Of a stretch of DNA of 64,000 bases, positions 1 to 64,000 are shown piece by piece (positions within the stretch are counted from its first letter, which is position 1; each line of letters opens with the position of its first letter). Source of the DNA: Antedon mediterranea. Taxonomy: Eukaryota; Echinodermata; Crinoidea; Comatulida; Antedonidae. The notes under the pieces were generated by a model, which made no database searches, was not told where the DNA came from, and was given only the letters and a program-made list of their open reading frames with translations. The stretch covers positions 18,502,001 through 18,566,000 of the forward strand of contig NC_092671.1 in NCBI RefSeq assembly GCF_964355755.1. Direction: 5' to 3'. Both the position numbers and the translations under genes were made by a program.

Positions 1-1735
1 GGACATCACAACTTTGGTCTACCTGCAGACTTTGTTATTTCAACACAAATGACTCTACATTCGGATGATTTCAGGGCTTTTAGGAAACCCTGCAGAAGGT
101 TCGTTCGGACCTATAACAAGAATCAGAGCAACACCTCTGATTCAGTTGTTGAAATTAATTGTCGACTTTCCGAAGAAGAGAAAAAACTTCTTTCCCGAGG
201 ACTTAAATTCTGCCTAAAACCAAGGCAGGTCGGCGCACAACTATCTTTGGATATGGAGTCTTTCTACAGAAGATTACGATTATTATTACAGCAGCACCAA
301 GCAAAACGAAGGCAACGTTAGCAAATTTAAACCAACAAGTTCATGGAATCCACCTAATCGTTGTCCAGCTTTATAAACATTTAATCAGGCTATTGAGGAG
401 GATGTACAAAACTACGTCCCGAGTCCAGATAAACATGACAATCTCTCAAAACAAGAGAGGCAGGCCATTGCCAAATTGCATCAGCGTAATGATATCATCA
501 TTAAACCCGCTGATAAAGGTTCTGCCACTGTTGCTATGGACATCACATTTTATGAAGAGCAGTCTTTAAGACAATCCTTCTTCATTATCGTAAACTTACA
601 ACGGATCCCACCCCGGAAATTGCGGATAATGTGGCCAAATCTGTTTCTGTGATGATAAAAAAAACACTCCATTGATCCTAAGAATGGACCTCATTTGGCA
701 CAGGTTAATACAGTTCAAAGCAGATTTTATTTCCTATATAAAATCCACAAAGCAGGCAGTCCTGGTAGACCCATTATTTCAGGCAATAGCACTGCTACAG
801 AGAAAATTCTGAATATGTGGATGATTTACTCAGACCATACTTTCAGGATTCCACGGACTTAATCCGCAAAATTAACCAAATTCAAAATTTACCAAATAAT
901 TCTGTTCTGGCTACATTAGATGTGTCATCATTGTATACTAATATCCCTCACGAAGAAGGAGACGACGCATGTATTTTAAATTACAAACATATTCCAGGCA
1001 AAACGCCTATTAAAGGTCATTTACGAGAACTGGTAATGTTGATTTTAACAACAACAATTTTATTTTTGGAAATGACCATTACCTTCAAATTCATGGCACA
1101 GCGATGGGCACAAAAATGGCGCCATCTTCTTCAAATTTATCTATGGGACAATTTGAGGCCAAATCTGTTCTTCAGATTTAGATTTTCAGAATCGTACCGA
1201 AGAACTAACCGGACATCTCCGGAATATAAATTACAAGAAGGAATACATCGAAACTGCTATAAAGAAAGCAAAAGATATTCCTCGATGTCAAACACTGACG
1301 TACAAACCACGTCAGCCAAATTCGACCAGAGTGCCATTGGTCACAACCTATCAACCTAGGTTGTCTCTATTACGGGCTATTATTGAGAAACATATGCCCA
1401 TTCTACAGTCCACAGAAAGTCTCAGGACTGTTTTTCCGCAACCACCCATTATTGCATTTCGTAGACCTCCCAACCTTAGTGATATATTAGTCAGATTCAA
1501 AATTAAGAGTGATATTAACTCTCATGACAGCCAAAATTTGGGCAGTCACCTTTGCGGAAAATCTTGCAAAACATGTTCATTGGTTGATTCTACTGAAAAA
1601 TTTAACCAAACTGGCCGCATATTTTGGATAAGACAATCAATTAATTGTCTAACCAATTCATTTATCTCATATACTGTAATATTTGTGGCAAACAGTACGT
1701 CGGGGAAACAAAAAGCACTCTCCGTATGAGAATGA
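1..1735 (+). mobile_element. Penelope-like element (PLE), degenerate, cut by the left window edge
   Basis: This is a decayed Penelope-like retroelement read across several frames. The N-terminal region at 49-321 has the LSEEEKKLLSRGLKF type motif usual upstream of the reverse transcriptase. About 480-800 encodes KPADKGSATV and FYFLYKIHKAGSPGRPI. Then 817-970 encodes LATLDVSSLYTNIPHEEG, RT motif A of the PLE type. About 1,085-1,160 in another frame reads [19 protein letters not shown], motif B. The stretch that should carry the xxDD motif C is missing. At 1,655-1,735, in a different frame from the longest ORF, YLIYCNICGKQYVGETK is the start of a GIY-YIG endonuclease, the hallmark of PLEs. A Cys-rich CGKSCKTC motif precedes it near 1,553. 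Frameshifts and the lost motif make it non-functional. Class is confident; subfamily is not assigned. Confidence 0.85.
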
Positions 1736-1751
1736 CACAACAGCTATCAAA

Positions 1752-1818
1752 TGTGGTCTAGTGGTATGATACTCGCCCTGTAAGCAAGAGGTTGCAGGTT
1801 CGAATCCCGCCAGAGACA
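1752..1818 (+). pseudogene. tRNA-like sequence (Thr-TGT-like), 5' acceptor arm missing
   Basis: An A box-like TGGTCTAGTGG (1,754-1,764) and a B box-like GGTTCGAATCC (1,797-1,807) are correctly spaced. The anticodon arm folds as CTCGC / GCAAG around the loop CCTGTAA, giving anticodon TGT (Thr). One mismatch is present in each of the anticodon and T stems. The 3' acceptor strand CAGAGAC has no partner 5' of the A box, where Penelope-like sequence abuts instead. It could be a tRNA pseudogene or the head of a tRNA-derived SINE. A functional tRNA is unlikely. Confidence 0.5.
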
Positions 1819-1984
1819 TTTTTCATACAAAAAAAACCCAAAAATTTCACCAATAAGCTATGCTCGACGCGATTATGAGATCATGTTCCGAATATGAGCA
1901 CTGTTTCTATAATTTACAGCATGATTTTTATAATTTACACAGTGCTACGCAACACAATTGATTTATATATATACAACAAAATAA

Positions 1985-2886
1985 ATGCTAGGGCCTACAA
2001 GGGCCTACATGCAAGTTAGGATACATCAAAGCATGAACCAATACAAAAAACACACAAATTTACCCCTCTTTTTTTTAAGAAGAATAATTAACGCTGCAGC
2101 ATCCAGCGATATTGAAGTAGCCGAACGTCGAGCAGAAATTGCCGACAGTGGACCCAACATCACCGACATTGCAGTGGTCGAAAGTGGACCCAACGTCACT
2201 GATATTTCAGCTGCCGAAAGTGGACCCGACGTCACTGATATTTCAGCGGCCGAAAGTGGGACCGATGTTACCGACATTGCAGCAGCCGAAAGTGTACCCA
2301 CCACCGAAATTCAACCTGGTAAGATTTTATTATATTATATATAACATGTGTTATTTCATAAATTTCCATTCTTTCCTTAATCTTTTTTTTTATAAATAAT
2401 CTCAATAGTGTTGACATTGCAGTGACCGGATATCAAGTCGCAGTGGAGTCGTTGGACAGAAGGCTACGACAACCGCAACGTGTGATACACGTCAGAGGTA
2501 GCTTGAAGAAGTTAACGGATTACTGCGGTGGTGTACAAAAAGGAACCAGGCAGGTGACGTATACAGGAAAGGCAAAGGCACTCAAATATACAAATGCATT
2601 CAGAGCAATGGTGACATCAATGACTCTAGTCAAGGCAAATAAGCACGAACTTTGTGTGCTGCTTTTTTGTGCAAACGACGACGGTCAGAAATACGTCGTC
2701 GTTTGTACAGTGACAGAGGCGTCTCGACCGGATAGCGAAACTGCCATTTTACGCCGTGGAAGAAGATGCACACGTGCTCTACTTTTTTTTCGTAACAAGG
2801 AGAAACGATGCTACAGCTGTGGCGATATGACACAATGCACCCAAAAGGTGCGCTATCAACACCAACGCCAGAGGATAGGGCATTAG
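1985..2886 (+). CDS. possible two-exon gene of unknown function with an acidic 12-residue repeat
   Basis: Exon 1 (1,985-2,318) and exon 2 (2,423-2,886) join in phase 1 across a clean GTAAGA donor and a CAG acceptor, giving about 265 residues. Exon 1 ends with four imperfect 12-residue repeats of the form ESGPDVTDISAA (about 2,145-2,295). Exon 2 encodes a basic segment, SLDRRLRQPQRVIHVRGS, then a hydrophobic strand-like stretch (KYVVVCTV) and a Cys pair (CYSCGDMTQC). A second frame at 2,808-3,023 continues as a Lys/Ser-rich tail, so a frameshift near 2,830 may hide the natural C-terminus. I do not recognise the family. The start codon is uncertain, because an exon may lie upstream. It could also be part of a mobile element, since it sits between a PLE and a LINE. 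Confidence 0.4.
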
Positions 2887-3164
2887 CTCCTACGACCATC
2901 GCCTCAATCAACAACGACGCAAGTAATCACACTAAAAAATACAAAGAGAACAGCCTGTTAAGAAAAGCAAAACAAATATCGCCTTCTACAACAGAACGAA
3001 CAAAAAAAAAGCAGGAAATTTAGAAAGCACTGATTTGTTGGACTTTTTACTGTAATCAATTTTATACTAACTTTTGATACTATTTTTGTACATATTATAT
3101 ATGTTTTAGTTTTATATTTTGGTGACATTAAAACTGTTTCCTTTTATTTCAATTGTCTGAATGA

Positions 3165-3200
3165 TGTTGATGATGATGGTGATGGTGATGATGATGACAA
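3165..3200 (+). repeat. GAT/GGT trinucleotide microsatellite
   Basis: An imperfect run of GATGAT and GGTGAT units follows an ATTAAA near 3,128. It is low complexity with no coding role seen. Confidence 0.75.
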
Positions 3201-3446
3201 CGCAAAACGACGACAGAATGAAATATTATTGGAAATAATACAGGGCGCTCTGGTCAGGAAACCAAGGTGACAGGCCAAACTAAGCTCTGAGTAAAATAGT
3301 TATTTTTACACCATATTTCACGGTAAAACAAGGATTAAGTAAGTAATCCTGATTTACTTAAGGATTCTTAACAAAAAGACGTTTGTCGTTTGGTATAAAT
3401 TACGATAATATACTCAAGTTTAGCGTGTAAAATCCAACGTAGCTTA

Positions 3447-4550
3447 ATGGCTACATATCAACCGAAATCTCCCGCCGCTTCTACAGAGTCAGCGGGTGCT
3501 ACAAGCAACCGAGTAAACAAAGCCGGTATGCAAACAACGCAACAACAAGGAGGTGTGAAGCCGGTGTTTTTAAAAGCAGACCAAATTCCAACCGATAAAT
3601 CGTTCTTTAGAGATGAAGATCTATGCATTACATTAACAAAAATTATACCCGCCGATCACATCGTAGGTGTTCAGAAAATCCGGAATCTCTGGAGAATCTA
3701 TGTCAATGATAGGAAAGACAGAGTGCAACTAATAACGAACGGTATTAACATAAGAAATTGTAATGTCACAGTGTTCGACATTAATCCATATCTTGCATAT
3801 AACAAAACGGACAGTACGAGAATCCTCATTAAAGATATTCCGTTGTCTGTAGCGGACTCCGAGATAGCAAACCGGTTAAAAGCATTGGGTTGCAAACCAG
3901 TAAGTGATATAATGAGGCAAAAAATCAGAGTCAACGGACAACTGACAAGTTGGCTTAATGGTGATAGGGCTGTCTTTGTTGAAAAAATGTCATCCCCCAT
4001 ACCTAGGCAAATCGTTCTAAATGGTTTCAAAGCTCGTGTGTTTCACGAAGGACAAGAGATCAAATGTAACAAATGCTTGAAAAATGGACACGAAGCTTAT
4101 CAATGTAAGGCTAATAGAGTATGCTTTAAATGTCACCAAGAAGGTCATACTATGAGCACTTGCAACAATGAAATAGGCCAACAGCAAATATCAGCCAACT
4201 CAATGGGATCAACAGGGGCATATATTAACCGTATGTGGGAATCATTTGTGCACACTCCAATACCAAAACAAATAACAGATAAAGACTTAAAGATAACAGG
4301 TAAAGATAAATCACATGATAATGCAAACCCAAATTCAGACACAGAAGTAGATATTGATGAAGTGTTCAGCTCACAAGATACTGCAGATGACAGCAGCGGA
4401 AGTGAATCTGATGAAGAACAAGAACATGTAAAAGACAAAGATAAAATAATTTTGGACAGTGAGGAAAAGACCATTAGTGAAGCAAGTGAAAGCAAAGAAC
4501 AGAAGAAGGTAACAGATTTTTGTTTCTTCCACTCAAAACTCAAAAAGTAA
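3447..4550 (+). CDS. LINE ORF1 protein with CCHC zinc knuckles
   Basis: This 367-residue protein is the nucleic-acid-binding ORF1 partner of the ORF2 polymerase. Residues about 30-195 form a region with RRM-like character (ILIKDIPLSV followed by RAVFVEK and a C-terminal strand). Two zinc knuckles follow near residues 207-240: CNKCLKNGHEAYQC, then CFKCHQEGHTMSTC. The last third is acidic and Ser/Asp/Glu/Lys-rich, probably disordered. Translation stops at 4,550 within an abrupt FFHSKLKK tail. The reading frame starting at about 4,520 one base over continues the same acidic style (NNERKGATTDESRTEK) to about 4,650, so a frameshift has probably shortened the end. The start codon is the first ATG after an AT-rich leader. 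ORF2 begins 249 bases downstream. Confidence 0.85.
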   Translation: MATYQPKSPAASTESAGATSNRVNKAGMQTTQQQGGVKPVFLKADQIPTDKSFFRDEDLCITLTKIIPADHIVGVQKIRNLWRIYVNDRKDRVQLITNGINIRNCNVTVFDINPYLAYNKTDSTRILIKDIPLSVADSEIANRLKALGCKPVSDIMRQKIRVNGQLTSWLNGDRAVFVEKMSSPIPRQIVLNGFKARVFHEGQEIKCNKCLKNGHEAYQCKANRVCFKCHQEGHTMSTCNNEIGQQQISANSMGSTGAYINRMWESFVHTPIPKQITDKDLKITGKDKSHDNANPNSDTEVDIDEVFSSQDTADDSSGSESDEEQEHVKDKDKIILDSEEKTISEASESKEQKKVTDFCFFHSKLKK

Positions 4551-4799
4551 CAATGAAAGGAAAGGGGCTACCACTGATGAAAGTAGAACTGAAAAAGATT
4601 TAAAGGAAACATCACCAGAAAATCCACCACAGAAAACCCAAAAAAAAATCACCTAAGGAAAAGGGTTACAAGGAAGTAAGTTGCAGAACTACTGTATCAT
4701 ACTGTGCAATATGACTTCAAATGTTTATTATTACAATTTAGTTTTTTTATTTAAGATAAATTATAAGGTTTATAAAATGTTTTTATATTTAATAATCAT

Positions 4800-7700
4800 A
4801 TGACACCAAACATACACCTTTTATCATTAAATGTTAGAGGATTTAGAGAAAAACAAAAACAAATTAGTATTTTTAAATGGGTCAAAGACAACAAAGCAGA
4901 TATCATCTTCATTCAAGAATCACATTTGACAAATGATAAAACCCAGTCACTGAATGATATATGGCAAGGTGATTCCTACCACTGCTTTGGCTCATCACAC
5001 AGTAGAGGAACATCCATATTTATTGCTAGTAAAATTCACCACAGGGTAACAAAACAATACAAAGATATTAATGGTAGATTTTTACTTCTAAGAGTTGAAA
5101 TAGATGACAACTATTTCATTCTTGTTAATTCATATGCCCCAAATTATGTAAAAGATCGATGTTCTTACTTTAGGACTTTACATAAAACAATTATTGACTT
5201 CAAAGAAAGCAAAAATGATAAAATAATTATAGGTGGTGACATGAATTGTGCTCTAGACAGAAAATTTGACCAAAAAGGTAGTGTCGATAGAGTAGATAAT
5301 TCTGTTTTTACAATAAAACATTTTATGAAAAATCTGAATCTTAATGACATCTGGAGAAAAAATAACCCGGATACATGTCAATTCACATGGCGAAGGAAAT
5401 CCACCCAAACGTACAGAAGGTTGGACTATTTTTTTATATCTAACGACTTATGTGAATATGTTAACACATGTGATATCAGGCCGTCAATCATGTCTGATCA
5501 CCAAGCCATATCCTTAAAAATAAGTTTAACTAATGAAGAAAGAGGCCCAGGATTATGGAAAATGAACAATTCTCACTTAGATAATGAAGATTATATAAAC
5601 AACATCAAAAACATAATTGAAAGAGCTAGATTAGAAGAACTTAACCCAAAGGATAAATGGGAAATGATTAAAGTAAAAATAAAGGAATTCTCCATAAAAT
5701 ATGGGAAAATGAAAAATAAAAATAAATGCAAAAGAAAAGAAATACTTCAACAGGAAATTGCTATCATTAATGATTTAATTATGAAAAAGGATAATACTGA
5801 TAATAATATCCAGTATGAAACAGAATTAGATAAAAAAAAGAATGAACTTGAGCAAATTTACCTATTGGAAGCTAAAGGTGCTCAAATTAGGTCAAGAGTA
5901 AAGTGGATAGAAGATGGCGAACGAAACACTAAATACTTTCTTGGTTTAGAGAAAAATAATAGTAATAAAAAACATATTAAAAAATAAAAAAAACAGGACG
6001 GATCCATTATATCAAATTCCACAGAGATATTGAAGGAAGAGGTTAATTTCTTCAAAAAAATATATCCAAAACAAGATGTTCCTTACAAATCAATTGATAA
6101 GTACCTATCTCATGTTAATTTAACTAAACTAACAGAGGCAGAACAAGAGATGTGTGAGGGTCATCTCTCTCTCTTCGAATGTGAGCAAGCAATAAAGAAA
6201 ATGAAAAAAAATAAAGCTCCAGGCAGTGACGGTTTAACAGTTTTATCAACTCTTCTGGTACCTTATCTGTGACCTTGTTTGTGATGCACTAAATTATGGT
6301 TTTGCCACACAAGAAATGTCTGTGTCACAAAGAAGGGGAATAATCAACCTTATTTACAAAAAAGGTGATCACAAAGATTTAAATAACTGGCGCCCTATCA
6401 CTTTACTCAATATTGACTACAAAAATAGCTTCTTTTGTTCTTGCAACAAGATTACATCGAGTTGCAAAGTATATAATAAACAATGACCAAAAAGGGTATG
6501 TAAAAGGTCGCTTTGGTGGTGACAATATAAGACTAATAGAGGACATAATTACTTACATGGAAAATGAACAGCTTGAAGGTATACTTATAAGTTTAGATTT
6601 CCAAAAAGCATTTGACAGTGTCAATAGATCATTTTTAATAGAAGCCTTATATAAATTCAATTTTGGTATTTCATTTGTGAACTGGGTAAAAGCACTGTAT
6701 AACAATACAAATTGTATATTCACAAATAATGGTTGGCAATCAGAAAGTTTTGCAATGCACCAAGGTATTAGACAAGGATGTCCCTTGTCTGCTCTATTGT
6801 TTATTTTAGTAGCTGAAGTCCTAGCTACAAAAATAAGAGCATGTGATATGGTCAAAGGCCTGATTGTTCCTGCAGGCAATGGTATATTTAAAAATATTAA
6901 GATTGCACAGCTAGCAGATGACACTGTGCTTTTTCTAAAGGATATAAATAGTATAGATAACAGCATAAGTATTATTGATAAGTTTGGAGAGGTTTCTGGA
7001 TTAAAATTAAATAAGAATAAAACAAATGCTTTTTGGCTTGGCAGTTTAAGAGACTGCAAGGACACACATGGTAACATTTCTTGGACATCCACACCAATTC
7101 GGATATTAGGTATCTATGTTGGACATGATAAGGAATATTGTTATCAAAAGAACTGGAAAGAAAAAATAGACGCATTAGAAAATACCCTAAAAACATGGGA
7201 GAAAAGACACTTCACTTTTTTTGGAAGAATTACTATTGTAAAAACATTAGCGCTCTCAAAAATTATATACAATTCCTGCATTTTGCTAGTACCAGAAAAA
7301 GTAATAAAAGAGGTGGATAAATTAATTTTTAAATTCATTTGGGAAACTAAGAAAGAGAAAATAAAAAGAAAAACCATGTGTGCCAATTACAGTCAAGGTG
7401 GTCTAAAAATGGTAGAATTCAGATCTCAGGTAATATCTTTCCAAGTTAAATGGTACAGGAGACTGTATGAAAACGATGATGCCAAACTGAAATATTTACC
7501 TACATTTTATATAGAAAAGATAGGCCCAAAATCATTAACCTCAAATTTATCAAAAGTTCCGTGTAATATATCCGTACCACCATTTTACCTCTCATTTATT
7601 AAGTCTATAGCAGTAGCTAATGCTTGTAATAATAGATTAAATAAGGAACCAATAAGCTATGATGACATTATTAATCAATGATTATGGGGTAATGAGTTTA

Positions 7701-8476
7701 TATGTATTAAAAAGAAGCCGTTATATAACTGTAACTGGATTAGTTCAGGGTTTTTAAAAATATATGATGTAATAAATAATAATGTGTTTAAGCCTGCGAT
7801 AGAGATAAAAAGAAGGTTAAGATGTACACAAAATTGGATCAGTGAATATTCATGTATATTGAAAGCCATTCCAAAAGAATGGAAATGTATTTTAAAATCA
7901 ACACATGACATTAATGTAAATGATATACCTATTACAAACAATAAGGTCTTAAATATGACGTCTAGACAATTATATAGATTCATAATAGATGCTCAATACA
8001 TTACACCTACGGCACAGGTTAAGTGGGAATCCATATTTGGTAATATGCCATGGACAAAAATATGGGTTAAGAAAGTTTCTGGTCTTAAAGAAAAAAAACT
8101 GGCACATTTTAATTTTAAATTGTTGCACAGAATATTGCCAACAAATGAAAGATTACATAGGTGGAGACTTGTAAATTCCCCATGTTGTGACACATGCAAT
8201 GTTATTGAGAATGATAAACATATGTTAGTAGAGTGCATAACAGTAAAATGTTTATGGAGAGAGATAAACGAAATAATTAGAGCAGTAAGCATACATATTC
8301 CTGTTTTTTCTTTCAAAAGACTTTTATTTGAAACTGACAATAATTACGTAAATAAATTATACACTTTAGGAGCATTTTGTATTTATAAAGTAAAGATATT
8401 AAGTTTATTGGAAAAAGAAAAAAAAATCAATCTCCTACAAATGTTTAAATCTGAAAAAAAGATAAGAAATATGTAA
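4800..8476 (+). pseudogene. LINE ORF2: AP-like endonuclease, reverse transcriptase, zinc-binding C-terminus (broken)
   Basis: The endonuclease occupies about the first 240 residues. It shows LNVRGFREK, FIQESHL (catalytic Glu), GGDMNCALDR, RRLDYFF and SDHQAISL, so all catalytic signatures remain. The linker contains SRVKWIEDGERNTKYFLGL, typical of Tx1/L1 elements. The reverse transcriptase has NWRPITLLN, SLDFQKAFDSVN (motif A), QGIRQGCPLSALLF (motif B) and QLADDTVLF (motif C, near 6,910). The C-terminus has a CDTCNVIENDKHMLVEC zinc-binding segment near 8,187. Damage: a TAA at 5,985 and a TGA at 7,679, both followed by continued homology in the same frame, plus frameshifts near 6,240-6,260 and 6,420. 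Without those four changes the region would be one ORF of about 1,220 codons. Confidence 0.9.
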
Positions 8477-8859
8477 ATCTGCAGGTATACTGTATATGCT
8501 CAACCAGATTAAGGAAGAGAATATGTAAATGAGATACCATGAATGATGAATCTATTATGTTTTTTTTTTCTTGCTACTATATTGTATGTTTTGTAAATAT
8601 GTATACCTTGATGATTTGAAAACAAAAAGACAAAATGTGAAAAGCTTTTTATAGATTGATGATAAAAAAATGATGAAGGATAAGAAGGTTTAGGTTTAAG
8701 TGGTGAAGTGTTTTCATCAAAGCTTTCATATTATAGGTATATACCGTATATATGTAATTTGCACATTCTTACTGCATGTGGAATTTTGAAATGATAAATT
8801 GGTTAAAAAGAAAAAAAAATGTCAAATTTTTTTAATGGATCATTAAACATAAATGTTGT

Positions 8860-9790
8860 TAAATGATAATGTATGTATAAAAAAATAATAGAATAAATAA
8901 TAAGTAAAAAAAAATAATTGAATGAACCCACATAGGAAAAAAAAAGTTAAATGAAACTTTGATGGGTTATACTGTAGATGCAAAAAAAGGATAATCTGTT
9001 GGAAATAAATTTTGTAAACATTTAAAGATCAAAAAAATCAATGTTAACGGATGAGGAAAATATAATGTTAACAGTAAAAAGTTAGTAAGTAATTAGTATA
9101 ACAGAGAATATGCATTGTTTAAATGAAAATATGTTTGCATAGATAAATCCAAAGAAAAATAAAATGGGACAAACCCATGGGATGGATTTATTAAACATAA
9201 ACGTATTATAATTGTATGAAATAAATATGCATGTAGATGAAAAAAAAACAAAAACAACTATGTAAGAAAAAATAAGCTTTGTTAATGAAAATGTGTTATA
9301 GATAATATGTATAAAAAGAGGAAACTATGTAATCAATGTGGTTAAATGATAATGTATGTATAAACAAAATAATATATGGAAATAGTTTTTTTTTAAAGAA
9401 AATAAGTAAAAAAAAAAGTGGAATGAATCCACATAAGAGAAGAAAGTAAAAAAGTTAAATGAAAATTTAAGAAGTTATAGATGCAAAAAAAAGGATAATC
9501 TGCTGGAAATAAAAGTTTTGTAAACATTAAAGAATAAAAATATTAATATTAATGTTAAAGGATGAGAACAATATTATGTTAACAGTAAACATTTAGTAAG
9601 TAATGAGTATAACAGAGAATATGAATTGTTAAATGAAAATGTGGTAGATGAAAAAATCAAAAACAACTAGGTAAGAAAAAAATAAGCTTGTTAATGAAAA
9701 TGTGTTACAGATAATATGTTTAAAAAGAGGAAGCTATGTAATCAATGTGATAATATGTAAACAAATGAATAAAACTCTTTAAATAAGTAT
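8860..9790 (+). repeat. tandem repeats of about 0.4-0.5 kb in the LINE 3' region
   Basis: The same A-rich sentence occurs at least twice in order. AAATGATAATGTATGTATAA recurs at about 8,862 and 9,345. AAAAGGATAATCTG recurs near 8,985 and 9,490. AACAGAGAATATG recurs near 9,100 and 9,611. ATAAGCTTTGTTAATG recurs near 9,275 and, with one base missing, 9,686. Small hairpins such as GTGGA-ATGAA-TCCAC (near 9,418) resemble the terminal hairpin. Spacing between pairs varies from about 410 to 510 bases because of indels. No coding potential was seen. Confidence 0.7.
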
Positions 9791-9887
9791 ATGTAAACAG
9801 ATGATTAAACAAACATTGTAAATATAATGATGTGTATAGTGTATAGTGAAAAATACATGTAAAGAGAACAGTGGTATGGAAATAAAA

Positions 9888-9902
9888 GTGGGATGAACCC
9901 AC
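9888..9902 (+). other. terminal hairpin of the LINE
   Basis: GTGGG-ATGAA-CCCAC lies just before the poly(A) tract. Equivalent hairpins end the two minus-strand relatives at 10,391-10,405 and 26,226-26,241 with different loops and changed stem pairs. It is a candidate recognition structure for the element's reverse transcriptase; this is inference. Confidence 0.6.
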
Positions 9903-9919
9903 ATAAGATAAAAAAAAAA

Positions 9920-10373
9920 TATTATTGGAAATTAACAGGAACTTCTGCTATTTCGCACAACATCTTGCTTCGTCGATTTTTCTCGCCGTCGTCTTGTCGA
10001 TTCTGGCGTTAAAGTACAAGTTCACTATTTTTTCAGTGTCTTCCTTGCTGTAATGTTTCCTCTCCCTGGTTTTGCTGCTTAACTTTGCTTTGGCCTTTAT
10101 TGCCGATCGATCCACTGGGAGTCTTTAGATCACAACGTTTCGGCTTCTGACGATGACGGTCGCCTTTATGTTGTCTTGAAATCGCATTTCCAAGATTTGT
10201 TTTTTCCGGATTGATTCCGTGTCTTTTCATTATCATTTTTCTACGAGTGAACGCCCTCTATCACATAATCTGTCTCCTCTGAGTTTTAACAAATTTAAAA
10301 ATTTGTAAGAAAATCTACTATCCACTTCAGAATACATATTCGAAGAACTACAACAGAAGACATACACCAATTG
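9920..10373. other. unassigned sequence between two converging LINE 3' ends
   Basis: This is slightly more GC-rich than its surroundings. A minus-strand frame at 10,033-10,236 encodes a very basic 67-residue peptide (KPKRCDLKTPSGS, QSKVKQQNQ). It might be a decayed exon, but no splice context or family is recognisable. Confidence 0.35.
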
Positions 10374-10600
10374 TTTTTTTTTTCTATTTCGTGGGTATAG
10401 CCCACTTTTATTCATTATTCCGTTCCATGACAAAGATATACAAAGAGTACATTTTCAAAAAAAAAAAAATGTATGTACTATAATAATTATGGTTAAAAGA
10501 GATATTATATCCTTTTAAAACATAACATAATTGGTTATGTTGGCACATACCCTCTTTTATCGTATTGAAGTGTTGTTTTTTTCTATATTTCTTTCTTTCT
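10374..10600 (-). mobile_element. 3' end of a Tx1/L1-type LINE, minus strand
   Basis: A T-run (10,374-10,383) is followed by the hairpin GTGGG-TATAG-CCCAC (10,391-10,405) and CTTTTATTC. Read on the minus strand this is GAATAAAAG, hairpin, poly(A), the same terminus as at 9,880-9,919 and 26,211-26,245. The extent to the right is uncertain. Confidence 0.6.
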
Positions 10601-11574
10601 TTTTCATCTTTCATTTTATAGGTAAAATACGATAAGTGTATTAAAAAAAAGTTTCTTCAGTATTCTTTAAAATGTTTCTCAATAATAGAAGAAAGAAAAA
10701 GAAAGAAAGAGAAAAGAAAAACGAGTTTTCATTTCGATTTTATGAAATGTGATTAATTAATTTCTTTTTTACATTAGCCCATTTAATGTGATCTTTATTA
10801 ACATTACAAGCATATTGATTAACTAAGTATACAGTGTCAGCTTAAAATTGAATTGTGCTAATTTTGTATTTTGTTTTATACTATATATACTATATATTTT
10901 GTTATACAATATTTCTTTCCAATCGAGATTTACATTCCTAAAATGTGTTTCCCATTTCGATTCACAAGATGGGGCAAATGAAATATTATTGAAAAGTTAT
11001 CTAATAGTAAAATGAGTTTTTACAATAAAGTTGTTGTCTCTTGAAATATATCCAAACTCTTTCGATTTCAATATGTGTAATTAATTTCTTCCACTCAGAA
11101 GAACATAAGAAACTCAATCAGACCATTTTGTTGTTTTGAAAGGTTGGGACATATACATAATTGTGTGATATGCAAGAGATATGAGGACCGTCAATCAACA
11201 GAACGCACCTTCGCCAATCCAACGTTTAAAGGCATCACCACCGTGGTCGTATATAGGTTATGATTTATTTGACCGTTTGTGATATATTTGTGAGTTACAC
11301 CAAGAGAGCCGTTCAAAGATTAGTATTGCTAGTCCCAGCAGATTATGAATTGGAGATGTAATAATAGTTTATTCATAGTTTATAAAAGTATAGTTTTAGA
11401 GATTTGATATTGAAATAAGTTATTATGTGTTTATTGCTTTGGTGGAGGAGTGTTTTGCTGAGCGAAATTGTTAGTGTGTCCTCAGTGTTATGTTGGAGCC
11501 GAGTCGACGAAAAGAGTTAGGATAAATAGTTGAAAGAGAACAAAGTTATATGTAATCATCCAAGATAAGATTGT
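10601..11574. other. AT-rich intergenic sequence
   Basis: No gene was supported. CTTTCTTTCTTTTTC near 10,588 and a purine-rich GAAAGAAAAAGAAAG run near 10,690 form an inverted low-complexity pair. The remainder is unassigned. Confidence 0.5.
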
Positions 11575-12189
11575 TTGTTTAAGATAGTAGAGAGGCCAAA
11601 TATTAAAAAGTCCTCTATAAAAAGTTTGGGAGGCATTTTTTGTTAATAGCAGGCAACCATGTTGAATGTATCCTTTGTGGGATGACAAAAACGATAGGGG
11701 TGGATGCCATCTTCAGTTTTGGGTTTTAAGGTCAGTTTATGTGGTCAAGAGGTCAAACAAGGTCAAAATATAGGATATTTTTTTATTCACGGAAAACCAT
11801 CTACATCATCAGATCTATCCAAAAAGGTATATCTGAAGATCAACTGATGCTTCATATTATAGTAATTATGAGATAAACATTTAATTTTACACATAAAAAC
11901 ATAGGAAATTAAATATAAAAGTGTCATTTTCTCAAAATGTTGTTTTCACATATTTCTGTAAAGTACACACAGTTTTTTAATAGGCTTTTCCCAGTCTGTT
12001 GTAAATTTGTCTTTTTCATGTTGTCCACCAGTCATCGTTTGATTTTTGACGGAAAAAATAGGTCAAGTGTTATATGAAACGCCATATGATATGTGCCAAA
12101 AGATTAGTCTTTTACTATAATATTAATATTACCTATAATAATGTAATACAGTAATATTTATAAATTTGTTTTTAGAATAATTATTAATA

Positions 12190-13623
12190 CTAGATGGTAC
12201 GCTCGCTTCGCTCGCGTACCATCTAGGTCATGCCCACAGATGGTTCTCGAAAAATAATAATTTCAGCGTTAAAAAACTGGCGATTTCAAATGTACGTACA
12301 ATAATACATGTCGTTTACAGGAACGAATAAATAGACAATGATTTATGTACTCAACTAAAATTAGCACCCTGAGAATTACTTCCGAAAGAGAAACTTGTCA
12401 CAAAATGAGACCAATTGTTTAAGTCAAATTTAAAAAAAATTAATTTGTGTTTTGTATGTAACATTAGGGGTGAGGGATGGGGAAGAGGATGGGTGCAAAG
12501 AGGAACAATTTTTAAATATATTAAATATATTCTTTATCCATTTAGAAATATTAATTGTTTTCATGTTTTACAAATAATATACCACTAAACACAGTAACAC
12601 ATTGCTATGTAATACTTTGTTGAAACTATCACCGTCCTTGTCGATTGAAATAGTACAGTACATGTAACGATACATCACTACGACGTGTATGTTTATATAA
12701 TGTAAAACAATTTGTGAAAACCACCTCTATTCGAGGAAAATCATAAATTCGATTTAATCGTCAATAAATATTAAATTATCTAACTCAACTTAATTAGTAG
12801 GCCTAATGGTTTTCAATTGTTTCTTAGAGCCAATTCATACTTAAGTTGGTTCTTACCCTACCCACCAAAGTTTTTCTGCGTTTAGGGGATGTGATGCACC
12901 GTAGGCCTATCCTGTACTGGCTTTACAACGCTACTCATGCCAGTGAGAGAAGGGTGGTGATGTGGGTGGTTTAAATGCAATAATAAAGATTTTTACATAA
13001 TATACTGCGACTGAAAACGCTAGCTCATTATCCGTTTAAAAAAAATTATATCCAACCTCTGCAGCACAGATTGAAAAAAAAATGGATCAAATTTCTGTTA
13101 TGAGTATACAGTACTTGCCTTTACGACGCCTGAGGGAATAGACACTTGTGGAACAGAGATTGGAATGTTCCATTCATCGCAAATCAATACATTTGTATAA
13201 TCGTATATATAATCTATCAAAATAGTATTTTTTAAAGAAAATCGGCCTGTCTTCAACATTATGATGCTGTACTCTAGCTCTTCAACCGGTTTTCAGCTAT
13301 TAAAAACAATTATCGTAGGAGGAGATAGGAAAATGCGAAGCCTCCTCGCATTTTTGTGGCGGGTATTTTTCAAGATGGACATCCATTAGACAGTGTATAC
13401 CACGATTTGAAAACACCCCTATTTGGGGCAAATCGTTGAACCTAAATTCGTTTTAATCGTCAATAACTAATTATCTAACTTAATTTAATTAGTAAACAGG
13501 GTTACATCAGGTGGTTAAAATCAGTACCGAAATTTCGAACCAACTTTATATACCATCGAGTAAAAATTCTAGAAGTAAGGCGCGATTTACCGAATTTTGC
13601 CCTTACGTAAATTTATATATAGA
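12190..13623 (-). mobile_element. non-autonomous Helitron, copy H1 (1,434 bp)
   Basis: On the minus strand it begins TCTATATATAAATTTACG after a host A and ends with a 37-nt hairpin closing in CTAG before a host T. The hairpin (12,190-12,226) has 13-bp arms CTAGATGGTACGC / GCGTACCATCTAG around an 11-nt loop. The internal sequence matches H2 (24,716-26,179) and H3 (48,752-52,520) along most of its length, and no coding sequence is present. The A|TC...CTAG|T ends and terminal hairpin are the Helitron signature. Confidence 0.8.
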
Positions 13624-13989
13624 TTACCTATAATAATGTAATAATATTTCGAAATTTGTTTTTAGAAAAATTTAGAAAACAGAGACCCTCTATATGACCT
13701 AATGTCGAGATGTTTTTGTTTGGGTCAGAGACCCCCTATAATGTAATTATTTAAAAAATTTTTTTCATTATTTCAATGATACAAGTTTTTATTGAAGTTT
13801 GTTGTTTCAAGAAATCTCGAAAGAAAAACCTGGGTATCGAGTCTTTGTTTTCATAAACTCTAACTATTGGACTTTATCAAGGTTGGAAGGAGTGGTAAAT
13901 GGGGACTTCTTCTTGAGGCCTTCGCATCTATGCTATCATGGCTGACGGTGATAACAAATATAAAACTCCTTAAGTAATTAAGAAGTCCT

Positions 13990-14475
13990 TTATACACATG
14001 GATAAAGACGGTTTTAACATTATTTACAAACATTACGTTACGTACTGTGTCCAGGTATGAAATCCATTTCTCCCAAAAAGTAAACGCACTTGAAGAGGAC
14101 AACGTCATGCTACAAATCAAATTCCAGCTATCCATTCTTATTCATGAAGATCGTTTAAAGTTTCTTGGCCTAACAACCCTGTATGACAGACGAATTCATG
14201 GTGACTTGATTGAAAATTTTCAAAAGATTTCAAGGGTGTAGCCAAGGAAGACTTCCTTCAAATAAGATGCAATCTAAGCAGAAATACACGAGGACATCAG
14301 CTTAGACTTTTTAAACCTAAATTTCACAAAGGACTGATAGGAGATCCATTTTTTCACAATTAGTAATTATATATTTTAATAGTTTGCCAACCAAAGTCGT
14401 CATTTCTGAAACCACCAACACATTTAAAAACCGATTGGATTCGTTGTAGAAATGAGGTTAAAAGGGTAAACAAAT
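13990..14475 (+). mobile_element. LINE fragment, C-terminal end of a CR1/L2/Jockey-like polymerase
   Basis: Translation near 14,140-14,240 gives DRLKFLGLTTLYDRRIHGDLIENFQKI, the conserved C-terminal stretch of these polymerases. A second frame at 14,380-14,446 gives NSLPTKVVISETTNTFKNRLDSL, the usual last motif. Frameshifts lie between them. Confidence 0.7.
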
Positions 14476-16230
14476 TTACCTATCTAAACTATCAGAACCA
14501 ATATTCTAAACACTGAGTGGATGATTGATCAATTCAAAATAGAATCATTGGTATAACAAGAAACGCTGTAATGCATTGATAGGTTCTGCATGACATGGTC
14601 AGACTGATCACGAATCACACATAATACACAATATTCTTTCGAACTGACAGATGATAAGGAAGATCTTATATTCAAAGTAACAACTTATTGAAAGAAAAAA
14701 AAACAGTAGAACTTACAACTTCATGAGCCACTGAGAAAGCATCGCTCTAAACCTTAGCGGATTTCTATAAGGCAACTGTTTCGATAAAGTATATAAAAAC
14801 TGACAGAAAATCTGCTGATCAACCATTGGAGTATGATCATAGCCAAATTTTAATATCTTTAACCAAATATCACTTCACATATCTTGATGGATGGCGTTGA
14901 AATACCCACAGATGTTCCAGAAGAAAACTTACAGTAAAAACATGATGGCCATGCACTATAGGATGCAGTAAACATGGCTGTAAACATTTGGTGACTATGC
15001 AAGTATTTATGCAAGTTACCTAGATATTTCGTCATTTTGTTTTATTTGATCATTACATTGGAAAGGGGTGGATAAAAGCAGTGACACGATTGAAAGGATA
15101 GTCCCAATATACTAATCTGTACTTCCGTATGTGTTTTGGGCCACACTCATCGGTTTGGAGGAGAACAAATATCACACAGTTTTTAGACATTCTTTATGTC
15201 AATAACAAAGAGCTTGCAATTATACATGAAAGTTGATGTTAATAATGATATGCACTTTGTAACAGTAGCCTTCAAAAGTATAGACGATGTCTGGTATAGT
15301 GAACAATAAAGTGGTTGAAAACCTATTAAGAATAATCTAACCAGTTTCCATGCCATTACAGGTTGCAGCACGTCATTATTTGCTGGTTATGAGAAGAGGT
15401 CATACTGGAAATCATTTGTAACGCATCCACTCCTTGTAAATGGAATTGATTAAGATTAAGACTTTCCACGTACAGTGTACACTAAAGTTTAGTATTGCCA
15501 AATATATGGTACTCTTGAGCAGATAACTGTATAATAACAGACTACTCTTTGGTGCTACCTCCATCTAGACTCAGTGACCATATACCATTAACACTAGTGA
15601 TATATATTTCCCTTAAATATTAAGTATTTCACTTCACTCAATAAATATTTAAGTACCTGTATTTCTACTTCGGGAAACACTTAAAATTAAAAAAACTCAC
15701 CTATGGTGAATACAGATGTCATAGAACCTAAACATACGAGCCAACTATCAGGCAGAGATCAGTATGTGGCCTAAATGAATCAGGTCGTTTGGAAGCCCCT
15801 AACCCAGTTGTCAGTTTGGAACTTGTTACATGTGTATGTAAACTAAAGAGCCAGATGAAGTTGTTACAGAAAGCATGCATATGTGGTTGTGATTCAATCG
15901 TTTGCCGTTACCCAGATGGCCAGTAGGCATTATATATCAGTGCTTGAAGATATACCCACCTCAGAGCGTTACCTCCTTCCATCCCAGAACAATTTCGAAT
16001 ATTGGCATGTGCCCATGCCGCCCATTACTCCCAACCCACAAATCCTCTGTGACCGTTTTTAAATGAAATTTAAGACATTCCAGTAGGCCTCCAATTTCGG
16101 TTATTTTGATACTCTAGGACTCATCCTCTCCATTCCTTGAACACCTTCCAGGAGTGACTCAAAAAGTTTAAAATCTTCCCAGTACAATTCTGGTCTTTTT
16201 GACACCACACTATAACCATCAGCCCAAGGC
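14476..16230. other. interior of the large inverted-end element, no gene seen
   Basis: The sequence is unassigned, with a slightly higher GC stretch at 15,700-16,160 but no frame longer than about 60 codons. It may be decayed transposase or host sequence. Confidence 0.4.
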
Positions 16231-17162
16231 TATCATGAAAATTATATTTATTTCAATTATTAATACCGATAATTAACAGGTCTGTGCTCTATTTGACCTT
16301 ATGACCTTGAAAATGACCTTTAAACTTGTAAGTTGAAAAATTGATGAACTTCACCATCTGCAGCAATATGTCAATAATGATCCAATAATGGTTACATTTC
16401 TTTTAATTAGCTTATATGTTGTTGAAAACAGCTTAAACCTCTATTTTACCATATTTGACCTTATAACCTTGAAAATGACTTTGACCTGAAATTTGAGAGC
16501 GGCATCCACCCCTATCTTTTTTGTCATCCCATAAGGGATATATTCCACATGGTTGCCTGCTATTAACAGAAAATGGCCCCCGTGATGAAAAAGCTCACAT
16601 TGGCCGCCCTACTAAGATGCCAGTGCGTAAGTTCTGAATTTGTTATAGTTTTTACTCATTTAGTTGACCTTAAATGTTAAAGAAATGTTATGCTGTAATT
16701 ATTACATTTGAGTGAACAGATTTCACTAACGTGGCCTTTTGTATGCCGTCGTGATATGGTACTATGATTAGGAGACGGATCATACATTCGATGATTCTAG
16801 TAATTATTCTAAGTTTTCAATGAGTATGAGATAATGGTGTTTGAGAGTATTTATTAGCCTTTGTTAACCTAAATGCAGACATGTGGTTTTAGTAGATATA
16901 CTTCGCATATTTGAATCAGAACCTAATATTTAGTATATTCGGCTGTATAAAGTGCAGCCCATAGAAATTACAATATGATTGAGGGATGGGGAAGAGGATG
17001 GGTAGAAAGAGGAACAATTTTTAAATAATATTCTTTATCCACTCGGTAACGAAATATGTTTTTATGTTTTATAGACCTATAAAAAATATACTACTAACTA
17101 CAGTAAACATTTCCGATTTAATATTCAAAATACGCAAATTGAAGGCGTTTTGCTTTGCCAAA

Positions 17163-17640
17163 ATGATTTGATTTGATTTGATTTATTTCGGCATCAGTAC
17201 ATAAAATATCACAGACATACAATTAAGATTAGCAAATATAAAAATACCAAAATAAAACAAGGATGCCAAGGATAACTCATAAAAGTCCTCTACGGACTTG
17301 TTTCCAATGAGGTCCTTTGAAAGAACAGCAAAAAGACAAACAATGCAACATATAAAAATTCCAAAAACAGCAAAAAAGACAATTGAAAAAAGAAGAAGCG
17401 CTTATTAAATAGTTTCTAGAGCTAGTGAACGTTCCTGTAGATACTTTTTAACTTTACTTTTAAAACAACAAACAGTTTGTGATTCCTTAATGTTAATTGG
17501 TAAATTATTCCATTCTTTAATAGCATTGTAAAAAAAGGTCACATGTGCCATTGGCTTGATAGTTGGGATTGTAAAATTAAAATTGCATCCCTAGTATTGT
17601 AATTATGACTGTCTGAAATTCTAATAAAACATAACAATAA
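17163..17640 (-). mobile_element. 5'-truncated LINE with (AAATC)n tail
   Basis: On the minus strand this closely matches the last coding part and 3' region of the LINE at 40,835-42,777, including CAAAGGACCTCATTGGAAAC and the terminal AAATC repeats. It is a second, shorter insertion of the same family. Confidence 0.85.
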
Positions 17641-17654
17641 TAATAAATACACAA

Positions 17655-17830
17655 ACCATGCCAAAAAACACAAATCTGCTTTACCGAAATACGCAAATCA
17701 TGCCAAAATACGCAAATCTGCTTTACCGAAATAACAAACCATGCCAAAAAACACAAATCTGCTTTACCGAAATACGCAATGCCAAAATACGCAAATTGAG
17801 GGCGCTATGCTTTGCCAAAATACGCAATAC
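17655..17830 (+). repeat. short tandem array, unit about 41-43 bp
   Basis: At least three copies of a unit containing ATGCCAAAAAACACAAATC and TGCTTTACCGAAATACGCAA follow one another. The longest frame is an artefact of the repeat. Single related words also occur at 17,127-17,165, on the other side of the LINE insert. Confidence 0.75.
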
Positions 17831-18155
17831 GTATTTTGGAAGGGTACTCACCATCCCTAAAAATTTGCGATTCAAATGGTTAATACGTATTTACAGTATT
17901 GTGAAAGTGTTGCAATACTATATCTACAGGTTTTAAGTCATCCCCAAGGACCCATAAATGTAACTTCTTGTTTCAGACCAAAATAATTATACTGAGATTG
18001 GAATGTTCCAATCATCGCAAATCAATACATTTGTATAAACGTATGTTAAATAATAATCTTTGTTAAAGAAAATCGGCTTGTTTTTAACATTATGTCGAGC
18101 TGTTCAACCTGTTTTCAGCTATTAAAAACAATTTTCGTAGAAGGAAATAAGTAAA

Positions 18156-18505
18156 TGTTTCTCAGGTCCTGTTTACCAGACTTGATGAAACAAATCCTCA
18201 CCTTAGAATCTTGTAGGTATATTGAAGCTAATCGTAGGTATATTGCATGTGTTTCTTTCGCATCAGCAATAAATGATAATGTTCTTTCATAGCAGTTTCT
18301 TGCTTCAGCCATTGAGGAAAACCTTCTCACAAACAAAAATACTGCAAGAAAATGTACGAGCTATTTCAATCAAGAGATGTTTTAACGATAAAGGACCACA
18401 CTTTATTCATCTGAATAGTACAAGATAACTAAATAATACCGAAAATCTCCAAAATTCGCATTCTGGCAGCTAGATCTAACGCCGCTGGAATTATAATTTC
18501 TGGAT
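18156..18505. other. unassigned sequence
   Basis: A 73-codon minus-strand frame at 18,115-18,336 reads AEARNCYERTLSFIADAKETHAIYLRLASIYL. This resembles a tetratricopeptide-like helix pair and could be a stray exon, but splice sites are not convincing. Confidence 0.3.
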
Positions 18506-20815
18506 CATTTCATTTCATTTATTCCACATTTATTTAGTCATCAATTACAGTACATCATAATTACAGTACAACTGAAAACAGGGATCCTGCATAAAAAAGC
18601 TGTAGCTTCGTTTTTTTTTGTAGGACCCTTTTACATAAGAACAAGTATATAGAACTTAAATAAAACAAAGGTGTTGTTAATCAGCATATAGTGATAAAAA
18701 GTATATTTTTACCTGTTTTTTTTATACATTTATTTTGATTCTTTAAAATAACCGGTTTATTACCACCATTACAAGTGAATTCTTTCCACAATTTTGGTCC
18801 ATATATGTGTATAAACTGTTGACTGCAAGTTAGCCTTGTGAAGGGAATTTCGAATTCAGTTTCTATTCTGAGGTTATGAGTAGGCCTAATACTGTCACAG
18901 TAATTAAAAATATTTAAAATGTGATGTGGTAATTCATTGAATTTTACGTTTGCCATAAATCCTATGACGTTTACTTTGTAAATATCATAAACGTTTAATA
19001 TTTTTAGTTTCTTAAACAGTGGCTCTGAGGCTTGTCTGGATTTAGAGAAGGTAATACAGCTCTCTTTTGGAGTTTTAGTATTACTTCTAATGTGCTCTTG
19101 TATGTATTTCCCCATATTAAGTTATCATACTGAAGGTGAGGTAATACTAAGGTGTTATAAAGACTAATACGGACTTTATGAGGAAAGAATTCTCTTACTT
19201 TTAAAAGTATACCAGTTGCCCTAGACATTTTTTCCTAATAAGCTGTATGTGATGTTTCCAGTTAAGATTTTCGTTTAAAGTTACACCTAGAAATGTCACA
19301 TTTTCTTTTCTATGTAATAACACATTATTCATTTTTATTTTAAACTGGTTTTTGTCAAAGTACTTTTGGTTAGTTCTAAAAACAACGTAATTAGTTTTGC
19401 TGACATTCAGTAACAGCTTATTTGCTTTAAGCCATACGTTTATTTTTTCTACTTCAATATTCATAGTATGGTTTAACATTGTAGGGTCATCTCCCCTTGT
19501 TATACAAGTTGTGTCGTCAGCAAAACTAATTATATCTATTTTACTACTTGCTCGACTTATATCATTGATGTAAATCAAAAACAAAAGTGGTCCTAAAACA
19601 GAGCCCTGTAGCACCCCTATATTGGTGTCTTTTAAACATGATGATCTACCATTGGCATAAACATATTGTTTGCGGCCACATCTAAACCACATTAAAACGA
19701 TGCCTCTTATACCATAATGCGCCAATTTGCTCAACAGAATTACTGTGATCGATAATGTCAAACGCTTTTGACAAATCCATAAGGGTAGTAAGTGCATATT
19801 CCTTTTTTTCAAATGCATTTAATATTCTATGGACCAAGTCGATCATAGCATGAGAAGTTGAGTGTTTGTTTCTAAATCCATATTGATTGTCGCTTAACAC
19901 TTTAAATTTTGTAAGATAATTGTATAATTGATTATGGATAATCTTTTCAAAAACTTTCGAAAAAATTGGCAACAGCGATATGGGACGATAGTTTGAGGCC
20001 AAATGGCGGTCCCCTTTTTTATGTTTTGGAACTACTTTGGAAATGTTCAACTTCCCTGGTATCAGTCCAGTTTGAAGTGATAAATTAAAAATATATGCCA
20101 GCGGCTTTAATTGTATTTTACTTCCTTTACAACTTTTGCTGAAATGTCATCAAATCCGGGGGCTTTGTTTGAATCGAGAGATTCAATAACTTTTAGTACC
20201 TCATCAACATAGTGAAAAAACATTGAGTTGCGTTGTTTGTTTGTGAGGTATTCAGAATATTGTGTCGTAGACTCAATATTGTCTCGAACCTTACAACTTA
20301 CATTAATAAAATAATCATTAATGTGATTTACAACATTTTCGCAACCATGTATAGTTTCATTGTTATGTGTAAAAGAAGTGGGAACTTTAGTTTTTCCTTT
20401 ATTCGGATCAATTACATCATTTATAACATTCCATGTTTTTTTAATATTACCATTTGTTCGATTGAAAAGATTTTCATAATACATCTTTTTGGCGATTTTG
20501 CACGTGCGAGCAAAAGCTTTTTAAAATTCTTTACACGCATTTTTGTTTTTTACAGTAGGATGTTTTATGAACCTTTTATACAGTACATGCTTTCTTTTAC
20601 TAGACCTTAGTAACCCAGAACTCATCAAGGGCTGCTTGAATTTGTCATACTGTTTTGATGACTTTACAGTTTTTTTAAGGTGTTTGTTATATAGAAACTT
20701 AAAATTATCCAGAAAATCATTATAAGCGATTTCTGGATCAGTCGTTTCATATACTCCAAGCCACTCTGCACTTAACAAATCATTATTTAGTTTCATAATA
20801 TTTCTATTGTTAACT
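18506..20815 (-). mobile_element. CR1/L2/Jockey-like LINE, broken ORF2
   Basis: Reading on the minus strand from 20,796 down to 18,681, successive frames give the pre-RT region (LLRSSKRKHVLYKRF), VIESLDSNKAPGFDDIS, NYRPISLLPIFSKVFEKII, QYGFRNKHSTSHAM, TLMDLSKAFDIIDH (motif A), GVLQGSVLGPLLFLIYIND (motif B), SFADDTTCI (motif C, near 19,500) and a C-terminal domain ending in TGKNILFITIC. At least four frameshifts separate these. A CATTTCATTT run at 18,506-18,525 represents the simple-repeat tail (AAATG units). The element is inactive. The clade within the CR1-L2-Jockey group is not resolved. Confidence 0.85.
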
Positions 20816-20824
20816 ATATACGTG

Positions 20825-21010
20825 TCACAGACTGAGGTGCAGTTATGGCTTCATGACTTTATGACTCTCTTACTGACCAAAAAATAAGAATTAATGGATA
20901 TTCTGTTCTTCATAATGACAGATCAAGATCAGGGGGCGGTGTATGTGCCTATGTTCGTAACAATATACCATGTAATACAAGAACTGATATGCACAACACA
21001 TCGAATGTTT
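20825..21010 (+). mobile_element. inverted 5' piece of a LINE (endonuclease)
   Basis: On the plus strand this encodes INGYSVLHNDRSRSGGGVCA then YVRNNIPC, the R-x-GGG-V motif of the LINE AP endonuclease. It directly abuts the minus-strand LINE of 18,506-20,815 in opposite orientation, as expected for a 5' inversion of the same insertion. Confidence 0.65.
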
Positions 21011-21448
21011 AGTTTTTGAAATTGTGCTTCCTAAAACCAATTCTTGAATAGTTGTGTATGACCACCGAATTTCTCGATCATGTTGATAAATCGTTGTTAA
21101 ATATTTCTCCAGGTTCCAGATTAATGGTGGAAAAAAGGAGGTAATATGGAATAAACTGAATTTACAAAATATAAAATGTTATAAAATCACTGAGTAAATT
21201 GTAATGAAAAAAAACATTAGAAAATAACACAAATGTTATGGTGATGAAATTAAAGCTCGCAAACACAATTTCCCGACAAAGATCTAAACGCCGATTGGTG
21301 GACTAACATAAAAATAAAAATATAAACATCCTTCTACTAAGTTATATAGTAAGTAGCCCATATATTAACGTATGTAAATACAAAACATAAACCAACCTAA
21401 CATTACATTTTGCATTTTGATTACAATAGGAACAGTTGCTTGATTATG
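21011..21448. other. intergenic sequence upstream of gene A
   Basis: No gene or repeat was recognised. It is AT-rich. Confidence 0.4.
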
Positions 21449-21472
21449 TGATTGGTTCGATGCATTCTGGGA
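21449..21472 (+). promoter_or_regulatory. conserved promoter block of gene A (inverted CCAAT box)
   Basis: TGATTGG, 9 variable bases, then TTCTGGGA. The same two words at the same spacing occur at 54,979-55,002 ahead of gene B. ATTGG is an inverted CCAAT box. The block lies about 110-135 bp before the end of the predicted 5' non-coding exon. Function is inferred from conservation and position. Confidence 0.55.
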
Positions 21473-21499
21473 AATATCATCTTAAGGACGTTTAAGATC

Positions 21500-21583
21500 A
21501 CTGTACAATGACATCGTGATACAAGTTAGTGCCATGCATACGTTTCAGGTGTACAACTTTATGTATAACATTCAGCGAAAACG
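21500..21583 (+). other. predicted 5' non-coding exon of gene A with a short upstream ORF
   Basis: The exon ends GCGAAAACG before a GTAAGTAG donor, parallel to GAGAAACG/GTAAGC in gene B (55,121). An ATG at 21,561 opens an eight-codon upstream ORF that would cross the splice and end at TAA just ahead of the main ATG. The transcription start is not defined. Confidence 0.45.
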
Positions 21584-21676
21584 GTAAGTAGAAATATCAA
21601 TAGGATAAAAACGTTTGCACAAAACAAAACGGAAATTAATTTCATTCTCTAATATCACTTATTTTTTTAGATAAAT

Positions 21677-21755
21677 ATGCACTTCTTCAAATTTCTAACC
21701 GTCATGTATACATGTATTGTTGTTGAAGGCGACATGCATTGTGATCAGCCTACAG
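21677..21755 (+). CDS. gene A exon: signal peptide
   Basis: The ATG follows a TTTTTTAG acceptor at 21,669-21,670. It encodes MHFFKFLTVMYTCIVVEG and a short mature start with a Cys, and ends in phase 1 at CTACAG/GTATAT. The gene B counterpart (57,843-57,906) starts MHYLNLLTIICVVG, so the two signal exons are paralogous. Confidence 0.6.
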
Positions 21756-24700
21756 GTATATTTTTGTTTTTACACTACATAAGCAAACCTAGATTGTTCC
21801 CAAATCCTTTTAGTTGGCTAGTTGGCATATAATAATCAAGAATATTTTTATTCGAGACACGAAAATATTTATCAATCTAGTTAGTGCATACTGAACGCAT
21901 GAATTTCTATTGTCTTTTAATTTTGACCACACTTGGTAAATGGGATGCGCCTGATAAATCATTGTAGATACCCTTGATATGCCGAATGAATTATTTTTGT
22001 GTTTGTGAAGCTCGGGAATAAATTGTTGTATTACTATAGTCATTATCATCATTAGCTATTAATTTTGTCAAAGTCGTCGTCCAGATCAGTGAAATCAATT
22101 TCTATTTTGTTTCGATTTTAAATAGTATACACATAATTGTTTATGAGTGGTGAGCTCGTAGTTTTCAGACAAAAATCGAAACGACAACTGCTTGTAATAA
22201 TGCATGAGTGGTAGAGTGACCCTTTCTAAAACCGAATTGGGACTTACTAAGAATATTATGTTTATCAATAAATGTAATGGCCATAAACAATTCTTTCAAA
22301 TACTTTAGACAAAAATGGTAAAATGGAAATTGGTCGATAGTTTGCGTTTATCGCCATTATTATTATTATTTTGCTTAACTTTAATTTATTTGGAAAAATT
22401 CCTGTCACAAGCGATGTATTAATGATATGTGCTAATGGTCGAGCTAGTATATCACAAATACATCATATCCACTTGAATTATTGGAATTGAGATCATTTAA
22501 TAATAATAATAAATATTTAATTACGTCAAAATCAGACACTGGTATGAACAAGGTTATATAGATGGCTGCAGTCGAGTGCTAACGTTAGTGTTTACCGACA
22601 TACTGACCAACCGACTGACATAGTGAACTGTAGAGTCGCGTTGCACGCGACTAAAAACATTGAATTAGATACCCTATTTCCCATGTATTTAATGGTACCA
22701 GAGAAGCGTGTCCCTAACTTGCCATTTCGGCCGTTTTTTCCAATATTGACTAATTAATATGTATTAAAAGCAATGGCCTTTCCACGAAACTACTAAATGA
22801 TTGTGATTTTTATTTCATTTGTTAGGAAATAGGCTATTTTTCTTATATTAATAGATTCCCAAGGTTTTCGTTTTTCAAAGTCCTCTTTATAATATTCGAT
22901 TTTTGTACTTGGTATACTTCATTTTATTTATTTATATGAAGTTTTTCTTTATTATTTAATTACCTTTCTATTCCTAATGTCATCCAAGGGGATCGTATTC
23001 TATCAGTTCGTATACGTCCCCGTTTTAATAGAAAACATTTGTCAATAGAAGAGAAGAAGTAATAATTTGCTCGAATTGAAAAACTAATTTGCATTATCGC
23101 TTGAGGGGACTTCTTTCAACAGCTGATTGTCAAGCTCAGATTTAAAATTATGTTTTTGCTCTTCAGAATAAGTACATTTCAAAATAAAGTTATGTCATAT
23201 GTCAGGATTTTTTTCTAATGACAAATTAAAACTCCACTCCCAAAGACTTAATAATAATATAGGGCCTAATAATAATATAATATATAATATAATAACATGA
23301 TTTTTATAACGCATATGCCACTCAAGGTGCTCAAGGCGCATTTAAAAAATAAAAAACAAATCATACAAATTTCTGACAAATAAAATGCAATTTCTTTGGA
23401 GACTTGTAATAAGACTTTGTAGAGAATCTTGTTTATGTTTTTCTTGTGAACGGGATTGCCATCTTTAAGAAGGATAGTGAATGAATTCGCTTATGGTTAT
23501 ACTTGGCATTTTTCCTAAATAGATATTTAAAAAAAAACAGAACCATTAGATATCACTTACGATAGGTATAGCTAATTCCAAATGACACGTAATGAGTAAT
23601 TAAACAATCAAATTACACGAATACATTCATGTCATTCGTTTAATGGTGGAGAATATTCCATTCGTTGAATCCAACTCATATTAATACTTTAATATATACA
23701 TTAATTGTTTGTATACTAAAACATTTAGTTACCATTAATAATTTGATTATCATTATTATTATTTTATACACAGATGTGGTACCGGTATATAGTATTAATG
23801 AGATCGGAGACGATTACTGTATTATTTTACCGCATTACGATGCAGATGACGAATATTTACAACTGGAATTTGACTACAATCATGCAATGGGAACATTCGA
23901 ATTAATTCCATCAACTGAAGCCTTCAAAAAATTTTGTATTAAAAATAATAACAATCAGATTTTAGGTAAAATTGGTATGAACATTTCGAAAGAAGGATTA
24001 CAAATTTGGCGTGACCACCAACATTCATCATTTTTCTATCTCAAAATGAATCCTATTCAAGAAATGAGGCAATTTTTGACTAATTCAAAAACGTTGTCTA
24101 TTTGCAAAAAAGGTAAGAACAATGGCGTTATGCAATGACCCTTTCAGCATAATAATTGTACAGATAATACGAAATTGAGTTCTAACATTGGTGATAAATA
24201 CTGTTTGGACATTTGGATGGTCAGATAATACCACGTTGCTATGTTACTATTTAAATTGCTTTTGTACTGTTTTTTACATTTTCTATACTACATAGTAGGC
24301 CTACTCGTAATTATCTAATTTTATTTAGGCCTAATGTATATTTTATTTTTATTAAAAGATAGGTCTGCTGGTTATACATTTGGTCACGATCGTCTTACTG
24401 TTGAACAACTTAGTTTCAGAGGTAGGATTGTACTTATTTTGTTAATGTTTCGGTACTACTCTATATAGGAATTTTAAGTGATCAAACAGCAAGTTGTTTG
24501 TCATTGACATAAAGAAACAAAAAAACTGTCCTAAGACCTATTCGCTAAGTTGAAACATGATATTTAGGCTTATGTTAAGAGCCATGAACCTATAATCCAG
24601 ATTTTAGTTATAGGGGAAATAGGACATGTTTTGCTGTTGAAATATAAGATGGGCGTTACATTTACATTATTTAGCCACCATCGCCGTACGTCCATGCGTC

Positions 24701-27700
24701 AACCACGTTTATTAATCTATACATAAATTTACGTAAGGGCAAAATTCGATAAATCGCAGTTTATTTCTAGAATTTTTACTCGATGGTATATAAAGTTGGT
24801 TCGTACTTTCGGTACTGATTTTAACCATCTGATGTAACCATGTTTACTAATTAAATTGAGTTAGATAATTAGTTATTGACAATTAAAACGAATTTAGGTT
24901 CAACGATTTGCCCCAAATAGGGGTGTTTCGTGGTCGTGGTATACACTGTCTAATGGATGTCCAACTTGAAAAATACCCGCAGACAATAATGCGAGGATGC
25001 TTCGCATTTTCATATCTCCTCCTACGATAATTGTTTTTAATAGCTGAAAACCGGTTGAACAGCTCGAGTACAGCATCATAATGTTGAAGACAGGGCGATT
25101 TTCTTTAAAAAAATACTATTTTGATAGATTTAATATACGTTTATACAAATGTTTTGATCTGCGATAAATGGAACATTCCAATCTCTGTTCCACAAGTGTC
25201 TATTCCCTCAGGCGTCGTAAAGACAAGTACTGTACAGTCATAACAAAAATTCGATACATTTTTTTCCAATCTGTGGAATCCTTTTTTTAACGCATAATGA
25301 GCTAGCCTTTCCAGTCGCCGTCTATTATGTACAATCAACTTTATTATTGCAGCTAAACCACCACCAACACCACCACCCTCCCCTCACTGGCATGAGTAGC
25401 GTTCGTTGTAAAGTCAGTAGAGGACAGGCCTACAGTACGAATGATCAGTACATGCCCTAAACGCAGAACGACTTTGGTGGTTAGGAAACAACTTAATTTT
25501 CAATACAAGTTGGGTAGTGGGTATCATAATTGGCTCTATGAAACAATTGACCATTAGGCCTACTAATTAAGTTGAGTTAGATAATTATTTATTGACGATT
25601 AAAGCGAATTTACGATTTGCCCCGAATAGAGGTGTTTAATATATTACTGACAGTTCCTTCTGAACGTTTGTAATCATGTAACTTCAAAAAAATATAAACG
25701 TCGTATTAGTGATGTATCGTTACATGTACTGTACTATTTCAATCGACTATGACGGTGACAGTTTCAACAAAGTATTACATCGCAATGTTTTACTGTGTTT
25801 ACTGGTATATTATTTGTAAAACATGAAAACCATTAATATTTCGTTACTAAATCGATAAAGAATATATTTAAAAATTGTTCGTCTTTGCATCCATCCTCTT
25901 CCCCATCCCTCAACCCAAATGTTACATACAAAACACAAATTCAGTTTGTTTCTTATTTTGTGACAAACTTCTTTTTCGGAAGTAATTCCCGGGGTGCTAA
26001 TTTTAGTTGAGTACATAAATCACCGTGTCTATTTATTCGTTCCTGTAAACAACATGTATTATTGTCCTGCATGTGCATTTGAAGTCGCCAGTTTTTTAAA
26101 CGCTGAAATGACTATGTATTCGAGAACCATCTGTGGCACGACCTAGATGGTACGCGAGCGAAGTGAGCGTACCATCTAGTTCATATAATTAGTTCAAAAC
26201 TAAACATATTTTTTTTTTCTCTTTTGTGGCGCAAACACCACTTTTATTCACATTCATATTATCTCATATTACATAAAATCGTATTATTTAACTTGTAAAT
26301 GTCGTTACAGTTCATAAGTAACATTTTTACATATACGAATTCTGTATTACTCCTTTTTTCATTAATTTTCTTATATTTTGTTATACACTTGACAGGATCA
26401 TCATTATCATCTATCCCGTTTTAAAATAGTTCACACATTTTCATTTGTTTGTTTTCATTTTACAACCCGGATTATACAATATATTTATATACATGATAAA
26501 AAAAAACAATAATAGCTCAGTACCACCAGTAACCCGTATCACTGTAATTCTTTTTCGGTTAATCGTATCAAATTAGAAATTATATTATCATAATCTTATT
26601 TCTTAAAGCTACCCATTTTTCTATACTTGTTTCTTTATTGTTATATGTTTCACATTCAATGTTATATAACATATTGCTTTTAAATGAATTCCATAAAGAT
26701 TTACCCACTGGCTTATTTAGTGCAGATAACATTTTTATTCTATAAATAGTAAATGCTGCAAAAGTGTAAATATAATCTATTAGCTTATCTCCCGTTCCTA
26801 GTATTAATTGTTTAAATGATATATTATTGTGATTTAAACTTACAAAGATACTAAGCATTTTCCTCCAATATTTCTGAATAAATCTACAACTAAAAAACAA
26901 ATGATTTTCATTTTCAATTTCTCCACATTTGTCACACGTTTGTGTTTCCTTAACTTTCCACTGATACAGCCGTTTGTTGGTAGGCAGTATTCTATTATAT
27001 ATTTATATTTTATATATATATATATTTTATATGTAACATCTTATAATTGAATTGTGCTAGTTTCTTATCTTTCATTTTACATACTTTCCGTAACCAAGAA
27101 GTTTTCCAATCAATGTTGTTATCATTGAAGTACTCTTCCCATTTTAGTTGTGACATTGGAATAATGAAATATTCTTTCACAAACCATGAGTATATTAGTT
27201 TGGTAGTATTAATCTCATACTTGGTCCCAACTAATTCATCATTATCATCACAATTGAAAATATCTACCTCCTTAATAATACGTTTCCATTGAATTGGTAT
27301 TGCCTTAATAATGCACAAATACTCATTTAACCAGTTTGTTTTACATTGTAGTTTCACCAGTATTTCGTTTGATGTTAAAAAAGTGTTCTTATTAACAATG
27401 TCTTTAATACTGATAATGCCACTGTCAATCCAATGCTTGTAGAAAAGCGATTTTTTTTTAGTTTAACGTAGTGGTTTCCCCACAGTTGCTCATTCATTAT
27501 ATCGTTATAAGTTTCAGGTTTTTTTTTAGAGATTCTGTTATAATTTATGTAGGCTTTTATCATATTTTTGTAAAACAGTGGAATTTTATCAGAATTAACA
27601 TCAATAATGTTATAACATGACATATTAAGTAAAACATTAACATCACATATTTTTTTAATATAATACATTGGAATATGTTTCCATTTAGCACCATCATCAT

Positions 27701-30700
27701 TCATAATTCTTTTTAACCAGCCACACATGAGTGCGTTAACATGAAGAGTAAAATCAGGCATTTTAATGCCTCCCATCTCAACATCACCAATTAGAGTTTT
27801 TCTTTTTATCTTTTCCCTTTTATTGTTCCAAATAAAATTATATATTAGATTTGTAACTTGTGTATATACATATTTTGGAACATCAGTGATATTTGCAGCA
27901 TATGTTAATTTAGATAGTGCAAGACTTTTCAGGATTATTATTCTACCAAAAATTGAGAGATTTCTAGCATTCCATTGTTTTAAAGTCTTTTCTAGCTCTA
28001 TTAATTTAACATCCCAGTTTTTTCTGGTACATTCTTCTGTATTATACCCTACATATATGCCTAAAATTTTGATCGGGTGTTTTACCCAATTTAATTCTAA
28101 AGGTCTATCTATTCTGTTCTTCCATTTACCAATCCAAAAAGCATTGGTTTTTTTTTTATTTAGTGTCATTCCAGATACTTCACAAAAACGTTCAATTACA
28201 CTGACTGCTGACTTAATACTTTTGTCATTACCAACATACAAAACCGTATCATCGGCTAATTGGCTTATTCTAGCTTCTATGTTATTTTCATTATTTGGAA
28301 GTTTAATACCCTTATAGTCATCTTTGTTTCTTATTCTAGATGCCATTACTTCAACCACTAAAATGAATAACAGAGCAGATAGAGGACAACCTTGTCTAAT
28401 ACCTCTTTCCATTTTAAAATTGTTTGAAACCCAACCATTGTTAACTGTGACACATTCAACGTTATTGTATAATACTTTTACCCAGTTACAAAAGAACATT
28501 CCAAAGTTAAACTTTTCTAGAATATTGAACATAAAATCTCTACTAATAGAGTCAAAAGCCTTCTTAAAATCTACGGTAATTATTGCCCCTTCGATATCAT
28601 TACACTCTGTATAATAAAGCAGGTCTTCTATTAACCGAATGTTTTCACCAGCGAAACGGCCTTTTATATAACCTTTTTGGTCTGAACTTACTATTGATTT
28701 AATAACCATTTTAAGTCTGTTACTTAATACATGTGCAAGAATTTTGTAATCGGTGTTTAAGAGGGTAATGGGACGCCAATTATTCAAATTTTCTCTTTCT
28801 CCATCCTTGAACAAAAGGGTGATTACACCTCGTTTTTGCGAAAAGGATAATTCTTGAGAATTATAACTTTCATTTAACGCATCGCAAATTAAATGTTTAA
28901 TATTATTCCAAAAGAACACATAAAATTCAACACTTAGACCATCCGATCCAGGTGTTTTATTTTTTTCCATCATTGAAATGGCCTTTTTACATTCATCAAT
29001 AGTGACGTAACCTTCACAATTTTCTTTTTCTATTTCTGAAAGCTTGTTTATAATAGAATTACAAAGGTATTTATTAATTTTTCCAGGGTTTATAACATTT
29101 TTTGCGTATAAACCTTCGAAATGTTGTATTTGTTCCTTTAAAATATCAATTGGGCTCGTTGCTAAGCTCCCATCTTTAGTAATTAAACTTTTTATGTGTT
29201 TCTTTTTACTTTTGGATCTTTCTAACCCAAGAAAGTATTTTGTATTCCGCTCGCCTTCCTCTATCCATTTTACTCTGGACCTAATTTGCGCGCCTTTTGC
29301 TTCTACATTATAAATGTTTTCAAGCTCTATTTTTTTGTTTTCAATTTTATTTTCAATGGTTATATCACAATTTTGAGTATTCATAATTGTTTCATTTAAG
29401 TTTTTTATTTGTTTTTGTAATTTTTCTTTCTTTTTATTCTGGTTACTAAACATATTTGGGTAGTAGTATATTATATTAATAACGTCCGTTCTCATTTTTA
29501 CAGCAGTCTAATTTATAATAGGTTGGTTAAAGAAAGGTAGAAAAAAGGGTATTTCGCTTCTTCTTGGTATGTTTATAACGAATTAAAATGTTAGATTATT
29601 ATTAGTTCTACTATTGTATAAACAGATTTATATCTGTAATAAGCCTAATTATATATTTATTTTGTACACCTAAAAAAATTCATTGAATGCGTGAAGACAA
29701 TAATAATGTATTTCTGCTTAGATTGTATTGTTAATACTACGACCAACAGCACGTTTACAGAATTACCCGAAGAGATACCTACATTTGTAACAGTTGATAT
29801 ACCATCAAACATACCATTTGAGCTACGCTTGTCCGGGAACGAAACCACAGGGAATGACATTTTTATTACATACACGTCAACATATGTAAGTATTGGTTTA
29901 GCCGACATCGATGAGGAAATAATGTACGAAAGCTATGAATTATTGTCTTGGAGAAAAGTAACAATAAAAATTTCTAATACGGAAATATGGATCGGCGGAC
30001 GACATAACAACTTATACTTGAATTTTAAACTAAGAAGTCATCGCTACATGAGAAAGCTCTGGTGGTCTGCAGATTTAAACAATGATCAATGTAAAATAGG
30101 TAAGAACAATTTGATGACTTGCTGTTGTATCGTTTGGATGGTGACACATTTTGCAAAGAAATTACTAATGTAGGCCTATTGGCAAGGCCAGCTCAGTGTC
30201 CTATTGTTAGATTGCCTTGATGTAACCAGGGAGTTGACAACTCCCTGATGTAACTATCAACTATTATTATCATTTTAATACTGCCTTAATTCTCGAACCA
30301 GAATGTAGTATATTACCATTGATAATTACAGGAACAAATGTTGTAATTAGTACAGGGTATGTTTATATCACTACGTAATATGCAATCTTATTTTGTTTGA
30401 TAATTATGACTACCTACACTCGCATTGCTTTACATTTTTGCTTAATATAATTAAATGTGTTGTTAGATTCAATGATGAATATAAATAGTCACTGAAAAAT
30501 ACCGAATTAATTTTTTAACAACTTTTTTAACATACGCGCTATCTAATTATGTTTAGATTGGCCTACATCGCATTGTTTAGATTAATTTGTATGGTGGAAA
30601 AGAAATTACTAATCTTATTACAATAACAATTTTAATATTTCTCCTATATAAAAGGTCACGTGGAGCAAGCATCTTCGGGTAGTCACGAAAAAATTCGCCC

Positions 30701-32533
30701 AGAAAACAGCACATATAATTATACTACAATGTACGATGTTAACAATGAAACAGAATTTGCAACACATTGCAAATGTAATTATACTGATTGTGGCACGGTT
30801 ACCTGCAATTCGGATGTCAACTGCAAGGTCATTTGTAACTGTATACCGGCAACAGAGCTGAAGTTCAAATGCAACTGCAGTTCCGGAAATTGTTTGTCAG
30901 TTTACGAACACTACGTAAATGGTGGCAGTGACAACAATAAAACAAGTACTGAATTTGTTGAACAAGGAAGCCTTACGGTATCGACATTGGAATACGATAA
31001 TACGGTATACGGAACAGGTAATGGTGAATTGGAGTATAATTCGACTACTGGGATACCATTGAATGCAACCTTTGGAAACAGTACGTTGGGACATAGTAAG
31101 ACATTGACAACTGAATCGTATAACGGAATAGGAAGCAGTGAGTTGAGTAATGAAATAGAAATTACTAAAACGGACATTACTGAAACGGGACGTAGTGGAA
31201 CGAAACATAGTGCAACTACTGGATCTGCAAATGATGGAAATGAGAATAGCCCTATCGAATCAGAAGCTAAAGAGGAAACACATGTATCAACAAATGATTA
31301 TATTGAGCTTAATTTCACACACACTGAAACCGACCGAATGTCAACCCAATCAGAGAAAGCAAGTACGTTTGTACACATGCTACAGATAGTATAAGTTTAC
31401 ATTATCTCTCTATTAAGCGGGAATTAAATCTAGTCAACTGGAATTACTTGGTTGTATAGATAGTAGCTTTTATACAATAAGTCCATTTGACTAGATTTTT
31501 AGTCGCGTGCAACGCGACTCTACAGCTCAATATGTCGGTTGGTTGGTCGGTAAACACTAACTTGAGAACGCGACTAAAGCCATGTAATGGCCTTGTTTTT
31601 AAAACATAAGACTACCTGGATGAATGACAATATCCATACTTGATTCGCAGTTAGCCAATTGAGAGAATTAGACTAATGTACATTAAAGATGTATTGTCCC
31701 TTGAAACACAACAAAAGGTCAAAATATTCTAAATTTAAATTGGCCATATCAAAGTAATATTAAAGTTATTCACTTTAAGTCGAAAATTCGAGCCAAAAAC
31801 AACGTAATTAACAGGTAAATTATTGATTACATTTCGTCTGAAAAAAAAACGCGAGCGAAAGTAAACAATGATTTCAAACCACGAGTATGTTTTCACACAG
31901 ATCGCGAGGAAGTTTTATGATTATGCATACAGAGTAGCCAAAAAAGCGCTTTGCTTTATGAGATATGTTTTGATCGAAAACTTTGACTGGCAGTCAAAAA
32001 CATCTGTATTTCACTAATTTTTGGTGAAAGTTAATAGCTATTATGATACTTTAAAATGACCCACTTTTTTCGAAATATTAATTTTTTTTGGAAGTAGTCA
32101 AAGGGACAATACATATTTAAGACTGAGAGAAAATGTTAATTGGCACATATTCCTTTTCCTAAAACATAATAATTATCGTTTAAAGGTTTACATGACGAAA
32201 TCAGTATGTTGATATCAAGTTTACTCTACACCACGTACGTACATTATTATGTGGTGTACTGCAAACCTTATATCAACATAATATTTATTATAATAATTAT
32301 CGACATATTTCTAAACATGTGTCTCTTTTCTTACAGGTAGTGATTTGAACATTCCACCGATGGTTATTTTACTAATTGCATTAATCGTTACTACAATGTT
32401 GGTTTTAGTAGTCGGTTGCTGTTGTATCATAGCGGGTTTTTTCAAACCACCCCAAAACAAGATAGCACAGGCGCCACCACCACCACCACCGATGCAGCCA
32501 CAACCACCAGACCGGTCAAACATACAGAAATAG
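21677..32533 (+). CDS. gene A: mucin-like type I membrane protein, unrecognised family (multi-exon)
   Basis: Proposed coding exons are 21,677-21,755, 23,774-24,112, perhaps 24,359-24,421, then 29,722-30,099, 30,655-31,362 and 32,337-32,533. All junctions are phase 1 and each internal exon is a multiple of three. The product is 566 residues, or 587 with the optional exon. Order: signal peptide; two beta-rich domains; ten-Cys module; Thr/Ser/Asn-rich stalk with many N-x-S/T sites; one membrane helix; CCC motif; proline-rich cytosolic tail. Gene B is a downstream paralogue with one beta domain. The largest intron (24,422-29,721) holds a Helitron and a truncated LINE. Alternatively, the first two exons belong to a separate truncated gene, but no other signal exon exists before 29,722. 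The domain layout suggests a cell-surface receptor or adhesion molecule. That is inference. Confidence 0.6.
22150..22420 (-). mobile_element. LINE reverse transcriptase fragment
   Basis: The minus-strand translation contains NYRPISILPFLSKVFERIVY, the conserved RT pre-motif A block of CR1/L2/Jockey-like LINEs, with KIFPNKLKLSK ahead of it. It is short and interrupted. Confidence 0.65.
22570..22652 (+). mobile_element. GACC-cored miniature inverted-repeat element, copy 1
   Basis: It starts AGTCGAGTGC and ends GCACGCGACT, near-perfect inverted ends of 10 bp. The core carries GTTAGTGTTTACCGAC and ACCAACCGACTGAC. Related copies lie at 31,501, 34,581, 35,111, 35,291, 38,964 and 39,590. Confidence 0.65.
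23230..23345 (+). repeat. AATAAT-rich run followed by a GCGC-type repeat word
   Basis: AATAATAT repeats lead into GATTTTTATAACGCATATGC then CACTCAAGGTGCTCAAGG. Near-identical text recurs at 53,155-53,225. It is a dispersed short repeat of unknown class. Confidence 0.55.
23774..24112 (+). CDS. gene A exon: first beta-rich domain
   Basis: This 339-base, phase 1-1 exon follows a TACACAG acceptor and ends at AAAAAG/GTAAGAACAAT. It encodes 113 residues with alternating hydrophobic strands (YCIILPHY, LQLEFDY, GTFELIPS, GKIGMNI, LQIWRDH, FFYLKM) and a late Cys-Lys-Lys-Gly. It aligns loosely with the exons at 29,722-30,099 and 58,281-58,667. Exon edges and the donor sequence GGTAAGAACAAT are shared with the 29,722 exon, supporting exon duplication. 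No known domain was recognised with confidence. Confidence 0.6.
24359..24421 (+). CDS. gene A optional 21-residue linker exon
   Basis: A 63-base phase 1-1 open segment lies between an ATTAAAAG acceptor and an AGAG/GTAGGA donor. It encodes DRSAGYTFGHDRLTVEQLSFR. The frame fits the gene, but the splice sites are weak and no counterpart was found in gene B. Confidence 0.3.
24716..26179 (+). mobile_element. non-autonomous Helitron, copy H2 (1,464 bp), in a gene A intron
   Basis: It begins TCTATACATAAATTTACG after a host A and ends with the 37-nt hairpin 26,143-26,179 closing in CTAG before a host T. It matches H1 and H3, in the opposite orientation to both. No ORF. Confidence 0.8.
26211..29505 (-). 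mobile_element. 5'-truncated Tx1/L1-type LINE in a gene A intron
   Basis: It is related to the LINE at 3,230-9,919 and inserted on the minus strand. It ends (26,211-26,241) in poly(T), a hairpin and CTTTTATTC, read backwards. The endonuclease is absent, so the copy is 5'-truncated at about 29,505. Confidence 0.85.
26580..29495 (-). pseudogene. LINE ORF2 remnant: reverse transcriptase and zinc-binding tail
   Basis: The main frame, 29,495-27,375, is 706 codons without interruption. It carries SRVKWIEEGERNTKYFLGL, NNWRPITLLN, TVDFKKAFDSISRDF (motif A), GIRQGCPLSALLF (motif B) and QLADDTVLYVG (motif C), so the polymerase core is intact. A frameshift near 27,375 moves homology to 27,357-27,010, and a TA-rich expansion at about 26,998-27,034 interrupts the next block. 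The zinc-binding CDKCGEIENENHLFFSC lies near 26,890-26,945, and 26,900-26,580 encodes the end. Unlike the 4,800-8,476 copy, its RT core has no stop, so it may be the younger insertion. Confidence 0.85.
29722..30099 (+). CDS. gene A exon: second beta-rich domain
   Basis: This 378-base, phase 1-1 exon follows TTCTGCTTAG and ends at AAAATAG/GTAAGAACAAT. It encodes 126 residues: PFELRLSGNETTGNDIFITY, YVSIGLAD, WRKVTIKISNTEIWIGG and a closing DQCKIG. It is clearly similar to gene B exon 58,281-58,667 (PFTLQLL, DIIITYT, VKIQISSTEIRI, SDCHIG). The strand pattern recalls beta-sandwich domains such as the Methyltransf_FA group, but I could not establish homology. Potential N-glycosylation sites: NTT, NST, NET. 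Confidence 0.65.
30226..30246. other. short perfect hairpin in an intron
   Basis: GGGAGTT-GAC-AACTCCC lies within a gene A intron, flanked by two copies of TGATGTAAC. It is probably a trace of an excised or tiny element. Confidence 0.4.
30655..31362 (+). CDS. gene A exon: ten-cysteine module and mucin-like stalk
   Basis: This 708-base, phase 1-1 exon begins GHVEQASSGSHEK. Ten Cys follow at about 30,768-30,893: HCKCNYTDCG, then CNSDVNC, CKVICNC, and CNCSSGNCLSVYEHY. All ten align with gene B (59,775-59,925). The rest is rich in Thr, Ser, Asn, Gly and Glu with many N-x-S/T sites, as in a heavily glycosylated stalk. It ends TDRMSTQS, matched by TDRMSTES in gene B, before a GTACGT donor also shared with gene B. 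The Cys spacing does not match EGF or any module I know. Confidence 0.7.
31501..31575 (-). mobile_element. GACC-cored miniature element, copy 2
   Basis: AGTCGCGTGC at the left and ACGCGACT at the right enclose GGTTGGTTGGTCGG (the reversed GACC core) and AAACACTAACTTGAG. It lies in the last gene A intron. Confidence 0.65.
31683..32120. mobile_element. TTAA-flanked MITE, piggyBac-like
   Basis: TTAA at 31,683-31,686 and at 32,117-32,120 flank inverted ends: AGATGTATTGTCCCTT on the left and, reversed, ATATGTATTGTCCCTT on the right. The TTAA duplication is the piggyBac hallmark. At 438 bp it has no transposase. Related ends occur at 33,504, 63,536-63,560 and 63,968. Confidence 0.65.
32337..32533 (+). 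CDS. gene A last exon: membrane helix and proline-rich tail
   Basis: After a TTCTTACAG acceptor the exon encodes PMVILLIALIVTTMLVLVVG, a single membrane span, then CCCIIAGFFKP and a short tail with APPPPPPMQPQPP, ending at TAG 32,531-32,533. Gene B ends in the same way. Three adjacent Cys at the inner membrane face are candidates for acylation, and the poly-proline run could bind SH3, WW or EVH1 domains. Both roles are inference. Confidence 0.75.
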
Positions 32534-32895
32534 AATTTCAGTAAACTGAAAAAATATTGATTACAAAAGAAACTTCACGTTTGCAGGACGATGTTACGCA
32601 TTATTATTATTATAAAATTTTAATCAAATAGAACTAAGCACCAAAATAATGTACGTTTTTGTTCATAACGTTTGTTGCGGAATAACATGCAATGTTACAT
32701 AACATTTAAAAATAACATACAATTTAATTAATAGCTAAGAAAATGTTTTTATAATTACAAAATACAAAAAAATAAAAATTGTTTTACATTTATTCATTAA
32801 ATATATCTTACACTATAAGCAATAAGTAACACGTTGTGTATTGGTAAAAAGTTTTCATAGCGTAAAGGAAATAAAGTGAAGTTGTGAATTCGACG

Positions 32896-32922
32896 TTTCG
32901 GTTGGTTTTGCTACAACCGAAA
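32896..32922. other. hairpin TTTCGGTTG / CAACCGAAA
   Basis: A perfect 9-bp stem with a 9-nt loop lies 18 bases before the long palindrome that follows. It falls in the probable 3' region of gene A. Confidence 0.7.
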
Positions 32923-32939
32923 TACATAATTATAAATTA

Positions 32940-32992
32940 AATACGATTATTTACAGTCATAATTAATAATTATGACTGTAAATAATCGTATT
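32940..32992. repeat. perfect 26-bp-arm palindrome with a one-base centre
   Basis: The left arm (32,940-32,965) starts AATACGATTATTTACAGTC. The right arm (32,967-32,992) is its exact reverse complement, separated by a single A. It would form a strong hairpin in RNA or a cruciform in DNA. Confidence 0.9.
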
Positions 32993-33503
32993 GTGTTTTG
33001 CTTATCTTACACGTGTGTAGGACAACATTCAAGCTTAAATAATTAAAATTTAGGCCAAATTATACCGAACATTTTAGCTTTTTTTGTGTGTGCTATCTTA
33101 TCTATGTTTTATAGATTGAAATATAGTATAATATAAATCGCTGATACAAATTGCATAGATATAACTTTTACCTTTGTGTATCTAAAAAAAACAGCATTTT
33201 AAAAATATTAAATATTGACTGAGTATAAAATCTGCTTTAAGGAATCCTTGTTAGATATTTTAGCAATAGGTCTACTTATTAACTTGTGTGTTTCTTAACG
33301 TTGTTGGTATTTTAAAAATATTATTCAATTCAATGTTTCCTAAATAATAATTATTACACAATTTCTATACATTTTCCACCTTTATTCGTTGTTTTAATTC
33401 ATTATTTAGCCATATCTGAATTTGTTCCAATTTATACTGTATTTATCTTGTTTATACATTTATATTTTTAATTCAATAAGTGTGCTTTAGGCCTATATAT
33501 ACT

Positions 33504-33800
33504 TTAAAGATGTATTGTACCTCCTTAATGTTTTTGTTGTTGAATATGCCATGTTAATGTCACATAATAGTTATCCACTTTTACCAAAAATTGGATCGAC
33601 AAAATATATATTTACCTGAAAAACCTGAAATTTAAAGCCAAAAAAAGGCAAATTGGCTGCCAGCCAATGTGTTTTTGGTTGAATTTACCCTTTTATTTTG
33701 TCATCTTTTATTATTATAACTTACTACATAATAACCTATTCAAAGTTTAATTAATGTTAATTGTTTATGTTTTGGGGGACAATTGTTCCATTTACCTGCA
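33504..33800. mobile_element. MITE related to the TTAA-flanked unit
   Basis: It starts TTAAAGATGTATTGTACCTCC and ends, reversed, GGAACAATTGTCCCCCAAAA. The ends resemble those of 31,683-32,120, but the right TTAA is lost. No ORF. Confidence 0.4.
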
Positions 33801-33819
33801 CACACACACACACACACAT
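33797..33819 (+). repeat. CA dinucleotide microsatellite
   Basis: An uninterrupted run of about ten CA units. Confidence 0.9.
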
Positions 33820-33944
33820 ATGTAAACATACCAATTCATCAATATACATAATGTTCACATTTAGTATGTCTGCAGATATATTATAATATGAAAATTGTTG
33901 TTAGCTTAATATGTGCACTTTTGTTTTGTTTGACAATGCCGCCT

Positions 33945-33962
33945 CCCCCCCCCCCCCCCCCC
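33945..33962 (+). repeat. poly(C) tract
   Basis: A long C homopolymer inside AT-rich sequence. Its length is likely to be uncertain in the assembly. Confidence 0.9.
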
Positions 33963-34580
33963 AAGTAAAACATTGAATTCACTATTGGTTGGGAAAAGTA
34001 AAAATTGCTTGTTTTTAGTAAGTAAGACTTGAGTAAGTCACTAAGGCTCTATATTGCATGGTTACGCATTAATTGTTGAATAAATTATTTATCACACTTA
34101 GCAGTAAAATTCTAATATTCTATTGTTATTCACATTGAATGGACTATTATAATATAATGATAAAAGACATCTTGTTTTACCAAGTTATTGTTTCTGTTTT
34201 ATCCGTTCTTTGAAAGTTGAAACTTTCCATTGTCGCATTGCTTGTTTATAGCCTTATTATATTGTACCAGGGAAGAAGAGTACGAATACTATTGTGTTTT
34301 GCTCGCATCTGTGCAATTTAATTAACTTTTATTAGACTATAAAATCAATTAAATAGGGTTTTACCCATTGTATACCCTGTCAACGCGTTACATTAATATG
34401 TATTTCATTACAATCATGTCATATAACTTGAATATGAAATTCTGAGGCGCTTTATACAAAGTATCTGATACGTACGTGTGTAGTAATTATATTAAAGAAG
34501 ACTTTCTCCTAACGTCTTTTATTAGCTCCAATAGAACAAAACGAACATAATAACATGGCCATATAGGCCTACATGGCTGC

Positions 34581-34643
34581 AGTCGCGTGCTCAAGTTAGT
34601 GTTTACCGACCAACCGACCTGTATAGTCGCGTTGCACACCACT
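34581..34643 (+). mobile_element. GACC-cored miniature element, copy 3
   Basis: It starts AGTCGCGTGC, contains AAGTTAGTGTTTACCGACC and AACCGACC, and ends near GTTGCACACCACT, a decayed inverted end. Confidence 0.6.
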
Positions 34644-35110
34644 AAAAATAATGATGAACAAATATACTGTTATAATGAAATTAATTAACTAGACTATAAA
34701 CGAACTTTAAATGATAACAAAAATAATGTATGAGACATAATATATCCAAAAAATGTAAATGGGAAATGACAATAAAATGACCTGAAGCTAGGTTACTCCT
34801 TTCGTACCAACTACTGAACATAATTGCATATGATTTTCCTCTTAAATTATCTTCCATCTACATTTGCATGGCATGACAATCCTGCATCTACATGGAATAA
34901 AAGCTATGAATCATTTTAATTATAAAATTTGTTTTGCTCAACTCTGCATTCAGAGCTCTCTTCTCCAATGTCGGTTGAATATTTTGTCGAACACTGTTAT
35001 AGTAATAATTATTACAACCGTGGGTGAATTAGCTGGTATTGCTAAACCAGGCACTAATCATTCTAATCATCCAAAGAAAAACAAACAAAACAAGCAAACA
35101 AGGCTGGCCC

Positions 35111-35170
35111 AGTCATGTGTTTGAGTTAGTGTTTTACCGACCGACCAACCGACCGACATAGTGATAGTTT
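35111..35170 (+). mobile_element. GACC-cored miniature element, copy 4 (partial)
   Basis: AGTCATGTGTTTGAGTTAGTG and ACCGACCGACCAACCGACC are recognisable. The right end is lost. Confidence 0.5.
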
Positions 35171-35270
35171 GATAGCGAATGTAAATCTTGATTACAACAA
35201 CTAAAGGCGTTAGATAGAAAATTCTTACCGTAAAACAAGAAAACAGTACTTTAAACTTCTTAATAAGAAG

Positions 35271-35690
35271 AACAAGGCCAACAGCCATTAAGTCGCGTGC
35301 TACAATGCATAGTGATACCGGACCGACAGACAGACCGACAGACAGACCGACAGACAGACCGACCGAACTATACTGACCGAAATTACTGAACATGTTTAAA
35401 AATGTTGAAATGTTTAAAAACATTTATATTTTTTTAATTTACACGTCACTTTTGACGTGCTCGTATAACGTAATTTCGAGTTGAAAAGTAAGTCAAGAAA
35501 ACAGAAATCGGGCAAAAAGAGAGCGTAATAACATTTAACGCGCAGTGCGCGCGCAAAAATATGCGCACTCATGGCAATTTTGTAAACGCTTAAAATTGCC
35601 TGAAACGTACTCTTATTTCATCGAAAATAAATTTTGAAAATTTTAAGCGCGCGTACGCATGCGTTACATTTGCTATGCACGTAATTGTAT
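35271..35690 (+). repeat. partial copy of the GACC plus CpG-rich composite repeat
   Basis: It begins AACAAGGCCAACAGCC like 38,945. It then has a (GACAGACC)n array and ACGTGCTCGTATAACG. After this comes a CpG-rich core with GCGCAGTGCGCGCGC and CGCGCGTACGC. It is a diverged relative of 38,945-39,693. Confidence 0.6.
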
Positions 35691-35760
35691 TGCCATATGA
35701 TGATTTATGCCCTGAAATTTATGAGATGATGATGTGATCATATTTTGACTTTTAAATCTA

Positions 35761-37256
35761 TCTATATATAATAATGCTTATTTCTGGAATAGGTAGACAC
35801 AATGTAAAACGCGTGTCACACCCCGGTGTCACCACCAACCGCGTGTCACCAACAACTCCGTGTCGGTTACTCACACTAGCTGCTCCATGTGTATATATAA
35901 TTATAGGTATATTCTACAATATTTTAGCAGGCCTTTACGATATTGTTCCATATTTCTTTCTTAGGAAGATATCATGAAGGGTTTTAAAACGAAATAATAT
36001 TATTATTTCATCGGTAGATTTTTAACCGTCGTGCGGTAAAGTTAGTTCCTGGTTCAGTGAGTCATCATTTGCGACTTCCTGGTATCAACTATCAACTTTA
36101 TCATATCTAGGTTATCCTCATTTGTACCCCTTAATATTCTTCGAACCCTTTACTGCTCCCTCATTCTTCCCTATTTGAGCTACTGTAACATTGTCTGGCC
36201 CAATACTTACGTATCCAACCTCAGTAAACTGCAAATTATACAAAAGAAGGCTATCAGGATTATATCTGGCGCTCCACCGCGGTCCCATTCTTCCCATTTA
36301 TTTTCCAAACTTAATCTCTTCAAACTCATTGATATAAACTTAATGCAACAAGGCAAATTTGTATTCTCTGCCCTGCATTCCACTTCTCCAAATCATTTAA
36401 ACAATATGTTTATTCCGAATTTTTTTATTCACAATTACCCTACACGTTCTAGAACTGATATACACATACCTATCCACAACACCAATTATTTTCAAAACAG
36501 TATTAGATACTCCGGTCCATCAATGATGAACAGTTTACCACCCCCAATTACAAATGCTGTTTCAATTTCTTTATTTCCAAAAAATTAAAACAACGCCTAA
36601 TGTCAAACTATTAAAAAGACAACGATCGAATGTCGCAATTTGATTTATGCTTCTGAACATTGATCTACTGTGGTTTTTGAGTTTTATTTTCTGATTCTAC
36701 AATTTGATTGATCTATTTTTTTTAATGTATTTATTAATTATTATTTTTTTTTTTTTTTTTTTTTTTTCCTTTTTTGTGCGTTTTTTTGTCTTGTTTGTTT
36801 TATTGAATTATCAATTTATTTGCATATGCATACCCAGCACAAGATTTCCTCATCTTCTCGGGATTATGCCTTCCTCCATAGCCAATTTTCTTAAATTCAC
36901 TTTTCTTTTGTATATCCAACAATCATCTATTTCATTTTTAATATACCTTACCATTTCTGTTTATTATTTTGTATTGTATTGCTATGGAGGAAATAAATGT
37001 CTTTTGAATTGAATTGAATTGAACTAAGTTGGCCGTTGGTGGCGGTACATCTAAGAAAGCCAAGGTGGAGATCTTTCTCAAAGTTGTTTTCATTGTGCTC
37101 GCCTATGTCAGAATTAAGCATAATGTTATATATATAGATGGTAACCGACCTCCGAAAACGTCCAGGCCAGAACGTCCTTTATTAATATTTAACATTCCGA
37201 GAACCATCATCTACACTTCCTAGAGCGGGAGCGAGCAAAGCGAGCACACCCTCTAG
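35761..37256 (+). mobile_element. Helitron-like unit, copy H4, carrying a LINE fragment
   Basis: It starts TCTATATATAATAATGC after a host A. It ends in an imperfect hairpin, 37,220-37,256 (CTAGAGCGGG... ...CCCTCTAG), before a host T, with the internal word GCGAGCAAAGCGAGC. The ends differ from H1-H3, so it is another family. A LINE piece fills 36,060-37,022. A 64-codon frame at 37,029-37,223 is probably fortuitous. Confidence 0.6.
36060..37022 (+). mobile_element. 5'-truncated CR1/L2-like LINE with (TTGAA)n tail
   Basis: The frame 36,175-36,588 gives SYCNIVWPNTYVSNLSKLQI, QKKAIRIISG, HNYPTRSRTD and NSLPPPI, the C-terminal domain of these polymerases. The 3' region has a long T run (about 36,745-36,768) and ends in TTGAATTGAATTGAATTGAA. 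Confidence 0.8.
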
Positions 37257-38944
37257 TTATTGATAAACACATTTCTTTTGGACGTAGCAGTTTTAATTAT
37301 TGTTCTACAAATAAAGATTTATTATCAATTATTTTTAACAATCAGTAGTAAAGATGTTGTGTAAATATAGTCTGGCCTAACGAACGAAAATATAATCATA
37401 AACTAAACTATAGTAATGTACATATTCCAGGGTAGGGACTAGGTTTACTCCCTAAAAATGTCAACAAAGTGACTGTCATTTCCGGGAAAACTAGACTAGT
37501 GAGATGTGTCATGTTGTTATCCATTAAAAACATCAGAACGCTACAAGATGATTTTGTACTAGCAGCTGTTATTAAATCAGCAGATAATTTAAATATTGAT
37601 GTCCTTGCTCTACAAGAGGCTAGAAGACTAGGAAACGGTATTTTAGAATTTGAAGATGAGTCAATAAAAGGCTGGCAGCTTATATGGAGTGGATACAAGA
37701 GACGAAAAGAACATGGAGTTGCCATTATATGTGCACCACATGTGAAGAGCACTCAGAGCATTTACAAGCTAGGATAGCTTCTGTTAAAGTAAGCTTGAAA
37801 GTGATGAAACTGTCAATTCTGAATTGTTATGCACCCACTGAAACCAGTAAGGCGTCTGAGAAAACGATGTTCTACAAATCGCTTTCGAAAGCGAAACCAC
37901 TTCTAGACAAGACACCAAGGTTTAAAATCATCCCACTGGGTGATTTCAATTCAACCATATCATCAGAAAGTAAAGAGAGTGGAGTTTGGGATAGTATCCT
38001 TAGCAACAACCCAGCTCGTCGACACACTAACGACAACGGTTCGAGAATGCTGGAGTGGTGTTTATTCAACTCTATGAGAATAATGAATTCTTGGATACCA
38101 AGCAAACGAACGAATACACAGAGAAACATGGATACATGCAGGAACAGGATTGTGGAAGCGTATTGACTACATATGCACCACAAAATGGTTTAGAAACTTT
38201 GCTGTCGTGTGTATGTTGGGCCTTCAAGATTATCAACACAGATCATAGGCTCCTAGTGATGAGTATATAACTTCACAACAACATCAAGGCGAAGTGAGGT
38301 ACTACGTACAATAAGACACTACAAATCTAGCAAATCTAAAACAAACTATGCTGCACTTAAAGATGTTCCAGAAGTCAGTGAAAAACTTACTTCAAAACTT
38401 GAAGATGCCTTTGATCAACTACCTCATAAAGATGAGCTGAATGATTTTATTACTGAAAAGGTATGTAAGTGTGTTGAAGTCTGTCCTAAGAAAACAGTTG
38501 TGAAAAGAAAAGAGCCATGGGAAGACGATGATTTGTGTAAGATGATAGAAGATCAAAGGAAGTGCAGTACCGTAATAAGAACGAGTTAAGGAAGTTACAG
38601 AAAAGGATTAAGAAAAAGCAGAGAGAACTAAAAAATGAGTATTACAAGTGCCTAGCAGAGAATCTGAATTTTGCGACTGAAGCTAAGTCAGCAGAAAAGG
38701 AGTTTGCAATCGCCAAAAACTACAAAGTCTTCAAGAAATCCAGTGATAGTAGAATTCAGAAGGAAAAGCTCAAAGTACATTTTGAGTCACACTTTGCAGG
38801 CCCACCTGAATCCTGCAGTATCCCAATTGAGCTAGAAGACCCAGGAAGTTTCCCATAGTTGTTCAATGATGAAGACTGTATAGTTAATGAGGATCCACCA
38901 ACTAGCAAAGAACTAGAAGAGGTTATAAAGTCATTCAAAAATGG

Positions 38945-39693
38945 AACAAGGCCAACAGCCATTAAGTCCCGTGCTACAATGCATAGTGATACCGGACCGA
39001 CGGACAGACCGACCGACAGACCGACAGACAGACCGACCGACATAGTGAACTATAGAGTCGCGTCCACGCGACTAAAAAGGCGTAATTTTGACGAATTTTT
39101 GAACTTTTTCATCAAAAACGTGCGCAAATTATCCAATTCGACGTGCTCGTATGACGTAATTTTAAGTCGAAATTGTTTAAAAGTTGGAAAATTATTAGAA
39201 AAGGCTACAAAAACATAAATCACGCGAAAAAAGTATGTATTTAACGCGCGTATGGGAATTTTTGACATGCTCAAAATGACAAAAAAAGCGTAGAAAGTTG
39301 ATTACAAATTAATTTTGCGCATTTTAAAATTTTAAATGCGCGTGCGCGCGTAACTTTGTGTAAAACACATTTTTTTTCAACAGAAAGTTAGCGCCTGATA
39401 TAAATTAAACTTTTGCAAAGTTTCAATTTAAAATGTTATTTGGTTTTTGACCTATGTAAATACGAGAAAATCATTAAATCGCGCGTAAATCACGTTGCGC
39501 AACTCTAACGTCATTCACAATAGCACAATTTCACGTAAATGCCCACATGTTGACATCAAAACAGTTAAAAAAGTACAGAAAAGCAATAAAACGCATAGTG
39601 ATACCGGACCGACAGACAGACCGACAGACCGACAGACAGACCGACAGACCGACCGACATAGTGAACTATAGAGTCGCTTCCACGCGACTAAAA
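38945..39693 (+). repeat. composite repeat inserted in the RTE-like LINE: GACC arrays flanking a CpG-rich core
   Basis: The left part (38,964-39,073) is a GACC-cored miniature element with AGTCCCGTGC and CACGCGACT ends and (GACAGACC)n inside. The core, 39,079-39,510, closely matches the CpG-rich cores at 49,625-50,092 and 50,778-51,247. The right part (39,590-39,691) is a second GACC array with TAGAGTCGC and CACGCGACT. The RT frame breaks at the left edge and resumes at the right edge. Confidence 0.7.
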
Positions 39694-40834
39694 AGGGGAG
39701 GGACAGATAACATCAAGTCCGAAGTACTGAAGTACAATACAAGTCAACGCCTGTTTGCATTCCTTCATATGCTTATAACTGTAATCTGGACAACACTGAA
39801 GGTCCCTAACTCTTGGCTGATGAGCAAGACCACTTGTATTTTTAAGAAGAGGAATGTCTGTGAAGCCAAGAATTACAGAGGGATATCGATAGGATCAAAT
39901 CTAAGCAGAATTCTATCCAAGATTATCACATGGAGATTGAAAGGGGCGTATGAAAGTCATTTAAGTGAGAGTCAGTTTGGATTCCGCAGCAATAGATCAA
40001 CTGCTGATGCTATTTTATAACCAGAGCTGTTATCGAGAAACATCAAGGTACAATCATTACTACCTATATTGATATCACTGATGCATATGATCACATACCA
40101 AGACACCTACTCTTTAAAGTTCTACTTCTCAGGACAAAAGCTACACATATCGTTTCACTATGTATGATGGAACAACAGCATGCATCAACGGGATGAAATC
40201 TTTCTTTGAAGTGAGAGTCGGATGCAGACAACGTGGTCAGGAATCCTCTTGCCTTTTTAATTTGTATTTTGATTTTGTCCTCAAAATTTCTGCATTTGAA
40301 ATCGATAAGGAATTTCCCGATGGATGGGCTATTGGATTTCGTTATAATATTCCAACTGAATGTACAAACAGAGAACAGAGAAAAGAAGCTAAGCAGAATG
40401 GAGTGGAAATAATCAAGTGGATCTTATATGCAGATGATCTTGTTTTATTCTCAAAAAATGTTAAAGAATCACAGCAAATCTTGACCATTATTTGTGATAC
40501 TTGCAGAAGATACGGGCTGAATGTTTCCCTGAAGAAAACGAAGACTCATGTGTTTGGTGAACAACATATAGCAGAGAAAAGTTCCTTATTGAACATAAAT
40601 GGAGTGGATATTGAAAATGTAAGAGACTTTGTTTATTTGGGGCATACAATCACAAATAGAGAGGATGGCTGCTTCACTGACCATAGAACATCAAGTGCTG
40701 TAGGAAAGTTCCATGAATTAAAAGAAGTTTTAAAAGATCATGATGTCTATATGAAGACAAGAAAGAAAGTTTTAGAGGCATGCGTAAGATCCCGGCTCTT
40801 AAATGGTACACAAGCATGGTTTCCAAATTAGAAT

Positions 40835-42777
40835 GAAATAAAGAATACTTCGCAAATATTGCTTCCGATTTAATGAAGAAATTTCCTTCTCCCAGTAACC
40901 TTTTTAGTGTGGGTTCGAATGCCTTTAAAAATTACTATAATAGCAAAATCAAACATGTTTCTGGTTTTTCTCTCGAAGAAATTGACGAGAGCCTTATCGA
41001 AGAGGATCATCTAAAAGTGTAGGCCTTGATCAGATTCCTGCAAAATTTCTTAGAGACGGAGCTCCTAATATTAAAATACCAATAACACATATAATTAACC
41101 TCTCCATTAAATACGAACGTATTCCCTCGGATTTTAAACTCGCAAAAGTCACGCCCCTTCATAAAAAGAATTCCAGAACTGAGGCTAACAATTACAGACC
41201 TATAAGCATTCTCTCCTCAGTTTCGAAAATTCTGGAGAAGGTGGTATATATACAAGTTTCCGATTACCTTGAAAGGAATCAACTTATCTACGATCATCAA
41301 TCCGGTTTTCGTAGATCATTTTCTACCGACACATGTCTTATCCATCTTAGAGATCACCTTAGAGTTCAAATGTCAAATGGTTTATTTACGGGTATGGTTT
41401 TACTCGATGTCCAAAAGGCCTTTGACTCGGTCAATCATGATATTTTGTGTAAAAAACTTAAGTATCTAGGATGCCGGTCTATCGGTTGGTTTCAAGCGTA
41501 CCTGTCTGGGCGAAATCAGATTGTCGATATTAAAGGTACCAAATCGGACTCTATTGAGATTGGATGTGGAGTCCCCCAGGGTAGCCTTTTGGGTCCTCTC
41601 TTGTTTCTTATTTACGTGAATGACCTACCATCAAGTATCGAAAGTGATTGTAAAGTTGTTTTGTACGCTGACGATTGTGCAATTTTTTACTCCCATAAAG
41701 ATCCAATCGCAATCCAATCTAAACTCCAAAACAATCTCGTATCATGCAATAATTGGCTGATCGACAATCAACTTTCGCTTCATATGGGTAAGACCGAATG
41801 CATCCTGTTTGGTTCTAAACGTAGATTAAGCAAAGTAAACGAATTCTATATTGATTGCTTTGGAACGACTATAAATGGATCAAAATCTATCAAATATCTA
41901 GGTATTGAGATTGACCAAAATATATCAGGTGACGTCATTGCCCGCTTTGTTATAAACAAAGCAAACGGCAGACTGAAATTTCTGTACCGACAATCATCAT
42001 TTCTTAATTCACATTGTCGCAAAATTCTTAGTTTTGCTTTAATCCAACCGATGTTCGATTATTCGGTTTGCTCATGGTCTTCTACGGTAAATAAAAATTT
42101 AAAATCAAAATTACAAACGACTCAAAACAAAATGGTTCGTTTTATAAACAAGTTAGGTCCCCGATCTCATGTTGGTCAATCTCAGCTAAACGACGTTGGT
42201 ATGTTAAAAGTCCAAGACCGTGTCGAATTTCTTAGAGTCTGTCATGTTTTTAAAATATATAATCATTGTTGTCCACCTTATTTATGCAATCGTTTTATTA
42301 GAATTTCAGACAGTCATAATTACAATACTAGGGGATGCAATTTAAATTTTAGAATCCCAACTATCAAGCCAATGGCACATGTGACCTTTTTTTACAATGC
42401 TATTAAAGAATGGAATAATTTACCAATTAACATTAAGGAATCACAAACTGTTTGTTGTTTTAAAAGTAAAGTTAAAAAGTATCTACAGGATCGGAACGTT
42501 CACTAGCTCTAGAAACTATTTAATTAGCGCTTCTTCTTTTTTCGATTGTCCTTTTTGCTGTTTTTTGTAATTTTTATATGTTGCTTTGTTTGTTTTTTTT
42601 GCTGTTCTTTCAAAGGACCTCATTGGAAACAAGTCCGTAGAGGACTTTTATGAGTTATCCTTGGCATCCTTGTTTTATTTTGGTATTTTTATATTTGCCA
42701 ATTTTAATTGTATGTCTGTGATATTTTATGTACTGATGCCGAAATAAATCAAATCAAATCAAATCAAATCAAATCAA
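40835..42777 (+). mobile_element. CR1/L2/Jockey-like LINE nested in the RTE-like LINE
   Basis: 5'-truncated insertion. 40,835-41,240 encodes the pre-RT segment with a frameshift near 41,015 (VGLDQIPAKFLRDG then NNYRPISILSSVSKILEKVV). A 421-codon frame follows, then a 3' region ending in five AAATC units (42,752-42,776). The same family also ends at 17,163 on the minus strand. Confidence 0.9.
41241..42506 (+). CDS. LINE reverse transcriptase, C-terminal 421 residues intact
   Basis: The uninterrupted frame has QSGFRRSFSTDTCLIHL, LLDVQKAFDSVNHDIL (motif A), GVPQGSLLGPLLFLIYVNDL (motif B), VVLYADDCAIF (motif C, near 41,660), LIDNQLSLHMGKTECILFGS (motif D region), KYLGIEID, and the C-terminal domain with NYNTRGCNLNFRIP and EWNNLPINIKESQT. 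The polymerase catalytic residues are all present. Upstream sequence of the same protein is shifted by one frame at about 41,015, and the endonuclease is absent, so the copy is dead despite the intact RT half. It makes no sense as a host gene. Confidence 0.9.
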   Translation: MVYIQVSDYLERNQLIYDHQSGFRRSFSTDTCLIHLRDHLRVQMSNGLFTGMVLLDVQKAFDSVNHDILCKKLKYLGCRSIGWFQAYLSGRNQIVDIKGTKSDSIEIGCGVPQGSLLGPLLFLIYVNDLPSSIESDCKVVLYADDCAIFYSHKDPIAIQSKLQNNLVSCNNWLIDNQLSLHMGKTECILFGSKRRLSKVNEFYIDCFGTTINGSKSIKYLGIEIDQNISGDVIARFVINKANGRLKFLYRQSSFLNSHCRKILSFALIQPMFDYSVCSWSSTVNKNLKSKLQTTQNKMVRFINKLGPRSHVGQSQLNDVGMLKVQDRVEFLRVCHVFKIYNHCCPPYLCNRFIRISDSHNYNTRGCNLNFRIPTIKPMAHVTFFYNAIKEWNNLPINIKESQTVCCFKSKVKKYLQDRNVH

Positions 42778-43144
42778 GCTGGAATCGTGACAGATGGTAA
42801 AGAGAGGGTTTGACAGGGCAAAGAAAGAGGCTGACCAACCAGATGAGGATATCTACAGACTTGTATATTCCAACAAAAGGATATGTGAAATTGTTGGAAC
42901 ATCTTCCTTGAGGGACTGCATATACAGTTAGTATATCCGATACGTTGGTCATATCTGTAGAGGACCGAATACATCAATTACAAAAAAGATGCTGTTTGCT
43001 GTTCCAACAAGACGGTACTATCGTGATCCGTGGATAAAATTCTCTCGTATTTTAAGTATGGAAATCAGGCAAGCCAAAGCTATTACACAATCGAAGAAAA
43101 TTCTTAATGAACACCTTAGTAGGCTATTTGGTGCTGAATAGGTT

Positions 43145-44020
43145 TTCGACTCCAGTTCTACGACGTAGAAGAGGATCCCATATGTATGTATGTATGTATG
43201 TTATCCTGAATTTTAAGTGCGAGAGTACCATTACCGACCATCCAGGGGTGTCATTTACCTAAATTAAGGATACACCCTGACCCCCAAACACCTTCATCTC
43301 ACCCAACCTTTTCTTGTAGTCCTATATTTGAACTGAAAAAAATGTGTGTGGAAAGATTGTTCAGTTGATATACGAAGTTTTAGTTCTAAATATTTATCTA
43401 AAAACAAAATAAATATAACTTGCTAATGGCGAAATAAAAGCACACTGCCTCTTTATGGTACAGTTACTCATTCCAGGAACGTTCCAATTTGATCGCTTTG
43501 AGAAAATAGGTAGAAAAACGGACTTTGCAATTCCCGTATATCGCTTCAGACAAACGAAATAAAAAATTCCATAATTCATAAAAATGTCCTCCCTGTATCT
43601 TGCCTGACACGTCACCCAGAGCTACAAATTGCAGAGAGGGGAGATGTCCTATTTAACCTATCATCTACCTCCATTTACTCTGGATTTTGGTAAAACTGTT
43701 ATTCTATGCAGCAAAGCTGACGCCCTCTACTGGCCGGCACGAATGACGTACTGTATAAAGCTGTCTTGAAAAATAAATGAAGTCATTCATAAGGCAAAGA
43801 AAGAAGGGCAAACAAATTATTTTTAAGTTGTTGAATTAATTTATTTTGAGCTTTTTTAGTCTATAAGTTAACGTTTTGATATACTTTCTCATTTTTAAAC
43901 AAGTAAGTAAACAAATACAAAATCGTATTCACGTTTTAATTATACTAATTGAACTGCATAGCCTATTATTAACAATAACTATTAACTTATTTGATTATGT
44001 ATAATTGTTATGTTATAGAA
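43145..44020. other. flank upstream of the methyltransferase gene
   Basis: It contains a TATG microsatellite (about 43,180-43,201). At about 43,720 there is a CGCCCTCTACTGGC word of a kind common in dispersed short repeats. No gene and no clear promoter motif were seen. Confidence 0.4.
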
Positions 44021-44023
44021 GAA

Positions 44024-45292
44024 ATGGACAATTTGACACGGTTAAGCAACAACCCCAGGCGGTATGCAGAGTCATTTGATGTATATTGGAAGTTATGTAG
44101 AAACGTTGGAGCGTTTGAACATTGGATTAATTCATATTTCCCTGAGAAAATTATGAAAGAAATAAATTTAGAAAGAGGAAATAAGCTAATGGCACTCGGA
44201 ATTGGTAGCGGGCCAGGTAAGAAGGGGTTGGAGAATCGATCTGTAACTAGGCCTATAACTATATGAGGTTTTGAAAATACCCATTGTTCCTCTCTACAAA
44301 CAACATACAAATGAATGTTGCTTTTATTTAGCCTACTTTTGACTGTGATTCCTTTAATGTTTGGTTTTGTATACCAGTATTCAATTTAGGCACACCATTG
44401 AATATGGGGCTTATCGTATCGTTTCCCCCATTTTACCCTCCAGGCCAAACTGAAATCAAATTTTTGAAGCAACTGCTTAGAGAGTGGCCAGAGATCACAG
44501 ATACGGTGGTGGAACCAGATCTTTCATATATTAATAAATATAAAGATCTAGCTGTAAAGAAAACTGAACTCATCGATGGAGTTTCCTTCGAATGGCGACA
44601 ACAGACTCTACAGCAGTTCAGACAGGAAAACCAAAATCAACCAGTGAAGAAGTACCATTTTATAATGGCGATCCACGCGCTTTATTTCTTTGAAGATTTA
44701 CCAGATGTTTTAAAATATCTGATAAGTATTCTTGAAGATGGTGGTATGATACTAGCAATGATCTCATGTGGTAGGCTATTATATCTTTTTAATACCTGTT
44801 TATGCTAAGAATATCTTTCTTAAAAAGTTTTACTGAACTCGGACTTGGAAAAAACGAAATGTCTAATTTGTACAAGACGTAATAATTACTCTAAATTTCT
44901 TAATACTAGAACCTTCATTTCTTTTTACAAATACATTTTTTATAGATGACAGTTGTACATCACAGTGTTACGAACAAATGCCTCAGTTTAAGAAGAATGC
45001 ATATGCTATATCTACAAGAGATGTGGAGAAAGCGTTGGAGAAACTCCAAATACAGTATGTGAAGCATCGCATACAAGTAAACATGGATGCTACCAGCTGT
45101 TTCGATGGCGAATCGAAAGAAGGGGAACTTCTCTTGGATTTTCTTACAAGATCTGCTTTCTTTAAGAAAAATGCATCTGAATCGTTGTATAGTGATATGA
45201 TTAAGCATTTAAGAAGTATAGTTTTGCCTGAAAGTAAGGATGGCAAAAGTTTGCTAAGATGTGATTGTGATGCGATTGTTATCACAAAGTAG
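44024..45292 (+). CDS. histamine N-methyltransferase-like SAM-dependent methyltransferase (3 exons)
   Basis: Exons 44,024-44,216, 44,444-44,770 and 44,946-45,292 join in phase 1 at GT-AG sites to give 288 residues, close to vertebrate HNMT (about 292). The protein would transfer a methyl group from SAM to a small amine in the cytosol. N-terminal RRYAESFDVYW matches the family's YxESF motif. MALGIGSGPG, completed across the first intron, is SAM-binding motif I. VVEPDLSYINKYKDL is the acidic loop after strand 2. YHFIMAIHALYFFEDLPDVL matches the family's IHMIQMLYYV segment, and EGELLLDFLT matches its C-terminal GDLLWDFLT. The start is the first ATG giving family alignment. An ATG 27 bases upstream is possible. 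HNMT-like genes are multicopy in several marine deuterostomes, so the true substrate is open. Confidence 0.85.
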
Positions 45293-45326
45293 ACAACACT
45301 ATCTACAAGATAGTATAAAGAGATAG

Positions 45327-48131
45327 AGTCCAGTAAAGATAAGTCAAAAATAGGGTGAACCTAGAACAAATTGCAACAGAATTTTTTTTTTGTCTGGTGA
45401 ATATAGTTCAAATGAATATCATATCCAAATTTTACCAAAATCGGACATCGGGAAGTGGGTTAATTAGCATAAATTCAAAATGGCCGCCATTTGCTATTTT
45501 GAAGCCTCATATCTCTCTAACGGTTGGATTTAGACCACCTAAGTGCATTACGAGTAGACATATATGTGATTTTAAACATTCTAATGAGCATATTTAAATT
45601 CCCATATGACGTACTTATGACGTCATATAGTAGTTGTGACGTCATATATTATGTTATAACTGTTTAAATGACATTGTACTATGCGAACAATTTAGGAACT
45701 GCAAGAAAACATGTTTCTTGACATTCTCCTTGTTGAAATGAACATTATTTCCAAAGTTTACCAAAATCGGACGTCAGGAAGTGGGTTAATTAGCATACAT
45801 TCAAAATGGCCGCTATTTATCATACCATTTTGAAGCTTCATATCTCCTTAACGCTTGGTTTTAGACCACCTAAGTGCACTGCGAGTAGATATAAATGTGA
45901 TATTAAACTTTATAATTAGCATATTTAAATTGCCATATAACGTACCTATGATGTCATAAGACATACTGTATGACGTCATGTATTTTGTCACAATAATGCT
46001 CAATTGGCATTATTCTAAAGGGAAAATATAGAAACCGAAAGGAAAAAATGTTTTTAATCTCATGAAAATAGTAGAACATTTACCACATCCAGGTTAAGAT
46101 CATGGGTATCAGAAGTTATTCGGCCACCCTTCACAACATGCAATAGAACATTCCAGTTAATTTTCTGCAACTGCAACTTTTTATAACTGCATATATATCT
46201 CATATATCTCATATATATCTCATATATCTCATATATATTTAAAGAAACAGGATTCTTAATTCTGTAATGAGTCTGGGATTAAATAATTTGACCCCATCCT
46301 AAATATGGAGTTGGATCACAGTAAGTTTCCCATCCAAAGTACATACATAGAAAATGTAATGTTGGCGCCGTCAAAATACTTCCACCATACATGTAGGCAC
46401 AGCAAGTCTACTTCATTGGCTTTTCTGGTGTCTTTTTAAATTTTTGACTGAACAGTTCTTGCTTCGAATAGAATGCATCCCCCTGTTTCTTTGCAAGTGC
46501 AGAGCATTACAAAGATGTTGCAAATTTGCTCCTTAAGATGTTTTCTTTAAGTACCAATTATTCCACTATTTTTTGCTTCTTCTGTCTTAAAACGCAATCG
46601 CTTTTTTTTTATTATGGCAATGTAAGATATTTAATAGATCCCCATCTGCATTCAAAGTTTCTATTCCATTTTTCTGACGTTTTCTGTCAAGGAAGTTGAA
46701 TACTGTCTTGTCGAAAATTTAAATACTGTAATTAGTAGTGGAAAGTTTGAAAATTACTTTATTACCTTAACAACCCCTTTTGGATTCCGGTGATGTGTAT
46801 CTTTAACTGATGGTTCTTCATCCTAGTTGACACTAAGATGAAGTGTCCTTGTTATATGTTCATTGAATCTTGGAAACAGCATTCAAAAGATAAACATAAT
46901 ATAAAACATCACAAAAAGTTGTTGTCTCATAAAATGATCGACACCAAACAGATGCAATGAAATAGCAATTTTGAAAGAGCAGAATGGAGATGCTGACTAT
47001 ACCGAAAACTACAGTATGACATTTATCATTTCATTGAGATGAGTTTGTGGGAATGATGGGTTTGAATAGCCTGACCCACAGAAAATCGCCTCATTACAAT
47101 ATTTTTTTTATTCCTTTACCAATTTAAAGAGATAAAGTTTTAAAAGATTTAGTTTTAGGAAACACAAAACAAGATGTGCGATCACCTTTCATACGGTTCT
47201 GCAGAATAACTATTTTCATTAGATTTTGTAAATGGAAATAAATTTAAATTTCAACGGTTTTTACATATATATCTACTCGTAATGCACATAGGCTGTCTAA
47301 ACCCAACCGCTAATACAGGGCTTCAAAATGGTATAGTAAATAGCAGCCATTTTGAATTTATGCTAATTGAACCCCTTCTTGAAGTCTGATTTTGGTGAAC
47401 TTAGGATATCATGTTCATTTCAACAGGAAATTGTTTTCCTGCATTTTTTAGCATGGGATAATGCCATTTAAGCAGTTATAACATAATATATGACGTCACA
47501 ACTACCTTATGACGTCATATTTACGTCATATGGTAATTTAAATGTGCTAATTGGGAAGTTTAATGTCACATTTATATCTACTCGCAATGCACTTTGGTGG
47601 TCTAAAACCACCATTAAGGAGATAGAGCTTCAAAATGATATAGTAAATATAGCGGCCATTTTGAATTTATGCTAATTAACACACTTCCTGACGTCCGATT
47701 TTGGTAAACTTTGGAAATTATGTTCATTTCAACAAGGAGAATGTTAGGAAACTTGTTTTCTGCAGTTTCTAAATTGTTCGCATAGTATAATGTCATTTAA
47801 GCATTTATAACATAATTTATGACGTCATAACTACCATATGACGTCATAGGTACGTCATATGGAAATTTAAATATGCTAATTAGAATGTTTAATATCACAT
47901 TTATATCTACTCGTAATGCACTTAGGTGGTCTAAATCCAACCGTTGAGGAGATATGGGGCTTTAAAATAGCAAATGGCGGCCATTTTAAATTTATGCTGA
48001 TTAACCCACTTCCCGATGTCAGATTTTGGTAAACTTTGGATATGATGTTCATGTTCACCATATCAACCTAATAAAACAAAAACAAATTATGTTGCAATTT
48101 GTTCTAGGTTCAACCATATTTTTACTGGACT
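45327..48131. mobile_element. foldback-like element: tandem units in inverted orientation around a spacer
   Basis: The ends are inverted copies: AGTCCAGTAAA (45,327) and TTTACTGGACT (48,121-48,131), each followed inward by GAACCTAGAACAAATTGCAA-type sequence. Inside the left arm are two direct units of about 0.37 kb (45,350-46,010). Inside the right arm are three units in opposite orientation (47,255-48,125). Units share CCAAAATCGGA, GGGTTAATTAGCAT, CAAAATGGCCG and multiple TGACGTCAT palindromes. A spacer of about 1.2 kb (46,010-47,255) has no ORF and a TATATCTCA microsatellite near 46,190-46,235. No transposase is present. The target duplication is unresolved. Confidence 0.75.
46190..46238 (+). 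repeat. TATATCTCA microsatellite
   Basis: Repeated TATATCTCATATATCTCA words in the spacer of the foldback-like element. Confidence 0.8.
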
Positions 48132-48204
48132 AATAGTAAAATATTCCTAAAGCTATACTAACAATGATTGCTCTTGCTCTTGCATAATTGTTGAGGTTAA
48201 TTTA

Positions 48205-48553
48205 TGCCAGATTTGCGCAGTATCGTGTCCCATCATAATGTTTCTATAGTATCATTGTTGGATGGAACATAACAAAAACAAAATACTACCTTTATCTGTA
48301 TGGTGTTAATTAATTCTGTGAAAAAAAAATTTAAAAATTCCATATAATAAGAAACTAGTTATTTTCATGAAAATCGACATTGGTTTACTTTCTATGTTTG
48401 ATTTATCGACTTTTGAACCTGCTTTTGGGTAAGCGAAACATCAAGCCAATACAATATTGTATCTTTTACTTATGTATTTAACATAAACGCACCCGCATAT
48501 CGTAAACCAACGCAAAACAATCAATAATTACACGTTCACTTTCTCACTCTCTC
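48205..48553 (+). repeat. left copy of a direct duplication flanking Helitron H3
   Basis: It runs from TTTATGCCAGATTTG through GTATCATTGTTGG, GAAACTAGTTATTTTCATG, ACTTTTGAACCTGC to TTACACGTTCACT. The same words in the same order occur at 52,538-52,945. No coding capacity. Confidence 0.8.
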
Positions 48554-49066
48554 TCCCTAATATGAGCTCTACTGTAGATAATGAACATTTATAACACTAA
48601 TAATTGTTTATTATACAAAGGCCTAAATTATATTTAACTATATTACTCAGGTACTTGAGGGTTTTCAGCCTCTTCTTTAAAACTTCTACTAAATTATTAT
48701 TATTTTAACCTTTCTAAAAAAACTTTGTTGAAATTTGCATAATTGTTTTGACTAGATGGTACGCTCGCTTCGCTCGCGTACCATCTAGGTCGTGCCCACA
48801 GATGGTTATCGAATACACAGTAATTTCAGGGTAAAAAATCTGGTGATTTCAAATGCACGTACCGCAGGACTATAATACATTGTCGTTTACAGAAACGAAT
48901 AAGTAGACACAATGATTTATGTAGTCAACCAAAATTAGCACCCTGGGAATTACTTCCTCAAGAGAAACTTACCACAAAATGAGTCCAAATTGTTTATTCA
49001 TTTAAAGAAACCCAATTAGGGTTGAGGGATGGGAAAGAGGATAGGTACAAAAAGGAACAATGTTTA

Positions 49067-51382
49067 ACTAGATTTGAACTCGTCACTACGGACGAGTTAG
49101 GTTATCCGCAGTGCAAAAGCCACGTGCACGTCATACGTTAGAATAGTGCGCGCAAAAAAATAAAACGATTATGGCATTGAAAAATGTTAGTGCGCTCTCT
49201 ATGTTGCGTCGCGTCTAAGTATATACGGTATAACACTATATACTGTATACGTACCGTACTACATACAGTGCAGAATAGGTGAAAATAAGTGACCACAGTT
49301 ATTGACGCATTTGAACATGATGACGTCATCACAATTTTTAAAGTGGTGGATCATGCGAAAGGTAATTGATTGATCTAGACAATATAAAAAAATTGAGTGA
49401 AATGGAATAAGGATAAGTAGAGATGCGCTCTATTAAATTGACGAGCTATGACGAAAGAGAAAAAAATCCTATATTTTATATTCGGGTGGCCATACGATGA
49501 CGTCACAATGTCTGGTTAGCCATATCAATGCATGATTCGAGAAAAACAACTCATCTACTTCCAGAATCTGAAATTTTAAATATTTTCACCTCGGAGTTTA
49601 GAATCTATGACTTTTTAAAAAAAGGCATAATTTTCACAAATTTTTGAACTTTTTCATCAAAAACGCGCGCAAATTGTTCAATTCTACGTGCTCGTATGAC
49701 GTGATTTTAAGTCGAAATTGATTGAAAATTGGTAAATGTACTAGAAAAAGCTGAAAAAACAAAAATCAAGCAAAAAAAAGATGTTTTTGCGCTACGTGCG
49801 CACGCGCGCGTAAAAAATATGCGCACGCGTGGGAATTTTTGAAATGCTCACAATGACCTGAAACGCGTAGAAAGTTGATTAGAAATGAATTTTTCGCAAT
49901 TTGAAATTTTAAACGCGCGTGCGCGCGTAACTTTATGTCAAACATGCCATTTTTAATCCATAGAAAGTTTGCCCTTGATATGACTTAAATGTTCACCAAG
50001 TGTCATTACAAAATGACTTTTGCTTTTTAGTCTATGTTAAATACGCGAAATTCATAAAATCGCGCGTAGCTTACGCTGCGCGACTCTAAAGTAAAAAAAC
50101 GAGCTGTCCTGCACTTCTACACATAGAGGTAAATCTTCTGACAAAGTTATACGATGTAATGTTGATCAGAATTTGAGATACACGTGACACAAAATTTTGG
50201 GAAAGAAAGAAGAATAACATAGAAAAAAAAAAAAACTAGATTTGAACTCGTCACTACGGACGAGTTAGGTTATCCGCAGCGCAAAAGCCACGTGCACGTC
50301 ATACGTTAAAATATTGCGCGCAGAAAAACGATTATGCCATTGAAAAAAATGTGAGTGCGCCCTCTATTTTGTGTCACGTCTAAGTATATACGGTATACAC
50401 TATATACTGTATACGTACGACATACAGTGCAGAATAAGTGAAAATAAGTGACCAAAGTTATTGACGGTTTTGGACATGATGACGTCATAACAATTTTAAA
50501 AATGGTGAATCAATCGAAAGATAATTGGTTGACCTAGACAAAATAAACAAATTGAGGGAAATGGAATACGGATAAGTGGAGATGCGCTCTATTAAATGTG
50601 ACGAGCTATGACGAAAGAGACAAAAATCCTTTATTTCATATTCGAGTGGCCAAGCGATGACGTCACAATGTCCAGTTAGCCATATCGATGCATGATTCGA
50701 TATCTACATCTCATTATCTTCCAGAATGTGTAATTTAAAAAAAATTCTCCTCGTAGTTTACAATCTATGACTGTTTTAAAAAAGGCATAATTTTGACGAA
50801 TTTTTGAACTTTTTCTTCAAAAACGCGCGCAAATTGTTCAATTCTACGTGCTCGTATGACGTGATTTTAAGTCAAAATTGATTGAAAATTGGTAAATTTA
50901 CTAGAAAAGGCTGAAAAAACAAAAATCAAGCAAAAAAAAGATGTTTTTGCGCTACGTGCGCACGCGCGCGTAAAAAATATGCGCACGCGTGGGAATTTTT
51001 GAAATGCTTAAAATGACCTGAAACGCGTAGAAAGTTGATTAGAAATGAATTTTGCGCAATTTGAAATTTTAAACGCGCATGCGCGCGTAACTTTATGTCA
51101 AACATGCCATTTTTAATCCATAGAAAGTTTGCCCTTGATATGACTTAAATGTTCACTAAGTGTCATTACAAAATGACTTTTGCTTTTTAGTCTATGTTAA
51201 ATACGCGAAATTCATAAAATCGCGTGTAGCTTACGCTGCGCGACTCTAAAGTAAAAAAACGAGCTGTCCTGCACTTCTACACATAGCGGTAAATCTTCTG
51301 ACAAAGTTATACGATGTAATGTTGATCAGAATTTGAGATACACGTGACACAAAATTTTGGGAAAGAAAGAAGAATAACATAG

Positions 51383-51419
<37 letters not shown>

Positions 51420-51523
51420 TCCTGACAATAACAAGGGGTTATCCGCCAAGTGCGGATAACCAAAAAAAAAAAAAAAAAAGATCCTGACAATAACAAGAGG
51501 TTATCCGCCAAGTGCGGATAACC
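49067..51523 (-). mobile_element. head-to-tail pair of a second Helitron-like unit nested in H3
   Basis: Two copies follow each other with a period of 1,168 bp (CTAG at 49,068 and 50,236). On the minus strand each ends with an 8-bp hairpin AACTCGTC-CGTAGT-GACGAGTT, five bases, then CTAG and a T. Inward of that hairpin is GCGGATAACC. At the far end two 62-bp modules (51,418-51,523) each carry the palindrome GGTTATCCGC-CAAGT-GCGGATAACC plus an A-run. The body contains the CpG-rich core (49,625-50,092; 50,778-51,247) also found at 39,079. No ORF. A SINE-like origin with poly(A) is the alternative. Confidence 0.6.
51380..51523 (+). repeat. A-runs and two 62-bp palindrome modules
   Basis: A-run 51,383-51,417, module 51,418-51,461, A-run 51,462-51,479, module 51,480-51,523. 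The two modules differ by one base (AAGGGG against AAGAGG). Confidence 0.85.
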
Positions 51524-52537
51524 AAATATATTCTTTATCCACGTCAGTAACGAAATATTGTTTTCATTTTTTATAGGCCTATAAATAATATACCACAACG
51601 GTGACTAAATATAGTAAAACATTTGCGATTTAATACTTTGTTAAAACTGTCACTGTCATAGTCGATTGAAATAGTAAAGTACATGTAACGATACACCACT
51701 ACGACGTTTATATTGTTTGTAATTATTAATTAATGCAAACGTTGAGAAGCAACTGTCAGGAATAAAGTTTATTTGTATATTACGTGTTATCTAACAGTAG
51801 AGCCTACCCATAATCACAGTAATAAAGTTTATTTGTATATATTTTTTTACATCTGACAGTATTCACAGTAAGAAATGTTTGTATATATTTTTTTACATCT
51901 AACAGTATTCACAGTAAGAAATGTTCGATTCAAATGACGACCAAAAATGGTTAATAGGTATTTGCAGTACTGTATTGTCAAAGTATTGCAAGTTTATTCT
52001 CCAAGGGCTCATAAATTTACCTACTTGTGTTAAACCAAACTGGCAGACCGAGAGATTGGAATGTTCCATTCATCGCAAATCAATACATTTGTAAAAACGT
52101 AAATTAAATCTATCAAAATAGTATTTTTTAAAGAAAATCGGCCTGTCTTCAACATTATGATGCTGTACTCGAGCAGTTCAACCGGTTTTCAGCTATTAAA
52201 AACAATTATCGTAGGAGGAGATAGAAAAATGCGAAGCGTCCTCGTATTATTGTGTGCGGGTATTTTTCAAGTTGGACATCCATTAGACAGTGTATACCAC
52301 GATCGGAAAACACCCCTATTTGGGGCAAATTGTTGAACCTAAATTCGTTTTAATCGTCAATAACTAATTATCTAACTCAATTTAATTAGTAAACAGGGTT
52401 ACATCAGGTGGTTAAAATCAGTACCGAAAGTACGAACCAACTTTATATACCATCGAGTAAAAATTCTAGAAATAAACCGCGATTTATCTAATTTTGCCCT
52501 TACGTAAATTTATATATAGATTAATGCAATATGGCAA

Positions 52538-52945
52538 TTTATGCCAGATTTGCACAGTACTATAGTCACGTGTCCCATCATGTTATATTGGTATACCTCT
52601 ATATTTTAGTTTGTTGGAGGTTAAAAATAATAAAACTTATAATTTCCTATGGTATCATTGTTGGATCGAACATAATAAAAACAAAATACTACCTCTGTAT
52701 GGTGTTAATTCGTTCTGTGACAAAAATAAATAAAACTCCATATAATAGAAACTAGTTATTTTCATGAAAATCGACATTGGTTTACTTTCTTGTTTGATTG
52801 TTTATTGACTTTTGAACCTGCTTTCGGGTAAGCGAAACATCAAACCAATAAAATAATGTATAGTCTTTTACTTATGTATTTAACATAAACGCACTCGTAC
52901 TGTATATCATAAACCAACATCAATCAATATTACACGTTCACTCTC
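52538..52945 (+). repeat. right copy of the direct duplication flanking Helitron H3
   Basis: It matches 48,205-48,553 in order, with small indels and one extra segment of about 60 bases near 52,575-52,650. It begins 18 bases after the Helitron end. Confidence 0.8.
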
Positions 52946-54978
52946 ACCATCCACTATAAACTAAGTGTAACACGCACTCTCATACATAGGCCTCAATACT
53001 GTCACCGGTTGACAAAGAAGAAGAAGAGATAAAGAATCTCAAAAAGGCAGTGTTAAACTGTACATACCCAAGATTGACAGTCAATGAGAGGCGAAACACA
53101 ATAAGAAAAACGCAAACACAAGTGAAAAATTAGGACACATTGGACTACCATAATATAATAATAATAAGAAGAAGAAGAAGAAGATTTTTATAGCGCACAT
53201 ACCACTCAAGAGTGCTCAAAGGCAAATCAGATAGATAAATATAATATATTGAATAATTTGAATGTATACATTTTGATCAATTTACCTCGCTGTAACCAGT
53301 GGTTGTCGCGATTTAAGGCTCTAGATTGGTGTTTTGGTCTTATAACCTTTCACCCTGACCTTTTCGCCCCATTTTCAAAATGTGTAACCAAGACCATTGC
53401 TTGACCAGCATAAACCAATTTCTGAATTATCTGGACCTCAAAGTACATACTAAAGTTGAACTAGCTACTACAGTCATATGTTTTGGGTTTAGTTTGATTT
53501 ATTACCTTTTCAAAACCTCTTCCAAACAAACCACATTTTTCCTCGAATTGTTGTACTATTTATTAATATTAACCAATTCTTTAGGCTACACATTTTCATT
53601 TTTGATGGATGTGCGAGATATTTTATTTAACATATTTGCGGTCTGTTTTATAGCGTCCTCTATTCCATAAGTCTGAAATTAATATGTATCTATTAAAATA
53701 TTGAGAGAGAAAACACACACAGGTACTTGAATTGTTGACATCTACTTTAATTTTTATATTGGTGTTTGTTTAATCTGTTTGGTAGAGCACCTATTAGAAA
53801 TAAATATAGGAAATAAAACTACAGTCTTCCCCGGAATTCTTCCGATATATAAACTAATTGACACACTTTATTCTTCCAAAATGTAAACAGTCGGGGGAAA
53901 ATGGCAAAAGATTTCTACTTTCGGACTGTTCAAACTACAAAAAATGTAGGCCTACACATGTAGGCCTAACCTAAACAAAAATAATCAGCAAGGTCATACT
54001 TCATGCATCTTTTTATACTAGTAAGGTCCAAAATTGCTCCTTATATTGTGGTTAATCAGCTTGCGTTTAAAAGTGTAATTGAAAAATCCACCTCATGACT
54101 TGGAGCTCGTTCGGACATAACAATTTACACCACTACATGCGACCATTACATGTGTGTAAGGTCTGAACGGGTAGCCATTTTCCCGAACTGTATAGATATA
54201 TAATCTAATCTACGTTTTATTCTTTAAACAGAAAAGCAAAAGGTAACAAAATCAATTAAAATGATTATAAAAATAAAGATTAATTAATAATACGAAATAA
54301 TTATAAAAGTATTAGATGGTGGTAACACACAATCAAAATACATAAGGCAATTAAAGACTTACAAATATAGCTGAGCCCAAGGCTAATATAAAGCTTTACT
54401 TCAGTTGTTCAAAACAGTAAAACAGACTAAATACTTCAATAGCATTTAGTTTAGCTATCTCAGTATTCGTAGTAGGACTGATTAAATATGGTTAATCTAC
54501 CAGATTACCCTAACATTATTAATGTAGCCTATGTAGCGGTGGCAGTACTTAAGGTATATGAACGAGTGAGTGATAACATTAATTTTACTGAAGTAGGCAG
54601 GATGACACTCTTCAATCGTTTGTAATCCATATTTTAAGACTTACTTAATCCAAACAAACTTTGTAAAAATCGATTTCAGTATTTATGATTTTATTTTATA
54701 ATAAACTTATTAATGGTGCCTCACAGTTTGTCAAAATATGCTTGAGTAATTGTGGCGCCCTCGAAACCAGTTGATTTTAATCTCGATGACGTACGCATAT
54801 AAATTCGATTTGGTTAAACTAATTATTGTAATTTGCTATAGAAATTTGTCATAGAATAATGCATTTTGGCCCTTAATCGAAATAGCCCCATAAGTGCAAT
54901 TACTCTATTTAATGTCACAATTGAGCGACAATCTTAAACATTTAACAATAAACTAATTTCAAATTATTGTATTCCATC
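52946..54978. other. intergenic region upstream of gene B
   Basis: It holds an AATAATAAGAAGAAG run followed by GATTTTTATAGCGCACATAC (53,155-53,225; same repeat as 23,230-23,345). A 96-codon frame at 53,380-53,670 with three hydrophobic stretches (ELATTVICFGFSLIYYLF; LELLYYLLILTNSLG; FNIFAVCFIASS) has no clear promoter or splice context. The remainder is unassigned. Confidence 0.4.
53155..53225 (+). repeat. dispersed short repeat, AATAAT/GAAGAA plus GCGC word
   Basis: The text GATTTTTATAGCGCACATAC then CACTCAAGAGTGCTCAAAGG matches 23,285-23,340. A weaker ATTTATATAGCGC word also occurs at 55,202. Confidence 0.55.
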
Positions 54979-55002
54979 TGATTGGCTGCATGGTTTCTGG
55001 GA
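54979..55002 (+). promoter_or_regulatory. conserved promoter block of gene B (inverted CCAAT box)
   Basis: TGATTGG, nine variable bases and TTCTGGGA are identical in words and spacing to 21,449-21,472. It lies about 120-140 bp ahead of the exon end at 55,121. Confidence 0.55.
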
Positions 55003-55029
55003 GATTAATTGTAAAATATTGTATCGTGT

Positions 55030-55121
55030 GTAAATGCTAAAAAGCATTTTATTAAAGAATAAGTTGTAGTTGATTAAACGTCAGACTACAATGAGAGGGT
55101 GAACGCAAAAGACGAGAAACG
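55030..55121 (+). other. predicted 5' non-coding exon of gene B
   Basis: It ends GACGAGAAACG before GTAAGCAAC, parallel to gene A. ATGAGAGGGTGA at 55,091 is a three-codon upstream ORF. The start of transcription is not known. Confidence 0.45.
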
Positions 55122-56169
55122 GTAAGCAACATTTTTATTTTCTATAGCATTGAAAAACATCAAATTATTTATTTCCAAAGTTAATGGTTTAATGGTTTTA
55201 AATTTATATAGCGCAAAATACAAATAGTCTCTATGCGCTGATTGAATAATATAACAAAAATTTAAAATGAAGCAAATGTGGAAAACTTCAAAAGAGCAAA
55301 GCTCGTTATTTGGTTTAATCAATTGACAATCTGTAGATCATAATCAATCTGTAAATTTTGTTTTAAAGTTTAAAAAGAAAAACTTAAATAGTAGCAGGTG
55401 TGTAGTTTGTTAAGTTGATAAATTGATATACCACGATCCGCTCTTTTTTCTATTTTGTATTATGAACGTGTGTTAACCCATTATAAAAGTTTTTTTAAGA
55501 ACAATTCCGAATTCTATTAGTAATACCTTTTTAAAATAAGTTTTATTTATATGACTTACAATAAAGTTTTAAAGTAACAAACTGAAAACCTGCATAGACA
55601 TACCTAACAGATTCCTTTTAGCGACGTCTTATTACGAGTAGCCCGATAAAGGTGTATATTTTTTATAATGAAAGCAGTTTTAATAATAACAAAGATAATT
55701 CAAATTGTTGCAACAATTTGAATTATTCTTAAAATTATGTCTACCGTATGACATTGATGCTGTTTTTGCTTATGATTTTTAAACAAGTTTATTTAGGGAT
55801 CTTATGAGACAATTTTTTTTACTTCTAATTTGATTCATAAAAAGAAGTAGTAGTAATGTATTATTTACTTCATTGTTTACATTTACGAATATAACATTTT
55901 CTATTTCTGTTTTGAAGAATTTCTTTTTGAATAAATGTGTTGGTAAAAGTTAATAATGAATGTAATATGTATACTGCGAATGCGAAACATCCTATCTCTG
56001 ATGATACTTACCGTGCCTAAAATGATTTTGGAATTTTGCGTCGTTCTCGTATAGCCGGAGAGCAGGAAATACTATCCGAAAGAAAATACGTATATGTCAT
56101 GTACCTAGGTATAAAAACAATATTTTACATTGTAAAAGATGAAAATCTTGCTTCTGGTAGAAAAAAATA

Positions 56170-57790
56170 AAGAAAATCTTTGTATTCTTTGCCTGAATCA
56201 AATTTCGCCTGTGGAATGCAAATTCCATCCGAAATAATGGCCGATCACGTCCTGCTTTACGATGTTGACATACTACTGGTTACTGAGTTATTATAGGAGA
56301 GTTTACACCACCAGGCTATGAGTTTATTAACATTCCCAGGTGAAATGATAACTACGGAGGGGGAATCGGTATACTTCATAAAAAATCACTAAAAGTGTCC
56401 CTATCTTCATCTTCTACTTACGCGAGTTTTTTAACATTGTGTTATCAGCGTACAGAATAAAGTTAAACTAGTTGGTATTTACCGTCCTCCACCATCTCGA
56501 GCAAACGGTGTCAAGACCAGTACTTTTCTTGCAGAAGTAGAACAATTTTTCTGTTTTACTCTTCAACAAATCGCGATTTTGGTGATTTCAACCTACATGT
56601 CGACATGAAAAGTGAGGAAAGTGAAATGCTGCCAAAGTTATACACTGACTCGCACAATACATAAATCAACCGACGCATAAAATGGGACACACCCTGGACT
56701 TATACGAGTACGAGTTATATCTCGTCCAGAAGATAATCTCATTCAATGTGTACAGGTGGATCCTTTAGAATACTCCGATCATTACGTTGTTGTGTGTACT
56801 ATTAAATGTGACAAACCACCTCCTCTTAAAGTAATAACAGCAAAATGTGAATATGCAAAACTTGACCACGAACGTTTAAAATTATCGCTAATCCACAACT
56901 TAAGTGATTTTCCGGAGAGTAATAATGTAAATATTCTCGTAGATTCCTTTGTATATACCTCCTCTGCACTCGAAGAGCTCTGCCCTGTAATTACACAGTA
57001 GAGTACTGTAAGACGGACACTACCATGGTATAACAATAACATTTATAAAGCTAGACGTTTTCGTCGTCGTCTTGAACTTCGCTGGAAAGAATCTCAAACG
57101 GAAGAAGACCGGCTGGCATTTTGAACCATAAAGACCATGTAATTGAACTAATTACTTGCGCAAAAATGGAATACTTCACCAATAAATGTAGCAACGCAAA
57201 AATGAAAGATAATGTATGGTACTATAAATAGTCTCTTAAATAAAACAGGAAAAATCATTCCAAAAAGTACCATTTCTAACACACAGTTTGCTGATCAATT
57301 TTTGTCATTTTTTATACACAAAACTGAAAAAAAATAGAAATAATGTAATTAATCATAGATCGAATGATGACATAATTCCCCAAGCTGATGATCGCCTAAC
57401 CATGTCTGAGTTTAACTACTTACATGTTTTCAAATAAATCGTGTTCACTCGACTCTATACTGACATGGCTGCTCAAGGAAAACATGTATACGTTATTACC
57501 CATAACTACTAATATTGTTATAATGTATCCCTTTGAAACAGGAACCGCTTTCATTTAATTACAGGTGCCGACTTCGCTCCTCTAATGATCCCATCCGATT
57601 TTTCGTTCAATGCTTTTTACTGTCACCGCTCCGCCGCGGATCTGGAACGTGCTAAGTGTCGACTTGAGAGGAACGAATTTGGCACCTCTATTTAAAACTT
57701 TTCTTTTTAATTAATTACTAAGTATTTTTAGGCGCTCTGTTGTTTGTAGGGCGCCATATAAAAACTTGTATAGAATAGAATAGAATATAC
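56170..57790 (+). mobile_element. decayed CR1/L2-like LINE in gene B intron 1
   Basis: 56,756-57,001 encodes DPLEYSDHYVVVCTIKC, the SDH end of the AP endonuclease. Downstream frames give TLPWYNNNIYKARRFRRRLE, DRLAF and NSLLNKTGKIIPKSTISN, the usual linker. The polymerase is missing. 57,420-57,790 looks like the 3' end, with a (GAATA)n tail at about 57,770-57,788. Many stops and frameshifts. Confidence 0.7.
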
Positions 57791-57842
57791 TGTGTTAATC
57801 ATCTTGCTTTATATAACATCACTATGTTTATCTTTAGACACA

Positions 57843-60800
57843 ATGCATTATCTTAACCTCTTAACAATCATCTGTGTTGTTGGAAGCACTGCTGGTTCCA
57901 AAGGAGGTATACTATTTTGTATTTAATTCTATTTAATATTTTGCCTGGTATCATACTTGCCCGGCTTAACAAAATCAAAGCAAGCAACAAGCAATACTAT
58001 TAGGTTTATTTGTAAGATAAACTTGTATAGTTTTTCCTCTAAAATTTGTATTAATATTTTTAATTTGTGGTGCTCTCCAAATTTGTTATATTGTTTAAAG
58101 AGGTACCGACTTCTGTGTTGGGCCATTGGCCCATGGTTTACTCTTGACCACATTTTAAATAAATAAATAACAAATGGTTGTTTTTATATTTAACTTTACT
58201 AATATAACTAAGAGTCTTGAGTCTTGAATAATACTTGTTAGGCCTAATACTTATATTGAGCATTTACTTTTTCTGCGTAGAATGTGTTATTGGGTCGACA
58301 AGGGAGCACTGCTATATTGATTTACCCGACATAGAAGATGGGGCTATACACATAAGTGTTGTTGTTACCAAACTGAAACCATTTACACTACAGTTGTTAA
58401 CAAATGTTGTAGAAACAGAAGATGACATTATAATCACATATACGTTAAACAATCTAAGTATAAATTCAGGACCACGAAGGAACCAAACAGTATACGACAC
58501 TGCGGTACAGAATGATAAACACGAAACAGTAAAAATACAAATATCGAGTACGGAAATACGGATCAACCGTGAAGGTGGCTATTTATTTCAACTAAACCCT
58601 CCTCGCATCATAAAACAGCTATTGGTTCAAGATATAAACATTGATATGTTATCTGATTGTCACATAGGTAAAAACTAGTTAATTGTGACTTTTACTTCAC
58701 ATTATGATCACATGGTAATGTGACAAATATTAATTTATGCCAAAGGTATTGTCAGTGCGAATCTCAATATGTTCATGTTGACACAGCAATGTCATATCAG
58801 TGTAAATATCCTTTCCTCCTTGTTCTTTTTCCTATTTTTTCATTTTTCCTAAATTACACTTAATTTTAATCCTTTTTTATATATTTTTGTTCCTTGACAA
58901 TCATCTAATATTTTCTTACTTTATTCCGTTTTCCTATTTTTCTGATTTTTCCTCTTTTTAAATTCAAATCTCTCTTTATTAAGAATTTTAAAATGTTCTT
59001 GTCCATCACAAATAATTATGGAAAATCAGTCAGTGTTTCTAATTTTTATACAAAATATTTGTATTTTATACCGGTACTTTTCTATTGGTTGGTTGTTTGC
59101 TTTTTTTTTATAATGCATCTTCCGAATTTAATCTTCACTCTCTAATTAATATTATTGTCTTCTCTATTTCCGTCAATGGTTCAACACCTCAAACCACTAC
59201 CTCAGAATATTATACAGTTATCTCTCGTTTTCTAGTAGAAAAATTATTTCTCCAGCTATTTCTATTAGTATCTAGAGGCGATATAGTTGTCTTTATCTCT
59301 GAAAGCACAATTGTGTTTCTTCCTTTAATGTCATATTTTGAATGTATACTCTCTAGAAACGGTTTCAGTTTATCTGGAATTCTTTTTCAGATTTAAGAAG
59401 ACGATTATTGTTCTTTTTTTTAGTGTTAATAGGCCTCTACTCTACTCTGGTATTCTTCTCTTTGGATGTATACAAGCTCTATAAATTATTTGTTTAAAAA
59501 ATAAGATGATGGAAAGAATGACAACATGATCAGTATGTTAAACTCTATAGCTAAGTGACTGGCGGAACATACTGTAGTGTATATTGAAATATAATTCTTT
59601 TTACAGCCTCTGCTGTATAAAGGTTTATAATAATGTGGTGGGTTTTTTTTAATTAATAGGTCACGTTGATCAAACAAATTCGGATAGCCATGAAGATACC
59701 AGAACAGAACATAGCACATACAAGTATGAAGTTACTACAATGCGAGATTCTAACAATATAACAGTTTTTGCACCTAATTGTACGTGTAACTACACTGATT
59801 GTGGTTTCTGCTCATCAACATCTAGAGTCATCTGTGTGATATACATTTGTAATTGTACGTCAATAACAGGAGAACAAGTGACGATGTTCAACTGTAGCTG
59901 CGATCCGACAGACTGTTTATCCGTTTACGAATACTATACTGGCCTTAGTTATGGTCATGGCGTTGGTGACAATTCTGGATTTCAAAAAACAACTCAGATG
60001 TCTGGCAGACCTTATGTAACGTCGAAAGGGGATGACGGAAAAGACACGTGGTATGGATCAGAAACCAGACAAATGGGACATAATTGGACTACTGAAACAC
60101 CAGTAAATTCAAGCTCAAACGCTGGCCTTGGAAACAATACTTCTGGAGACAGTGGTTCATGGAGCAACGGAGCGGGGGACAATGAAGCGGGAGCCGATGG
60201 AGTAGAAAACAGTACTTTAAGAAATAGTGGGTCATGGAGTAATGGAGCGGGGGAAGACGGAACGGGAAACAGTGGAACGGGAAACAGTGGAATGGGAAAC
60301 AGTGAAACGGGAAGCAGTGGAACGGGAAACAATGCAACGGGAAACAGTGAATGGAATAATGGAACAGAAACTAGTAGGTCATTGAGTAACGGAACGGCGG
60401 ATAATGAGCCGGAAATTACTGAATCGGAACACAGTGGTTACAGAACTACTAAATCTACTAATGGTGGAAATGGGAATAGGCCTACTGGAATAGAACCATA
60501 CGGTCCAACAAATGGATATTCCACGCAGAATATAACTGACCGAATGTCAACCGAATCAGTACAATGTACGTTACACATAATTGTAACTAAGATTTTTTCT
60601 AATTTCTAATGTAGGTAGTGAAATATTGCTGTTTTGAAGGCAACAATATTCTTTTTATAAATGAAAACTATAATAATTAAAATGATATTAATATTTAAAT
60701 TTAGATCTTTCTGGTTTTTTTTTACAGATAACAGTGATTTGACGGTTGCACCAATGATAATATTATTGATGTCGCTAACCATTATTTCAGTAGTGGTCTT

Positions 60801-60915
60801 AGCAATCGGTTGTTGTTGTGTTATAGCAGGTTTCTTCAAACCCAAAAACAAGGTTGAACAAGCGCCACCGCCACCACCAACTCTAGGTCTGGGGCCACCA
60901 AAAATACTAAAATAG
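57843..60915 (+). CDS. gene B: mucin-like type I membrane protein, paralogue of gene A
   Basis: Coding exons 57,843-57,906, 58,281-58,667, 59,660-60,565 and 60,728-60,915 join in phase 1 to 514 residues. Exon 1: signal peptide MHYLNLLTIICVVGSTAG. Exon 2: beta-rich domain (FTLQLL, DIIITYTLNNLSI, VKIQISSTEIRI, LSDCHIG). Exon 3: ten-Cys module, then a stalk rich in Gly, Asn, Ser and Thr. Exon 4: helix PMIILLMSLTIISVVVLAIG, CCCVIAGFFKP, then APPPPPTLGLGPP. It has one beta domain where gene A has two. It would sit in the plasma membrane with the stalk outside. Function unknown; receptor, adhesion or secreted-coat roles are all possible. Confidence 0.7.
58281..58667 (+). CDS. gene B exon: beta-rich domain
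   Basis: A 387-base phase 1-1 exon between TTCTGCGTAG and CACATAG/GTAAAAAC. It encodes 129 residues. The acceptor TTCTGC(G/T)TAG and the donor context match the gene A exon at 29,722-30,099, and the protein aligns across most of its length. Confidence 0.7.
58668..59659 (+). other. gene B intron 2
   Basis: T-rich. A 103-codon frame at 59,085-59,396 lacks splice context. No element was recognised. Confidence 0.45.
59660..60565 (+). CDS. gene B exon: ten-cysteine module and repeat-rich stalk
   Basis: A 906-base phase 1-1 exon. It begins GHVDQTNSDSHED, close to gene A. The Cys module runs from NCTCNYTDCG to CSCDPTDCLSVYEYY. The stalk has a 78-base duplication carrying SGSWSNGAG (near 60,148 and 60,226) and about six 15-base units coding GNSGT-like pentapeptides (60,264-60,350). 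Length polymorphism there is likely. It ends TDRMSTES before GTACGT. Confidence 0.75.
60264..60350 (+). repeat. coding minisatellite in the gene B stalk
   Basis: A 15-base unit of the form GGGAAACAGTGGAAC is repeated about six times in frame, giving Gly-Asn-Ser-Gly-Thr variants. Confidence 0.85.
60728..60915 (+). CDS. gene B last exon: membrane helix and proline-rich tail
   Basis: It follows a TTTTTTTTACAG acceptor. NSDLTVAPM precedes a 20-residue helix, then CCCVIAGFFKPKNKVEQ, five prolines and a stop at 60,913-60,915. It is strongly similar to 32,337-32,533. Confidence 0.75.
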
Positions 60916-63530
60916 AAATCAGCTACACAAGTAAACAAGCAGTTGGTTTGCACGATGACAGAAGACATCAAACCAATGACTACTGCCACACATGAACAAA
61001 GGATTCAACAGATCATAACATATTCGCATGTACAAAGACCGAACTGAGTTTTGACTACGAAGTGTTTACCTGAGATACCTAGGCCTATAAACAACAACTA
61101 ATTATTTCGTTGTTGAAAATTAAGTGTTATATTATTCTGTCGTCATTTTCACCACCATCTACGCTAAGAAACAGCGACACAAAATATTTAACATAGTGTA
61201 TTTATATTAAATATTTTAAAGCACTTCTGTATATAAATGTAGGCATAATATTTTTTAAAAAAATTATCGTTAGAAAGTCGTGTTACGATGTTACAAAAAA
61301 TACGAAAATTATTTCAAAATATAATTATTACAACATTAAATTATTACCAAATATGACATAACCGAGGCGAAAAAGTTACAGCATATATATCAGAACCTAA
61401 AAAGAATTCACATATTTACACTGAAAAACCTTTTTTTGAAAACTCGAGCAAACAAAGGGTTGGTCAAGAAAGGCTGTCCAATGTATGCTAGTTTGTATAA
61501 CCTGCAGAAAACCAGCCTACAATTCCGAGTAATGCAAACAAGAATTGGTAAATGTTTGCGAGTGCCAAGTAAGATAATAATAAATATGCCTAGTGAAATT
61601 TCACTATTGTATTGATTCTAGTATGTAAACAGAGGCATAAATCACTAATTTTGATGGCAATCATTTTCACAAGATATTTTTAACGTTTCTTTAGCACATT
61701 TGTACTTTTAAAACATATCTGAGTGTTCCTGCATTAAATGCCGTTAGGTAATTTCTACCATGGGAGAGGTAAAATAGATTTATTTTACATCTCCCTGGTT
61801 GTACTAACGATAAGCGATGTCTTATTGTGATAATTAATTGAATGCACGGTTAATTGTCTGTAAAAAAGTTTTACACGATCAAACATGCATCAGCCTGCAT
61901 CTTTAAATCTCAACTAATTCCTTCTTAACCATTACGGGCTTGTATTGTTTATTTCCGTTCCTTTGACAATCGTTAGTATTATCTTGAAAGAAAGCTTGCA
62001 TGCTATCTTGTAAAGAAGCATAGGGCTTCATATTGTGATTACTTTTGCAAACCTGTGAGGAGGGGGCTTTCTTCTTCTTTTCGGTATTTTACAATATTGT
62101 ACTCAATGACAAACTCATACTATACTGTGCAGTATATACAATACAGTTAGTTTTTATCTCTTTTTTTTTGGGAGCATCTTCTTGCTTAGTATCAAGAATC
62201 TTGAAACTTAAGCTGAAAACATCGTTTAAAAATACGTGTTTTCTTTATCACGGATATACACTATGTAAATAATAATAACAATACCTTTTCAGTTGTTTTA
62301 CTTTAACCTTTGTGTACTAAATATGAATACTTAAATATTCAGAAAAATACTAATACCAACTTAATAATAGCAGTGTATGAATAAATATACCGCAAGTCAC
62401 AAAGACAATGAGAGGTTTACTACAACGTGAATTATGATTATGCAATTTTTTAATAACTAATGTATTTTTAAAGCAATAAATATCTTGTATAACGGAGTTG
62501 GTTTGTTTGTTTTTTTATCCATATTTTTACAACAACCAATGATCAGGCAGACCGGTTATCTCATTTACATCATTTGATTCATCATTCTTCTGTTATTTCA
62601 AATTATAGGATATTGTTCTTTGTATTTACATATATAAATATTATTCATTTTTTCTTCGCGAGGTACTGTGTTCTTTTAAATATATTAAATATGAATAATT
62701 CCCAATGATCATTGTTAAATCTTTAACATTTGGGTGCATATACAGTATTTAACAAAAGTAGGCCTATGTAAGCGTTTCTTAGGTCTATACAAAATAAGCC
62801 GACCTAAGCTCGTTCATTTGTTGAAGGTAAAAGTTCTGAGAAGATACTTTCATATATATTTTTTTACATACGGTTTTATGTAGGTCGACAGTACGGCGTA
62901 ACAATTTCGGGTGTGGTATATTTGGGTAAAAAGAGTATTTGCAAATATAAAAATGTTTGCAAGATCGTATTGTAATTATTTACGGTAGTATTCAGGGTTG
63001 ACGTACAATTCCGTTGGAAAATGTGCAAGCATGTTTACTCCACTGATATTTGTGGTTACACAGCAGCTATATAGCATGAGCGAGCTTTAACTTTATTATT
63101 CTACTTTAATTAGCTTTTATATAAAAGAAATTAATAATCTTTGAAGCAGTATGTACTTTTCTTTAATATAATGAATATATTAATTGTAAAGATCAATCTT
63201 GAAAAAAGAATCTGTAGTCGACTGAATGGATAATTAAAACAAAAATGTATAAATGAATCGTTATGCTGTGCCGGTTGAGGTTTTTTTCATCAGTTTTTTT
63301 TTTCATCTTTGTTTTTATTTACTAATTTAAGTTAAATATGAATTAGTTCATGTGATACACGTTGCAATTAAAAAAAAGGTCGAGAAACTAAAATAATGTC
63401 AGTCAACAACATAATGCGCAAGTTGGTCAAATCTATTGTAGTCTTTAATGTTGTATATTGTTCAGGTTTTTTAGTAACACCACAAAATAAATGGTCTAAT
63501 CAATTAAAGTTTGATTTTATTTATTTTTCA
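60916..63530. other. 3' flank of gene B, no further gene seen
   Basis: AT-rich, with only short frames. It contains one long imperfect hairpin (61,757-61,799). 62,045-62,272 is a 75-codon frame without support. Confidence 0.45.
61757..61799. other. imperfect hairpin with arms of about 19 bp
   Basis: ACCATGGGAGAGGTAAAATA pairs with TATTTTACATCTCCCTGGT around a GATT loop, with one bulge and one mismatch. Confidence 0.7.
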
Positions 63531-63535
63531 TGATT

Positions 63536-64000
63536 TAGGGGACATTACATCCTTAAGTATATTTTTGTGATTCGATTTTTCATTCTACAACCTTTTTGTA
63601 TATATTAACACCCCTATTAAAAGGAAATCTAGAAAAAATGTCCCGTCAATAGAGGTGTTCCTTGGAAAGGGTTGACCAGTGTTAAAACATATGCCCCTCG
63701 TTTGTTTCAAGGGAAAAGGTCCCATAGTGATGTCCTCTGAATATAAACTATAATAGTTTAGTAGTGGTGTAGTCCCAACAGAGGGTTATACTGTAGTATT
63801 ACTCAATCTAATATGTTTTGTTTTACACTAGTTATTCTGTTGTAGATTCTACTGATTCTACTACTGTGTTTCTAATTATTGTAATTTTAAAGACCATCAA
63901 AACAAAAATAAGGAATCGGTCTATAATAAAAAGAAATATTTCTTACAAAAAACGCTGCTAACAGTTTTAAAGATATATTGTCCCTCTGGAAAATATTTTT
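63536..64000. mobile_element. ends of TTAA-type MITEs
   Basis: GGGGACATTACATCCTTAA at 63,538-63,556 is a right-hand end in reverse. TTTAAAGATATATTGTCCCT begins a further unit at about 63,967 that runs out of the window. Both resemble the ends at 31,683-32,120. Confidence 0.45.

Follow-up and report, generated by a model that had tools for sequence, protein, structure and literature searches.

A clustered family of predicted type I cell-surface proteins with a probably galectin-like head domain

As judged from their sequences, two genes, referred to here as A and B, encode type I cell-surface proteins and are members of a family whose genes lie in clusters. Both lie within a window of 64,000 nucleotides, i.e. 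the whole stretch of DNA analysed, which corresponds to bases 18,502,001-18,566,000 of contig C2 in an animal assembly of 354 Mb and 18 contigs. The same plan, consisting of a head, a Cys-rich module, a stalk, a helix with juxtamembrane Cys and a short tail, recurs in further copies on this contig.

Genes A and B and their relatives on one contig

Genes A and B are complete single-pass membrane-protein genes on the plus strand and are built from matching exons, with open frames, AG/GT splice borders and phase 1 at every intron of both models. The predicted proteins (566 aa for A, 514 aa for B) are 34% identical (E 5e-58), with identity climbing towards the membrane from 33% in the head to 55% in the Cys module and 58% in the membrane exon. 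An earlier note on this DNA, made from the letters, had proposed a tandem pair with a common exon plan and introns exclusively in phase 1, and both proposals are borne out. The position it gave for the start of gene A, 21449, was wrong; the ATG is at 21677.

In gene A, exon 1 (21677..21755) runs from this ATG to an open-frame phase 1 GT donor and encodes a signal-peptide-like N terminus whose hydrophobic 10-mer has a mean KD of 2.26. The head domain follows at 29722..30099, from its opening Cys to its closing Cys. The ten-Cys module and a Ser/Thr-rich stalk, delimited by A/B exon alignment and Cys count, occupy 30655..31362, and the membrane helix, GCCC motif, proline-rich tail and stop codon lie at 32337..32534, as judged by A/B exon alignment, hydropathy and motif scan. 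Gene B has the corresponding parts: exon 1 at 57843..57906, with a start codon, an open frame, splice borders and a signal-peptide-like N terminus (mean KD of the hydrophobic 10-mer 2.71); a Cys-to-Cys head domain at 58281..58667; a ten-Cys module with an Asn/Gly/Ser/Thr-rich stalk carrying 15-base and 75-base tandem repeats at 59660..60565; and, by the same three lines of evidence as in A, the helix, GCCC, proline-rich tail and stop at 60728..60916. There is one strong membrane helix per protein (best 19-residue means 3.05 in A and 2.83 in B). There are 10 Cys in each Cys module and none in either stalk; Ser and Thr together make up 30% of the A stalk and 28% of the B stalk, with 5 and 9 sequons, respectively.

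Gene A has one exon more than gene B, at 23774..24112 on the plus strand. Backed by its splice borders and frame, this phase 1-1 exon closes with C-K-K-G|gt as the heads do, and perhaps it encodes a second, very diverged head domain. It was rejected as a proven second head, since its homology to the other heads is not significant: it ranked 77th of 979 listed entries with the family profile and 7th of 938 with the profile of A/B/C-type heads, the other entries being its own shuffles. A candidate 63-nt phase 1-1 exon (24359..24421, plus strand) is open with AG/GT borders and is otherwise unsupported. The intron preceding the main head of A contains a minus-strand LINE frame at 27375-29507 (RVT_1, E 4e-34).

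Several other features were seen in the window. A long non-LTR retroelement spans 3399-8476 and includes an endonuclease frame (Exo_endo_phos, E 2e-16), a weak zinc-knuckle frame (E 4e-4, below the cut-off) and downstream frames that look reverse-transcriptase-like by eye. An open reverse-transcriptase frame is found at 40986-42506 (RVT_1, E 4e-38), with short GACC/GACA repeats 1-2 kb away. Between A and B, at 44332-44808, lies a methyltransferase exon (Methyltransf_23, E 2e-7), presumably resembling a histamine N-methyltransferase relative; the flanking frames pointed to no family. The palindrome TAGGCCTA occurs 80 times in the window and part of the cluster DNA, against 1.93 occurrences expected from base composition, which is a slight hint of echinoderms or their kin. 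A COX1 search yielded no match.

Searches of the whole 354-Mb genome, together with one local search, placed at least ten membrane exons and at least nine head exons, all of them on the 40.9-Mb contig C2 and at two sites. The first site (18.260-18.563 Mb, plus strand) carries, in this order, g1 (18.260-18.264 Mb), g2 (18.276-18.280 Mb), g3 (18.420-18.423 Mb), g4 (18.440-18.452 Mb), gene C (18.485-18.495 Mb), A and B. The second (6.327-6.342 Mb, minus strand) carries m1 (6.342-6.337 Mb), m2 (6.333-6.331 Mb) and m3, the last being a membrane exon alone (6327281-6327114) with no recognisable head upstream, which would make it a decayed or headless copy. The pair thus belongs to a larger family extending outside the window, beyond whose edges the earlier note had advised looking for copies, and the plan that the note saw in neighbouring loci does recur.

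The genome was queried with the products of individual exons (membrane exons: B, g2 and m1; heads: A, B, g2 and m1; Cys module: A), which recovered ten membrane exons and eight heads. A local tblastn search (E 0.045) added the ninth head, in gene C, for which the exon design and the position upstream of the C membrane exon also speak. Matches elsewhere in the genome, at E 0.36 or worse, were left out of the counts. Family profiles, which recover the exons they were built from by construction, gave no extra copy at E < 0.1 in 266 kb that included the window and reached 30 kb past its right edge. The copy counts are lower bounds, because the genome search scores the best candidates only and the interval 18.290-18.410 Mb was searched, not read.

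The exon design is uniform. All nine head exons start with AG|NN-Cys and finish with Cys-x-x-G|GT, and phase 1 starts are found also in the nine Cys-module exons and ten membrane exons. The motif G-[CF]-[CI]-C follows the helix in 10 of 10 copies: helices outside A and B end in GCIC, or in GFIC in the case of m2. The earlier note listed a ten-Cys module, a CCC motif and a proline-rich tail for A and B, and among the copies found these two alone have ten Cys, GCCC and a tail with poly-proline. Elsewhere the module has six Cys in each of the five g and m2 genes and, counted by eye, six in m1 and about eight in C. Tails are short, with at most one tyrosine, and half of them (5/10; g1-g4 and m2) end in [E/D]-T-x-M.

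Neither the single exons, nor the nine heads, nor the joined proteins matched any entry at the Pfam cut-off; the best row below it was CBM_1 on the Cys module of g2 (E 0.0087). Sequence searches of the PDB with a ten-head profile (A4) and with the A/B Cys-module profile found nothing within an E limit of 10. The words farnesoic, galectin and transmembrane are not mentioned in a sea cucumber genome preprint (PMC13228809). We consider the family unmatched in Pfam, which does not prove it new to science.

Fold and kinship of the head domain

Two AlphaFold models of the head, one for A and one for B, drew on one and the same set of three sequences from the window and reached middling confidence. 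Both are all-beta (A: pLDDT 66.2, pTM 0.61; B: pLDDT 65.8, pTM 0.64, with three of the five B models below pLDDT 40). For the B model, galectins came first both in VIA-align (Z 11.6, rmsd 3.0, 122 residues aligned) and in Foldseek (E 7.5e-5), and galectins and their kin accounted for 50 of 50 and 48 of 50 listed rows, respectively. For the A model, VIA-align again placed galectins first, with galectins and kin in all 50 listed rows (rmsd 3.5, 101 residues aligned), at a Z of 7.9, where values below 8 may reflect a common arrangement only. Foldseek gave a mixed list for A, in which the top row was not a galectin, the best galectin had E 8.9e-3 and no row fell below 0.001. An Ig fold did not appear among the 50 VIA-align rows listed for either model, a listing that does not exclude Ig. 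These models suggest that the head fold is probably a familiar one, an all-beta galectin-like sandwich. The view of the earlier note that the layout is apparently undescribed stands as far as the Pfam cut-off goes, and probably does not extend to the head, with its predicted galectin-like fold and the possible Pfam link described below.

The resemblance of the B head model to galectins, seen in an alignment of 122 residues between a prediction and known folds, goes together with clear differences. The family head has a Cys at either end and is part of a membrane protein whose start resembles a signal peptide; galectins are not known to carry signal peptides. Galectins bind sugar through the motifs H-x-N-x-R and W-x-x-E-x-R. 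The two galactose-binding motifs were found in none of the nine heads, and therefore a galactose ligand is not implied.

A second possible kinship concerns PF12248 (Methyltransf_FA / FAMeT). At least 44 PF12248 exon matches were listed in the genome, and none of the 44 lies in either family cluster. When 24 of these exons were extracted, 20 were found to start with AG|NN-Cys (any Cys near the match start being accepted in this count) and 19 to end with Cys-x-x-N|GT; of the five end misses, three are last exons with the stop immediately behind the Cys, one is truncated at the edge of the extracted DNA and the fifth has a GC donor. The same design, with phase 1, Cys first and Cys-x-x before the end, is found in 9 of 9 heads. 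Heads and PF12248 exons are thus alike in length and in being single phase 1-1 exons with an NN-Cys start and Cys-x-x near the end; they differ in the IGGW...IRR core, which is common in PF12248 exons and could not be made out in the heads on inspection by eye.

Profile comparisons gave a graded picture. The nine-head profile aligned with the 24 PF12248 exons over 97 columns in local and 127 columns in global mode. In either mode it outscored all 100 shuffled targets, and it also outscored 479 of 480 block-shuffled queries. Of 32 circular shifts, one scored higher in local mode and five in global mode, and the hhalign probability was 17%. We regard a distant relationship of the head to PF12248, unproven as it is, as moderately likely on these sequence comparisons. 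It is also quite plausible, if not what we prefer, that the head, as an orphan beta domain, has no true kinship with either PF12248 or galectins, its likeness to them being that of a common sandwich and a disulfide-bracketed exon design. Such an origin is consistent with the Pfam scans of the nine heads, which gave no PF12248 or galectin row up to E 10 (HMMER filters drop most weak matches), and with the joined A and B proteins, which gave no PF12248 row at E up to 1. It is likewise favoured by the profile of six PF12248 exons, which reached no significance against the heads and did no better on A/B/C-type heads than on shuffles. Against the 24-exon profile, 2 and 3 of 100 controls outscored the g-type heads taken alone, and for A/B/C-type heads alone 12 and 32 of 100 controls were as good. 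Against the orphan origin stand the nine-head score over its shuffled controls and the coinciding exon borders of heads and PF12248 exons.

The PF12248 exons themselves are unevenly placed, as 19 matches fall within 22 kb on the minus strand (C2:23935012-23956686) and are perhaps parts of one giant tandem protein. A frame beside one PF12248 exon resembles, we presume, a SUEL/rhamnose-binding lectin domain. The best E for one such exon against the PDB was 0.3. Arthropod proteins with DUF3421 (PMC10015273) and complement relatives of the CPAMD8 type (PMC9363628) are among the published PF12248 proteins.

Rates of change and exon histories

The head is the fast-changing part between A and B. Its dN/dS is 1.18 (bootstrap 95% 0.75-1.81, not significantly above 1), compared with 0.23 in the Cys module (bootstrap median 0.24, 0.10-0.53, with 43 of 300 resamples failing) and 0.32 in the membrane exon (median 0.34, 0.17-0.62). 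Among g1-g4 and m2, in contrast, every exon in all ten pairs has a dN/dS below 1, with heads at 0.24-0.74. The fast evolution suggested earlier is supported for the A/B heads relative to their other exons and is qualified by the ratios of the g and m2 genes. For the genes compared, A, B and the five g and m2 genes, positive selection is not established: the interval for the A/B head includes 1 and no g/m2 pair indicates it. Stalks change in length by repeats, which in g2 amount to 16 copies of 93 bp and in B are the 15- and 75-base units.

A contrast between exons of one gene pair was observed for g2 and g4. Their membrane exons are 95% identical in amino acids (dS 0.10), whereas their heads are 45% identical (dS 0.63), and third positions differ at 4 of 57 sites in the membrane exon and at 43 of 123 in the head (Fisher 4e-5). 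Of the ten pairs, this one alone passes the corrected third-position contrast of head and membrane exon. Over all sites g1 and g3 show the opposite tendency, with heads more alike (p 0.0035). Identity between g2 and g4 is 82% in the intron preceding the membrane exon, 88% in a stalk piece, 72% in the intron preceding the head and 47% in the intron that follows the head. The simplest reading of these sequences is that the 3' end of g2 and g4 has been homogenised or exchanged.

In tree tests the head topology was rejected by the membrane exons (AU 6.5e-5) and by the Cys exons (AU 7.8e-4), while the tree of the membrane exon remains compatible with the head data (AU p 0.19). As the conflict is one-sided, we do not accept it as topological proof of exon exchange. 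A mosaic exon history appears to hold for at least one paralogue pair.

Proposed role and comparison with known systems

We propose that the family serves in surface recognition or adhesion, immune or of the self/non-self kind, an assignment that we hold to be evenly poised between right and wrong. A mucin-like stalk would lift the head off the membrane, and the head would bind a glycan or a protein outside the cell. The juxtamembrane Cys may be palmitoylated. The tail would dock cytosolic partners, either by poly-proline (A, B) or by the C-terminal [E/D]-T-x-M (g1-g4, m2), and docking rather than tyrosine signalling would be its mode of action. The heads evolve faster than the anchors.

The Ser/Thr-rich stalks, their repeat-driven changes in length, the short tails with few tyrosines and the seemingly weak constraint on the A/B heads would also suit a structural coat, in which membrane-anchored mucin-like glycoproteins form a glycocalyx or body surface and the head is a compact spacer. 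We consider such a coat unlikely: nine genes retain the head as an open exon closed by Cys, and the dN/dS range of the g/m2 heads indicates more constraint than a spacer needs. Proteins of gamete recognition, or of a sperm or egg coat, would equally be expected to have paralogues in clusters, with ectodomains that change fast and anchors that stay stable; since nothing here indicates expression in the gonad, we give this origin a slim chance. That the copies are decaying and unexpressed is hardly credible, for the headless m3 exon, the LINE frame in the A intron and the near-unity A/B head ratio are set against nine head-bearing genes with open frames and intact splice borders, a dN/dS well under 1 for both the Cys module and the membrane exon of A/B, and values below 1 in all g/m2 pairs.

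A more specific form of the recognition proposal would see in the family an undescribed invertebrate allorecognition or immune receptor complex, in which a galectin-fold head derived from a PF12248 module was diversified by fast-changing heads and by exchange of phase 1 exons. The variable recognition module would then be a secreted galectin-fold domain rather than an Ig, SRCR or LRR one. As a joint claim, this has a small chance of being right in all its parts. If recognition is indeed the role, a galectin-type head would be one more fold employed by clustered surface receptors that exchange exons, and the interval 18.26-18.56 Mb of contig C2 would be directly testable for polymorphism.

A system similar in outline is Hydractinia Alr, which likewise comprises clustered single-pass membrane genes of low identity and shared architecture (PMC11067881). 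The present family, known here from one assembly, differs in its nearly tyrosine-free tails. It would differ also in the head itself, which in Alr belongs to the Ig superfamily according to the same source, and which is galectin-like by prediction in the family described here.
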